Origin: Neocallimastix lanati (nom. inval.)
Taxonomy: Eukaryota > Neocallimastigomycota > Neocallimastigomycetes > Neocallimastigales > Neocallimastigaceae
DNA: 64,000 bases
Direction: 5' to 3'
NCBI GenBank assembly: GCA_016946835.1
Contig: JACVTC010000044.1
Span: 963,501 to 1,027,500, forward strand
Numbering within the stretch: the stretch's first letter is position 1; each line of letters begins with the position of its first letter. The position numbers and the translations under genes were made by a program. Under the pieces are notes generated by a model. The model was given only the letters and a program-made list of their open reading frames with translations, made no database searches and was not told the DNA's origin. Below, piece after piece: positions 1 through 64,000 of the stretch.

Positions 1-3000
1 TCGTTTCTGATGTGAATGGTAAAGGATTCCTTATTAAGGTGGTCAGTGACAAATCATGTTCAGTCGTTACAAAATCATCGGTCTCCGGATATTATGAGAA
101 TCCTCTCTCCAATAAGAGTACCTATCCATTGATTTATTGTACTGGTGGATATTGTAGTTTGAAGAAAATTGAAGAAGCAAAAGGGAAGTACTATTACTTG
201 GATGCCCAGGATAATAAGAAATTAATCTTATGTGATGAAACCGAAGACAATGGAAGTTCCGTTATGACATGTGAAACTAAAGAAATTGATAACACTTTTG
301 TAGGTTATTATAAGAACGCCAATTCTAAAAACGAATTAATTTATTGTAGTGAAAAGAAGGAATGCAATCCAACCGTGGGAATGAATCATTTTGCCTATAT
401 TACTAGTAACCCTTTAGAAATCATTATTTGTCAGAATGATGAATGTGAGATTGGGGATGGTTCAAAAGACAAATTCTATTTGAATGGTGGAAGCGATAAG
501 ATTACGAAACCTCTTCTTAAATATGACAGTGATAAATGGGTCAGTACCGCAGCTGTAAAAGATTTTCTTTGTCTGAATGGTATTGAACCTTCTTCGGATA
601 ATCCGGGAGAAAAAGCATTAATTCTTTGTACGAACACCAACTCTTGTAATGAAATTAATGCTGAGAATTCTCGTATCTTTATCAGTTATACAGATAATAA
701 AATATATAAATATGACGACTTAAATGAAAAATGGAAAGATAAAGATATTAATTTAACTAGTGCTAAAGCATATATTGTGAATTCAAACTTTGAATTATTA
801 GAAAAAAATGGAGAAAAAGGTAAATTAGTTTACTGTACCGTAACAACTGATCAACAAGATACTAAATGTTCTATACCATCAAGTTATACTACGTACTATA
901 TTAATGCTCATGACGAAGGTTTAATTAAGATGATATCAGGTATTCCAAATATTGTTTCAGGAGATGAATTGAAAGATGGTTTTTACGTAAACAGTGTTTC
1001 CGGAACATCACCTGATATTGTTGTATGTGGTAATAAAGTTTGCAGTAAATTTAATGAGACAGAAGAAAATTGTATAGATGGCGTCATCATTACCTCAAAG
1101 GGAAAATTTTGTAGTAAGAGGGATGATGAGGGAAAGGGGTCAAGCTTTCCTACAACGACCTCAAAATATATTCTCAAAATTGGTGATGGTAAAATAAATG
1201 GCAAAAGCACTGATAGTTATTTGTTTTCCGTGGATGGAAAAACGCTTCATATCATTGAAACGACATCCACTGATTATTACTTGGTCAGTTATACTACTAA
1301 ATCCGGTTCTACTGATAAAATTTCTGAAAACGTTTTTGTAACTAAAGCAGATACAGATGGTATTGTCTATGAATGTACAAATGGTCAATGTACAGCACAG
1401 TCTTTTTCAGATGGAACCTATTATTCCAATAGTGATGTTAACACTGCCGGTAAATACGCATTTATTCATTGTAAAACAGATAATTCTGTAAGTAAATGTG
1501 CATTGGAAGCCAATACAGATAAGACAAACTATTGTGTTAAAGATGATAAATTAATGTTATGTAACAGTTGTAGTGACACTGCATCTAATTGTATAGGACA
1601 ATCTGCAAAGGATGGCTTTTATCTTAGTAATTCTGAAAAGAAGATTATTAGTTGCAATGGTAATAGATGTGAAGACTACTCTAATACAAGTGTAGGTTAT
1701 TATTTAAATCAAAATATCACAGCTCCTCTAGTACAATGTTACAATTCGATGGGTTCTATTAATTGTAAATATTTAATTACCATCAATGAAGGATACTATA
1801 TTAAAGAGGATGAAAAATTAATTAGCTGTACTTCTTCTTCCTGTAAAGAAATAGATAATCCAGAGGGATGGTACAAGAGTGGTGAAAACGGAAAAGCTAT
1901 TATTCGTTGTACTAAAAGTACAAATGGTGATATTGAGAAAACTTTATGTACGGCATATCCAGTTCCAATTATTGGATACTATGTTAACGGTAATGGCCAA
2001 ACAACAGATGGAAATTATTTAATTAAATGTGTATTAGAAAATACTAATGTTGTCTGTACTGAAACTAAACCAAACAGTTTGTCAGGGGATATGTATTACA
2101 CTAATTCGGCTTCCTTCTATGATGGAAAATCATTAATTAAATGTAACTTAAGTAGTGGATGTGAAACTGTAGAAGGAGAGAGTAAGAAATATTATATTAA
2201 TGGTGAAACTAAACAGTTGATATATTGTATCACCAAGAATATTTGTTCACCATTTACAGTATCCCAAAAGGGATGGTATGTTGATTCGACTGATGGTGAT
2301 AGTAATGTAAATAGTAGAAAATTGATTGGCTGTGATTCTAAGAAAGTATGTTCTGTAGTGAGTCCAAATAAAGGTTACTACTTAAATGGTGATCCATTAA
2401 CATATTATAATCCTATAATTTATTTTGATGGTAATAAATTAGAAAGTATGAAAAGTAAGTCTAATGGATGGTATATAAACGCAGAAAGTGATGTATCTAA
2501 TAAAGAAGCTATCATTCGTTGTACCGATAGAAGCACTTGCGTCTATAAGGAAGTTAAAACTAATGCCTGCAGCCCTTCTAATGCAGGTGAATTCATTAAA
2601 ATTAATGAAGTTATTTCATGGTGTAATGGTAAAGGAAAAACAGAAACCTTGGAAGCAAGTAATGGAAAGTACTCAATTCAATATTATGGTAAAAGTGATT
2701 TAATTCCAGGTGTAAAACTTACTTCCGGAACAAGTGGATATGCTGCTTTAATAATTGAAAAAAATTCAGTATTATTAGCCACCAATGTCGATGGTTATGT
2801 ATATCATGAGAAATCATTATATTACTGTCCTAGTGATAAATATGGCGTCTGCTCCTTAGTCACTATTGAAAATGGTTATTATGTTGAATATAAAGGAAAC
2901 ACTATTTATAAATGTACTTCAGAGAAAGTTGGAGAGGAGGACATAACTTCTTGTAAGGATATTAGTAGTAGTAGTTGTGAGAGTGCCAATATTATAAACA

Positions 3001-6000
3001 ATGAAAAAATAAGGTTATGTAAAGATAATAATAATGATAATGCCATTAAAATGGAAAATATTAAAATTAATGAATTATATGCATTATCAAGTAAATTAAA
3101 TAAGAAATTCCCATTCCCAGGATCTAGTAAAGATTACGTTACTGCAAATGTTGATAAATATACAATTATCTTTAAGGAAGACATAGAAAATAATCCTTGT
3201 AAATCCGAAGAAAACTGTAAAAGGAAAAACGATGGAACAGCAGTTTTGGAGGAATATAAATATGATTATGATACTAACTATGGATATTGGGATTATAACC
3301 TTGAAAGTGGAGCATTACAAAAAGTATTTATACCAAAATATGATAGTAATAGTGTTTTAATACATAAATTAGAATGTAATATTGGTAGTGTTTGTGTGGA
3401 AAGAGAAATTGCAGAAGAACCAATCACGAGCTTTGTTGTGAAAGATGGTGTATTAAGTGCAAATACTCTCTCTGAAGAAAATAATGTTATTAATACAGTT
3501 ATTAGTGTTGGTCGTTATTTAGATCCATTTGGAAAATGGATTATTTGTGGTGAGGATGGAGTGTGTGAAGAAGAAAAAGATTCAGATGAAGATACAAATG
3601 TTAAAGTTGAAGGTGGTGTTATTTCAGTCAGTATAGATACTGGTGATACTGAGAAACGTGAACCTATTAAAGCTAGTACAAAACATAAAAAGTACTTACC
3701 AAAATTACATAAAAGAAAAGGTAAGAAGATGAAAAGAAGTGATGATGAAGAAGAAGAGGAGGAAGAATATGTAGAAATTTATGAATTAAGTCATGTTTCC
3801 TATACTAATTCTTCAGAAAATAAAAATATATTTATCTATATAAATGAAGAAGATGAAGAAAACAGTTACAAAATGATTAAAAGTAGTAAAGATGAAAATC
3901 TTATTGGAATGGGTTACGTTTGCAATAATGGAAAATGTAACATAATTAGTACTACTGGGACAGTAAGATATTATTTAAACACAGTTCAAATAGGTACTAA
4001 TAAAAATGAATTGGTAAAATGTGGAGGTAGTGAAGGAAAATGTGAATTTATTACTGTAGGTCAGGGAGAAAGTTTAATGTATGAAAATGCTGCTTCTAAA
4101 AGTGTTGATGATGCTCTTATAAAATGTGAAAGCAATGGATGTCAATTAATAGGAATTACTTCAGAATTTGGATTACCAAATTGTATGAAAGAGGAAGGAA
4201 AAGATGCACCAAAAGAGAAATGTGATAGCAATGATGAAAATTGTAAATATGTTACTGAGTCTGGAGTTGAACTTGAAAGCGATCAATACTGTATATATAA
4301 TAAAGTTATATATGGTAAGGATGATGAAATCAAAGAAGGAATTAATATGTTTGACGTCACATACAGATTAATTGATCATTCCTTAGTAAATGAAAGTCAT
4401 GTATTTTCATCATTATATAATTGTATCAGTGTAGGTAGAAGTATTAAATGTAATCAGACCTATGGTATTATTGCTAATAATAATAAAGGATATTCAAAAT
4501 GTACGTCATCTGGATGTACGTATTATACATCTACAAAAATTACTACTTGTGATCTTGCAGGAACTGGTAACATAGCATTTGATGGAAATGATTATTCTAT
4601 ATGTACAAATGATGGCAGCCAGAAGTTTAAATTAGCATTGGAAGGTGGAGGTACCAAAGAAAATGAAGGTGTTTATTTTGCAGACATTAATGTGAATGAT
4701 GGATTTTCTGAAAGTAAATTTGGAGATCAAATTTTAATTGCTTTTAAGGATATGGTAGCCTATTTAATAATAAATGATGGTTATATTTTAATAGATAATG
4801 AAAAAAAGATAGTAACTGAAAATTCTAAATCGGGAAGTACTTTATACGAATGTAATAGCCTCAACAACAATTGTATAAAAGTAGAAATTACTAATAAGAC
4901 CTATGGCTACTACTATACAACATTTAGTGAGAATCTCATTAGTTGTAGTAATACTGGTTGTTCAATTGCAAGTTATGACACTGATAATGATGGTAATAAA
5001 GATATTGTATTCCCAGAAGAAGGAATAATAACATATAAATATGTTAGTAATGGATTTCCAGGATTTGAAAATGTTAAAGTTATTGTACAAGCAACTAATT
5101 TGAAGCAAGTCGTATTCAGAGTGGATAACTATATATTATTAGATGAAAAAAATAATGAATTGGCGACTAAGACTACTTCATCCGATAAACTATATTTTTG
5201 TAATTCACAAACAGGAAAGTGTGAATTATCTGTAAATGACAACGGTAAACCATACAGTGGATGGTATATATCAGGAGATGATCAATTTGCTGCTATTAAA
5301 TGTCAAGTGGGAGTATGTTCAATGATTGTTGAACTTCCTAAGTCATGTAGTAATTTTGGAGACTTAATATTTAATAAATTATACCAAATTTGTATTACCA
5401 AAAGTCCAAGTAATTTAAGTGATATTGCAGGTACCATTAAAACAATTAATCAATCTAACACATTAAATAAATTCCCATTTGATGTGAATGAAGGTGATAT
5501 AAATATTATAATGATTGATTCTAAATCTAATTCTGTAATTGGAGTAGGTTATGAATCACCAGAAAAATCTGGTAGTAATTATAAGGTTGAAAGTAGCTTA
5601 GTTATTTCAGAATGTGTTAATAATGGTTGTCCTAGTTCATTCACTGAAGCAAATATGTACTGTTTCTCAAAGGGTTCAATGTATTATACTGAAAACACAA
5701 ATGGAAGTGTTAGTTGTAGTGGTAGTAAGCTTTCAAATAAAGTAGTTGTATTAAATGGTAGCAAATTAGCAACAGAAAATGACGCTTCCATAGGTTCAAA
5801 AATGTATTATTGTGATTCAAATTCAAGTTGTAGAATTACCACTGGTTATGCCAAAATTGGAAGTAAATGGTTTAAATGTGACAGTACAAAGTGTAGTGAT
5901 TTAACAGGATATACCAATACATTACAAGGAGATTTAAATTCTAATGGAGAATTGAGAGTATCAGATACTGATAATTCAATTTCAAATGGAAACTACTTCT

Positions 6001-9000
6001 ATATTAGTGGTAGTAATAATTTCCCTGGTGCTGAAACAGTTGAATCATTTTTGGTAGAAATTGGTGAAAATTACGCCACTATATTTAAAGGAGATGGTTA
6101 TTTCTTAATTGATAGTAGTAATAATATGGCAAGAGATGATCCTGAAACAGCAACAAGTAGTAAAAGAAAGAGACAGAGTAATATCGCTAATGGTAATAAT
6201 TTATACTATTGTAGTAGCACTACAATGGCTTGTGTTGAACAAAATGAAGTGACAAATGGTTATTTCCTTAATGGTGGTGCAAAAACGACAGTAAAAGGAC
6301 AAATTAATTCAATTATTTATTGTTCCTCTGGTAATTGTGAACTTGCTAATTCTGAAAATAAATCAATAGAATACTCTACTACAACATGTTCAGATCAATT
6401 AATAGGTAGACTTATTCGTTCTCCAGACAGAAAGACCGTTAAACTATGTACAGGTAAAACCAGTACTGAACAATTTATTACCTCATCCTCATCCAATGCG
6501 AAATATAAATTTTTAACTCTTACTAAAGGAAATACTTTTGGTGACATTTCCATTGGAAATACAGAAGAAAATACAAACGATAAAGCTGTAATCCTTATAA
6601 AAATTACAAATTTATCAATTACACAATACACTAAAGAAGGATATATAGTTTATAGTTCATCGAATGAAATTCTTGAAGGTAATGGAAAAGGTAATTTATA
6701 CCTTTGTGAAAATAAAACTTACAGTACAGTTTCTGAAGAGGAAACAGTTCAATGTGGAGAAGTCAGCAATATAAATAGTGGATTTTATTTCAATGATAAA
6801 TTTGAAGATAAGAGATATATTGAATGTGTTGAAAGTAATTGTAAGGTGGTAGAAGCGAAAGAAACAAATGAATGTACATCAAGTGGATCTCTTATATATA
6901 ACAATGGAAAGTTTAAGCTTTGTCAAAGCTTGAATAAACAAGTAGTCATTGGAAATAACGATTATAATGCAATTATGAATGTGTCAAATATGAAGGAATT
7001 CCCAGGAATATCTGCAAATAATACTGAAATTATTGTTTCATTAAACAAATTTAATGTTCATTTAGTTAAATGGAATAGCTTTAAGGTTGTTAATCCTGAT
7101 GATATGAAGTTAATCGATGAGGTAAATCCTAATAGTGATTTCAGTTCTGGTGGTATTTTGTATAATTGTGAAAGTAATGGAGTTTGCAATAAAATAGTGG
7201 CACCTTATGAAAATTGGTATTTAAAAAATAATAAAACTAATATAGCTGAAGAACTTGTATATTGTTCAGGTGGACCTGGTGATGATAAATGTGTTACTTA
7301 TATGAAACCTAATGATGGATACTATATTTCAGGTAATAAAAATAAACCAATCATTCAATGTATTCAAACCGGATATGAAACTGAAGAAAATAACTTTATA
7401 ATAGACACTTCTGAAAACAAAATAATTTGTACTGAAAGAGATTTCATTGAGGGATGGATGTTAAATGGTGAATTAAAAGGTGAATCTGAAATAGAAAAGC
7501 ATAAACCAAATATTAAGCCATTAATTAATTGCAATTCTGAAATAGGTTGTAGGGAGTCTAATATAGAAGGCAATGGTTGGTATATAAATTCTGCATATAA
7601 GTATGGAAATAATTATGGAACAGCTAAAGTAACTAATACAGTTATTTCACCAATAATTCAATGTACGTCTTATGATTGTAGTGAATATAAAACTACTATT
7701 GGTAATACTTGTACAAAAGGTGGTGAATTAATATTAGTTAATAAAAAGTATAAATTATGTACAAAGAAAGGTACTTCTGTAGATTTTGAGAATGTATCTG
7801 GTACAGTATATCAAATTGTAGAAATTGCGAACTATGGTGATTTCCCAGATGCTGATAATTCTAAAGGATATATATTAGTTAAAATTACAAAGAATGAAGT
7901 AGTACAAGATAGTAGAGACGAAAATTTATATATATTAAAAGATAAAGTAATGTATATTTGTAATTTAGGAACATGTAGTATTATCAATGAAGATTCCAAC
8001 AATGGAATAATTGTATTTGAAACGCTTTCACAGAATTTGTATACCGCATCATGTTCCAATAGTAAATGTTCATGGACAAACTATAACAAAGAAGATGTTG
8101 TATTTGTAACTGAAGAAAATGTCATATTTAAAAATACTGAAGGTCAAGAATTTACTAAAATTAAATATGTATACAAATGCAAAAAGAATGACAATAGAGA
8201 ATTAGTATGTATGGAATTATTTGACAGTGGAATTATTAATAATGAATCTAAATCATACTTGTATAATTCAAATCATTATAATGCTGAATCTAAAAAAACC
8301 GTTAATACCCTTTATATTTATGATAATGGGGCTTGGGGAGAATTTAAGGATGTTACAAAGTGTTCCCCATTAACATACAAACAAAATATATGTTATGTAT
8401 CATATAGTGATGAATATTACACCAAACAAATTGATGAAGATGGAAAGGAAAATAAAGTAGGCGCTGGAAATATTTGTGAAACAACAAATGGAAAATTCTA
8501 TTTCGCATACAATGAAATTAATACTGGAATAGATAATATCAATTGTATAGCACTTCCAATTGATTCTGCTGTTAATTATTATAATATTAATAAAGAAGTA
8601 TATACAGTTGATAAGTTTGGTGTTTACAAATTAAATGGAAAGAATTATATAAATAGTATCACTTCAAATTTAATTAAAAATGAAAATGAAAGTAATAAAT
8701 ATATTAAAGGAATATGGCGAGAAAATAGTTTATATGGAAATGATAATATAGTTACATGCACAAATGATTCATGCAACGTAGATAAAACAACATCTTGTAC
8801 ATATGATAATATAAAAGAAAAATGTAAATTGAAAACAGGAAATTTAAACGCAGGTCAAATATGTATATCATCAAATGGAATAACATATTTAGCAATTAAT
8901 AAATTGAGTACGACTGAAGGTGATTGTGTGAGATTCAATGAAGAAGAATATTCACTACCGGATGAAGAAAATTCTATTTATGAAAGAGAGACAAAATGGA

Positions 9001-12000
9001 AATATTATGTTATTGATGGGGTAATGTATAGGATTAATGAAAATGAGGTAGAAGTTTTGGGTGAAGGTGTATACGTTATTGATAATGCTCATTATTTGGT
9101 GACAATGTATTCCTATTATAATATGGATATATCAATTAATTCTCAATATTCTTTATATGTCTGTAAGAGTGAAGGATGTGTCAGAAAGACGGCTTGTGAG
9201 AATGGTAGTAATTTCGAATACATATTTGATAATTCAAAAAAAGATATCATTAAATGTAATCCTGAAACCAATACTATTACTCATGTACATGACCCAGGAT
9301 ATTACCTTAACAATCCATGGAATGATATAGTGAAATGCTATAACGATGGAATATGTAAAGAATATGGAGTAAGTGAAGGTATGGAAGGATACTACATTAA
9401 TGAAGGAAATGAAGGCTATATGATTATATGTAAGCGTGAAGGTGAAAAATTTGCGTGTGTTGAAGACAAATTAATTGAATGCACATTTAATGAAAGAGAG
9501 AGTGTTTGTAGCTCTTCCAAAGATCTTTTAAGAAATAGTTATTGCTATTACAGTGTTGTCGACAAGATTTTGGGTAAAATAGAAAAATTAATATATGTTG
9601 AAAACTTTATTAAATCTGGAAGTGAAGGAAAATGTATAACAGGAAATGAAAATGAATATTTCATGAAATATAAGAAATCAAAATTCTTAGGGCATAGCGA
9701 ACGCCCAGATCTCATAAGAGTAAATAAAGATTCAATTGTAAGCATTTATGAACCCACAATTGGATATTACATTATTGACACAAAAGAAGGAAAAGGAATT
9801 ACAGAAGATAAATATTTGAAAAAGACTAGAATGTATATATGTCAAAAAGGTAATTGTGAAGAAGAAAGAAAACCAAAGGAAAATGAAATTTATATAAATA
9901 AGGCATCCTCAGAAAAGTTGATTAAATATAGTAGTGGAAAATGGGAAATTATGAAACAACGTTGTGATTTAATATCTGGAAATGCTAGTAAATGTAAAAT
10001 TAATGGTAATCAAATTAATAAAGGTGATATATTATATACAGTGGTTGATGACGCAATAAATGTTTATGCAACTAAAGTAGATGTAAAAGGTAGTAGTGTC
10101 ATTACTAATAATGAACTATTAGTAAAGAAAACATTTATTAATAATGGATATTTATATCTATATAATGAAAATATGCAATCCTTTACAAGAAAAACTGGTC
10201 GTTATTATTTCTTTGAAAAAAGAGAGGATGATCTCGAGTATAATTTAACACCTTATAAATCAACAGTAAATGTTACTGTAAATGATGCTTTAATTACTAG
10301 TTCAAGTGAATATTATACTGAAGGATACTATTGGAATCAAGCCGATATTGATGGAAATGGTATTGTAATACAATCTATGATTATTCCTGATAAAGTGAAG
10401 GTAGAAGCCGTATCTGATAATGAAAATACTAATACAAGAGAAGAAATAAATACTACCAAAGTAGTGAAAGCCATCTTAAATAAATGTATAATAAAGAGTA
10501 GAAATATTTGTATAAATACTCAGGAAGGCCAAACAATAAATAGAGGTAGTCCTTGTGTTGTAACCGAAGGTGATTATAAGGGACTATATATTGCAATAGC
10601 ACCGATCACAAAATTTTCAGGTACCACTAATTGTGTAAGATATGACTCAGGAGTGTCCACTATATGTAATTATAATAATGGAATTTGTACTAAAGTGAGC
10701 GATGGAAAAGTATTATCAAATAATGAATATTGTATAGTACCATCTGAAGGTGTCATGGTTGGTAGCCAAAATGGTATGTGTTCTCAAAAAAATATAAATA
10801 ATTCATATCAATATATTGGAGCTGGAAAGGAAAGAAATGCATATGTATTTGGTGAATTATACGAAAATATTTTATTAAATATTAATAAATATTCCATTGT
10901 ACCATTTAAGCACGATTATTTAACAGCTATTAATGATGGTAGAGATGGTCACATTGATTATGGATATTATGTATTTGATGAGGGTCAAACCGATGGTAAA
11001 ATATTATTTAATTCGGAGACTCTTAAAACTGGAACAGCCTATAAGTGTGATTATAAGAAGGAAAAATCTTCTGACAGTGAAGATGAAATAGAAATTGGAT
11101 ATTCTTGTGAATTGTTTAATAAAGCTAATGGATACTACTATGTTGAAGGAAATGTTATGTACGGAAATAATGCCAAATGGAAAGTAGAAACTGCTGATGG
11201 TTATTACTTCTTTAATGAAGATCATTTACCTGCTAAAATTTCAGAAGTAGATGGAATTGAGGATATTGATGAAATTAGTTCTAAATATAAAGTGTTAGGA
11301 AAGGCAGAAATAGCATATAATGGTAAATACCTAAATAGTGCTGTTCCAGCAACTACTAAAAATGATAAACCTATAATTATTGTAACTGAGAATCATGAAG
11401 GTGGTGTCTCCTCTGATAATTATCAAATATCAAAGGATTATAAATTGTGTGAAACTAGTAGTAATGGATCCTGCAAATCAAGAAATACTGATGAGAGCTT
11501 AACCTCCGATGACGTATGTTATGACTTTAAGACAGGAAATCTTTATGTGGTTGATGTAATTACACTTGATGATGAAAGTCAAACCCAAAATATAATGTGC
11601 TATACTGGTAGTATGGATCATTATAAATATAAATTAATTGGTAGTACTTTGTATCAATTGGATGGATTATCTGTACAAAAAGTTGATAAAGGCTACTATA
11701 TATTAAATAGTTCCATGGAGAGATTTAATAGTAATTATCCTGAAGTTCCATATACTATAATTTATTGTGAAGACGAAAGTTGTTTGGAAGTAACTGAAAA
11801 ATTGAATAAAGATCAAACAGTAATGGTTAATAATGCTAAAGTTTATAAATATAGTAGCTATGATATGCTAATGTATTATAATGAAAATACTGAAGAAAAG
11901 TTTAAAGATATTAGTAGTTCTGATAATAAATGCTATTGCTTAAATGTAGATTATGAGGTACCATCCACCACTAGTGAGAATAATAGTTGTGAATATCAAA

Positions 12001-15000
12001 CTGGAGATTGTTCTGGTGCAATTCATTTGAATTATGCTAGTACTGGAAGTAATATGATTTTGGAATCAAATTCAAATACAGATTCAGTAGATTTTAACTA
12101 TAATTCAATTTTGGATGCTTTAGAATTCAAAGGGGAATACAATTTGAATTCCAATAAGAGAGAGTTTAAATTTATTGATAAATATTTGTATTTATTATAT
12201 CAGAGAAAAATGGTACGTCTGTTGGAAGAAGGTATTTATTTAATGTTAAATGGTGTTCCATTTGATAGTGATGAATGGACATCTTTAAGTGGAGATACTG
12301 AAGTTTGTTACTATACTTATCCAGGTTGCAATACTGATTATATTAAAATATATCGAAAGTATAAGTACAATTTGAATAGAGCCGTCAATGGAATTTCTAT
12401 TATTGAATATGATGAAGAAAGGGATATGTGGCGAACGGTGAAAGAAGATGGATTCTATTTCTTCTTTATTGATGAATATTCCATTACTGCTGAAGATCGT
12501 AGAGTTGAAGCTGTTTATGAAATAAAGAATGGTATTACTAAAGACATTACCTCCACTATGAAGAATAATGGATTCCATATATTTAATGATTTAGTGGTTG
12601 AGAGAACTAGTAAGTCATGGGAAGATGGAGAAGCCGTTGTTGAAAATGTTGAAACTGAAAGTAAAAAGAAATGCAAAGCCATTGAGACGAATGACACAAT
12701 TGAAAATGATGAGTTCTGTTATTCAGGAAAGAATGGTCTCTGTGTCGTCAAAACAATGTTTAGCGATACTATTGTCAATGCAAATAATTGTATGTTTGGT
12801 GAGGAGAAGCCCTATTACTATATTATTGATAATACCTTATATATTGTTAATGATAAATCATACCAAAAAGTAAATAATAAAGGATTATATGTTATTGGTA
12901 ATGATAATTTAGCTTTTGATGATAGAAAAGAAAGTCAAGCAAATGCCTATCTTTGTGAAAATGGTAAATGTAAATTACTGAATGAACTCGAAACTCAATA
13001 TTACTATAATAGTGCTAATGGTGATGTATTGTATTATAATGGAAATTCAAAATTATGGAAGAAGAACAATGAAAAGGGTGATTACTTCTTCAACGATTTA
13101 GGTAAACCTGTTAGTGCTGGAGAAACTATTGTTAATGAAGTAATAAATACTAAAAATAGCAATAGATATATAAACAATAGTAATCCAAATAAAAATATTA
13201 TGGTAAAAATAGTAAATAATTCATATATTGCTCTTGAAATTGCAGAGTGTGAAGTGAACGCTGGTATTATAAACACAAAAATAAAGTTGAGTATTGGTGA
13301 TAATTGTATTGCTGATGGAAAATTAATTTTGATTAGTGGCATTCAATCTAATAAACGTCAAGAAGGAGAAAAAGAAGAAGAATATAGTTACACGGGTTTT
13401 GAAATTGATGAAGAAAGTACCACTGAAAAGATAATATATGATGAAAGTGAAAAGAAATTTATACGCGTGGTTGGAAATATTGTATCTGATATTAATATCC
13501 CAACAGGAACGGTAATTTTGAAAAAAGAAGATTCATCCATATTAAGTGGTTATGAACCGACAGAAGCTGAAGCCTATGATTGCAATAAAGAAAAGAAGGT
13601 ATGCACCTTGATTGACAATGAGAATTTAGTGATTGATAAATTGTATGTAAATGCCATCAGAAACAATGAATTAGTGAAGTATATTGGAGAAGGACAATGG
13701 AAAGTACATGACGAAATCGGATACTACTTCTTTGACAGTAAAATTAATCCGGTTACTGAAAAAGCTATAGCTCAATACGCATATGAAATATACAAAGAAA
13801 ATGGTAAAATTATTCAAAAAAGTATTATTGATGAAAATATTGTTGGTTATTTCTTAAATAACGCAAACAATAATAAATACTTGATAAGCAATAATAGCCA
13901 TTATTGGTCTAAAGGTACTTTGATGCATGCATGCAATGTAACAGTTGTTGAAGATGGTATTTTATGTAAGACGAATAATGAAACTATTTCCTATGCTACA
14001 GGAGATTATTGTTACAAATCCTCCACTAAAGAAATTTACCTTTTGATTAGTGAGGCAAGTATATCAAGTGAAAGCGCCAATTGTATTTTAGCTAGTAATA
14101 GTCAACCAAAATACATAGATTCCAGTATGATAGGAAATGAACTTAATAATGTTGAAGTTAATAATCGTTTAATCGAATTAACTGGAAATGCTATTAGACC
14201 GGCTAAAGCAGGATATTATATTGTTGACGGAAATTACACACTTACTGATAATAATAATGAAGAAACAGAGACCACCATATACAGCTGTACCAATACCGAA
14301 TGTGAAACGATTGTAAATCTTGAAGATGGAGAAAAGATAATTGTTAATGATGGTACCATGTTTGAAATTGATGACGAAGGACATTTAAAGAAGGTCACAG
14401 ATGATGGTCTCTACTTCTTCAATTCAGAAGGAAAATTGTGTACTAATGAAAAATGTACAATTCAAGAAATTATTAGAATCACGGAAGGAGTCTCCGAAGT
14501 GATCGAAAAAGATTTATTAAATGAAGGTGTATATGTAAATGCTGGTGATAAAAAATCTGTTGGTATTTATGATGGTAATGATTGGAGTATTTCTTCACTG
14601 GAATGTACCTATGTTGAAAGCAGTAAGAGTTGTAGTAATGATGATATTGAATTAGGTATTGGTAGTTATTGTATTGCGGATGGAAAAATATATGTCATCT
14701 ATGAAATTAATGAAGAAATGAATGAAAAGAAATGTATTCCAGGAAGCAATGAGAAACCATTATATATTACTAATGTAAATGGTGAATTAATGAAAATTAA
14801 CAAGGAAAACATTGAAATAATTGACGGTGAGGGTTATTATGCATACAATGCAAAGACATTGGAGGCCCTTTCATCTGAAGAAGAAGTTGAAAGTAAATTA
14901 GTTCGTTGTGATAGCGAAAACTGTACCATAGTAATTCCAAGTATCGGAAGCTACCTTAACAAATCACCAAATGAAGATAACATTGCCCAATTTACCGAGA

Positions 15001-16628
15001 ATGAGGTAGGTAAAGCAAAAACTATTGAAAAAACATGTAATGTCAATGGTGAATCCTGTACTGTCACTGACAGTGGTAGTTTAAGTGTCGGAGATATTTG
15101 CATCAATGAATCCACTCTCTATTTAGTGGATGAACAAAGCAAATGTTACATGGTCGATAGAAATATAGATAACTACAGAGTAGTAGGTGGAAAATTATAT
15201 ATGTTAGCTGATGATTCTGTTATTCAGAAATTTGATGGATACTACTTCCTTAATAAAATGAACCGTGCTATCTCTAATAAGAAGGAATATAGTGAATCAG
15301 GTGTTGTTGGCTATATGTGTAGTAATGTTGGCGAATGCTTCCAAATTCAACCTCGACCAGATCGTCTCTATCCTGATTACACTACAAAGAAAGGTAATAA
15401 ATTTACTGTATTAAGATTTGATCCGGATAAGCTCTCTAAACGTGATGAAGGTAGTAGTGGCTATGAATCAATTACTGAGGAAGGTATCTTCAAAATGGAT
15501 GATGGTAGCTATGCGGAATGTGAATTTGATAATAATGACGAAATTAGCTGTCATAACATTGAAAATGTCGGAACTTACAAAAGTGATGTCGATGAAACTG
15601 GTGAAGGTGAATTGATTAATTGTACTAAGAATGAAGAAGGTGAGGTAGAATGTATACAAGCTTCAGAAGGTGGCTATTATGTTGTGAATGATAGCTTGGT
15701 ATCTTGTATTCCAAATGAAGATAAGGACAAACTGGTATGTAGTGACATGGATAAAGAAGGTTACTTCATTTCAAACTCTAATGGTGATCTCTACAAATGT
15801 GATGAAATTCAAGAAACAGAAAAAGTAGACACCGCCAGTATAAGTAGTGTGTTTGAAAAATTGGATGCAATGAATATAATGATAAAGCGTAGTGAAGAAG
15901 ATACTTTACCACCTGATACTAATCCGGTTGATGAGGCGGAAAACGAAAATACTAATAGTACCAGTACTACTGAAGAAACAACACCTACTACAGAAATATC
16001 AATTCCAACGCCAACACCAAAAGATGTATCATGTGCCGTGGTAAAATGTGAAAATGAAAATGAGAAGATTACCTTCTTAACAGAAGAAGGTGAGAAAGAG
16101 TTGTATATTTGTAAGAATGTAAAGGAGGTTAACCCAGAAACGGATGAAACAAATATTGAAGATGAAGAAAACGAAGAAGATATGAGATGGGTAGCTCAAG
16201 GAGATTGTACTTGCTATGTTATGTTAGGAGAATATTATAGTTGTGATGATGATAAGGGTGAAATAGAGAAGATTGATAAACCTAATAAAGAGCACATATC
16301 AACGAGTGTAGATTACACATTAACTACCAAGAAAACTACAGTTACCACCACCACAACATCGACGACAACTGAAAGTATTACTAATGAAGCAACTACAGCT
16401 ACTAAATCAACTTCCAAAACAAAGAAAGCAAATTCAACAACAACAACAAAGAAAAGTGAAACAACGAAAACCAGTACAACAGCAGGTGGAGCTACTAGTA
16501 AGACAACAACTACAACTAAACCAGCTGCTACTACCACAACAACAGGTGGTGCTTTATCAATAAGAAATATACCATCGTTTACTTTCTATCTTATTCTTTT
16601 TGTTTTTACATATTTTATTTTATTATAA
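1..16628 (+). CDS. Giant scaffoldin-like cell-surface protein (ScaA type), 5'-partial
   Basis: One open frame runs from base 3 to the TAA at 16626-16628, about 5,540 codons with no intron. It is open to the window edge and begins mid-repeat without a signal peptide, so the true start lies upstream. The protein is a long series of 25-60-residue units of the form G-Y-Y-x-N ... (L/I)-I-x-C ... C, the style of the very large scaffoldin reported for anaerobic-fungus cellulosomes, whose repeats bind dockerin-bearing enzymes. Near the C-terminus there is an acidic Pro/Thr segment, a Thr/Ser/Lys-rich stretch (about residues 5434-5515, nt 16311-16556) and a hydrophobic tail (SFTFYLILFVFTYFILL) fitting a GPI-anchor signal or membrane anchor. 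Several dibasic sites are present (see findings). Bases 1624-10497 are duplicated in inverted orientation at 24390-33263. The family call rests on recalled repeat style; a different giant repeat surface protein is the alternative. Confidence 0.75.
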   Translation, partial: VSDVNGKGFLIKVVSDKSCSVVTKSSVSGYYENPLSNKSTYPLIYCTGGYCSLKKIEEAKGKYYYLDAQDNKKLILCDETEDNGSSVMTCETKEIDNTFVGYYKNANSKNELIYCSEKKECNPTVGMNHFAYITSNPLEIIICQNDECEIGDGSKDKFYLNGGSDKITKPLLKYDSDKWVSTAAVKDFLCLNGIEPSSDNPGEKALILCTNTNSCNEINAENSRIFISYTDNKIYKYDDLNEKWKDKDINLTSAKAYIVNSNFELLEKNGEKGKLVYCTVTTDQQDTKCSIPSSYTTYYINAHDEGLIKMISGIPNIVSGDELKDGFYVNSVSGTSPDIVVCGNKVCSKFNETEENCIDGVIITSKGKFCSKRDDEGKGSSFPTTTSKYILKIGDGKINGKSTDSYLFSVDGKTLHIIETTSTDYYLVSYTTKSGSTDKISENVFVTKADTDGIVYECTNGQCTAQSFSDGTYYSNSDVNTAGKYAFIHCKTDNSVSKCALEANTDKTNYCVKDDKLMLCNSCSDTASNCIGQSAKDGFYLSNSEKKIISCNGNRCEDYSNTSVGYYLNQNITAPLVQCYNSMGSINCKYLITINEGYYIKEDEKLISCTSSSCKEIDNPEGWYKSGENGKAIIRCTKSTNGDIEKTLCTAYPVPIIGYYVNGNGQTTDGNYLIKCVLENTNVVCTETKPNSLSGDMYYTNSASFYDGKSLIKCNLSSGCETVEGESKKYYINGETKQLIYCITKNICSPFTVSQKGWYVDSTDGDSNVNSRKLIGCDSKKVCSVVSPNKGYYLNGDPLTYYNPIIYFDGNKLESMKSKSNGWYINAESDVSNKEAIIRCTDRSTCVYKEVKTNACSPSNAGEFIKINEVISWCNGKGKTETLEASNGKYSIQYYGKSDLIPGVKLTSGTSGYAALIIEKNSVLLATNVDGYVYHEKSLYYCPSDKYGVCSLVTIENGYYVEYKGNTIYKCTSEKVGEEDITSCKDISSSSCESANIINNEKIRLCKDNNNDNAIKMENIKINELYALSSKLNKKFPFPGSSKDYVTANVDKYTIIFKEDIENNPCKSEENCKRKNDGTAVLEEYKYDYDTNYGYWDYNLESGALQKVFIPKYDSNSVLIHKLECNIGSVCVEREIAEEPITSFVVKDGVLSANTLSEENNVINTVISVGRYLDPFGKWIICGEDGVCEEEKDSDEDTNVKVEGGVISVSIDTGDTEKREPIKASTKHKKYLPKLHKRKGKKMKRSDDEEEEEEEYVEIYELSHVSYTNSSENKNIFIYINEEDEENSYKMIKSSKDENLIGMGYVCNNGKCNIISTTGTVRYYLNTVQIGTNKNELVKCGGSEGKCEFITVGQGESLMYENAASKSVDDALIKCESNGCQLIGITSEFGLPNCMKEEGKDAPKEKCDSNDENCKYVTESGVELESDQYCIYNKVIYGKDDEIKEGINMFDVTYRLIDHSLVNESHVFSSLYNCISVGRSIKCNQTYGIIANNNKGYSKCTSSGCTYYTSTKITTCDLAGTGNIAFDGNDYSICTNDGSQKFKLALEGGGTKENEGVYFADINVNDGFSESKFGDQILIAFKDMVAYLIINDGYILIDNEKKIVTENSKSGSTLYECNSLNNNCIKVEITNKTYGYYYTTFSENLISCSNTGCSIASYDTDNDGNKDIVFPEEGIITYKYVSNGFPGFENVKVIVQATNLKQVVFRVDNYILLDEKNNELATKTTSSDKLYFCNSQTGKCELSVNDNGKPYSGWYISGDDQFAAIKCQVGVCSMIVELPKSCSNFGDLIFNKLYQICITKSPSNLSDIAGTIKTINQSNTLNKFPFDVNEGDINIIMIDSKSNSVIGVGYESPEKSGSNYKVESSLVISECVNNGCPSSFTEANMYCFSKGSMYYTENTNGSVSCSGSKLSNKVVVLNGSKLATENDASIGSKMYYCDSNSSCRITTGYAKIGSKWFKCDSTKCSDLTGYTNTLQGDLNSNGELRVSDTDNSISNGNYFYISGSNNFPGAETVESFLVEIGENYATIFKGDGYFLIDSSNNMARDDPETATSSKRKRQSNIANGNNLYYCSSTTMACVEQNEVTNGYFLNGGAKTTVKGQINSIIYCSSGNCELANSENKSIEYSTTTCSDQLIGRLIRSPDRKTVKLCTGKTSTEQFITSSSSNAKYKFLTLTKGNTFGDISIGNTEENTNDKAVILIKITNLSITQYTKEGYIVYSSSNEILEGNGKGNLYLCENKTYSTVSEEETVQCGEVSNINSGFYFNDKFEDKRYIECVESNCKVVEAKETNECTSSGSLIYNNGKFKLCQSLNKQVVIGNNDYNAIMNVSNMKEFPGISANNTEIIVSLNKFNVHLVKWNSFKVVNPDDMKLIDEVNPNSDFSSGGILYNCESNGVCNKIVAPYENWYLKNNKTNIAEELVYCSGGPGDDKCVTYMKPNDGYYISGNKNKPIIQCIQTGYETEENNFIIDTSENKIICTERDFIEGWMLNGELKGESEIEKHKPNIKPLINCNSEIGCRESNIEGNGWYINSAYKYGNNYGTAKVTNTVISPIIQCTSYDCSEYKTTIGNTCTKGGELILVNKKYKLCTKKGTSVDFENVSGTVYQIVEIANYGDFPDADNSKGYILVKITKNEVVQDSRDENLYILKDKVMYICNLGTCSIINEDSNNGIIVFETLSQNLYTASCSNSKCSWTNYNKEDVVFVTEENVIFKNTEGQEFTKIKYVYKCKKNDNRELVCMELFDSGIINNESKSYLYNSNHYNAESKKTVNTLYIYDNGAWGEFKDVTKCSPLTYKQNICYVSYSDEYYTKQIDEDGKENKVGAGNICETTNGKFYFAYNEINTGIDNINCIALPIDSAVNYYNINKEVYTVDKFGVYKLNGKNYINSITSNLIKNENESNKYIKGIWRENSLYGNDNIVTCTNDSCNVDKTTSCTYDNIKEKCKLKTGNLNAGQICISSNGITYLAINKLSTTEGDCVRFNEEEYSLPDEENSIYERETKWKYYVIDGVMYRINENEVEVLGEGVYVIDNAHYLVTMYSYYNMDISINSQYSLYVCKSEGCVRKTACENGSNFEYIFDNSKKDIIKCNPETNTITHVHDPGYYLNNPWNDIVKCYNDGICKEYGVSEGMEGYYINEGNEGYMIICKREGEKFACVEDKLIECTFNERESVCSSSKDLLRNSYCYYSVVDKILGKIEKLIYVENFIKSGSEGKCITGNENEYFMKYKKSKFLGHSERPDLIRVNKDSIVSIYEPTIGYYIIDTKEGKGITEDKYLKKTRMYICQKGNCEEERKPKENEIYINKASSEKLIKYSSGKWEIMKQRCDLISGNASKCKINGNQINKGDILYTVVDDAINVYATKVDVKGSSVITNNELLVKKTFINNGYLYLYNENMQSFTRKTGRYYFFEKREDDLEYNLTPYKSTVNVTVNDALITSSSEYYTEGYYWNQADIDGNGIVIQSMIIPDKVKVEAVSDNENTNTREEINTTKVVKAILNKCIIKSRNICINTQEGQTINRGSPCVVTEGDYKGLYIAIAPITKFSGTTNCVRYDSGVSTICNYNNGICTKVSDGKVLSNNEYCIVPSEGVMVGSQNGMCSQKNINNSYQYIGAGKERNAYVFGELYENILLNINKYSIVPFKHDYLTAINDGRDGHIDYGYYVFDEGQTDGKILFNSETLKTGTAYKCDYKKEKSSDSEDEIEIGYSCELFNKANGYYYVEGNVMYGNNAKWKVETADGYYFFNEDHLPAKISEVDGIEDIDEISSKYKVLGKAEIAYNGKYLNSAVPATTKNDKPIIIVTENHEGGVSSDNYQISKDYKLCETSSNGSCKSRNTDESLTSDDVCYDFKTGNLYVVDVITLDDESQTQNIMCYTGSMDHYKYKLIGSTLYQLDGLSVQKVDKGYYILNSSMERFNSNYPEVPYTIIYCEDESCLEVTEKLNKDQTVMVNNAKVYKYSSYDMLMYYNENTEEKFKDISSSDNKCYCLNVDYEVPSTTSENNSCEYQTGDCSGAIHLNYASTGSNMILESNSNTDSVDFNYNSILDALEFKGEYNLNSNKREFKFIDKYLYLLYQRKMVRLLEEGIYLMLNGVPFDSDEWTSLSGDTEVCYYTYPGCNTDYIKIYRKYKYNLNRAVNGISIIEYDEERDMWRTVKEDGFYFFFIDEYSITAEDRRVEAVYEIKNGITKDITSTMKNNGFHIFNDLVVERTSKSWEDGEAVVENVETESKKKCKAIETNDTIENDEFCYSGKNGLCVVKTMFSDTIVNANNCMFGEEKPYYYIIDNTLYIVNDKSYQKVNNKGLYVIGNDNLAFDDRKESQANAYLCENGKCKLLNELETQYYYNSANGDVLYYNGNSKLWKKNNEKGDYFFNDLGKPVSAGETIVNEVINTKNSNRYINNSNPNKNIMVKIVNNSYIALEIAECEVNAGIINTKIKLSIGDNCIADGKLILISGIQSNKRQEGEKEEEYSYTGFEIDEESTTEKIIYDESEKKFIRVVGNIVSDINIPTGTVILKKEDSSILSGYEPTEAEAYDCNKEKKVCTLIDNENLVIDKLYVNAIRNNELVKYIGEGQWKVHDEIGYYFFDSKINPVTEKAIAQYAYEIYKENGKIIQKSIIDENIVGYFLNNANNNKYLISNNSHYWSKGTLMHACNVTVVEDGILCKTNNETISYATGDYCYKSSTKEIYLLISEASISSESANCILASNSQPKYIDSSMIGNELNNVEVNNRLIELTGNAIRPAKAGYYIVDGNYTLTDNNNEETETTIYSCTNTECETIVNLEDGEKIIVNDGTMFEIDDEGHLKKVTDDGLYFFNSEGKLCTNEKCTIQEIIRITEGVSEVIEKDLLNEGVYVNAGDKKSVGIYDGNDWSISSLECTYVESSKSCSNDDIELGIGSYCIADGKIYVIYEINEEMNEKKCIPGSNEKPLYITNVNGELMKINKENIEIIDGEGYYAYNAKTLEALSSEEEVESKLVRCDSENCTIVIPSIGSYLNKSPNEDNIAQFTENEVGKAKTIEKTCNVNGESCTVTDSGSLSVGDICINESTLYLVDEQSKCYMVDRNIDNYRVVGGKLYMLADDSVIQKFDGYYFLNKMNRAISNKKEYSESGVVGYMCSNVGECFQIQPRPDRLYPDYTTKKGNKFTVLRFDPDKLSKRDEGSSGYESITEEGIFKMDDGSYAECEFDNNDEISCHNIENVGTYKSDVDETGEGELINCTKNEEGEVECIQASEGGYYVVNDSLVSCIPNEDKDKLVCSDMDKEGYFISNSNGDLYKCDEIQETEKVDTASISSVFEKLDAMNIMIKRSEEDTLPPDTNPVDEAENENTNSTSTTEETTPTTEISIPTPTPKDVSCAVVKCENENEKITFLTEEGEKELYICKNVKEVNPETDETNIEDEENEEDMRWVAQGDCTCYVMLGEYYSCDDDKGEIEKIDKPNKEHISTSVDYTLTTKKTTVTTTTTSTTTESITNEATTATKSTSKTKKANSTTTTKKSETTKTSTTAGGATSKTTTTTKPAATTTTTGGALSIRNIPSFTFYLILFVFTYFILL

Positions 16629-17450
16629 TTTAATACCATTATACTATTAATAAATTAGTAATACATAAATATAAATTATATATGAATAATATCCAAATAA
16701 AATTAAAAGATGTTTAAATGATATATTTATCTATAAATAAAATATTAATATTTAAAATAAAAATATAAGTAAATATTTACTATAGTACAAGATGATAAAA
16801 AAAAATTTACTTTATAAATAAATTATTCTAGTGATGTAATATAATAATAATATAATAATATAATTATATTTAAAATTATAGAAATTATATTAAAATATTG
16901 TTTATATAAAAAAATTTTTTTAAAATTTCTTTAGAATAACTGAAAATTAAAATTAATAAAAAAAATATAAATATTAATAATTTAGTTTTAAAAACTTAAT
17001 AAAAATAAATAAATAAATAATAATAATAATAATTAAAAATGTATTTTTTAATATTTAAAAAATTATATCAAATTGATAAATAAAAAAAAATAAAATTAGC
17101 AATTTAAAATTTACATAAAATAAATGAGAGTTTTAATATAATTATTCTTTGTTTAATTTAAGTGATATCTTCAATTTAATTTATATATCACCTTATATTA
17201 ATTATAATTTTCAAAATTAAGATAATATGAAAAAAAATTTTGAAAAACATCTCAATTTTAAAAAGTAAAATTCTTTTTATTTTAAATTAAATACTATTTA
17301 TAATTATAAGATAAAGATGAAAAGTATTTATCTTTAATAATAATAGTAATAATAATCAGTAATGATGAAGAAAGAAATATATTAAAAAATATTTATTTTT
17401 TAATTTCTCTAAAATTAATAATTTTTATATATTATTTTATATTAAAAATA
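16629..17450. other. AT-rich spacer downstream of the scaffoldin gene
   Basis: No coding sequence, RNA gene or coherent repeat is visible. It holds the 3' UTR and terminator of the scaffoldin gene (poly(A)-type A/T runs begin directly after the stop) and a short (AAT)n run near 17017. Confidence 0.7.
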
Positions 17451-17688
17451 TGAGATAAAAGTTTTAAATATGATACTTTAAAATATTTTAGAAAATAAAA
17501 TCTAATTTCACTTTTTTATTAAAGGAGTTTATTGATGAAATTTATATTATAAAATATTTATAGTTATTTTATTAAGGTTACACATATATATATTATTGAC
17601 TTGATAATTTATATATTTAATATTAAGGAGCTTTGCAATATATTTTAATAAGCTCCTTAATATTATATATGTACAAAAACTTTAATAT
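17451..17688 (-). mobile_element. Old solo LTR of copia family B, left part (interrupted)
   Basis: This aligns by eye to the LTR at 36883-37121: both have a stretch ending TAAATCTAATTTCA, then a GGAGTT motif, then TTATATTATAAAATATTTATAG, then CTCCTTAATATTATATAT. The last 13 bp of the LTR, ending in TTAACA, lie at 23688-23700, on the far side of element A, so the LTR was split by that insertion. The left boundary near 17451 is approximate because this end is decayed. No internal region or second LTR of this copy is seen. Confidence 0.7.
17619..17664. repeat. 15-bp perfect inverted repeat (hairpin) inside the family B LTR
   Basis: Arms AATATTAAGGAGCTT (17619-17633) and AAGCTCCTTAATATT (17650-17664) are exact reverse complements with a 16-nt A/T-rich loop. 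The left arm is absent from the family B LTR at 36883-37121, so the palindrome is specific to this copy. Function unknown. Confidence 0.75.
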
Positions 17689-17928
17689 TATTAAACACCA
17701 AAAACAAATATTGAGAAAATTAGATATATTTTTAGAATAACATTTTATATATAATACTTAATATTTAATTTTATTTATCTTTATTTTTTATGATTACAAA
17801 AGTGTATGTATTTTTAACAAGGTTACATTTTATTTCTTTTATAATTTTATTTAAATATAATAATATTCTGATTGGGTAAAATATATTAAAGTCATTATTA
17901 AGTATTTATTTTTTTTTATATTCTAACA
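17689..17928 (-). repeat. 3' LTR of element A
   Basis: 240 bp; it matches 23443-23682 except one transition (GTGTATG versus GTGTATA in the plus reading). The outer edge abuts the AATAT target duplication and the inner edge abuts the polypurine tract. Confidence 0.93.
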
Positions 17929-17967
17929 TTCCTCCTAAAATATGACTTTCCTAAAATGTCATATTTT
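17929..17967 (-). promoter_or_regulatory. Polypurine tract and adjoining stem-loop of element A
   Basis: On the minus strand AGGAGGAA directly precedes the TGTTAGA start of the 3' LTR, the usual plus-strand primer site. Just upstream lies a 10-bp perfect stem (AAAATATGAC at 17937-17946 with GTCATATTTT at 17958-17967). Family C has a stem at the same place. Confidence 0.8.
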
Positions 17968-17981
17968 TTATTTATATTATT

Positions 17982-19433
17982 TCAAATAAAATATAAATCA
18001 TCAATTTTTGTTAATAAGGAATTTCTAAATTTATCCATTAATGTCCCATTTAAATACTTCGTAAACCCATCAGCGAGATTGTTTTCAGATTTTATATATT
18101 TAAGATAGATTTTATTTTCTTTGACTATTTCTCTTATGTAATGAACCCTAATGTCTACATGTTTAGTTTTTGGGTTGATAGTTTGATTTGTAGCGTTATA
18201 AATAGCTGCTTTATTGTCAACATTTACTTCAATATTTTTAATATTTAAGTTCAATTCTTCGAATAAATTTAAGTACCATATACATTGTTTACCGCATTCA
18301 CTAAGACTGTAATATTCGGACTCGGCTGTTGAAGTCGATATTGATTTTTGTAACTTTGAACACCAGCTTGTTGGTGCACCACCAAATGTTATTAAGAATC
18401 CTGTTGTTGAACGTCTAGTTTCCAAGTCACCTCCGTAATCCGAATCGACATACGCTTTAACATTCGGATTATTTGTGAAATTTATTCCATATTTTTTAGT
18501 TCCTTTTAAATATCTTAATATTCTCATTACTTTATTCCAGTCTTCCATATTTGGTTCCTTTGCCCTTCTAGCTGCTTTTGATACAGAGAAGATAATGTCG
18601 GGTCTTGTACATATACTGAGATATAATAAATTTCCTATTATGCTTCTATATTTTGTTTCATCTACTTTTACCTTCCTAAGATCTTCATTTTCAATTGGAG
18701 TCATAATTCTAAGAGGTGTACAATTTTTCATATTAAACTTAGAAAGTAATTCATCCATATATCTGCGTTGATGTAAAAAGTAACCATTTTTATGTTTTAT
18801 AAATTTTATTCCAATAATATAATCAATATTACCTATATCTTTCATTTTGAACTTTTTCTCAATCAATAATTTTACACTTTCTATTGTTTTCTTTGATCCT
18901 GATATTAAAATATCATCCACATATATAGCTAGCATACTTAAAAGTTTTCCTTTATTAAATTTAACGTACAGACAAGGTTCACTTATAAGTCTTTTATATC
19001 CAATTTTTATTAGATAGCCATTTAATTTGTCATTCCACTTGGCACCACTTTGTTTCAGTCCATATATTGCCTTCTTCAATTTCCAAAATTTCTTATTGTA
19101 ATCTTCATGTCCTTTGGGTGGTTTCATATACAAATCTTCATTTAATTCAGCATTTAAATAGGAGGCAGTTATATCTATTTGGTTTATTTCAAAATTGTTC
19201 TGAGTGGCAATTGCTGTAAAGATTCTTATTGAATCCTGTTTTAAGGTAGGTGCAAAGGTTTCTTTATAATCTATGCCGTATTCTTGCGTAAATCCCTTTG
19301 CTACTAATCTTGATTTTCTTTTGATTATTTCTCCATTTGAGTTTCGTTTGAATTTGAAAATCCATCTTGATGATATTAAGTTTGCGTTCTTAGGTATTTT
19401 ATCAATTGTTTCATATACTTTTAGATTTCTCAT
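17982..19433 (-). CDS. copia reverse transcriptase-RNase H (element A pol, C-terminal part)
   Basis: This 483-residue frame contains the RT entry motif SSRWIFKFKRN, the segment LVAKGFTQEYGIDYKETFAP, YGLKQSGAKWN, the catalytic YVDD (residues 171-174), and a C-terminal RNase H with AYVDSDYGGD and STAESEYYSL. It normally forms the end of one Gag-Pol polyprotein. It is in frame with the Asn-rich linker upstream, separated by a single TAA just after ...NDKNEW, where other copia elements read straight through. The first Met is therefore probably not a real start. It ends 53 bp before the 3' LTR. Confidence 0.9.
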   Translation of the reverse strand: MRNLKVYETIDKIPKNANLISSRWIFKFKRNSNGEIIKRKSRLVAKGFTQEYGIDYKETFAPTLKQDSIRIFTAIATQNNFEINQIDITASYLNAELNEDLYMKPPKGHEDYNKKFWKLKKAIYGLKQSGAKWNDKLNGYLIKIGYKRLISEPCLYVKFNKGKLLSMLAIYVDDILISGSKKTIESVKLLIEKKFKMKDIGNIDYIIGIKFIKHKNGYFLHQRRYMDELLSKFNMKNCTPLRIMTPIENEDLRKVKVDETKYRSIIGNLLYLSICTRPDIIFSVSKAARRAKEPNMEDWNKVMRILRYLKGTKKYGINFTNNPNVKAYVDSDYGGDLETRRSTTGFLITFGGAPTSWCSKLQKSISTSTAESEYYSLSECGKQCIWYLNLFEELNLNIKNIEVNVDNKAAIYNATNQTINPKTKHVDIRVHYIREIVKENKIYLKYIKSENNLADGFTKYLNGTLMDKFRNSLLTKIDDLYFI

Positions 19434-19460
19434 ATTATCGAGTTCATTATCGACTGATTT

Positions 19461-20168
19461 TTACCATTCATTTTTATCATTTAAATTAAAGATATCATCA
19501 TAATTATTTGGTTCTCGTAATTCTTTTAATGATTTTTGTTTTTTGTTATTTGAATTTAATATGAAGTTTTCATTTCTATTTCTTTTTCCTAAATGTATGG
19601 AAGATTCTATGTTAAATAATTTGTTATTCGTTAAGTTATTAATGATTCGTTGTTCATTGTTGTTATCTTTATTATTGTTTGAATTATATCTGTCTATATT
19701 TGAATTATTATGATTGTTTTTATTACTGACAGTGATCATATTGTCGTTTTTATTAATATTAATATTTATTTTGTTATTATTGCTGTTGGTAGTGTTGTTG
19801 TTGCTGTTTGTGTTATCGTTGTTATTAATTTTATTGTTACTTGTGTTATTGTTATTATTATTGTCGTTGTTGTCAATGTTATTATCTTGAGATTCTATAT
19901 TATTATTATAATCTTTGTTTTGATTATTATTAATATTTTTGGTGTTGTTATTATTGTTGTTTCTTCTTTTGTTATATGTTCTTTTATTTTTTATTTGAAT
20001 GTTTTTACTTGGTATATTATTTTCATTTATTTGAGTATTATTGTCTAATATTTGAATATTATTTGACTTATTATTATTATATTGATAATACGGATTATTA
20101 TTATTAGTATTATTAAAGTCTTTGCCATGGTTTATATCATACGTGTTATCATAAAAGTATCTTCCCAA
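19461..20168 (-). pseudogene. Asn-rich Pol linker of element A (frame-shifted segment)
   Basis: About 235 codons, dominated by Asn, Lys, Asp and Ser, ending in a conserved copia-like segment (ELREPNNYDDIFNLNDKNEW) that leads into RT. It lies in the -1 frame relative to the gag-integrase frame and overlaps its end by about 37 bp. The C-terminal part of integrase expected between FW and the linker is missing, so frame change and deletion are probably one event. The same arrangement is seen at 63356-64000. Confidence 0.75.
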
Positions 20169-22276
20169 AATTGTAAGCTAAGTTTTGCGTCATTTAACAT
20201 TGACTTTGCAGAATTGATTATAGTGCCGTTGAATCGTTCAATCCTACCATTTTGTTGTGGGTGGTAGGGAACAGTAAATTGATGTTGTATTCCAAAGTCA
20301 ATGCAAAATTGTTTGAAATTTTTGTTGTTAAATTCGGTACCATTATCTGTACGGATATATTGAATTCTTTTGTTAAATTGATTTTTTATTTTATTAAACC
20401 AATTAAGGAAGTGATAAAAAGTTTCTGATTTACTCTTCATAAAGAGAGTCCACCCAAATCTTGAATGGTCATCCAAAATGGTTAAGATATATTTATTGTC
20501 ATAGATAGAGTTTTGTATTGGACCTATAAGATCCATGTGTATGAGTTGAAATATATTTTTGGCTCTATTATGTGATGATTTGAAGGGCTTATTTTTAAGT
20601 TTTGAATAACTACAAATAGGGCACTTTGAGTTTATGTTGATTTTTAAAATTTTATTTTTGATAATATTGATATTAAAATGGGCAAAACGACGATGCCATA
20701 AATTTAGTTTATCAATTGATTTTAAATGTGTATAATTGATTTCAACCAAATTATTATTATGTTGGTTGTTTTGAAAATTTAATGGTTGAGTTGAAATCCA
20801 AAATTTAAATGTATTAGATTGGTTCGATTTAATTGATAATATTCTTTGATTGTGTTCGTCATAAATTAGTGCATATGATTTATTATTAGTATTATTGAAA
20901 ATTATTTTGTATCCTTGTTGTGTAAGATTTCCAATTGATAATAAATTTTTATTTATTTTTGGTGAGTAATAAACATTCTTAATGATTATTTTGTGATTAC
21001 TAATGTATCCTATGAGATCTCCTTTAAATTGTGTTGATATAACTTGATTATTAGCTAAATAAACTTTGTCATTGCACTTTTGAATATTATGTAATTTATT
21101 TAAATGACCAGTAATATTTATTGATGCACCGGAGTCCAATATCCAACACATCATTTCTTTTTGTTTATTTTCTTCGTTTTGTTTATTTACTTCGGCAAAA
21201 TTAATATCAAGGTTTTCTTGAGAATTGTAATCCTTGGTAAAAGAATCGGCATAGCTTGTATCGTACCTTTCTTTTTCCATGAAATTTGCATAATTTCTAC
21301 GTTTATTAGATTTTCTTTTAAAATTATTTCTTCTTCTTTTGAAAATTTTTCTTCTTTTGTTATTATTTTTATCATCTCTTCTAATTTTACAGTCATAAAA
21401 GAAATGGCCCCATTTACCACAGTAATTACATCTACCATTTTTGGTCTTTTTAGTAGATGTTTTTATTTTAGTAAGTTTTTTCTTATTTGTATTAATGTTA
21501 GTATTATTTTCTATTGAAAATATATTTTTATTATTTTGATTATTTGTTAAGGATTCTTTTAGGTTTGAAGAGATTATTTCAGGCAATACATCCTTAACAT
21601 ATTCACTGCATTTATTCCAATCATTTTTAAATTGAAACACATTAATCCAACGGAGTTCTTCTGGGAGGCTTCTGTTAAGGATGCCTACTTTAACACTTGA
21701 TTCAATGTCATTATCTATTTTCTCGAGTTCATCAAGTGTGTTCTGTAGTTCAGCAATAAATATATTAATGTCCACTTCTGGGTTATACTTCAAATTATCG
21801 AGTTTGGTTTTAAGTTCTAATTTACGCGTGTTGATGTTTTTGGTAAAAGATCTTTTTAGAATCTTCCACAATTCAAAGGCGGTTTTATTTGATCCTTGCA
21901 CAATGTCTTGTGTTTTTTCTCCAATACTGTTTAGGACGATCCATTTTGTTGTGATATCGTTATTGATATCAACTACATTGGTGTTTTTGTCATACACCAA
22001 TGTGTCATCAAATTCATCTTCGATATACTCAGATAGGTCATCTTGTATATCTCTCTTCCTTAATTTCTTAACTTTTTCTTTGGTGATATAGCCAACTAGG
22101 TTGTTAATTGATAATAGATGAAGGATTTTGGTTCTCCATCTATTATAGTTTTCAGTATTTAATTCAACTACTCTGTTAAAATTTTCAGAGTAGTTAAATT
22201 TAATTGTTGGCCTGATGTCAATGGGTTCTTCAATGGTAATTACTTCATTTCTATTGTTTCTTCTTGTGTTAGCCAT
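20132..22276 (-). CDS. copia Gag-protease-integrase (element A)
   Basis: 714 residues starting MANTRRNNRNE. The first 270 residues form a Gag of the retrotransposon UBN2/copia type. A CCHC zinc knuckle follows (CNYCGKWGHFFYDC, about residue 283), then a basic stretch, the aspartic protease site LDSGAS (about 381), a pre-integrase HxxxAH segment, and integrase core motifs HMDLIGPI (about 580), LDDHSRFGW, RTDNGTEF (about 644) and HPQQNGRIERFN (about 672). The frame stops soon after QFWEDTF, before the integrase C-terminal domain. The copy at 61249-63393 has the same length with only two amino-acid differences noticed (P/Q and I/S). Confidence 0.92.
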   Translation of the reverse strand: MANTRRNNRNEVITIEEPIDIRPTIKFNYSENFNRVVELNTENYNRWRTKILHLLSINNLVGYITKEKVKKLRKRDIQDDLSEYIEDEFDDTLVYDKNTNVVDINNDITTKWIVLNSIGEKTQDIVQGSNKTAFELWKILKRSFTKNINTRKLELKTKLDNLKYNPEVDINIFIAELQNTLDELEKIDNDIESSVKVGILNRSLPEELRWINVFQFKNDWNKCSEYVKDVLPEIISSNLKESLTNNQNNKNIFSIENNTNINTNKKKLTKIKTSTKKTKNGRCNYCGKWGHFFYDCKIRRDDKNNNKRRKIFKRRRNNFKRKSNKRRNYANFMEKERYDTSYADSFTKDYNSQENLDINFAEVNKQNEENKQKEMMCWILDSGASINITGHLNKLHNIQKCNDKVYLANNQVISTQFKGDLIGYISNHKIIIKNVYYSPKINKNLLSIGNLTQQGYKIIFNNTNNKSYALIYDEHNQRILSIKSNQSNTFKFWISTQPLNFQNNQHNNNLVEINYTHLKSIDKLNLWHRRFAHFNINIIKNKILKININSKCPICSYSKLKNKPFKSSHNRAKNIFQLIHMDLIGPIQNSIYDNKYILTILDDHSRFGWTLFMKSKSETFYHFLNWFNKIKNQFNKRIQYIRTDNGTEFNNKNFKQFCIDFGIQHQFTVPYHPQQNGRIERFNGTIINSAKSMLNDAKLSLQFWEDTFMITRMI

Positions 22277-22808
22277 TGTGGAGAATTTTAAATTAATTTA
22301 TTTTTTAATAATTTATTAATATTTTATATTATGCGAATAATTTTTTTTTTTTTTTTTTAAATTTTAAAGAATAATTGATGAGGGATATGTTGTATGTCTG
22401 GATTGTTTATTTATACATATTCAATATATTGATTAAAACCTTATTCTATTTTCATTAAATAAATGTAAATTAAAATATATATTGTTTAATATTTCCTTGA
22501 TAATTTATAATGAACTTTAATAATATATATTTTTTGATAATTGGTTAAGTTATATTTATTACTTAATAAAAAAAAGGTTATAAAATAATATATTTCAGAA
22601 TTATGATTGGCTTATCTTATTTTTTAATGTAATATTTTTCATTATGCTATTTGAAATTAATTTAATTAAACATTTATATTATTGGTTTTTTATGTTTGAA
22701 AAAGGTATTTATACTTGATTTACATTTATTAATATTGGAATTAAAAATATATATGTTTTTTTTTTTTTTTTTTTTTAATTTTATTGTTAATAATTGACAA
22801 TAATATTT
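22277..22808 (-). other. Element A leader between hairpin array and gag
   Basis: Untranslated leader, A/T-rich with a T22 run near 22747 and a T18 run near 22343. It is conserved in the element copy at 60721-61248. No ORF. Confidence 0.7.
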
Positions 22809-23055
22809 TCAGTTCAAATTAATTATTTGACTGACCATATGATTTTCAGTTCAAATTAATTATTTGACTGACCATATGATTTTCAGTTCAAATTATAATT
22901 GACTGACTATTTTATTATTTTATTTTATTATTAATTTTTTTTTTTTTTTTTATTTTATTTCAATATAAAATTTTATTGATAATACTAATTTTCAGTTCAA
23001 ATTATAATTGACTGACTATATTATTATTTCAGTTCGAATTATAATTTGACTGACT
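22809..23055. repeat. Leader hairpin array of element A (5 units)
   Basis: Tandem units each made of an imperfect palindrome, TCAGTTCAAAT ... ATTTGACTGA, separated by spacers such as CCATATGATT: two full 37-bp units, one shorter unit, a poly-T interruption, then two more. Each unit can fold on itself. The copy at 60391-60720 has seven units. Confidence 0.85.
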
Positions 23056-23146
23056 ATAATATATATGTATATTATTATATACAATGAATGAATAATGATA
23101 TTATTAAATTGTATTAATCCCTCATTAATTTATTTATTTATTTATT

Positions 23147-23188
<42 letters not shown>

Positions 23189-23410
23189 TTTTGATAATAT
23201 ATTTTGATTTAATTATTATGAAAATAACAAAGTTAATTATGTAGATTCATAATTAATTAAATTATTTCTTTGATAATTCAAAATTAGATGTTATTATTGA
23301 TAAATATAAAAATGATTTTTAATATTAAAAATAAGAAAGCATTAGTTCAATTTATTTATAAGATGAATATATTTATATATTAATTATGTAAATTATAACT
23401 TAACTTATGG

Positions 23411-23442
23411 TTAAGCTCAGTTGTAGACTGAGACTCTTAATC
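23411..23442 (-). promoter_or_regulatory. Primer-binding site of element A with adjoining hairpin
   Basis: On the minus strand GATTAAGAGTCTCA (23429-23442) directly follows the 5' LTR. It is complementary to the anticodon arm of eukaryotic tRNA-Lys(CUU) (TGAGACTCTTAATC), implying a tRNA half as primer, as in Drosophila copia (which uses a tRNA-iMet half). It continues into CTCAGT-loop-ACTGAG, a 6-bp hairpin. Confidence 0.75.
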
Positions 23443-23682
23443 TATTAAACACCAAAAACAAATATTGAGAAAATTAGATATATTTTTAGAATAACATTTT
23501 ATATATAATACTTAATATTTAATTTTATTTATCTTTATTTTTTATGATTACAAAAGTGTATATATTTTTAACAAGGTTACATTTTATTTCTTTTATAATT
23601 TTATTTAAATATAATAATATTCTGATTGGGTAAAATATATTAAAGTCATTATTAAGTATTTATTTTTTTTTATATTCTAACA
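23443..23682 (-). repeat. 5' LTR of element A
   Basis: 240 bp, TGTTAGAATATAAA at its outer end on the minus strand; followed outward by AATAT (23683-23687), the target duplication, and then the severed end of the family B LTR (23688-23700). Confidence 0.93.
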
Positions 23683-23700
23683 AATATTTATATTTTAACA

Positions 23701-23702
23701 AA

Positions 23703-23756
<54 letters not shown>

Positions 23757-24389
23757 TGGAAATCTTTATTATATTAATATCATTAAAAAATTAATTAAAA
23801 TCTAAATAATAAGTTTTAATTATATTCAGGTCAATAAATTCCTTCTGTTAGAGTAATCAATATTCTTTAAATAATCTTTAAATTTTTTTTTTTTTTTAAT
23901 ATTAAAATTTTAATATTAATTAAATACGGATATTTTAGTTTTTTTTTTTCTTAGGAATATTTAATTTTAATTAAATTATTATTTTATTATTAAATAAACT
24001 TTATTATATATTTTTATGTCCCATAAATAATTATGGACATAAAAATATTAATAAATTGTAATAAATCGTCTTTTACTAATAAATAAAATATATAAAACTT
24101 TAACATAACCTTTTAATTCTAATTTATATATTATTATTATTATGGATAATTTTTTTTATTAATAACTTAATTAAAATAATTTAATTATTTATATCTGTTG
24201 TTGTAATATAATTAATTATAAAATTATTTATATCTCTTGTTGTAATATAATTAATTATAAAATTATTTATATCTGTTGTTGTAATATAATTAATTATAAA
24301 ATTAGTTTAATTCTTTATTTAAAAGTTCATATTTCATTATAAATAACTCTTTTAATTAAATGTTAAAATTTTGACTTTTTTAACAATTT
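23701..24389. other. AT-rich spacer with (AAT)n microsatellite
   Basis: Holds an uninterrupted (TAA)n run of about 15 repeats (about 23707-23752), poly-T runs, and the 39-bp tandem repeat listed separately. No coding sequence is seen. Confidence 0.7.
24184..24302. repeat. 39-bp tandem repeat, three copies
   Basis: The unit ATTATTTATATCTGTTGTTG plus an A/T-rich tail recurs with exact 39-bp spacing (ATATCT at 24191, 24230 and 24269); the middle copy has CTCTTG for CTGTTG. It lies about 90 bp from the break point of the inverted scaffoldin copy. Confidence 0.85.
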
Positions 24390-27300
24390 TCTTTATTATA
24401 CATTTATTTAAGATGGCTTTCACTACTTTGGTAGTATTTATTTCTTCTCTTGTATTAGTATTTTCATTATCAGATACGGCTTCTACCTTCACTTTATCAG
24501 GAATAATCATAGATTGTATTACAATACCATTTCCATCAATATCGGCTTGATTCCAATAGTATCCTTCAGTATAATATTCGCTTGAACTAGTAATTAAAGC
24601 ATCATTTACAGTAACATTTACTGTTGATTTATAAGGTGTTAAATTATACTCGAGATCATCCTCTCTTTTTTCAAAGAAATAATAACGACCAGTTTTTCTT
24701 GTAAAGGATTGCATATTTTCATTATATAGATATAAATATCCATTATTAATAAATGTTTTCTTTACTAATAGTTCATTATTAGTAATGACACTACTACCTT
24801 TTACATCTACTTTAGTTGCATACACATTTATTGCGTCATTAACCACCGTGTATAATATATCACCTTTATTAATTTGATTACCATTAATTTTACATTTACT
24901 AGCATTTCCAGATATTAAATCACAACGTTGTTTCATAATTTCCCATTTTTCATTACTATATTTAACCAACTTTTCGGAGGATGCTTTATTTATATAAATT
25001 TCATTTTCCTTCGGTTTTCTTTCTTCTTCACAATTACCTTTTTGACATATATACATTCTAGTCTTTTTCAAATATTTATCTTCTGTAATACCTTTTCCTT
25101 CTTTTGTATCAATAATGTAATATCCAATTGTGGGTTCATAAATGCTTACAATTGAATCTTTATTTACTCTTATGAGATCTGGGCGTTCACTGTGCCCTAA
25201 GAATTTTGATTTCTTGTATTTCATGAAATATTCATTTTCATTTCCTGTTATACATTTTCCTTCACTTCCAGATTTAATAAAGTTTTCAACATATATTAAT
25301 TTTTCTATTTTACCCAAAGTCTTGTCGACAACACTGTAATAGAAATAACTATTTCTTAAAAGATCTCTGGTAGAGCTACAAATACTATCTCTTTCATTAA
25401 AAGTGCATTCAATTAACTTGTCTTCAACACATGCAAATTTTTCACCTTCACGCTTACATATAATCATATAGTCTTCATTTCCTTCATTAATATAGTATCC
25501 TTCCATACCTTCACTTATTCCATATTCTTTACATATTCCATCATTATAGCATTTCACTATATCATTCCATGGCTTATTGAGATAATATCCTGGATCCCTT
25601 ACATGAGTAATAGTATTTGTTTCAGGATTACATTTAATGATATCCTTTTTTGAACTATCATATATGTATTCGAAATTACTTCCATTCTCACAAGCAGTCT
25701 TTTTGATACATCCTTCACTCTTACAGACATATAAGGAATATTGAGAATTAATTAATATATCCATATTATAATAGGAATACATTGTCACCAAATAATGAGC
25801 ATTATCAATAACGTATACACCTTTACCCAAAACTTCTACCTCATTTTCATTAATCCTATAAATTACCCCATCAATAACATAATATTTCCATTTTGTCTCT
25901 CTTTCATAAATAGAATTTTCTTCATCCGGTAGTGAATATTCTTCTTCATTGAATCTCACACAATCACCTTCAGTCGTACTCAATTTATTAATTGCTAAAT
26001 ATGTTATTCCATTTGATGATATACATATTTGACCTGCATTTAAATTTCCTGTTTTCAATTTACATTTTTCTTTTATATTATCATATGTACAGGATGTTGT
26101 TTTATCTACGTTGCATGAATCATTTGTGCATGTAACTATATTATCATTTCCATATAAACTATTTTCTCGCTATATTCCTTTAATATATTTATTACTTTCA
26201 TTTTCATTTTTAATTAAATTTGAAGTGACACTATTTATGTAATTCTTTCCATTTAATTTGTAAACACCAAACTTATCAACTGTATATACTTCTTCATTAA
26301 TATTATAATAACTAACCGCAGTATCAATTGGAAGTGCTATACAATTCATATTATCTATTCCTGTATTAATTTCATTGTATGCGAAATAGAATTTTCCATT
26401 TGTTGTTTCACAAATATTTCCAGCGCCTACTTTATTTTCCTTTCCATCTTCATCAATTTGTTTGGTGTAATATTCATCACTATATGATACATAACATATA
26501 TTTTGTTTGTATGTTAATGGGGAACACTTTGTAACATCCTTAAATTCTCCCCAAGCCCCATTATCATAAATATAAAGGGTATTAACGGTTTTTTTAGATT
26601 CAGCATTATAATGATTTGAATTATACAAGTATGATTTAGATTCATTATTAATAATTCCACTGTCAAATAGTTCCATACACACTAACTCTCTATTATCATT
26701 CTTTTTACATTTGTAAACATATTTAATTTTACTAAATTCTTGACCTTCAGTATTTTTAAATATGACATTTTCTTCAGTTACAAATACAACATCTTCTTTG
26801 TTATAGTTTGTCCATGAACATTTACTATTGGAACATGATGCGGTATACAAATTCTGTGAAAGCGTTTCAAATACAATTTTTCCATTATTGGAATCTTCAT
26901 TGATAATACTACATGTTCCTAAATTACAAATATACATTACTTTATCCTTTAATATATATAAATTTTCATCTCTATTATTTTGTACTACTTCATTCTTTGT
27001 AATTTTAACTAATATATATCCTTTAGAATTATCAGCATCTGGGAAATCACCATAGTTCGCAATTTCTACGATTTGATATACTGTACCAGATACATTCTCA
27101 AAATCTACAGAAGTACCTTTCTTTGTACATAATTTATACTTTTTATTTACTAATATTAATTCACCACCTTTTGTACAAGTATTACCAATATTAGTCTTAT
27201 ATTCATCACATTCAGAAGTCGTACATTGAATTATTGGTGAAATAACTGTATTAGTTACTTTAGCTGTTCCATAATTATTTCCATACTTATATGCAGAATT

Positions 27301-30300
27301 TATATACCAACCATTGCCTTCTATATTAGACTCCCTACAACCTATTTCAGAATTGCAATTAATTAATGGCTTAATATTTGGTTTATGCTTTTCTATTTCA
27401 GATTCACCTTTTAATTCACCATTTAACATCCATCCCTCAATGAAATCTCTTTCAGTACAAATTATTTTGTTTTCAGAAGTGTCTATTATAAAGTTATTTT
27501 CTTCAGTTTCATATCCGGTTTGAATACATTGAATGATTGGTTTATTTTTATTACCTGAAATATAGTATCCATCATTAGGTTTCATATAAGTAACACATTT
27601 ATCATCACCAGGTCCACCTGAACAATATACAAGTTCTTCAGCTATATTAGTTTTATTATTTTTTAAATACCAATTTTCATAAGGTGCCACTATTTTATTG
27701 CAAACTCCATTACTTTCACAATTATACAAAATACCACCAGAACTGAAATCACTATTAGGATTTACCTCATCGATTAACTTCATATCATCAGGATTAACAA
27801 CCTTAAAGCTATTCCATTTAACTAAATGAACATTAAATTTGTTTAATGAAACAATAATTTCAGTATTATTTGCAGATATTCCTGGGAATTCCTTCATATT
27901 TGACACATTCATAATTGCATTATAATCGTTATTTCCAATGACTACTTGTTTATTCAAGCTTTGACAAAGCTTAAACTTTCCATTGTTATATATAAGAGAT
28001 CCACTTGATGTACATTCATTTGTTTCTTTCGCTTCTACCACCTTACAATTACTTTCAACACATTCAATATATCTCTTATCTTCAAATTTATCATTGAAAT
28101 AAAATCCACTATTTATATTGCTGACTTCTCCACATTGAACTGTTTCCTCTTCAGAAACTGTACTGTAAGTTTTATTTTCACAAAGGTATAAATTACCTTT
28201 TCCATTACCTTCAAGAATTTCATTCGATGAACTATAAACTATATATCCTTCTTTAGTGTATTGTGTAATTGATAAATTTGTAATTTTTATAAGGATTACA
28301 GCTTTATCGTTTGTATTTTCTTCTGTATTTCCAATGGAAATGTCACCAAAAGTATTTCCTTTAGTAAGAGTTAAAAATTTATATTTCGCATTGGATGAGG
28401 ATGAGGTAATAAATTGTTCAGTACTGGTTTTACCTGTACATAGTTTAACGGTCTTTCTGTCTGGAGAACGAATAAGTCTACCTATTAATTGATCTGAACA
28501 TGTTGTAGTAGAGTATTCTATTGATTTATTTTCAGAATTAGCAAGTTCACAATTACCAGAGGAACAATAAATAATTGAATTAATTTGTCCTTTTACTGTC
28601 GTTTTTGCACCACCATTAAGGAAATAACCATTTGTCACTTCATTTTGTTCAACACAAGCCATTGTAGTGCTACTACAATAGTATAAATTATTACCATTAG
28701 CGATATTACTCTGTCTCTTTCTTTTACTACTTGTTGCTGTTTCAGGATCATCTCTTGCCATATTATTACTACTATCAATTAAGAAATAACCATCTCCTTT
28801 AAATATAGTGGCGTAATTTTCACCAATTTCTACCAAAAATGATTCAACTGTTTCAGCACCAGGGAAATTATTACTACCACTAATATAGAAGTAGTTTCCA
28901 TTTGAAATTGAATTATCAGTATCTGATACTCTCAATTCTCCATTAGAATTTAAATCTCCTTGTAATGTATTGGTATATCCTGTTAAATCACTACACTTTG
29001 TACTGTCACATTTAAACCATTTACTTCCAATTTTGGCATAACCAGTGGTAATTCTACAACTTGAATTTGAATCACAATAATACATTTTTGAACCTATGGA
29101 AGCGTCATTTTCTGTTGCTAATTTGCTACCATTTAATACAACTACTTTATTTGAAAGCTTACTACCACTACAACTAACACTTCCATTTGTGTTTTCAGTA
29201 TAATACATTGAACCCTTTGAGAAACAGTACATATTTGCTTCAGTGAATGAACTAGGACAACCATTATTAACACATTCTGAAATAACTAAGCTACTTTCAA
29301 CCTTATAATTACTACCAGATTTTTCTGGTGATTCATAACCTACTCCAATTACAGAATTAGATTTAGAATCAATCATTATAATATTTATATCACCTTCATT
29401 CACATCAAATGGGAATTTATTTAATGTGTTAGATTGATTAATTGTTTTAATGGTACCTGCAATATCACTTAAATTACTTGGACTTTTGGTAATACAAATT
29501 TGGTATAATTTATTAAATATTAAGTCTCCAAAATTACTACATGACTTAGGAAGTTCAACAATCATTGAACATACTCCCACTTGACATTTAATAGCAGCAA
29601 ATTGATCATCTCCTGATATATACCATCCACTGTATGGTTTACCGTTGTCATTTACAGATAATTCACACTTTCCTGTTTGTGAATTACAAAAATATAGTTT
29701 ATCGGATGAAGTAGTCTTAGTCGCCAATTCATTATTTTTTTCATCTAATAATATATAGTTATCCACTCTGAATACGACTTGCTTCAAATTAGTTGCTTGT
29801 ACAATAACTTTAACATTTTCAAATCCTGGAAATCCATTACTAACATATTTATATGTTATTATTCCTTCTTCTGGGAATACAATATCTTTATTACCATCAT
29901 TATCAGTGTCATAACTTGCAATTGAACAACCAGTATTACTACAACTAATGAGATTCTCACTAAATGTTGTATAGTAGTAGCCATAGGTCTTATTAGTAAT
30001 TTCTACTTTTATACAATTGTTGTTGAGGCTATTACATTCGTATAAAGTACTTCCCGATTTAGAATTTTCAGTTACTATCTTTTTTTCATTATCTATTAAA
30101 ATATAACCATCATTTATTATTAAATAGGCTACCATATCCTTAAAAGCAATTAAAATTTGATCTCCAAATTTACTTTCAGAAAATCCATCATTCACATTAA
30201 TGTCTGCAAAATAAACACCTTCATTTTCTTTGGTACCTCCACCTTCCAATGCTAATTTAAACTTCTGGCTGCCATCATTTGTACATATAGAATAATCATT

Positions 30301-33263
30301 TCCATCAAATGCTATGTTACCAGTTCCTGCAAGATCACAAGTAGTAATTTTTGTAGATGTATAATACGTACATCCAGATGACGTACATTTTGAATATCCT
30401 TTATTATTATTAGCAATAATACCATAGGTCTGATTACATTTAATACTTCTACCTACACTGATACAATTATATAATGATGAAAATACATGACTTTCATTTA
30501 CTAAGGAATGATCAATTAATCTGTATGTGACGTCAAACATATTAATTCCTTCTTTGATTTCATCATCCTTACCATATATAACTTTATTATATATACAGTA
30601 TTGATCGCTTTCAAGTTCAACTCCAGACTCAGTAACATATTTACAATTTTCATCATTGCTATCACATTTCTCTTTTGGTGCATCTTTTCCTTCCTCTTTC
30701 ATACAATTTGGTAATCCAAATTCTGAAGTAATTCCTATTAATTGACATCCATTGCTTTCACATTTTATAAGAGCATCATCAACACTTTTAGAAGCAGCAT
30801 TTTCATACATTAAACTTTCTCCCTGACCTACAGTAATAAATTCACATTTTCCTTCACTACCTCCACATTTTACCAATTCATTTTTATTAGTACCTATTTG
30901 AACTGTGTTTAAATAATATCTTACTGTCCCAGTAGTACTAATTATGTTACATTTTCCATTATTGCAAACGTAACCCATTCCAATAAGATTTTCATCTTTA
31001 CTACTTTTAATCATTTTGTAACTGTTTTCTTCATCTTCTTCATTTATATAGATAAATATATTTTTATTTTCTGAAGAATTAGTATAGGAAACATGACTTA
31101 ATTCATAAATTTCTACATATTCTTCCTCCTCTTCTTCTTCATCATCACTTCTTTTCATCTTCTTACCTTTTCTTTTATGTAATTTTGGTAAGTACTTTTT
31201 ATGTTTTGTACTAGCTTTAATAGGTTCACGTTTCTCAGTATCACCAGTATCTATACTGACTGAAATAACACCACCTTCAACTTTAACATTTGTATCTTCA
31301 TCTGAATCTTTTTCTTCTTCACACACTCCATCCTCACCACAAATAATCCATTTTCCAAATGGATCTAAATAACGACCAACACTAATAACTGTATTAATAA
31401 CATTATTTTCTTCAGAGAGAGTATTTGCACTTAATACACCATCTTTCACAACAAAGCTCGTGATTGGTTCTTCTGCAATTTCTCTTTCCACACAAACACT
31501 ACCAATATTACATTCTAATTTATGTATTAAAACACTATTACTATCATATTTTGGTATAAATACTTTTTGTAATGCTCCACTTTCAAGGTTATAATCCCAA
31601 TATCCATAGTTAGTATCATAATCATATTTATATTCCTCCAAAACTGCTGTTCCATCGTTTTTCCTTTTACAGTTTTCTTCGGATTTACAAGGATTATTTT
31701 CTATGTCTTCCTTAAAGATAATTGTATATTTATCAACATTTGCAGTAACGTAATCTTTACTAGATCCTGGGAATGGGAATTTCTTATTTAATTTACTTGA
31801 TAATGCATATAATTCATTAATTTTAATATTTTCCATTTTAATGGCATTATCATTATTATTATCTTTACATAACCTTATTTTTTCATTGTTTATAATATTG
31901 GCACTCTCACAACTACTACTACTAATATCCTTACAAGAAGTTATGTCCTCCTCTCCAACTTTCTCTGAAGTACATTTATAAATAGTGTTTCCTTTATATT
32001 CAACATAATAACCATTTTCAATAGTGACTAAGGAGCAGACGCCATATTTATCACTAGGACAGTAATATAATGATTTCTCATGATATACATAACCATCGAC
32101 ATTGGTGGCTAATAATACTGAATTTTTTTCAATTATTAAAGCAGCATATCCACTTGTTCCGGAAGTAAGTTTTACACCTGGAATTAAATCACTTTTACCA
32201 TAATATTGAATTGAGTACTTTCCATTACTTGCTTCCAAGGTTTCTGTTTTTCCTTTACCATTACACCATGAAATAACTTCATTAATTTTAATGAATTCAC
32301 CTGCATTAGAAGGGCTGCAGGCATTAGTTTTAACTTCCTTATAGACGCAAGTGCTTCTATCGGTACAACGAATGATAGCTTCTTTATTAGATACATCACT
32401 TTCTGCGTTTATATACCATCCATTAGACTTACTTTTCATACTTTCTAATTTATTACCATCAAAATAAATTATAGGATTATAATATGTTAATGGATCACCA
32501 TTTAAGTAGTAACCTTTATTTGGACTCACTACAGAACATACTTTCTTAGAATCACAGCCAATCAATTTTCTACTATTTACATTACTATCACCATCAGTCG
32601 AATCAACATACCATCCCTTTTGGGATACTGTAAATGGTGAACAAATATTCTTGGTGATACAATATATCAACTGTTTAGTTTCACCATTAATATAATATTT
32701 CTTACTCTCTCCTTCTACAGTTTCACATCCACTACTTAAGTTACATTTAATTAATGATTTTCCATCATAGAAGGAAGCCGAATTAGTGTAATACATATCC
32801 CCTGACAAACTGTTTGGTTTAGTTTCAGTACAGACAACATTAGTATTTTCTAATACACATTTAATTAAATAATTTCCATCTGTTGTTTGGCCATTACCGT
32901 TAACATAGTATCCAATAATTGGAACTGGATATGCCGTACATAAAGTTTTCTCAATATCACCATTTGTACTTTTAGTACAACGAATAATAGCTTTTCCGTT
33001 TTCACCACTCTTGTACCATCCCTCTGGATTATCTATTTCTTTACAGGAAGAAGAAGTACAGCTAATTAATTTTTCATCCTCTTTAATATAGTATCCTTCA
33101 TTGATGGTAATTAAATATTTACAATTAATAGAACCCATCGAATTGTAACATTGTACTAGAGGAGCTGTGATATTTTGATTTAAATAATAACCTACACTTG
33201 TATTAGAGTAGTCTTCACATCTATTACCATTGCAACTAATAATCTTCTTTTCAGAATTACTAA
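24390..33263 (-). pseudogene. Inverted partial copy of the scaffoldin gene
   Basis: This is the reverse complement of 1624-10497 with exactly the same length (8,874 bp), so no net indel. It encodes the same Cys-paired GYYxN units, without the N-terminus and the anchor end. The frame stays open except for one TAG (26170-26172, ...KYIKGI*RENS...) where the source has TGG. It therefore appears as two in-frame ORFs, 26170-33339 and 24352-26058. Both ends run into unrelated sequence: 13 codons ending IVKKVKILTFN on the left, and antisense of a different decayed gene on the right. It is mostly identical to the source, apart from a diverged patch (about 27215-24830). A truncated expressed product cannot be excluded, but no start signal is evident. 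Confidence 0.88.
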
Positions 33264-33427
33264 TATTTAATGAAAACGGAGATATCAAACTTTGTATAGA
33301 TGGACATTGTGGTAGATTTGTAGGAGATCCTTGAACCACTGAAGATGAATATGCAAAGGATATTGTGATGAAGAATACATCTTACCTAAACAACCAGAGA
33401 GGGAAACTGACAATGAACATAATTTTG

Positions 33428-33458
<31 letters not shown>

Positions 33459-33615
33459 GGTATTCTAGGATTTTTGATTATAATTGTGTTCATTGTATTT
33501 TGTATGCTCGTTATAACTCCAATACTAAAGCTAGTGATACTAAATCTTATAAGCAATTTAATTATATTCGGTGTTTAATATTAATATATTATAATTTTAG
33601 TATAATACTATATAA
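33264..33615 (+). pseudogene. Decayed secreted/membrane protein fragment at the duplication break point
   Basis: On the plus strand the bases right after the scaffoldin copy read ENGDIKLCIDGHCGRFVGDP, then a TGA (33332-33334), then TTEDEYAKDI; another frame continues EEYILPKQPERETDNEHN, a T32 run, and a hydrophobic segment (ILGFLIIIVFIVFCMLVIT) that could be a membrane span. This looks like a Cys-containing ectodomain plus membrane anchor broken by frameshifts and a Trp-to-stop change. Not assigned to a family. The minus-strand ORF that continues the scaffoldin copy to 33339 is the antisense of this fragment. Confidence 0.4.
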
Positions 33616-33739
33616 TATATATCGAAAAAAATGATTTGGCTGATTTACAACAAAAAGAAAATAATTATTTAAGATAACAACAAGGATTGTTTATAAATTG
33701 TGAATCACAGATATAGATACTTAAAAATGGTATTTTTTT

Positions 33740-34026
33740 TTCAGATTGCTATAATAGAAATGAGCATACTAGTATGAAATTTGTTCCAAACAATAGAGAT
33801 AACCCTAATGACTTTGACATTAAAGGTTTTGTTAATATTAAAAGTAATAAATGTTATTTTACAAGCAACAGAAGTGGTAATTGCATCTTACAATCAACCG
33901 AATGAGTTTAACCGAGTTCGTTATTATGATTGAGTTGTTTATCAAGATCCTACTAGCAAGACTAATGTTGAAATACCCCTGACTGAATATGGTTGTTGTA
34001 CAATCGTAAAGGAAGAAATTAATTAA
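33740..34026 (+). pseudogene. Unrecognised decayed coding fragment
   Basis: Two overlapping frames look coding: one from the ATG at 33775 (MKFVPNNRDNPNDFDIKGF ...) and, after a frame change, one reading EVVIASYNQPNEFNRVRYYD, a TGA, then VVYQDPTSKTNVEIPLTEYG ending KEEIN and TAA (34023-34025). Composition is unlike the surrounding spacer. No family recognised. Confidence 0.3.
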
Positions 34027-34246
34027 ATCTTAAAATTTTTGATTTATTATTACCGATTTAACCATTATTATTGCCATTATTATTGTCATTATCATTATTG
34101 TTGGCAATATTATCTCCATTAGTTTTGTTTCTTTTATTTCATGATATTATTACAGATATATTAAAGATTATTTGTTTTTATCTTTAAGAATATTTATAAC
34201 AAATATTCTGACATTTCAATTAAAATGAAAACATTATATATTACTG

Positions 34247-34376
34247 ATGGAACAAAAATTCTATTATTCAAATTATTTAGATAGTTATAGTATTCTCTTC
34301 TATTCCGTTACATTATCTATTAATTCAATTTATTTAGAAAATGAAAATGGTACTCTATTTAATTCTATTATTCATC

Positions 34377-34414
<38 letters not shown>

Positions 34415-34720
34415 AACTTAAAATACAAATTGAAAATTATCAAAAAAAAATTTCAAAGTAGCATATTTAAATTCAGAACCAGATACTTCAAAGATTTTTC
34501 TGATATTACTCAAGTTAAAGCTACTGTAGGTTCTCAATTAAATTCTGAAGGTAATAATTAGCAGAACAAATTCAAATGAAGTATAAAGATATAGTCTTTG
34601 ATGTTCCAGATTCCTCAACTGATTATAAAGATATTCTTACTTCAATTAGTCATTATGAACTTACTATTTCTGATTCTAAAGCTCTTAAAGAGTATATTAA
34701 AATATAATAATATTAAAGCT
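34247..34720 (+). pseudogene. Unrecognised decayed coding fragments separated by poly-T
   Basis: Short readable pieces on the plus strand, such as DITQVKATVGSQLNSEGNN and, in another frame, QMKYKDIVFDVPDSSTDYKD, interrupted by a T33 run and stops. They are richer in G/C than the spacer around them and look like one broken gene. Function unknown. Confidence 0.3.
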
Positions 34721-36124
34721 TGTTGTTCTGGTGCTTTCATGATAAAGATGGAATTAATTCAATGTATTTATTTATACCATTTGTTGATAGTGCTGTTGCT
34801 TCTTTACTGGTCACTTTTGGATTAATTGGACTACTTATGATGTTGTTAATGTTTACATTTGGATTAATATATAAATTATTGTTTATATTTACACTATTTT
34901 TTTTAATAATAAATTACTTGAATTATTGGATATTAAATCTAAATCAATTGGAGAAAGCAAAACATTGTTCTTATTTTCTATTTCTTCATTTATTTTTCCT
35001 TTTTCATCAATATTTGCTAAAAATGAGCTAATTCTTGATTTTGTTCTTTGATCTTTTGAGCGATGATCACATTATCTAAGATCTTTTGTTGTATTAATTT
35101 TTTTGCATTTTCAGTTTCAAATGGAAATTGTACATGATCGACGTTATTTAGATCCATCCTACAATGAGAACGAAGCCATAATTGATTCTGTAAGTGGTTT
35201 GCATTTTGATTAAATTTAAAGTTGTTTGTTTGTCTAATTATGAAGTTAAACTTTGATTTAAATTATAATTATTATTTAAAATTAGTACTTATTTAATTTA
35301 TGTTATTTTATCCATTATAGTTGTTTCAATATTACTATTATTACAATTATTTTCAGAACAAAATAACATAAAATAATTATTAACTAAAATAATAAGAGAT
35401 AGTTTAAAAACTAGACTTTTAATTAATTAATTATTAAGTACTGATTTTTAAACTCTAAATTAAAAATTTAAAAAAAATATATATATGTATAAAAACTTTT
35501 TTTTTTTTTTTTTTTGAATTAAAATAAATAAACACTTTTTATTGTTTTATATAAATACTTCTTTAATATTAATTGTTTTTTATATATATTCTTTATAAAT
35601 TAATTTATTTTAAATTATTTTTTCCACTTTTAATCTATATTTCTCTTTTCGCTTTTTTTTTTTTTTATTATTTATAAATATATATATATTTTTTATATTT
35701 ATTGTTATTATTATTATTATAATTTTTATTACTTTGAATATAAATTTTAAAACAAATTTATATTTTATTTTTATTTCTTTATTTTAAATTTAAGAAATTA
35801 ATTTTTATTTAATGATATTTTTTATTAAATGTATTCATGTAGATATGTATAAATCTTTCAAATTAATATCTATTATTTATAAACATTCTTTTGTATTTAC
35901 TAATTTTTATAAGTTTTTATTTTAGGTTCGATATTATTATAAATTATATTTTATAAAAAATATACAGCCTATATTCTTATAAAAATATATAACTTTATTG
36001 TAGAAACTGAATTTTTTTTTTTAAAATAAATATATTAATAATACAATTTAAAGATTACAATGAGATAATGTCATACTTACAAGTTATGAAATCTTTTTCA
36101 TATATATATATTAATTATAAATAT

Positions 36125-36160
<36 letters not shown>

Positions 36161-36298
36161 TTTTAATTATTCAAATTGTTCAAATATAAAATCCAATTAT
36201 ATTATTTTTTTTTCATATATAAATAATATATTTATATTATATATTTATTTAATTATTTATTTACATATTTTTTAAGTAATAGTATAATTATTATTATC
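34721..36298. other. AT-rich region with scattered coding relics
   Basis: Possible hydrophobic relic at 34740-34900. At 35118-35190 an exon-like piece (EIVHDRRYLDPSYNENEAII) is flanked by a T-rich TTTTCAG acceptor-like and a GTAAGT donor-like site, but no partner exon is found. The rest is A/T spacer with a long poly-T run at about 36127-36159. It probably includes the gutted interior of a family B element, whose leader begins at 36299. Confidence 0.4.
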
Positions 36299-36535
36299 GC
36301 TGACATTTCAGCTCTTTATTATAACGCTGACAATATTCAGCTTTTTTAATTATGCTGACCTTTTCAGCTCTTTATTATAACACTGACAATATTCAGCTCT
36401 TTTTAATAACGCTGACTTTTCAGCTTTTTTTTAATTATGCTGACCTTTTCAGCTCTTTATTATAACGCTGACAATATTCAGCTGTTTATAATAACGCTGA
36501 TTTCTCAGCTTTTTAATTATGCTGACCTTTTCAGC
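36299..36535. repeat. Leader hairpin array of family B
   Basis: About nine short palindromes of the form GCTGAC-(2 to 9 nt)-TCAGC separated by A/T spacers (TTTATTATAAC, TTTTAATTAT). Same relation to the PBS as the arrays in elements A and C, but unrelated in sequence. Confidence 0.85.
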
Positions 36536-36839
36536 TTGGTATTTTTTATTTTTTTATTATTTTTATTCCTAATATTTAATGGATTCATTAAGTAATATAT
36601 AAAAATTGATACTTATTTTCGAAAATAATTAAAATTTGTATATATAATAAATATTTTTAATTTATGTTTTATGAATATTTTAAATTTATATTACAGAATT
36701 GTTGATTTGTACATGTTAAGTTTTATATTTTTAATTATTATTGGAATTGATTTATTTTACAATAAGAATTTAAGATATTAATTAATAACTTTAATTCAAA
36801 ATAATTGTTAAATTTATTTATATAATTTTTCTAACACTT

Positions 36840-36882
36840 AACTTAATGTTCACTCAATCTGGTGAGATTGAGACTCTTAATC
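36840..36882 (-). promoter_or_regulatory. Primer-binding site of family B with adjoining hairpin
   Basis: On the minus strand GATTAAGAGTCTCA (36869-36882) directly follows the LTR, then CTCAATCT-CACC-AGATTGAG forms an 8-bp hairpin. The core is the same 14-mer as in element A. Confidence 0.75.
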
Positions 36883-37121
36883 TGTTAAAAGTAAAAGATT
36901 CGTTTTATTTATGTTTATAGAAAATGTAAATCTAATTTCATCTGTTTTTATTAAAAGGAGTTGTTGTTGAAGAATTTTATATTATAAAATATTTATAGTT
37001 ATTTTATTTAGGTTACACAAATATATTATTGGTCTTTTACTTGAAAATATATATATTAAAATATATCACAAAACTCCTTAATATTATATATATACAAAAC
37101 CTCAATATTTATATTTTAACA
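36883..37121 (-). mobile_element. LTR of copia family B (5' LTR of a gutted element)
   Basis: 239 bp, TGTTAAAAGT at one end and ATATTTTAACA at the other, so the ends are TGTTAA/TTAACA. A PBS and leader lie on its left, making it the 5' LTR of a minus-strand element whose gag-pol and 3' LTR are not present. Homologous to the split LTR at 17451-17688/23688-23700. Confidence 0.8.
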
Positions 37122-37497
37122 GAACCCCTTTTGATGGGACTTCATAATGCCAATTAATTGAGTGTTGTTATTATTGATTTTATTGAGTCTCAGGATAGCT
37201 AAAATTTGTAAATAATATTATTTTTTATCAATTTTTATTTATATATAGTGATTTAGATTATTTGTTTGCATTTTTATATATATTTTTTATTATATAATTT
37301 ATATAAAATTAAACGTTCATTGGAAATTTATTTTGTTCATAAAATGTAAATTTTTTTTATATCTATTAATTTTGTAAGTATTAATTTTAATATTTTATTA
37401 ACTAAGTTTTTATTGAATTTTCCTTTTATTTTCATTATTTCATTTTCGTTTTACTTCCGAATTTCAGTAACTTTTCAAATTACTTTTCGACATTTAC
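37122..37497. other. AT-rich spacer
   Basis: Nothing recognisable. AAAAGGGGTTC on the minus strand next to the family B LTR resembles a polypurine tract, but no element body lies on that side. Confidence 0.6.
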
Positions 37498-37703
37498 AGT
37501 TAGAAATAAAAATATAAAGTTTTAAAATTACATTAATTTAATGAGTAATGTTATATTTTTAATATATTTATATAAGATATATAATAGGAAATAATAATAA
37601 GTCTCATATTATGTTAACTATAAATACCACAAAAATGTATAATTTTATAAAACGATACAATATTTATTTTTTTTACATAGTAAAGATATTCTTATTTCTA
37701 ATA
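37498..37703 (+). mobile_element. Degenerate 5' LTR of copia family C (copy C2)
   Basis: About 206 bp aligning in reverse complement to the LTR at 54610-54820. Landmarks are GTTAGAAAYAAAAATAT at the start, GAGTAATGTTATA, CTATAAATACCA and a TTTCTAATA end followed by a PBS-like sequence. Heavily diverged, thus old. Confidence 0.65.
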
Positions 37704-37977
37704 GATTAAGCGTCTCAACTATTCAATTGAGCTATCAAATAAAGTTAAGTTGAAATATATAAAACATAATATTTTTTTTTGTATATCATTCATATTCAAA
37801 CTAATAACAATATATTTTTATTATTCATATAATATTCATTATAGAAACAAAATATAATAACCATCATTAATAAACAAACATTACAGAACAATATTGAGTG
37901 TGTTGAGGATACAAGATGTTAATTAAAGTATATATTGTAATAATTCATAGTTATTATTACATTTCATAAATAAATTT

Positions 37978-38008
<31 letters not shown>

Positions 38009-39109
38009 AAAATAAAATAAATAAAAATAAAAAAAAAAATAAAAGATAATTAAATTAAATTTTAAAACTCATTAAAATATAAGTAATAGTCAACTAGCTA
38101 AGTTGAAAATAATTAAATATAAAATAATATACATTTAATTCATCAAGACTAAGAATAATCAATAAAAAATAACCTATTTATTTATGTTAATTAATAATAA
38201 TTATTTTTAACTAAATATTATTGACACATGTAAAATAAAAAAATTAACAATTAATCTAAAAAGAGACAAATAAAAATAATTTATAAACATTGACATTACC
38301 ATTAACATTTATATATACTATAAACATAATTTTTTTAATATAAAGAAATATATAATTAATATTATAATAAAATTTATTAAATATAAAATATAATATTCTC
38401 ACACAAAAATCTATTCTGACATCATACAATTCACAACATAATAAAAATTTTAATAAAATATATTTTGAATTAACTCAATTTTTAATATACAATATAATAC
38501 AATTAAAAAAAACTAACAAATAATTAACGTTAAAACCGGAGATAATCCACAGAAAGTATAATAATAAAAATTTTAATAATTAAAGTTTACACAAAACTTT
38601 TACAAATAATGTTCAACAAATAAATTAAAATTAAAGTATCCGAGAAATTAATTTTAAAAAACTTTTATATTCAATAAAATTTTAAATTATTATAATTTTC
38701 ATTTTTATTTAATACATTTCAAATTTTAATTTATAATAATTTTAAAATGTCCAATTATATCAATCCATTAAAAATAATATTAATGTTTTATTAAATTAAA
38801 ATTAAATTAAATTTCATAATATAAATTTCATTATTTTTGCTAAACTTTAATCAATAATATTTAATCCAATTAATCGATGTTAAAAACAATTTGAAAATTT
38901 TTAAAAAATTATATTATTAATAATATATAATATTTATAAATATATAATCTATCATTTATTGATCTAATTTTTGTTAAATCTCGAATCCTGTTATTTAAAA
39001 TATATTGTTTTTATGACCAATTTATTCATATAAAACCCATTTATATATATCAATAACAATAATAGGGAAGATTACATTTAAATAATCTATATAAAATAAT
39101 TTAAAATGT
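37704..39109 (+). mobile_element. PBS and leader of family C copy C2
   Basis: Begins GATTAAGCGTCTCA (one change from the 14-mer of the other elements) and then CTCAACT-ATTC-AATTGAG, a hairpin with one mismatch. The sequence down to about 39120 is an inverted match of 53020-54609, including a block near 39070-39110 ending ATTTGAATTATTTATTATTC. Only one unit of the hairpin array remains (near 38090). No ORF. Confidence 0.6.
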
Positions 39110-39655
39110 ATTATTTGAATTATTTATTATTCTCCAAATATTGAACTTTCAACTTTAACTCAATTAAAAGAATTAACATTAAATGAACTTGATTTATATT
39201 ATAGAGAAAAATTAAACTTTGATGGATTCAAAAAATTAAATAAAAAATGTCATTGAAGAAGATACAACTTTTAAAAATGTCTATGAAATTATTATATTTA
39301 CCAATCGTTAAAAATTAAATATAAATTGAATACTCCATCCTTTTAATTTAGAGAAAGATGGTATAAAATTATTAAAGAATTTAAAATATTTAAAAACAAT
39401 GGACATTGAGTTAGATTCCGATGATTCAAAGCAATGGCTTATCGATAACATTTGTACTATTACCAATGTTGAAAAATTATACATTATGACAAAATTAGAG
39501 AAAACTTGTTCATCTACACTTTCAACCTCTACTAATGTTAAATGTGGCAAAGAAAATAGAAAATGTCCTTCAGATCAATGTTGTAGTAAATATGGTTGGG
39601 GCGGTACTAGTGAAAAATATTGTGGTACTGGATGTCAAAGTGAATTTAGTCAATG
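39110..39655 (+). pseudogene. Leucine-rich repeat-CBM18 protein, fragment
   Basis: Reads LSTLTQLKELTLNELDLYYR and, after frameshifts, LEKDGIKLLKNLKYLKTMDI: irregular leucine-rich repeats. A clean chitin-binding (CBM18/hevein) module follows at about 39540-39655: CGKENRKCPSDQCCSKYGWG, then GTSEKYCGTGCQSEFSQ, with the usual Cys pattern. The final Cys is replaced by TGA. LRR-CBM18 secreted proteins are a family I associate with anaerobic fungi. The N-terminus is lost and at least two frame breaks are present. The last 85 codons form an open frame (39399-39653), but with no signal peptide. Confidence 0.6.
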
Positions 39656-39796
39656 ATACTAATCTTAAATAAATATTCTAATAATCCAATATTAATTCGT
39701 GATGACCTTATCATAAGAAAACAATGATGTATAAAAATGTTTTTAAAAAAAAAAAAAAAGTAATAATCAAAATAGTTAAATATAATAATAATTTTT

Positions 39797-39960
39797 CGTT
39801 TAACTTGCTTTAATCAAGCTTTTAAAGAACAAGCTAACGCTTAATTTGGCTTTTTCTAATCAGTTAATACTGTTAATCCAATGTTTGATACAACTATTGA
39901 TAAACTTAATAGATTAAAGAAATATATAAAACAAACCGAAGACAATGTTAAAAAGATGAT
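39797..39960 (+). pseudogene. Coiled-coil (BAR-like) gene fragment, copy in C2
   Basis: Homologous at the DNA level to the minus strand at 52110-52275: shared text CTTGCTTTAATCAAGCTTTT, then VDTTI-x-x-LNRLKKYIKQ. Where the other copy has CAG (Gln), this one has TAA (39842-39844). It stops abruptly at about 39960, where an antisense GT2 pseudogene begins. Confidence 0.55.
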
Positions 39961-39962
39961 TA

Positions 39963-40649
39963 TTTTTAAACTTCCTTCTGAAAAATTTCTAATTGACCCT
40001 GTTCTTCTCTTATAATAATAATATATTCCTTCATCAGGTAATTTCAGAACTCTTGGTTTATATTTATATGCTAACACATTAAAGGCATAGTCATTTCCTT
40101 TTTTCATCTTTTCATTATATCGGATATTATTATCATTTAAAAACTTCTCTCTCCAAATTGAATCATAAACTGACTAATGTCGTTTATAGCCTCTTTTATA
40201 ATATAATTTAGAAATATTAGTATTAAGTACAAAGTGACCAACCACAATATTATAATCACTGGATTTTTGAAGTAGATTTTCATAAAATCTATCATCAATA
40301 TAGTCATCACTATCAACAAATCCAATAAATTCTCCTTTTGCATTTTCAATTCCTGCGTTTCTTGCACGCTAGCACCATTATTTTTTTCAGAATGAATAAT
40401 TTTAACTTTGTTATCAGTCATTTTAAACTTTTCTAAAATTTCCATGGAATTATCAGTTGATCCATCATCAACACATATTAATTTAAAATCTTTAAAAATT
40501 TGATTCAATATTGAATTTATACATCTATCCAAATATGATGCTGTATTATATACCGGCACCACAATGGATAAAGGCAATGCATAAATATACTTCACAAATA
40601 TTTCTAAAAATAATAAAATAAATAAAAATACACTAATTAATAAATTCAT
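39963..40649 (-). pseudogene. GT2 glycosyltransferase pseudogene
   Basis: A second copy of the intact gene at 47161-47922, same strand, alignable over its whole length except the last ~20 codons. It keeps the signal-like N-terminus (MNLLISVFLFILLFLEIFVK), LSIVVPVYNTASYLDRCINS, CVDDGSTDNS and the C-terminal GNDYAFNVLAYKY...YYYYKRRTGS. Two lesions against the intact paralogue: a 1-bp deletion in the GCAGCGCT stretch (about 40370), which breaks the frame before the DxD motif, and TGG to TAG (40174-40176). The 3' end is replaced by the coiled-coil fragment on the other strand. Confidence 0.88.
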
Positions 40650-40697
40650 TTTTATAGTAATAAAAAGAAATGCATTCAGTTTATTACAAGTTGAATA

Positions 40698-41860
40698 CGA
40701 TATTTGCCAACCCCTGAACAACAACAGAATTGTCAAGTTATAGATCCAAAAGAAACTTATAAAATACAAACAGGTGAAGTTATTCATAAAGATGTTTGGA
40801 CAATTGATGCATTAAAAAATGAGGTTCATGATTTAGCTACTAAAAATGGTTTAGGTTTTTAGTTTGTGAATACATCAGTGGAATCAAAAAATAGAGGTGC
40901 TTATAATCATGATCTTGCTTGTCATTAAGGTGAAAATGATTCCTTAGTAATAATGTGCATGGCTGGTTCCCATTTTAGTGCAAGAGATGAATATCCAAAG
41001 AAAGGAGAAAATTGGTCAAAATTTTATAGACCATATTTAATTTATTTGAATAAGGCGGAGACTCCATATGCTTCATGGTGAGATGCTAAAGCAGTAGCCA
41101 AAATTGAAAAAGCTAAATATCCATTTTCATTTGTAAGTCAACCAGGATATGATAAATAACGTGGAAATGTTACAGATAAATTAACATTAATAATCCATTA
41201 AATAATTCAGTTTTCGGATTAGATGATGCCGTGGTTACTTTAGTTCAACCGGAATCTAACAGAGATTCTATTCCTTATCAACAATGGTGTCATTATTCTT
41301 TCTTGATTTATATTATTTCAGGTATTAGTCCAAATCTATCTATTAACAATGTTATTCCAGGAGATCATTTCAATCAATGAGGACTTCCATATAAATTTCC
41401 AAAAGAATTCCCAAATATAGTCAATTACTATATAGAAAATTTAATAATGCTAGCAATTGAAATTATTGTCATGTTTCAACTTCAGGAAGAGATAGTAAAT
41501 ATCAATCTATTCCATGGAATATTTATTTCAATTTGAATAAGAAACTCACAAGTACATATATATTACGTGTTTCAATTGCAGCCAATTCTTCTACTGCACT
41601 TTCAGTCTCTATCAATGGAGGAAAGAATTCAGCTGAAGTTGCCAACTTTAAAGATGATGCCTGTATTCGCCGCAATGGTATTCCAGGATTCTACCGTGAA
41701 TTAGAATTCAAATTTGTACCTAATAATTTAAAGATTGAAGAAAATAAGATTACTTTACATGCCAGTAAGACAGGATGAAATACTAATAATTAACAATTTA
41801 ATAGTATTATGTATGATCATTTTCTTCTTAAAACTCCTGGACTTTTAATTATCTAATATC
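40698..41860 (+). pseudogene. PL4 rhamnogalacturonan lyase pseudogene
   Basis: Readable pieces in order match polysaccharide lyase family 4: RYLPTPEQQQNCQVIDPKET; a segment with VWTIDALKNEVHDLA; SHFSARDEYPKKGENWSKFY; ASW-stop-DAKAVAKIEKAKYPFSFV followed by QPGYD and RGNVTDKL; VFGLDDAVVTLVQPE; and the C-terminal carbohydrate-binding-like domain (STYILRVSIAANSSTALSVS, IRRNGIPGFYRELEFKF). Such enzymes cleave pectin rhamnogalacturonan I outside the cell. At least seven stops (for example TAG 40860, TAA 40926, TGA 41079, TGA 41378, TGA 41458) and frame changes are present; the N-terminal catalytic part is missing. An 81-codon stretch (41533-41778) is still open. Confidence 0.72.
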
Positions 41861-42169
41861 TATTAAAATAAATTAGTAAATAAATATTTTAATTTAAAAA
41901 TTAATAATTACAATTATATATAATGATGATGAAAAAATTATTAAGATTTTATATAACAACAAAAAATAAATGAAAAATAAAATTAGTAAAAAAAAAAAAA
42001 ATAAGAATAAAAAATATAAGTATAAAAAATATATTAATTATATTTTTTTTAAAAAAAATAAAAAAAAAAAATAAAAGTTAAAAGTTCAAAAACATTTCTT
42101 TTCAACGGAAATTAAAGATATACAATAAAAATATAATTATATTGAAGTATCATTAAACGTTTATTAATG

Positions 42170-42320
42170 AAATCTTAAAATCTTCTGATGTTGACTTAGA
42201 TATCAAACCAAATTCACCCCTTAATGAATTAGATTTTAGAGATAGTCATGGTAATTATTCAATAAGAATTGATAGAATTGAATCCGTAAATATTATTATT
42301 AAAAAAAAAAGTTCAATTGA
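42170..42320 (+). pseudogene. Unrecognised coding-like fragment
   Basis: Reads ILKSSDVDLDIKPNSPLNEL, then DFRDSHGNYSIRIDRIESVN, without stops for about 45 codons, ending in an A run. Not recognised; the copia remnant that follows is in a different frame, so the two need not be related. Confidence 0.3.
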
Positions 42321-42329
42321 AATTCATCC

Positions 42330-43577
42330 TTCAAAGCACTTTTCAACGATGCTAAATTGTGCCACCAATTCTGGGAGTATGCCGTCGGCACAGCCAATTA
42401 TATCCACAATAGACTTCCACATTCTGGAATCAATAATAAAATACCCTTCAAGATTCTTTTTGGTAAAGATGTAGACTACTCACATTTTAAGGTTTTCGGT
42501 TGTAGAGTATTCTTCTATGTTCCTAAGTCCTTAAGAAATAAATTTTAAAACAATGCCCTTCCTGGCATCTACCTCCGTTATCATCCTTATTTGTCCTCTT
42601 ACAAAATACTAAATATAAATACAAAACAAATCATCCTTTCCAGAACAGTCAAATTTTTCGAACAAAACCCTGGTAATGCTAATCTCCAATCTAGAGTCCC
42701 CTAAGAATTTTCAAAATTTATACCACACTCCGAAATCAGGGGGTGTGATTATTTCGATAAATTAATTAACACTTCGAATAGATTATTTCATGACAGTTTC
42801 ATAAACATCCAAAACGACTAACCAAATATAAAAAATATAACTCAAAAACCCATAAATAATACAAACCTTTCAAATGACATCAATAATAACGACAAACTAA
42901 TAATCCAGACCAACGGCAAACCAGATTTAATTAAAGATCATACATCACTAAATAACATAAATAAGTATAACAAGAGAGATGAAAAAGACGAACTCTTAAA
43001 CCCAACACATAAATTTAGAAAGATATACAATAAACCAAATCTCTCCTTAGATTCACATCTAAGAGAACCACAAACTTATAAGGATATTTTCAATCTACCA
43101 GATAAACATGAATGGTTAAACGCAATAAAGGAGGAAATAAATAACATAAATAAAATGAACGAATTCGAAATAGTAGAACTTATACCCAAAGGCACAAATC
43201 TTGTATCACGAACATGGGTATTCAAATACAAATATGACGAAAATTGGCAACATCACAAAACATAAAGCTAGATTGGTTGTCAGAGGGCTTTCACAACGTT
43301 TTGGAATCGACTACCTCTCTTGAAACAAGCAGGCCTCCAATGGAACGATGAGTTAAACAATAATCTCCTATATATGAATTTCAGGAGACTTGTCAGTGAA
43401 CCTTATATCTATGTAAAGTATCACGAAACAAAGGAAATAATATGTATCATCACTGTTTACATTGATAATATCTTGATTATAGGTAAAAACAGGGATGTAT
43501 TATTCGTTAATAATCAAATAAAAGAAAAATATATAATCAAAGATATTGGAGAAGTTAATTTTTTTTTTAACTTATAA
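42330..43577 (+). pseudogene. Decayed copia pol: integrase C-terminus to RT
   Basis: Reads KALFNDAKLCHQFWEYAVGT (integrase core end), IHNRLPHSGINNKIPFKILF, FKVFGCRVFFYVP, then an Asn/Lys-rich linker with THKFRKIYNKPN and YKDIFNLPDKHEWLNAIKEE, the RT start LVSRTWVFKYK, LVVRGLSQRFGIDY, and then directly LKQAGLQWNDELNN...IITVYIDNILIIG. RT lost about 80 codons between GIDY and LKQAG. The catalytic motif reads YIDN rather than YVDD. No LTRs are visible. This remnant shows the integrase C-terminus that elements A and A2 lack. Confidence 0.85.
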
Positions 43578-44538
43578 TAAAAATATTTTTTTTAATGATA
43601 TAAATAAAATAATAAATATTTTAAAATTTAATATTAATTGAAATATTATAAAAAAATTTAAAATATAAATATTTAAATTTTACTTTAAATATTTTATTAA
43701 TATAATATAAATAACTTTTTCAAGTATTTATTTCATTATTTTTCTTAAAAACAAGAAAAACTTATAGTTTATTAATTTATTTTATTTCTTTAATATAAAT
43801 TTAATTTTATTAAAATTATTATTCATATAATAATATTTATATATATAAAGCAAATCTCAATTTTATTTGAATTTATATTATATTTAGGTATTTTAAAATT
43901 CAAATTACTAAATTTTTAATAGAAAAAAATTTTCCTTTATTTAATATCTTAATTTATATATGCTTATAATTTATTTTATTTTTATTTAATTATTATAAAA
44001 ATATTATTAAGAATAATATATTATTTTAATAAAAGTATATTGTGTAATATAAATTTTATTTTAAATGGAAATTTTTTACTAGTAATTTTATATGAATGAA
44101 ATTCAAAATATTTAATAAATATTTTAAATTATTAATAAAGTTAATAAATTTGAAAAAATATTATAAATAATATTAAATTTGATATAAATTTCGTTTATAT
44201 AAATTTTTATATAAATGAAATTCTCATTTAAATAATAATAGTTTAATTTAATCAGAATTCTTATTTAAGAAAAAAGCAAGCAATAGATTAGTAAGCTATT
44301 TATTTAAAAAGTTATTAAAATAATAAATAATATTTTAATTTATATTTAATATAAATAGTGTTAAAAGAAAAATATAAATACTTGTAATATTCTTCAATTG
44401 AAAATCAGTTATATAATAATAATATATTATTCGAATATTTAAAAAATACATCTTACATAAAATTTCTTATTTAATTTATGTAATTTAAAATATTTAAATA
44501 TTTTAAATTACTTTAATTTAATTTAAAAGTCCTATAAA
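43578..44538. other. AT-rich spacer upstream of the TupA-like gene
   Basis: Over 85% A/T by eye; no ORF, repeat or RNA gene seen. It should hold the promoter of the gene at 44539, but no specific element can be defended. Confidence 0.6.
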
Positions 44539-45615
44539 ATGTATTTATTAATGCTTTCCTATTTTAGAAATATATGTAATGGTAAAAGCATTTTCTTTTC
44601 TATTTTGATTGTTGTAGCATTAATATATGAAGTTGAAGGGAAATTTTCCAAATGTGAAAAATTAATTAAAAGCTATCATTCACAAAATACTACTAGAAAT
44701 AACGAATATTGTAATAATGATAGTATTTATGATTTTAATTTAATATGTAATGAAAATTACTCAAATTATATATTTAAAGTATGTAAGGAAGATTTAATAA
44801 GATGGTATAAAAAAAAGAAGAAAAATAATGATTTTGATATCGAAAATCCAAAGACATATAGTGAAAAGATACAATGGATGAAATTATATGATAATAGTTC
44901 TTTGAAAACACAATTATCAGATAAATACTTAGTAAGAGGTTGGATAAATGAAAAAATTGGTGAAAAATACTTAATACCATTATTAGGTGTTTGGGACTCA
45001 TTTGATGAAATAAATTTTGATTTATTACCTGATCAGTTTGTACTAAAAGCAAATCATGGAAGCCGCTTCAATATAATTGTTAAAAATAAATCAACTTTAA
45101 ATATTGAAAAAACTAAAAAAAAAATGAATAAATGGATGCGAATTAATTATGCTTTTAGTTTCGGATTTGAATTTCAATATTTGAACATTCAACCAAAAAT
45201 AATAGCTGAAAAATATATTGAAAATATTAACGGAGATGTTGATGATTATAAGGTTTTTTGTTTTAATGGTAAAGCAGAAAGTATAGCTGTTTATAGTGAT
45301 AGAAAAACAAATGTAAAAATGTCTTTTTATGACTTAAATTGGAATAAACTAGATTATACTAGTTCGTATCCTTTAAATAAAGAAATGGTTCCTAAACCAA
45401 AAAATTTAAAATTATTAATTGAATTAGCTGAAAAATTAGCGGAAGGCTTTCCTCATGTTAGAGTAGATTTTTATATCCTTAATGATAATACTATTAAATT
45501 TGGGGAAATGACTTTTAGTTCATCTAGTGGAATAGGTAGATGGAAACCTATTCAACAAAATAAAATATTTGGGGATTTAATTAAATTACCACCAAAAAAA
45601 CCATTTATTTTATAA
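44539..45615 (+). CDS. TupA-like ATP-grasp enzyme with secretory N-terminus
   Basis: 358 residues, no intron, first ATG of the open frame. After a hydrophobic N-terminus (SIFFSILIVVALIYEVEG, about residues 17-34: signal peptide or membrane anchor) and a Cys-containing stretch, the rest matches the TupA-like ATP-grasp family of bacterial capsule and polysaccharide loci: PKTYSEKIQWMKLYD, LSDKYLVRGWINEKIGEKYL, IPLLGVWDSFDEIN, LPDQFVLKANHGS, PKIIAEKYIE, DDYKVFCFNGKAE, FPHVRVDFYIL, FGEMTFSSSSG. These are the nucleotide- and substrate-binding blocks of the fold. Bacillus TupA takes part in teichuronopeptide synthesis; the true substrate here is unknown. The bacterial family, lack of introns and added secretory leader suggest horizontal transfer. 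Confidence 0.85.
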   Translation: MYLLMLSYFRNICNGKSIFFSILIVVALIYEVEGKFSKCEKLIKSYHSQNTTRNNEYCNNDSIYDFNLICNENYSNYIFKVCKEDLIRWYKKKKKNNDFDIENPKTYSEKIQWMKLYDNSSLKTQLSDKYLVRGWINEKIGEKYLIPLLGVWDSFDEINFDLLPDQFVLKANHGSRFNIIVKNKSTLNIEKTKKKMNKWMRINYAFSFGFEFQYLNIQPKIIAEKYIENINGDVDDYKVFCFNGKAESIAVYSDRKTNVKMSFYDLNWNKLDYTSSYPLNKEMVPKPKNLKLLIELAEKLAEGFPHVRVDFYILNDNTIKFGEMTFSSSSGIGRWKPIQQNKIFGDLIKLPPKKPFIL

Positions 45616-47160
45616 ATTAATTTTAATATTAAAAATTTTAAATTATTTATATATAATTAATAAAATTTATGAAAATAAATTATCTATTTATTTATTCTTA
45701 ATTAATTTCTATTTATATTTTAAAAAAAATAATTCGAATTTTTAAAAGTATATTTAGTATATATTGTTATATTATTGAATATTGAAATAAAAATTTATAT
45801 TAATAAAAAAAATTATTTATTTTTAGTATTTTTTTTATTTTATTTCTTATTTATAAATAAAGAATTGTTATATTGCATAAATTTTTAAATTTTTCATTAA
45901 TTAAATAAAGTTATAATAAGAATTTTAAAGAGAAACTAGAAATAATATAAATTAAAAATTAATAAATTAATAATATTAACTATAAAACTGATTTTAAAAA
46001 TAAGTATAAATAAAATTTAAAATTTTATTTAAAATTTAATAATATATCTTTTTTATTTCTATACTTGATATAAAAAAATAAATTTATAAATAAACTTTTT
46101 TTAAAGTTCATTTTTTGTAAAATAATAATTAATTATAATTTTTTTATCTATTACTAATTGACAAAATTAAATTATATATAATCTCTAATCCATGATAGTT
46201 ATTGCAATTAGAAAGTTCACACAGACAGTTATAACTTCTTCTTCAAAACTTTATTCCTCAAACATATTCAGTTACAATATAGCAAGTATTTAAAGGTCTA
46301 TTTAAATACTTTTTAAAAGAGAAATAATTTTTTTTGTTATAAATAATTTTATTAATATTTTTATATTTATTCTTATGAAAATTCTTTCAATATATTATAA
46401 TATTTTAATAAAAAATTTCATATATTAATGAAGCCAAAAAAAGAAGATAAAAAATAATTAATTTATAAAATTTATTTAAATTTTTTAATATATTCAAATT
46501 TCAATAAATAATTATTCCTTTTAAAAAAAATATAATTCCATTAAAAAAAATTAATTTTTAATATTACTTTTCATTTATTAGTATATTTTTTAAGAATAGA
46601 ACGAAGAAAACTTTTTTTTTATAAAACTTTCATATATGAATAATATTTATTAAACTAATTGATTGGTTATTATAAATCAAAATATAGTAATTATATTTTT
46701 GACAATTTTTAATAACTATACTTTAATTTATTTCCATTAATTAAATAAATTAAGACTTTCTACTTATTTAATTAATATTTATTTGAAAAAAGAATTTATA
46801 AATTTTTATTTTATATTTCATTTTTACAATTCATAGCTGTACCTTTTTTTTTAAAAAAAAATAAAAATAAAATCTCATCATAAATTGAACTTCGTTTATA
46901 TTCAACATATAATTAAATATATTTTATATTATTTAAAGCATTTATTTAAAAATTAATTAATTATGATGTTATTTTATTAATAATATATATATATTTTTTA
47001 ATAATAATTAAATATTATTATAATTATATATATTACATTTACACAAAATAAATAATATAAATAATAATAATAAAATAAAATAAAATAAAATAAAAATAAA
47101 TTAAAGTATTAATAATTATAGTTTTTTCTTATAAGAAAAAATTAAAAAAAATATGGTAAT
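45616..47160. other. AT-rich spacer between TupA-like and GT2 genes
   Basis: No coding sequence seen. One slightly G/C-richer island at 46180-46290 has no readable frame or repeat partner. The two flanking genes converge here, so both terminators must lie in it. Confidence 0.6.
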
Positions 47161-47922
47161 TTATAAATTTTCTTTTCTATTCTTTAAATTTTTATTTTTT
47201 CTTTTAAATTTTTTATAGGCAATATTATCAAATATTTTTAAAACTCCTTCTGAAAAATTTCTGAGCGATCCTGTTCTTCTCTTATAATAATAATATATTC
47301 CTTCATCAGGTAAATTCAGAACTTTTGGATTATATTTATAAGCTAACACATTAAAGGCATAGTCATTTCCTTTTATCAATTTTTCATTATATCTAATATT
47401 ATTATCGTTTAAAAACTCTTTTCTCCAAATTGAATCGTAAATTGACCAATGCTGTTTATATTTTTTTTGATAATAATATTTAGAATTATTAGTACCAAGT
47501 ACAAATTGACCCACAACAATATCATAATCATTTGAATTTTGAAGTAGATTTTCATAAAATCTTTCATCAATATAGTCATCACTGTCAACAAAACCAATAA
47601 ATTCTCCTATTGAATTTTCAATTCCTGCGTTTCTTGCAGCGCTAGCACCTTTATTTTTTTCAAAATGAATAATTTTAACTCTGTTATCAATCATTTTAAA
47701 CTTTTCTAATATTTCCATGGAATTATCTATTGATCCATCATCAACACAAATTAATTCAAAATCTTTAAAAGTTTGATTCAATATTGAATTTATACACCTA
47801 TCCAAGTATAATGCTGTGTTATAAACTGGCACAACAATTGATAAAGGTAATGCATAAATATTCTTTATAAATATTTCTAAATATAATAAAGTAATTAAAA
47901 ATACTTTCATTAATAAATTCAT
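47161..47922 (-). CDS. GT2 (GT-A fold) glycosyltransferase with signal sequence
   Basis: 253 residues. An N-terminal hydrophobic stretch (about residues 1-22, ending IYA, a possible cleavage site) precedes a family 2 glycosyltransferase: LSIVVPVYNT (27-36), LICVDDGSIDNS (57-68), KGASAARNAG (91-100), GFVDSDDYID (110-119, the DxD metal/sugar-nucleotide site), then a C-terminal part with SIWRKEFL, YAFNVLAYKY and YYYYKRRTGS. This type is common in bacterial capsule and O-antigen loci, where the protein usually starts at the SIVVPVYN strand with no leader. Here it would act in the secretory pathway. Sugar donor and acceptor are not predictable. A broken paralogue lies at 39963-40649. Confidence 0.87.
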   Translation of the reverse strand: MNLLMKVFLITLLYLEIFIKNIYALPLSIVVPVYNTALYLDRCINSILNQTFKDFELICVDDGSIDNSMEILEKFKMIDNRVKIIHFEKNKGASAARNAGIENSIGEFIGFVDSDDYIDERFYENLLQNSNDYDIVVGQFVLGTNNSKYYYQKKYKQHWSIYDSIWRKEFLNDNNIRYNEKLIKGNDYAFNVLAYKYNPKVLNLPDEGIYYYYKRRTGSLRNFSEGVLKIFDNIAYKKFKRKNKNLKNRKENL

Positions 47923-48904
47923 TTTTTTAATTTTTAATTACCAACAATTTTTATTTAGTATATATATATTTTTTTTTATTTTTATATTTCAAAAATAAAA
48001 TAAAGTTATATATGTTTTAATATTTTTAATAAATAATTTTAATTTTTTAATTAATTGAAATATTAAAATTGTTATTAAAAAATTAATAAAAAAACTATTT
48101 AATAATTTATTAAAATTTTATATGTTTCATATAAATTTTTTATAATTATTTTCATAAAAAATATTTAATTAAAAAAAATTAAAATTAAATATTATTTTTA
48201 TTATTTTTTTTAATATATATTATTATTAAAGAGTAATAAATCACTTACGAGAAAATTTTGTTTTTTCTAAATATACAAAAATATTAAAATTTATTAAAAT
48301 AATGTTAAAAATTTTTGTATGCTTTTTATTAAATAGCTGCTTATTGTTTATGTATATTAAAGGTGTATAACTAAAATACATTTTAAGTAATTATAATATA
48401 TAATGTAATTATTTAGTTATAAAATTTTAATAATTATGTGTTTAAATTTTTTAAATTTATATATTTCTTTTATATACATGTTATTATAAAAAAAAAATTT
48501 ATTTAATTAGAGATATAAAATTGAAAAACAAAATCTATTATATTTTTATATTTAATATAATAATTAATTTTTTAAAGGAAAAAATGTTATTTTAAATATA
48601 ATTTTTATTAATTGTGAAAGTATATAGAATATTTTGGAAATTAACTTGTATTTTAATTACTTAAATTTTTATTTTACAATTTATGTTTAGTGAAAATTAA
48701 TTTATAAATAATTAAATATGATTTAAATTATTTTTATTTTTATTTCAATTCATTTATTTTTATAATAAATAAATAAGAATAAATTATAAAAAAATTATTC
48801 TAATAAAATTTTTTAATTATAATTTTAATTTACACTACATATAAGCAAACAATACCTTATAATCTACAAATAATATTACAGAACTTTTTACCTGTACCTT
48901 AATA
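47923..48904. other. AT-rich spacer
   Basis: No ORF, repeat or RNA gene is visible; upstream region of the minus-strand GT2 gene on its left side. Confidence 0.6.
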
Positions 48905-50345
48905 AATTCTATAAAAGCAATATGATTCCTAATTAAGCGGTCAATTTTAGAATGATGCAATTTTAATAATTAATTATATTTAACATAATGTTCATCATAA
49001 GTGTATAAAATTTAAAATTCTTTATGAATAATTTAAAGACAAAAAGTTAATTTTTTAGAAATAAAAGTATTTGAATACTACTTTTTTTTAATTTAACATC
49101 ACTTAGGTCTAAATTTGATAATAATTTAAACAAGGTATATTTCTAGGATACTCTGATAATTAATAGTCTACTATATATTAGAAAAAGCAAGTAATAAAAT
49201 AATTTTTATCTAAATCAGGGGCTTTTTCGAATCTAATCTAAAAAATAGTTATTTTGACAAATTCCATCTGAAATTTAGTATTTTAAATTTCTATAACTAT
49301 ATCAGGGAAGTGAATACTTATTACAATAATAATACATATGATATCAATGATCAGCATATATTAAATAAAATAAATTATCCCATTAATTGAAATTAATTTA
49401 GGCTTCAAAATTTCCCCAATTATTCAATAATATTAAAACATTATGAAAACAATTTAAATGAACACATAATTAATAAAAATAGTAATAATACTAAAAAAAT
49501 AACACGAAATACGACAATTATAATATTAATTTTAAAATTAGTATTAATTTTAATTAAAATAATAATAGTAACAGAAATTATAAAAAAAGTAATAATAATT
49601 ATAGTAGTATTTATAAAAACTATAATAATGAAATAATTTATGAAAATAGTGAAATAAAAATTAAAACAACATTATATTCATCAACAATGAAAATAATTAT
49701 AGATAAATAATTAATGACAATATAAATAATAAATAATTAATTAAAATAAAATTAATAATTATAATAAAAAAGTAATAAAATAAAAATTGTAATAATTAAT
49801 AATAGTTTTAATTTTTATAATTATAATATAATTACAATTGAAATGATAATTTTGAGCATTTATTAAAAGAAATTAATAAATATCCAAAAAAAAAAAAAAA
49901 AAAAAAAACATTTTAAAAGGCTAAACAATAATATTAATATAACTAATAATGATACATTCAACTGATTAATTTAATAAAGAATAAAAATGTTAAAATTATA
50001 TAAATAATTTAATTAATTAATATAAAAGAATGAATTGATGCTGTAAATGAAGAATTAAATTGTTTGAAAAATCTAAATGTATTTGAAATAATTATTTATT
50101 TACCAATAAACACTAATGAATTAATTTCAAGATGAATTTTTAAATATATAAGACACTCGAATGGTAAAATAGAAAAAAGAAAGGCAATACTGGACGTAAC
50201 AGGATTTAATCAAAAAATGTGTATTAATTTTTTTGAAGTTTTTCAACAAGAATTGAAATGTGATCAAATTCAAATTTTAAATTCAGTTGACACTAAAGAA
50301 TTTCCTTAGCATATAATAAATTGATGTAAATAATACTTAAATAAA
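48905..50345 (+). pseudogene. Decayed copia pol: integrase C-terminus, linker, RT start
   Basis: Pieces in copia order: SGQF-stop-NDA (integrase FW site with TAG for Trp, 48948-48950), VHHKCIKFKI, SLRSKFDNNLNKVYFLGYSD, a heavily mutated Asn-rich linker (49420-50020), then E-stop-IDAVNEELNCLKNLNVFEII and ISR-stop-IFKYIRHSNGKIEKRK (TGA for Trp at 50031 and 50133), LDVTGFNQKMCINFFEVF. Older than elements A and A2. No LTR is assigned to it; its right end may have been removed by the family C element at 51015. Confidence 0.75.
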
Positions 50346-51014
50346 TGTAAATTAAATGAATATACAACAAAGAATTCTTCTCCAATAAAATATATCCAAT
50401 TAAAATTTAAGAAATAATGTAATAAATTTCAAAAAGAAAGAAATCTTAAAAACTTTATGAGCTATAATTAAATTATCACAAAAAAAATAAATATAAATAT
50501 ATATATCAAAGCTATTTTTAAAAATTTAATTAATAATAATAATAAATAATTAAAAATTATTTAAATAATAAACATATATAAATACATAATTATATTTTTT
50601 TCATCCATAAATAATAAAAAGAAATTCATATAATAAACCAATTTAAAGTTAAATTGTAAAAAAGCAGGAAAATACTTGAATGAAGTTCAATTTTACTTTC
50701 TTTAGTTGAAATGAGGTTTAGAGTTTTTTTATTTCTTATTTAGGAACTAGTAATAATAAAAACCATAAAAATAAAAAAGAAGAAAGTTCAGAATTTAAAA
50801 ATGTTTTTAAGAGTTATGAAAATTACAATAACACTAATAAAACCAATATATTTTACTTTTGTGTTCAATAACGATTTTTCATGATTTATTGAAACATACT
50901 TTGCTAATAAAATTATGAAATATATTATTAGAAATAAGTTAATTAATAGCTCTAAACAGATTATTATTTAATTTTTTAAAAAACTTTTAATGAAGAAGCA
51001 GAATTAGAAGAATA
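50346..51014. other. AT-rich region, possible further pol decay
   Basis: Short readable pieces on the plus strand (for example the last codons before 51014, NEEAELEEYV) but nothing that can be assigned; may be the end of the preceding copia remnant. Confidence 0.4.
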
Positions 51015-51223
51015 TGTACAAGAGATAAATCTCATTTTTTATTATATAAGAATAAAGAATAGTATATATACATAATTTTATACTTTTTTATGGTATTTAT
51101 AGTTAATATAATATGTGGCTATTTGTTACTATTAGTCACATATCTTATACTAATATATTAATTTATATAACATTACTCCTTTAAATAATATAACTATAAA
51201 TCTTAATATTTTTGTTTCTAACA
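51015..51223 (-). repeat. 3' LTR of family C element C1
   Basis: About 209 bp; aligns to 54610-54820 with scattered substitutions, thus older than element A. Confidence 0.8.
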
Positions 51224-51257
51224 TTCCCCCTCAAATCTAACTTTGGGTGAAAGTTAG
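51224..51257 (-). promoter_or_regulatory. Polypurine tract and adjoining stem-loop of family C
   Basis: GAGGGGGAA on the minus strand abuts the TGTTAGA LTR start. An 8-bp perfect stem (CTAACTTT 51237-51244 with AAAGTTAG 51250-51257) sits directly upstream, in the same position as the stem in element A. Confidence 0.75.
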
Positions 51258-51643
51258 AGTTGAAGAGAAATATTGCAAATGTATTACTATATAAAATAAT
51301 ATTTTTTTTTTTTTTTTAATAATAATAATACAAATAACATATTATAAAGTACATGAAAAAGACTTATTTTATTTTTATATGTAAACAAAAGAAATTATTT
51401 TTATATATTTTAGATTCTAACGTTTCCCCTTACTTTCAAATTGGATTGGAGTTATTTTTTTATTATTACTATTATTTATTAATCTTTCTTTACTTAAATT
51501 ATTATTATGTCTTTTTATCTTATTTTATTATTACTTTTATTTTTTTATTTATATGAATCACTTTCTGGGAAATAATTTATTGTTTGATGATAAAAATATT
51601 CATAGAATCATATAAAGATTGAAGGTAATTTGGTATATCAGCC
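51258..51643. other. AT-rich segment inside element C1
   Basis: Contains a second string resembling an LTR/polypurine junction (TTCTAACGTTTCCCCTTACT near 51415), possibly from a further element fragment. The 67-codon plus-strand frame here is Tyr/Phe/Leu-rich A/T noise. Confidence 0.4.
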
Positions 51644-52275
51644 TTACCCTTCTTCTAATAATTCAATATTTTTAATAACTTCTTCACATAATAATTCATA
51701 TTTATCCTTCTTTATTTTATAAAATTGTTTATGTTCCCTTAATATTGAGGTAGCACGTCTACATTCTTGAATGCCATTAATTTCGGTACTTAATCTTTAT
51801 TTTGTTTGAGCTATCATTTTAGTAGTAATATCCATTTTAGTACAAACATTATTATAATTGTAAACAGAATCTTCGGCATCACGAATAGCTTTATCTAAGA
51901 AAGTTTTAGCAATTCATGGAAGTTTTCCATAGCTGATAAGTATAAATAATCAATAACTTTAGAACTTGAACTTAAAGAATAACTAAAAAGATTTATCCTT
52001 TTTTTTTTTTTTTTTTTTATAAAATATCTTTATCTCCTTTTAATTTTGCATCTTTAGATATAAAGGCAAATTGGTTTTGTTCGTTTATAGTAGTTTTCAT
52101 ACAATTAATCATTTTTTTTTATATTGTCTTCGGTTGTTTGATATATTTCTTCAATCTATTAAGTATATTAATAGTTGTATCAACCTTTGGATCAACAGTT
52201 TTAACTGGTTAGAAAAAGCCAAACTGAGCGTTAACTTGCTCTTTAAAAGCTTGATTAAAGCAAGCTGAAAATAAA
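51644..52275 (-). pseudogene. Coiled-coil (BAR-like) protein pseudogene inside element C1
   Basis: Minus-strand reading begins FNQAFKEQVNAQFGF, then VKTVDPKVDTTINILNRLKK, KTTINEQNQFAFISKDAKLK, a poly-T interruption, DKAIRDAEDSVYNYNNVCTK, MDITTKMIAQTK, a TAA, RLSTEINGIQECRRATSILR and EHKQFYKIKKDKYELLCEEV, ending at TAA 51644-51646. The heptad pattern and length resemble a BAR/sorting-nexin helical domain, but this is only an impression. Stops and frame changes are present. A shorter homologue lies at 39797-39960, also next to a family C leader. Confidence 0.5.
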
Positions 52276-53020
52276 TAAAAAAAAAAAATTACAAAACTAT
52301 AACAATATATAATTTATAATATTGGTTTATTGTTGATTATTACATTTATACTAATAATTTTTTTATTTTATATAAATATTGATTATATTGGTTTATTGTT
52401 GATTATTAAGTTTATACTAAATTTTTTTTTTATTATATATATATACATATATATTGATTATATTAAGAGTATTGTATATAGCTGTATTTAAATAATGTGT
52501 GTTTTTTATTATTATTATTATTTTTTTTTTATTTTTTTTTTTTTTATTTTACTAATTATAAATAATAAAATTTAATTCATTTGATAAAATGCTGTATTTG
52601 TCATCATGTATTACTAGAATATCTCCATTAAATTAATTATTATTTTTATGAAATAAATATAACACTGTTTCAAAATCTACAACGCATTTGTCATTTGTTA
52701 GTTTGAAGTAATATCTTTTAAATAATAATAAATTGCGAAGGATAAACGTAACTTCTTATTTTCAATAATATTAAAACACCATTACGAAGATTCATCGGAT
52801 GAATGAGTTAATTTCATAAAAAATCTTTCTCAAAAAATCTTTTATTGGTAAATGTATTTATTGGTTATAAAATACCTCTAAATCTATTCATAGGTTTTCT
52901 GGTATTAGTGATCATATTTTTAATAGCATTTAAATCTCCTTCTTCTTTTTTATATATAAATATATATATGATTCCCATTTATAATTAGATGTTAAGCATT
53001 GATTTGAAGAATAATAAATA
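52276..53020 (-). other. Decayed coding sequence and poly-T spacer in element C1
   Basis: On the minus strand, about 52560-52740 reads KLTNDKCVVDFETVLYLFHK and DILVIHDDKYSILSNELNFI, and 52830-52950 reads EEGDLNAIKNMITNTRKPMN. Both look like coding relics; no family recognised. The rest is A/T-rich with T runs. Confidence 0.4.
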
Positions 53021-54084
53021 ATTCAAATAATATATTTTAAATTATTTTATATAGATTATCTAAATGTAATCTTCCCTATTATTGTTAATGATATATATAA
53101 ATGGATTTTTTATGAATAAATATGTTTAAAAAAAATATATAAATATTTTAAATATCAAGTTTCGAGATTTAACAAAATTTAGATTAATAAATGATAGATT
53201 AGATTTTTATAAATATTGTATATTATTAATATAATTTTTTTTAAAAAAAATTTTAAATTGTTATTAAAATTGATAGATTGGATTAAATATTATTGATTAA
53301 AGTTTAGCAAAAATAATATTATTGATTGAATTTAATTTAATTTTAATTTAATAAAACATTAATTAATATTATTTTTAATGGATTGATATAATTGGACATT
53401 TTAAAATTATTATAAATTAAAATTTGAAATATATTAAATAAAAATGAATATTATAATAAATTAAAATTTTATATTATAAAAGTTTTATTTAATTAATTTC
53501 TCGGATACTCTAATTTTAATTTATTTCTTGAACATTATTTATTAAAATTTTAGTGTAAAACTTTAATTATTAAAATTTCTATTATTATATTTTCTGTGGA
53601 TTGTTTCTAGTTTCAACATTAATTATTTGTTAATTTTTCTTAATGGTATTTTATTGTATATTAAAAATTAAGTTAATTCATAATATATGTATATTATATC
53701 TTTTATATTATTTTGAATTGTATAATGTTAGAACGGATTTTGTGTGTGAGGATATATTATTTAATATTTAATAATTTTATTATTTTATTATTTATATATT
53801 TTATTAATATTAAAAATAAATTATGTTTATATTATATATTAATGTTAATATTAATTTTTTTACAAATCATTTTTCTTTGTCTCTTTTTCAATTAGTTGTT
53901 AATTTTTTATTTTATGTGTTTCATTAATATTTAGTTAAAAATAGTTATTATTAATTAGCTTGAATAAACAGATTATTTGTAATTGATAATTCTTAGTCTT
54001 AATAACTTAAAATGACTATTATTTTAAATTTAATTATTTAAAACTTCACTAGTTAGACTATTATTTTTATTTTTATTTTCTATT

Positions 54085-54290
54085 ATTTTCAATTTAGTTA
54101 ATCTAGTTGACAATCATTTTATAGTTAATTATTTGCAACTTAGATAAACTAATCGGCAATTATTTTTATTGTTAATCAACCTAGCTAGTTGACAATTATT
54201 TTTATTCTATTATCAATTATTCACAACTTAGCTGGTTAACATTTATTTTTTATTTTCAATAATTCTCAACTTAGATAGACTAATTGACTA
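54085..54290. repeat. Leader hairpin array of family C
   Basis: Five diverged tandem units, each a short palindrome such as CAAC-CTAGCTA-GTTG followed by ACAATTATTTTT-type spacers. Placed between PBS and interior, as in families A and B. Confidence 0.7.
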
Positions 54291-54564
54291 TTATTTTATT
54301 TTAATATTTTCTTTTTATCCATTTATATGTATATGTATTTATATTATTTTTTTTTTATTTTTAGAAAAAAATTAATAATAACTATACACTATTACAATAA
54401 GCATTTTATTTTAAATTTTATATCCTTAACATTCTCACAATTGTTCTGTAATGTTGGTTATTACGTTTTGTTTCTATAATAAATTTTATAAAAATAATAA
54501 AAAAATATATTTTTATTAGTTTGATTATTAATGATAAAATGATTTTATATTTTATATATTTCAA

Positions 54565-54609
54565 CTTAGCTTTATTGATAGCTCAACTGAAGAGTTGAGA
54601 CTCTTAATC
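54565..54609 (-). promoter_or_regulatory. Primer-binding site of family C with adjoining hairpin
   Basis: GATTAAGAGTCTCA (54596-54609, minus strand) directly after the 5' LTR, then CTCAACT-CTTC-AGTTGAG, a 7-bp hairpin. Same core as families A and B. Confidence 0.75.
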
Positions 54610-54820
54610 TGTTAAAAGTATAAATCTCTTTTTTTTTATTATATAAGAATAAAGAATAGTATATGTACATATTTTTATACTTCTTTATGGTATTTATAGT
54701 AAAAATAATATGTGGCTTTTTGTTACTATTGGTCACATATCTTACACTAATATATTAATTTATATAACATTACTCCTTTAAATAATATAACTATAAATCT
54801 TAATATTTTTGTTTCTAAAA
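54610..54820 (-). repeat. 5' LTR of family C element C1
   Basis: About 211 bp; ends TGTTAAAAGT / GTTTCTAAAA in the plus reading, the last bases diverged from the TCTAACA of the 3' LTR. Confidence 0.8.
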
Positions 54821-56372
54821 TATTATAAATTTTATTAATAATCTAAAAATCTATAAATAAAATATAAAAACCAAAAAAAATTTATTATATATATTATTTA
54901 AATATAAAAATTTTTAACTACATTTAAAAATAATTTATTTTAAATATTTAATTATTTATAATTTTTTAAAATTAATAATATTTAAAATATAGTATTTATA
55001 TATATAATTAATGAATTATTATTTTAAATAGAACAATTATACCGAAATTTATTATTATTTAAAAGATTTGCTTAATAAATTTTATTTGAAATATTTTTAA
55101 AGTGATTCATATTAATTATATTGTTAAAATATTTTTATTTTTTGGAAAGGTTTAATCTAGAAATAATTGTTTACATTAGTTAGAGAGGAAAGATTTAAAT
55201 GAAAAAATAATTCTTTATTGCTTTAATGTCATTTTTTTTGTACTTCTCTACAATTAGATTTATTTTTAAATCTCTAATTTTAATTTACGGTTAATTCTTA
55301 CTTTATAATTTAAATAATTTGATTAAATATTAATATATTTAATTAATTTAAAAATAATAATTTAAATTAGTTATATAGGAAAGATATGAAATAATAAAAA
55401 TTATTTATTTTATATACTTTCATATATTTAAAAATTCTTATTCTTTATATATGATGAATTAAAATTTATATTTTCAAATTGGAAATACATTTAAAAATAA
55501 TTTCAAAAAATATATATAATTATAATTATAATTATAGAATATGTAAAAATATTTTGAATTCTTATATTGGAGTTATAAATTACACAATTTTATTTATGTT
55601 TATAAAAATTACTACTATTTTTATATTAATATTATATTATTAAAACTTTTTTATTTAATTTACTATTTTTAAAATTGAAATATAATAAATAAAAATTAAA
55701 ATTTATGGAAATTTCTTTTAATATTTATTATAATTATTATTAAAAAATACTAAATAATTTTCTTGAAAAATAATTACTATTATTCATATTATTAGGCTTA
55801 AATTATATAATAGCATAACTCCGATTTCGTATTTTCAGATGTATATTTTTATTTTTAATTTTTGAAATTTTAATTTGTTATTTAAAAAATAGCATAATAA
55901 CTAATTTAATTATCCTTAATTTTAAAAGATAAATATAAAATAAAAATAAAGATATTGTTTATAAAACTAAAATGAAATTATTATTATAATATTTATTTTT
56001 TAATATTTTCAAATTAAATTAATAAATTAAAAAAGAATTAGAAAAAATTTTATTATAAACTTTAAAATTTTATAATTTATTTATTTATAATTAAAAATAT
56101 ATATAAATATTTTAATTCAAATTAACCAAAAATATACAAAAGTTGTAAAATTAATATTCAACAAATTAATTTTTAATTTTTAAAAATTTAAATAATAAAT
56201 ATTTTTATTATAAATTTTTATAATATTAGATTATATAAATAGATACTTTTTACAATATTTAAAAGTTTTGAATTTTTATTTTTCGATTTATTATTTATTT
56301 ATTTATTAATAAGTTAAATTTTATTATTATTATTAAAATAAAAATAAATTTAAAAAAATACACCTAAAAATA
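54821..56372. other. AT-rich spacer upstream of the UDP-glucose dehydrogenase gene
   Basis: No coding sequence, repeat or RNA gene seen. Should contain the promoter of the gene at 56373; no element can be singled out. Confidence 0.6.
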
Positions 56373-58905
56373 ATGATTTGTGATTCTTTTTTAATTAATG
56401 AAAATAAAAATGAAAATCAAATAATTAATAATGAATTAAATAAATTTTCATTTAAAAAATATTTGAATAGAGCTTTAAATGTTTGTTATATAGGAGCTGG
56501 TTATGTTGGAGGTACATCAAGTAGTGTAATGGCTTATAAATGTCCAATTGATGAAGTAATTGTCACTGTTTGTGATGTAGATATTGAAAAAATCAACTCT
56601 TGGAATTCGGATAACGTAAATAATTATAAATTTGAAAAATAATATATTACATTTATATAAATGAAAATAAATTTAAATTAATGTATATTTTTGCAATTAT
56701 TTTTTTTTACTATTTAATATCCATTAAAGCTTCCAATATATGAGCCTGGATTAGAAGAAATTGTAAAAGATAGAAGAGAAAAAAATTTATTTTTTACTAA
56801 TGATTTCGATAGAGCTATTTACTCAGCTGATATTATATTTATTTCTGTCGGAACTCCCACAAAAAAAAGAGGAATAGGTGCTGGTCAAGCAGCTGAACTT
56901 TCGTATGTAAAATATTACAAAAGTTTAATATAATAGTTGTATAAATAATAAAAAAAATAATTTTTTTTAAAGTAACAATTTTAATTAAATACATATGATA
57001 ATTAAGTTGTTAATTTTATTGTTTAAAATATATATAAAATAATATGTTTTTAATATATTACCTATTTATCTTACTGACATATTTTTAAAGGTTTATTGAA
57101 AAAGCCGTTAGAAAAATTGCTAATATATCTAGAAATTCAAAAATTATAGTAGAAAAATCAACAGTGCCATGTAAAACAGCTGAACATATTAGAGCTATTT
57201 TAACTGCAAATCAAATTAGAAATAATAATAGCAGTAATTTATGATCAATTAAATTAATAAATCATATTAACAAATTATAATAAATATAATTATTAATTTT
57301 TTTTATAACTATATTATTTATTTTTATATTTTAAAATATTATTAAATTAAATAAAAAACCTATTAGAAGAAAATATTAATAAAAAAGAAATTAATTACAT
57401 TAGTTTGTCTCGTTCAAGTAGTAATTCTACTTTAAATGAAGAATTTTCCAATTCAGAAAATCAAAATATATTAGATAATACTGAAAATGCATCAATACAT
57501 TTTGAAATACTATCAAATCCGGAATTTCTTTCAGAAGGAACGGCTGTAAATGATATTCTTTATCCTGATAGAGTTTTAATTGGTGGTTTACAAACAAAAG
57601 AAGGAATTGAAGCTCAGAACATATTATCTCAGCTTTATTCATATTGGGTACCTGAAGAAAAAATAATAAAAATGGGTCTTTGGTCAGCTGAATTATCAAA
57701 ATTAGTAAAAATATATATTTTTATATCTAATAATTTATATGAATTATAATTTTATTTTGTATAAAAAATTATTTATTACATATTGGTTGCTTAAAAAAAA
57801 AATATTATCTAATATTAAATTATTTTTATATATCTTTAAAGACAGCAAATGCTTTACTAGCTCAAAGAATTTCTAGCATTAATTCTCTAAGCGCTTTATG
57901 TGAAGAAATTGGATCAGATATTCAGGAAATATCATATGCCTGTGGTTTAGATACCAGAATAGGACCAAAATTTCTTAATGCTAGCGTCGGTATGAATATA
58001 TCATAAATTAATAATAATAAATAAATAAAAAACAAGTATAAATTATATATTAATTACTATTAATTTATTTTAAAAGGATTTGGAGGAAGCTGCTTCAAAA
58101 AAGATGTTCTAAATCTAGTGTATCTTTCAAATTATTATAAGCTTCCAGAAGTTGCTGAATATTGGAATCAAATAATTACCATGAATGAATATAGAAAGTC
58201 AAGATTTGTAAAAAATATTTTTAAAAAACTTTTTAATACGATTTCTGATAAAACAATAACAATATTTGGATTTTCTTTCAAAAAGAATACAAAAGATACT
58301 AGGTAAAACAAATTTATATATATAAATATTTATTATTTTGAATTTATATATTAAATATTTATTTTAATATCTAATATATTTAAAAAATGATTAGAGAATC
58401 TCCTGCAATTACTGTAGTATTATCATTACTAAGAGAAGGAGCTTTAATTAAAATATATGATCCAAAAGTTTCTGAAAAGCAAATTAAAAATGATATTATT
58501 GAAAATTGTGATATTCAAAATTATAATGGTAATTAATAAAATTAAAAAAATTATAAATTGTAAAATTTATTTATTTATATTTTATATCTTTTATAATATT
58601 TTATTTTTATATAGTTTAAAATTATATTTATTAATTTTTGATTCTTTCTATTAATTATTATTTTTTATTAAGATTATATTTCCAGAATTAAAGTTTGCTC
58701 ATCATGTTATGAAGCAGCCGATTGTTCTAATGCTATTGTAATTTGTACTGAATGGGATGAATTTACTTTAGTAAATTATAGAAGAATTTATAATTTTATG
58801 TTAAAACCTGCATTCATATTTGATGGACGTTTAATATTAAATCATAAAGAATTAAAGGAAATTGGATTTTTCGTTGAAGCCATCGGAAAAAAATTTGACT
58901 TTTAA
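56373..58905 (+). CDS. UDP-glucose 6-dehydrogenase, 8 exons
   Basis: Oxidises UDP-glucose to UDP-glucuronate with two NAD+. Exons: 56373-56615, 56730-56902, 57091-57233, 57367-57704, 57842-57989, 58077-58302, 58395-58528, 58673-58905. All introns are GT-AG with matching phases, giving 545 residues. Landmarks: NAD-binding GAGYVGG (41-47), [22 protein letters not shown] (160-165), [12 protein letters not shown] (235-245), WSAELSKL with the conserved Lys (about 298), [10 protein letters not shown] with catalytic Cys 354, and ICTEWDEF and KPAFIFDGR near the end. Intron 2 carries an ACTGAC branch-point-like sequence 19 nt before its AG. Two additions against the usual ~494 residues: about 34 N-terminal residues and a Ser/Asn-rich insert at about 178-228, straddling intron 3. 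The product feeds glucuronate-containing glycans. Confidence 0.93.
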
Positions 58906-59800
58906 TAATTTATTTGGATAATATAATTTAACATTTAATTTAATTGTATTTTTAAAAATATATCTATTACTTCTTTTTTTTATAAATAAAAAATGTTTTA
59001 CTATATTAATATGTAAAAATTATTATTATTTATCTTCTAATTTAGTTTAATAAAGTTGTATGTTATTTTTGTTCGGTGGTGAAATATATTAAATAAATTT
59101 AATTTTTATAAAGTAATAAATTAAAAAAAGTGTTAGAGACGAAATCGTTACATACATTTATTTATATTATTAATTTATATCAACCAATAATTAATCTTTA
59201 ATTAAATTAAATAATGTTAACTAAGATATAAAATATGAAATATATTTAATGTAAAAATATCTCTTAGAAAAATATATATATCCTCATAATAAAAATTATT
59301 AATAAACATTTTATAATATTACACATAACATAAAATACTTTGTTATATTGTTTTTATTAATACAGTGTTTGTCTTAGATTTATAAATTTGTTTTTCACAA
59401 AAAGTAAAATATTAATTAAATATTTAATAAAAAATCCTAAATATTACTATTTAAAATGAATTATGGAGCTATTGTTCAAATGGAGGTATTAATTCTATAG
59501 AATATTAAAAGAAAATTAAATAAATTTATAAATGAGCGTAAAAGATAAGAAAATATCTAAAAAAAAATAAAATATAAAAATAAATTCCAGAAAAATAAAC
59601 AATTTGAATAGAAAATATATATTTCTTATTTAAAGAAATAAATGATATAGATTCAATTAAAAATAAATAAATAATATTGAATTTATATAAAATAATTAAA
59701 CAAAAGTACTGTTAATATAAATTATTATTAATATTTTTAATTTAAAAAATAATTAAAAGACTAAAGATATTTAATTATATATATTGATATAAATACAATA
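58906..59800. other. AT-rich spacer
   Basis: 3' flank of the dehydrogenase gene. TGTTAGAGACGAAATCG near 59132 looks like an LTR start but has no partner here. Otherwise featureless. Confidence 0.55.
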
Positions 59801-60043
59801 TGTTAGAATATAAAAAAAAAAAATAAATACTTAATAATGACTTTAATATATTTTACCCAATCAGAATATTATTATATTTAAATAAAATTATAAAAGAAAT
59901 AAAATGTAACCTTGTTAAAAATATATACACTTTTGTAATTATAAAAAATAAAGATAAATAAAATTAAATATTAAGTATTATATATAAAATGCTATTCTAA
60001 AAATATATCTAATTTTCTCAATATTTGTTTTTGGTGTTTAATA
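59801..60043 (+). repeat. 5' LTR of element A2
   Basis: 243 bp, TGTTAGAATAT ... GTTTAATA; differs from the LTRs of element A by a few substitutions and a slightly longer A run near its start. Confidence 0.92.
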
Positions 60044-60075
60044 GATTAAGAGTCTCAGTCTACAACTGAGCTTAA
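60044..60075 (+). promoter_or_regulatory. Primer-binding site of element A2 with hairpin
   Basis: GATTAAGAGTCTCA right after the LTR, continuing CTCAGT-loop-ACTGAG; identical to element A. Confidence 0.75.
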
Positions 60076-60390
60076 CCATAAGTTAAGTTATAATTTACAT
60101 AATTAATATATAAATATATTCATCTTATAAATAAATTGAACTAATGCTTTCTTATTTTTAATATTAAAAATCATTTTTATATTTATCAATAATAACATCT
60201 AATTTTGAATTATCAAAGAAATAATTTAATTAATTATGAATCTATATAATTAATTTTTTATTTTAATAATAATTAAATCAAAATATATTATCAAAAATAT
60301 TTTTAAAAAAAAAATAAATTAATGAGGGATTAATACAATTTAATAATATTATTATTCATTTATTATATATAAAAATATACATATATATTA

Positions 60391-60720
60391 TAGTCAGTCA
60401 AATTATAATTCGAACTGAAAAAAATAATATAGTCAGTCAATTATAATTTGAACTGAAAATTAGTATTATCAATAAAATTTTTTATTGAAATAAAATAAAA
60501 AAAAAAAAAAAAAAAATTAATAATAAAATAAAATAATAAAATAGTCAGTCAATTATAATTTGAACTGAAAATCATATGGTCAATCAAATAATTAATTTGA
60601 ACTGAAAATCATATAGTCAGTCAAATAATTAATTTGAACTGAAAATCATATGGTCAGTCAAATAATTAATTTGAACTGAAAATCATATGGTCAGTCAAAT
60701 AATTAATTTGAACTGAAAAT
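60391..60720. repeat. Leader hairpin array of element A2 (7 units)
   Basis: Two units, a poly-A interruption, one short unit, then four full 37-bp units (GTCAGTCAAATAATTAATTT, GAACTGAAAATCATATG). Element A has only two of the full units, so the array changed length between copies. Confidence 0.88.
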
Positions 60721-61248
60721 ATTATTGTAAATTATTAACAATAAAATTAAAAAAAAAAAAAAAAAAAAACATATATATTTTTAATTCCAATATTAATAAA
60801 TGTAAATCAAGTATAAATACCTTTTTCAAACATAAAAAACCAATAATATAAATGTTTAATTAAATTAATTTCAAATAGCATAATGAAAAATATTACATTA
60901 AAAAATAAGATAAGCCAATCATAATTCTGAAATATATTATTTTATAACCTTTTTTTTATTAAGTAATAAATATAACTTAACCAATTATCAAAAAATATAT
61001 ATTATTAAAGTTCATTATAAATTATCAAGGAAATATTAAACAATATATATTTTAATTTACATTTATTTAATGAAAATAGAATAAGGTTTTAATCAATATA
61101 TTGAATATGTATAAATAAACAATCCAGACATACAACATATCCCTCATCAATTATTCTTTAAAATTTAAAAAAAAAAAAAAAAAATTATTCGCATAATATA
61201 AAATATTAATAAATTATTAAAAAATAAATTAATTTAAAATTCTCCACA

Positions 61249-63393
61249 ATGGCTAACACAAGAAGAAACAATAGAAATGAAGTAATTACCATTGAAGAAC
61301 CCATTGACATCAGGCCAACAATTAAATTTAACTACTCTGAAAATTTTAACAGAGTAGTTGAATTAAATACTGAAAACTATAATAGATGGAGAACCAAAAT
61401 CCTTCATCTATTATCAATTAACAACCTAGTTGGCTATATCACCAAAGAAAAAGTTAAGAAATTAAGGAAGAGAGATATACAAGATGACCTATCTGAGTAT
61501 ATCGAAGATGAATTTGATGACACATTGGTGTATGACAAAAACACCAATGTAGTTGATATCAATAACGATATCACAACAAAATGGATCGTCCTAAACAGTA
61601 TTGGAGAAAAAACACAAGACATTGTGCAAGGATCAAATAAAACCGCCTTTGAATTGTGGAAGATTCTAAAAAGATCTTTTACCAAAAACATCAACACGCG
61701 TAAATTAGAACTTAAAACCAAACTCGATAATTTGAAGTATAACCCAGAAGTGGACATTAATATATTTATTGCTGAACTACAGAACACACTTGATGAACTC
61801 GAGAAAATAGATAATGACATTGAATCAAGTGTTAAAGTAGGCATCCTTAACAGAAGCCTCCCAGAAGAACTCCGTTGGATTAATGTGTTTCAATTTAAAA
61901 ATGATTGGAATAAATGCAGTGAATATGTTAAGGATGTATTGCCTGAAATAATCTCTTCAAACCTAAAAGAATCCTTAACAAATAATCAAAATAATAAAAA
62001 TATATTTTCAATAGAAAATAATACTAACATTAATACAAATAAGAAAAAACTTACTAAAATAAAAACATCTACTAAAAAGACCAAAAATGGTAGATGTAAT
62101 TACTGTGGTAAATGGGGCCATTTCTTTTATGACTGTAAAATTAGAAGAGATGATAAAAATAATAACAAAAGAAGAAAAATTTTCAAAAGAAGAAGAAATA
62201 ATTTTAAAAGAAAATCTAATAAACGTAGAAATTATGCAAATTTCATGGAAAAAGAAAGGTACGATACAAGCTATGCCGATTCTTTTACCAAGGATTACAA
62301 TTCTCAAGAAAACCTTGATATTAATTTTGCCGAAGTAAATAAACAAAACGAAGAAAATAAACAAAAAGAAATGATGTGTTGGATATTGGACTCCGGTGCA
62401 TCAATAAATATTACTGGTCATTTAAATAAATTACATAATATTCAAAAGTGCAATGACAAAGTTTATTTAGCTAATAATCAAGTTATATCAACACAATTTA
62501 AAGGAGATCTCATAGGATACATTAGTAATCACAAAATAATCATTAAGAATGTTTATTACTCACAAAAAATAAATAAAAATTTATTATCAATTGGAAATCT
62601 TACACAACAAGGATACAAAATAATTTTCAATAATACTAATAATAAATCATATGCACTAATTTATGACGAACACAATCAAAGAATATTATCAATTAAATCG
62701 AACCAATCTAATACATTTAAATTTTGGATTTCAACTCAACCATTAAATTTTCAAAACAACCAACATAATAATAATTTGGTTGAAATCAATTATACACATT
62801 TAAAATCAATTGATAAACTAAATTTATGGCATCGTCGTTTTGCCCATTTTAATATCAATAGTATCAAAAATAAAATTTTAAAAATCAACATAAACTCAAA
62901 GTGCCCTATTTGTAGTTATTCAAAACTTAAAAATAAGCCCTTCAAATCATCACATAATAGAGCCAAAAATATATTTCAACTCATACACATGGATCTTATA
63001 GGTCCAATACAAAACTCTATCTATGACAATAAATATATCTTAACCATTTTGGATGACCATTCAAGATTTGGGTGGACTCTCTTTATGAAGAGTAAATCAG
63101 AAACTTTTTATCACTTCCTTAATTGGTTTAATAAAATAAAAAATCAATTTAACAAAAGAATTCAATATATCCGTACAGATAATGGTACCGAATTTAACAA
63201 CAAAAATTTCAAACAATTTTGCATTGACTTTGGAATACAACATCAATTTACTGTTCCCTACCACCCACAACAAAATGGTAGGATTGAACGATTCAACGGC
63301 ACTATAATCAATTCTGCAAAGTCAATGTTAAATGACGCAAAACTTAGCTTACAATTTTGGGAAGATACTTTTATGATAACACGTATGATATAA
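61249..63393 (+). CDS. copia Gag-protease-integrase (element A2)
   Basis: 714 residues with the same domain order as 20132-22276: Gag, CCHC knuckle (CNYCGKWGHFFYDC), protease LDSGAS, and integrase core with HMDLIGPI, RTDNGTEF and HPQQNGRIERFN. Only two residue changes from the other copy were noticed (SQKINKN for SPKINKN; NSIKN for NIIKN), indicating recent spread or ongoing homogenisation. It ends FWEDTFMITRMI and TAA, lacking the integrase C-terminal domain. The ATG at 61249 follows a long A/T leader. Confidence 0.92.
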   Translation: MANTRRNNRNEVITIEEPIDIRPTIKFNYSENFNRVVELNTENYNRWRTKILHLLSINNLVGYITKEKVKKLRKRDIQDDLSEYIEDEFDDTLVYDKNTNVVDINNDITTKWIVLNSIGEKTQDIVQGSNKTAFELWKILKRSFTKNINTRKLELKTKLDNLKYNPEVDINIFIAELQNTLDELEKIDNDIESSVKVGILNRSLPEELRWINVFQFKNDWNKCSEYVKDVLPEIISSNLKESLTNNQNNKNIFSIENNTNINTNKKKLTKIKTSTKKTKNGRCNYCGKWGHFFYDCKIRRDDKNNNKRRKIFKRRRNNFKRKSNKRRNYANFMEKERYDTSYADSFTKDYNSQENLDINFAEVNKQNEENKQKEMMCWILDSGASINITGHLNKLHNIQKCNDKVYLANNQVISTQFKGDLIGYISNHKIIIKNVYYSQKINKNLLSIGNLTQQGYKIIFNNTNNKSYALIYDEHNQRILSIKSNQSNTFKFWISTQPLNFQNNQHNNNLVEINYTHLKSIDKLNLWHRRFAHFNINSIKNKILKININSKCPICSYSKLKNKPFKSSHNRAKNIFQLIHMDLIGPIQNSIYDNKYILTILDDHSRFGWTLFMKSKSETFYHFLNWFNKIKNQFNKRIQYIRTDNGTEFNNKNFKQFCIDFGIQHQFTVPYHPQQNGRIERFNGTIINSAKSMLNDAKLSLQFWEDTFMITRMI

Positions 63394-64000
63394 ACCATGG
63401 CAAAGACTTTAATAATACTAATAATAATAATCCGTATTATCAATATAATAATAATAAGTCAAATAATATTCAAATATTAGACAATAATACTCAAATAAAT
63501 GAAAATAATATACCAAGTAAAAACATTCAAATAAAAAATAAAAGAACATATAACAAAAGAAGAAACAACAATAATAACAACACCAAAAATATTAATAATA
63601 ATCAAAACAAAGATTATAATAATAATATAGAATCTCAAGATAATAACATTGACAACAACGACAATAATAATAACAATAACACAAGTAACAATAAAATTAA
63701 TAACAACGATAACACAAACAGCAACAACAACACTACCAACAGCAATAATAACAAAATAAATATTAATATTAATAAAAACGACAATATGATCACTGTCAGT
63801 AATAAAAACAATCATAATAATTCAAATATAGACAGATATAATTCAAACAATAATAAAGATAACAACAATGAACAACGAATCATTAATAACTTAACGAATA
63901 ACAAATTATTTAACATAGAATCTTCCATACATTTAGGAAAAAGAAATAGAAATGAAAACTTCATATTAAATTCAAATAACAAAAAACAAAAATCATTAAA
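63356..64000 (+). pseudogene. Asn-rich Pol linker of element A2 (partial, -1 frame)
   Basis: Same Asn-rich, frame-shifted segment as 19461-20168, entering as YFYDNTYDINHGKDF in the -1 frame and open to the window end. RT-RNase H would follow beyond 64000. Confidence 0.8.

Follow-up and report, generated by a model that had tools for sequence, protein, structure and literature searches.

The tandem hairpin arrays found in the leaders of one clade of Ty1/copia retrotransposons of Neocallimastix lanati are variants of a single hairpin unit, in which two base-pairs change jointly between families, and we put at roughly 0.45 the probability that such an array is recognised by the element's own Gag as a multivalent RNA signal for packaging or assembly. 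In the window, by which we mean the whole 64,000-nucleotide stretch analysed, tandem hairpins are present at all four places (A, A2, B and C) where the sequence-only reading had put short tandem palindromes, and matches to two models of the unit, R2 and R3, bear out both the coordinates (Table 1) and the tandem palindromic architecture across these families. The same reading took the repeat sequences to be unrelated, which does not hold: they are one motif with compensatory changes. The unit follows the plan G-UCA-xy-[2 to 9 bp upper stem, loop]-A(bulge)-y'x'-UGA-(A/G)AAU, in which a left arm, (A)UAG-UCA-xy, can pair with a right arm, A-y'x'-UGA-AAAU, giving a stem of 5 bp whose 3' side carries a bulged A. 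R3 is a covariance model whose 19 training units come from outside the window, from five other element groups, and are nearly all of GC type; it recovers four of the five units of A, all seven of A2, three in B, two in C and one in a further remnant, C2. All its matches lie on the sense strand, with zero off-array matches at E<=1 in 170,768 bases. On this recovery we reject three unrelated inventions of the array.

Table 1. Arrays, primer sites and element features, in window coordinates
Feature	Positions	Strand	Remarks
Element A 3' LTR	17689..17928	-	99.6% identical to 23443-23682
Element A copia-type reverse transcriptase (RVT_2)	17982..19460	-	
Element A gag (Retrotran_gag_2) + Pol_BBD + integrase	20132..22276	-	
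Array A	22803..23057	-	5 hairpin units
Array A units	22803-22838, 22840-22875, 22877-22910, 22986-23019, 23024-23057	-	
Element A primer binding site	23429..23442	-	GATTAAGAGTCTCA
Element A 5' LTR	23443..23682	-	
Array B	36299..36535	-	Permuted arrangement, short hairpins GCUGA-(4-7 nt)-UCAGC
Element B primer binding site	36869..36882	-	
Element C2 primer binding site	37704..37717	+	1 mismatch
Array C2 remnant	38086..38112	+	Single unit; the element is a second one of C type, truncated
Element C	51025..54821	-	Two LTRs 94% identical; primer site and array kept
Array C	54083..54291	-	Units 54083-54114, 54170-54196 (weak), 54260-54291
Element C primer binding site	54596..54609	-	
Element A2 primer binding site	60044..60057	+	
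Array A2	60390..60722	+	7 units, R2 matches

The arrays differ in stem type and in the strength of their matches. In array A the stems are of the type UCAGU/ACUGA with the bulged A, topped by an upper stem of ~3-5 bp; its units match R2 at E 1e-6 to 6e-4; R2 was built partly from A and C units, so that the A matches are to a model trained on them. Array A2 lies in an inverted near-identical copy of element A (A and A2 are 96.6% identical) and has two units more. Array B is matched in the register TCAGC..GCTGA as well, with four R2 rows within 36331-36529 (E 0.007-0.66) and R3 matches at 36331, 36387 and 36499. The stems of array C are of the type UCAAY/RUUGA; R2, whose training set includes two C units, matches the outer units at E<0.0001 and the middle one at E 0.17, and R3 matches the first and the last. 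The C2 unit (R2 E 7e-5, R3 E 0.0019) represents a fifth array, overlooked in the sequence-only reading.

The pairs x and y switch jointly between families, the combinations being GC/GC, AC/GT and GT/AC. In an alignment of 288 cells, 92% are paired, compared with at most 37.5% when the arms are slid, and 33 double-change cells are found against 12.2 in shuffles, none of 500 of which gave as many. Double changes occur in 5/8 pairs, across families whose Gags are only ~50% identical; this count of pairs having any double change is itself not above that in shuffles (mean 3.9; 84/500 as high). Both variable pairs are Watson-Crick in 49 of 93 distinct candidate units, which were not selected on x/y, against 20.4 on permutation (maximum 35 in 5000 permutations), and in previously unseen strings from the genome the variable pairs match in 14/38 against 6.06 expected (p 0.0004). 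Within a single element, L071, two fully paired units differ through paired changes at positions 5 and 6. Four of its six units have A-C mismatches, which tells against reading the array as RNA recognised by Gag. Placing the bulge between pairs 6 and 7 served less well than between 5 and 6 (89.9 versus 92.0% paired; 27 versus 33 double changes). In some units, such as those of L068, the bulge may migrate. The co-changing paired bases suggest that a fold has been preserved.

Folding supports the same picture at the level of whole arrays. The comparison with shuffled controls called for in the sequence-only reading came out strongly in its favour, with z-scores of -7.43 for A, -6.88 for B and -5.26 for C and none of 200 shuffles folding as well. 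An unanchored count of hairpins sharing one identical 5-bp arm with at least two G/C gave 6 for the leader of A, 7 for that of A2 and 8 for that of B, whereas none of 50 dinucleotide shuffles of each contained more than 1. The primer-site hairpin is among those counted in A and A2, and array C failed this strict identical-arm test. The minimum-energy fold of the whole array (A, B and C) is not a simple row of hairpins, because arms pair with many other arms, and a relative folding advantage of sense over antisense RNA is seen in no more than 15/22 arrays.

Element A is a Ty1/copia element (Pseudoviridae) by two features: its LTR pair, 99.6% identical, flanks a first ORF with Retrotran_gag_2 and integrase (rve) and RVT_2 downstream of it, and a tRNA primer site directly follows the 5' LTR. 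This site, of 14 nt, is complementary to nucleotides 27-40 of tRNA-Lys(CTT), which we take to be comparable to the half-tRNA primer of Drosophila copia; 1,902 copies of it occur in this AT-rich genome. Among the leaders surveyed, the array was found in one Ty1/copia clade, whose leaders are ~0.6-1.35 kb long and carry 1 to 10 motif copies ~0.05-0.85 kb past the primer binding site and before gag. The placement between primer site and gag given in the sequence-only reading is right for several families; in the vicinity of element B no homology to the gag/pol queries used was found, and C is a non-coding LTR element. A survey of leaders, also proposed there, upheld the array within the clade, where two of 28 gag-linked leaders (L060 and L066) lack it and L041 has one unit, and yielded no R3 match in 12 other loci that share the tRNA-Lys(CTT) primer site. 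Three of the 12 (L043, L045 and L049) have no pol homology with the queries used, and for these an origin in another copia clade is unproven. As a general feature of copia elements the array is therefore unsupported in the other lineages here. From 35 leaders the unanchored count picked out A, A2, B, L009 and L002/L003 (one element) and no others; C, C2 and three members of the clade (L005, L010 and L012) escaped it, and its silence elsewhere is weak evidence. Arrays of the L063/L064/L065/L077 family were recognised by eye only. Genome-wide, the pattern ATAGTCA..TGAAAAT occurs 366 times against 55 for its reverse, and GTCANNYAT..ATRANNTGA 622 times against 40; among 100 places listed for the latter, many are dispersed singles, possibly of another repeat, and the 622 matches are not usable as an array count. 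All the arrays observed are from one genome; no relatives were found in viral contigs or in a set of genome contigs covering bacteria and archaea only, the latter result being little informative.

Element C is the most telling carrier. In the window copy neither a sense-strand ATG ORF of at least 60 aa nor homology to the gag/pol queries used was found, and six other copies have leader and interior at equal spacing. With an LTR pair, a primer binding site, no coding capacity in the window copy and multiple copies, it has the make-up of a non-autonomous LTR derivative, presumably of the type named LARD. The retention of the array without gag or pol favours a cis-acting role in replication, and since there is no gag to translate, it strengthens packaging, dimerisation or Gag binding as the best reading of the sequences. 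These functions had been suggested at the outset beside a translational one, which element C disfavours.

Under the Gag-recognition reading, the element's own Gag would bind, through its zinc knuckle and basic tail, to each of the repeated hairpins of the full-length RNA. In element A, a basic stretch follows the Gag zinc knuckle, CX2CX4HX4C; that both are present in array-free clades too counts against this reading. Tandem sites would give a cooperative, multivalent signal marking genomic RNA for particle assembly, the variable x/y pairs would make that signal slightly different in each family, and unit number would rise and fall through tandem duplication. Packaging might be coupled to dimerisation, because every left arm is able to pair with every right arm, be it on one RNA or on two. 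Element C would keep the array as a sequence needed in cis for borrowing the proteins of autonomous relatives. As expected of a packaging signal (psi), the array has a 5' position in the genomic RNA and is retained in non-autonomous derivatives, transcription of the leader being presumed from general LTR-retrotransposon biology.

Two described systems offer parallels, as far as the available parts of the sources go. In Ty1, also of the copia superfamily, a structured 5' RNA is tied to Gag binding, dimerisation and packaging; its cis-acting region includes PAL1/PAL2, Box0/Box1, a pseudoknot and a proposed packaging region at +230-580, a place comparable to that of the array (PMC8396678). The portion of that account available describes Gag contacts centred on the pseudoknot and no tandem array of one repeated hairpin (PMC8396678). 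Barley BARE2 makes no Gag, yet retains signals for packaging and dimerisation, and its relative BARE1 packages it, which parallels our proposal for element C; translation of the remaining BARE2 ORF may still take place, whereas element C has no detectable coding sequence, and the part of the source at hand describes no hairpin array (PMC3735527).

The best-surviving alternative, in our view an unlikely one, is that the array is an RNA structure for genome dimerisation, primer tRNA placement or cyclisation instead of Gag recognition. Because the arms complement one another, a pair of RNAs could zip up along them, and there are ties to the primer site, whose adjoining hairpin has a similar UCA..UGA stem: in element A the lower stem of the primer-site hairpin, UCAGU/ACUGA, is that of the array units, and UCAAC/GUUGA is common to primer-site hairpin and array in C and in L038, L052, L053, L054, L057, L058 and L079. 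The 5' end of Ty1 employs the PAL1/PAL2 palindromes together with tRNA boxes, according to the part of that work available (PMC8396678). However, the GC-type families and B have a UCAAU.. primer-site stem unlike their own arrays, and simple pairing needs neither the bulged A nor the conserved AAAU/AUAG flanks.

That the array acts as DNA, offering tandem dyad sites to a host factor as a downstream enhancer or insulator, we likewise consider unlikely. Repeats are found in the leader of Drosophila copia too, as short enhancer motifs that act as DNA and are not known to form paired hairpins. The insulator of gypsy, a non-copia element, consists of DNA sites for Su(Hw), and we know of no compensatory base-pairing in it. 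Like the arrays, it belongs to an LTR element and lies in the 5' untranslated region, where it comprises several closely spaced protein binding sites, according to the part of the source available (PMC2493044). Another precedent is that of the Sireviruses, plant Ty1/copia elements with family-specific palindromes in 8-32 copies that share a constant core in 12/13 elements and for which stress-factor sites have been proposed (PMC2829016). Palindromes here are likewise multi-copy, with a shared core and an element-specific remainder. Those of Sireviruses occur before env and, within the LTR, upstream of the TATA box; they have a CGG-CCG core forming CpG islands and are interpreted as DNA binding sites, with no bulge or polar flanks in the portion of that description available (PMC2829016). 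The arrays here lie between primer site and gag and have a UCA/UGA core. R3 matches in the window and in L038 fall between the primer site and the gag side, with none in the LTRs. In keeping with a DNA function, intermediates with G-U are roughly as frequent as those with A-C, a comparison that comes out neutral between RNA and DNA: one G-U is present in 6 distinct units and one A-C in 10, ~4 of the latter misparsed. Against it stand half-site spacings that vary within single elements (14-16 in A, 10-12 in L052), the asymmetric plan (bulged A, G before UCA, AAAU after UGA), the presence of two stem types in L071 and an orientation that at E<0.01 is invariably sense (76/76 rows; 35/35 rows, 31 distinct places). 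In addition, B, L034, L072 and L041 have permuted units in which the arms are kept and their order is swapped, which suggests that paired arms rather than a linear palindrome would be the recognised feature.

Neutral tandem repeats, palindromic by chance and inherited by descent, are a very unlikely source of these arrays. Unit number does change easily, being 5 in A and 7 in A2 while the gag-integrase ORFs are 99.7% identical, and unit types track Gag lineage, so that few of the double changes are independent; yet those double changes, like the unit plan and its flanks, extend across families with Gags as divergent as noted above. Least probable of all is a translation device (ribosome shunt, IRES or delayed Gag translation), which would suit a long leader before gag but not the array of multi-copy element C.

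The view that no equivalent had been described was too strong, the Sirevirus palindrome arrays of the LTR and upstream of env being known, from the part of the source seen (PMC2829016). A search of the open-access literature (PMC), judged by titles and the starts of abstracts, brought up no paper identifiable as describing a tandem hairpin array between primer site and gag; the Sirevirus arrays, in the part of the source available, are neither in the leader nor of this unit anatomy.

A more specific form of Gag recognition, against which we judge the odds to lie, is that this copia lineage evolved a modular RNA 'barcode', a polyvalent set of bulged hairpins whose frame (UAG-UCA ... A-..UGA-AAAU) is fixed while the variable pairs covary, through which each family's Gag would recognise its own RNA amid the genome's many copia elements; non-coding parasites would keep it for packaging. 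How the Gags of LTR retrotransposons select their own RNA is poorly known. A covarying, family-variable hairpin together with natural non-coding hitchhikers makes a ready comparative system, and a specificity code, if there is one, could be read from many families within a single genome.

The window lies in an AT-rich, 199-Mb genome of 762 contigs. Element A, whose domains run in the order Retrotran_gag_2, integrase and then RVT_2, is a Ty1/copia element, and A2 is an inverted near copy of it (96.6% identity) at the right edge of the window. In all five window elements (A, A2, B, C and C2), the primer binding site (PBS) GATTAAGAGTCTCA lies directly 3' of the LTR, with one mismatch in the C2 copy. 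This site is the exact complement of nucleotides 27–40 of tRNA-Lys(CTT), and from this complementarity the primer appears to be a half-tRNA; Drosophila copia likewise uses a half-tRNA primer. The genome contains 1,902 copies of the 14-mer and none of its reversed pattern.

Coordinates of features in the window
Feature	Position	Strand	Remark
Element A LTRs	17689–17928 and 23443–23682	minus	99.6% identity between the pair
Primer-site hairpin (UCA..UGA), A	23405–23442	minus	adjoins PBS
Primer-site hairpin, B	36840–36882	minus	adjoins PBS
Primer-site hairpin, C	54568–54609	minus	adjoins PBS
Primer-site hairpin, A2	60044–60080	plus	adjoins PBS
Inverted duplication, 8.9 kb	1621–10497 and 33266–24390		99.1% identity
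ORF of 2,403 aa	26170–33381	minus	most of it covered by one side of the 8.9-kb duplication
Duplication, 697 bp	39961–40656 and 47233–47929		89% identity; one ORF in each

The tRNA-Lys(CTT) gene sits within a tRNA cluster at L051 (L numbers denote loci and leaders fetched elsewhere in the genome). Its anticodon-arm 17-mer has 73 genomic copies, of which only that in L051 was checked as a tRNA; copies alternate in orientation about every 5–6 kb on several contigs (C94, C188, C251, C304, C353 and others). The 3' arm of the primer-site hairpin matches the complement of the tRNA-Lys D arm in several families (ACCGATTGAG in L074, TTGAGCTA in element C), and the hairpin could possibly mask a second tRNA contact. 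The PBS itself is able to pair with sequence just downstream (AAGAGTC..GACTCTT) in L019, L020, L034 and L072. By eye, the leaders of L032, L038, L039, L041, L054, L058, L070 and C show a box AAGCTAAGT(A/T) about 40 nt downstream of the PBS, and those of L032, L034, L038, L052, L054 and L061 a CCAATC-containing box nearer gag. With the A/A2 pair, the 8.9-kb duplication makes the window look like a partial mirror image. The ORFs in the 697-bp duplication we take, by motif, to resemble family-2 glycosyltransferases.

The hairpin arrays that the sequence-only reading had placed between PBS and gag are present there. One 5-bp arm recurs as a hairpin six times in the A leader, seven in A2 and eight in B, and at most once in 50 dinucleotide shuffles of each; one copy in A and in A2 is the primer-site hairpin, and the leader of C did not pass this strict count. 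The count, made without anchors, independently gave the arms TCAGT, GCTGA/TCAGC and TCAAC. RNA folding z-scores are −7.43, −6.88 and −5.26 for A, B and C, with none of 200 shuffles as good. For 22 arrays, with limits set by eye, they range from −1.40 to −8.35, and for adjacent leader windows from −3.03 to +1.62 (60 shuffles each). The arrays therefore fold better than random sequence, contrary to the outcome that would have refuted the sequence-only reading.

Each unit follows the plan G-UCA-x-y, upper stem of 2–9 bp, loop, upper stem, bulged A, y'-x'-UGA, (A/G)AAU, where x and y are variable pairs. Covariation was assessed in 36 units from about 15 elements and roughly 11 families, hand-chosen from an anchored candidate list with a few additions and with misparsed-looking candidates dropped; UCA and UGA are invariant here because nearly all units were picked via the anchors GTCA and TGA. 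Pairing holds in 92.0% of 288 cells and falls to at most 37.5% when the partner is slid by 1–3 columns. Cells in which both bases depart from the commonest pair number 33, against 12.2 in shuffled sets (0 of 500 as high), and further pair types 11 against 8.8 (13 of 500); the number of pairs showing any double change in this set, 5 against 3.9 (84 of 500), is not above chance. Among 93 distinct candidates unselected at x and y, both variable pairs are Watson–Crick in 49, against 20.4 on permutation (maximum 35 in 5,000). The first 70 rows listed for ATAGTCA..TGAAAAT comprise 51 distinct strings, 38 of them absent from the fetched leaders; 14 of the 38 pair fully, against 6.06 expected (p 0.0004), a comparison that includes non-independent rows of the same family and some chance matches. 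The pattern GTCANNYAT..ATRANNTGA also gives many dispersed single matches, mostly of 27 nt (on C46, C16 and C21, for example), possibly another repeat family.

Paired changes occur within single elements. L071 contains both UCAGC-UAU..AUA-A-GCUGA and UCAGU-CAU..AUG-A-ACUGA, in which positions 5 and 6 have changed together with their partners; of the six units it carries, four contain A-C mismatches. If the bulge of L068 is placed one position further up, pair six is U-A in the majority of its units and C-G in a single one. Permuted order, with UGA first and a loop of 4–7 nt, is the rule in B, L034, L072 and L041, and by eye a right arm in L038 pairs to the following left arm (GGUUA-A-GAUGA...UCAUC-UAACC). 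Half-site spacing varies within elements (14–16 in A, 10–12 in L052). Unit number changes quickly, from five in A to seven in A2, although their gag-integrase ORFs are 99.7% identical.

The arrays of A, B and C had been thought unrelated in sequence. A covariance model, R3, was trained on 19 units from L032, L039, L068, L071 and L073/L074, none from the window; the source elements are of the GC type at x and y, and one unit, from L071, has the UCAGU/ACUGA stem that is also A's. It was run on both strands of the window and 13 loci, 170,768 bases in total. Each of the 20 rows at E≤1 fell on the sense strand inside the arrays of A, A2, B, C, C2 and L038; neither the rest of the window nor any of the 12 other PBS-bearing loci gave a match at this threshold. 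In 21 further leaders, all 51 rows were sense and 15 leaders were matched, L053, L063, L064, L065, L066 and L077 giving no match. A, B and C are therefore one motif and not three; part of the recognition comes from common flanks and the UCA/UGA letters.

Twenty PBS-bearing stretches were fetched irrespective of arrays. In five (L032, L034, L038, L039 and L041) the element reading from that PBS belongs to A's pol clade, and each of them has units (in L041 a single one, seen by eye). A gag search, in which 150 of 1,206 candidates were scored and families ranged from 100 to 47% identity among those scored, supplied 28 leaders (L052–L079). Model R2, built partly from A and C units, matched 21 of them at E<0.01, many from families that had contributed units. 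A single leader type, which R2 did not match at this threshold, is common to L063, L064, L065 and L077; L064, the only one of the type inspected, shows by eye a tandem unit built to this plan, with a 9-bp upper stem and one lower-pair mismatch. L072, likewise unmatched, carries the permuted form, and no array was found in L060 or L066. An open reading frame of 1,400 aa or more is present in six fetched elements (L038, L055, L058, L061, L065 and L068), that of L065 with one internal stop; five match R2 at E<0.01, and L065, with the L064 leader type, has E 0.4. Arrays are present in intact copies; the LTRs of L038 are 99.6% identical. Array-clade leaders measure about 0.6–1.35 kb. Seven other loci that share this PBS (L033, L037, L042, L045, L046, L047 and L050) have a first ORF of 150 aa or more that begins 29–582 nt after it; that in L035, at 1,276 nt, belongs to a neighbouring L034-type element. 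Two matches in L040/L041 (C1:647032-647103) precede the gag homology of a second element; the units were otherwise found in leaders of one copia clade, and they are conserved, covarying and sense-polar.

Our literature search identified no description of a leader array of this kind. In the literature surveyed, the copia arrays that come closest are the palindromic motifs of Sireviruses, which differ in location, being found within the LTRs and ahead of env; 12 of 13 elements show a CGG-CCG core, and the motifs are interpreted as binding sites for factors (PMC2829016). The nearest functional parallels are Ty1, with a packaging region at +230–580 and palindromes PAL1 and PAL2 (PMC8396678), and BARE2, which is packaged without its own Gag (PMC3735527).

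The most likely function, to which we give a probability of about 0.45, would be recognition of the RNA by the machinery of the element itself. Counted in favour of action as RNA are the asymmetry of the bulged A, the tolerance of loop length, the permuted arms, the site downstream of the PBS and element C. Against it, or neutral, single departures are G-U in 6 cases and A-C in 10, about equal once misparses are set aside, and sense is relatively better folded than antisense in 15 of 22 arrays. The array may instead have a role as DNA, the nearest positional parallel being the gypsy insulator (PMC2493044).

Between its LTRs (94% identical), element C shows neither homology to the pieces of gag and pol taken from A and L038 nor a sense ATG ORF of 60 aa, which would leave little room for a role of the array in translating gag. 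With C itself counted, its 710-bp leader has at least 23 near-full genomic matches (45 rows, with 40 of 236 candidates scored) and its 2-kb interior at least eight full-length ones (104 rows; 40 of 978 scored). Among the matches listed, six other copies have leader and interior in the same orientation and separated, as in C, by about 600 nt; we infer these copies to be non-coding because of this colinearity with C; also among those listed, the C leader is 76–79% identical to leaders directly before L058-type gags (contigs C41, C390 twice and C732).

The array is thus a real, conserved and covarying feature of the leaders of one copia clade. If it acts by RNA recognition, Gag would bind it multivalently, in the service of packaging and/or dimerisation; zinc knuckles and basic tails are similar in other clades without arrays, which is against Gag recognition or neutral. 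If helper proteins can mobilise an element only when the array is present in cis, a non-coding family would be expected to retain both PBS and array, as that of C does.
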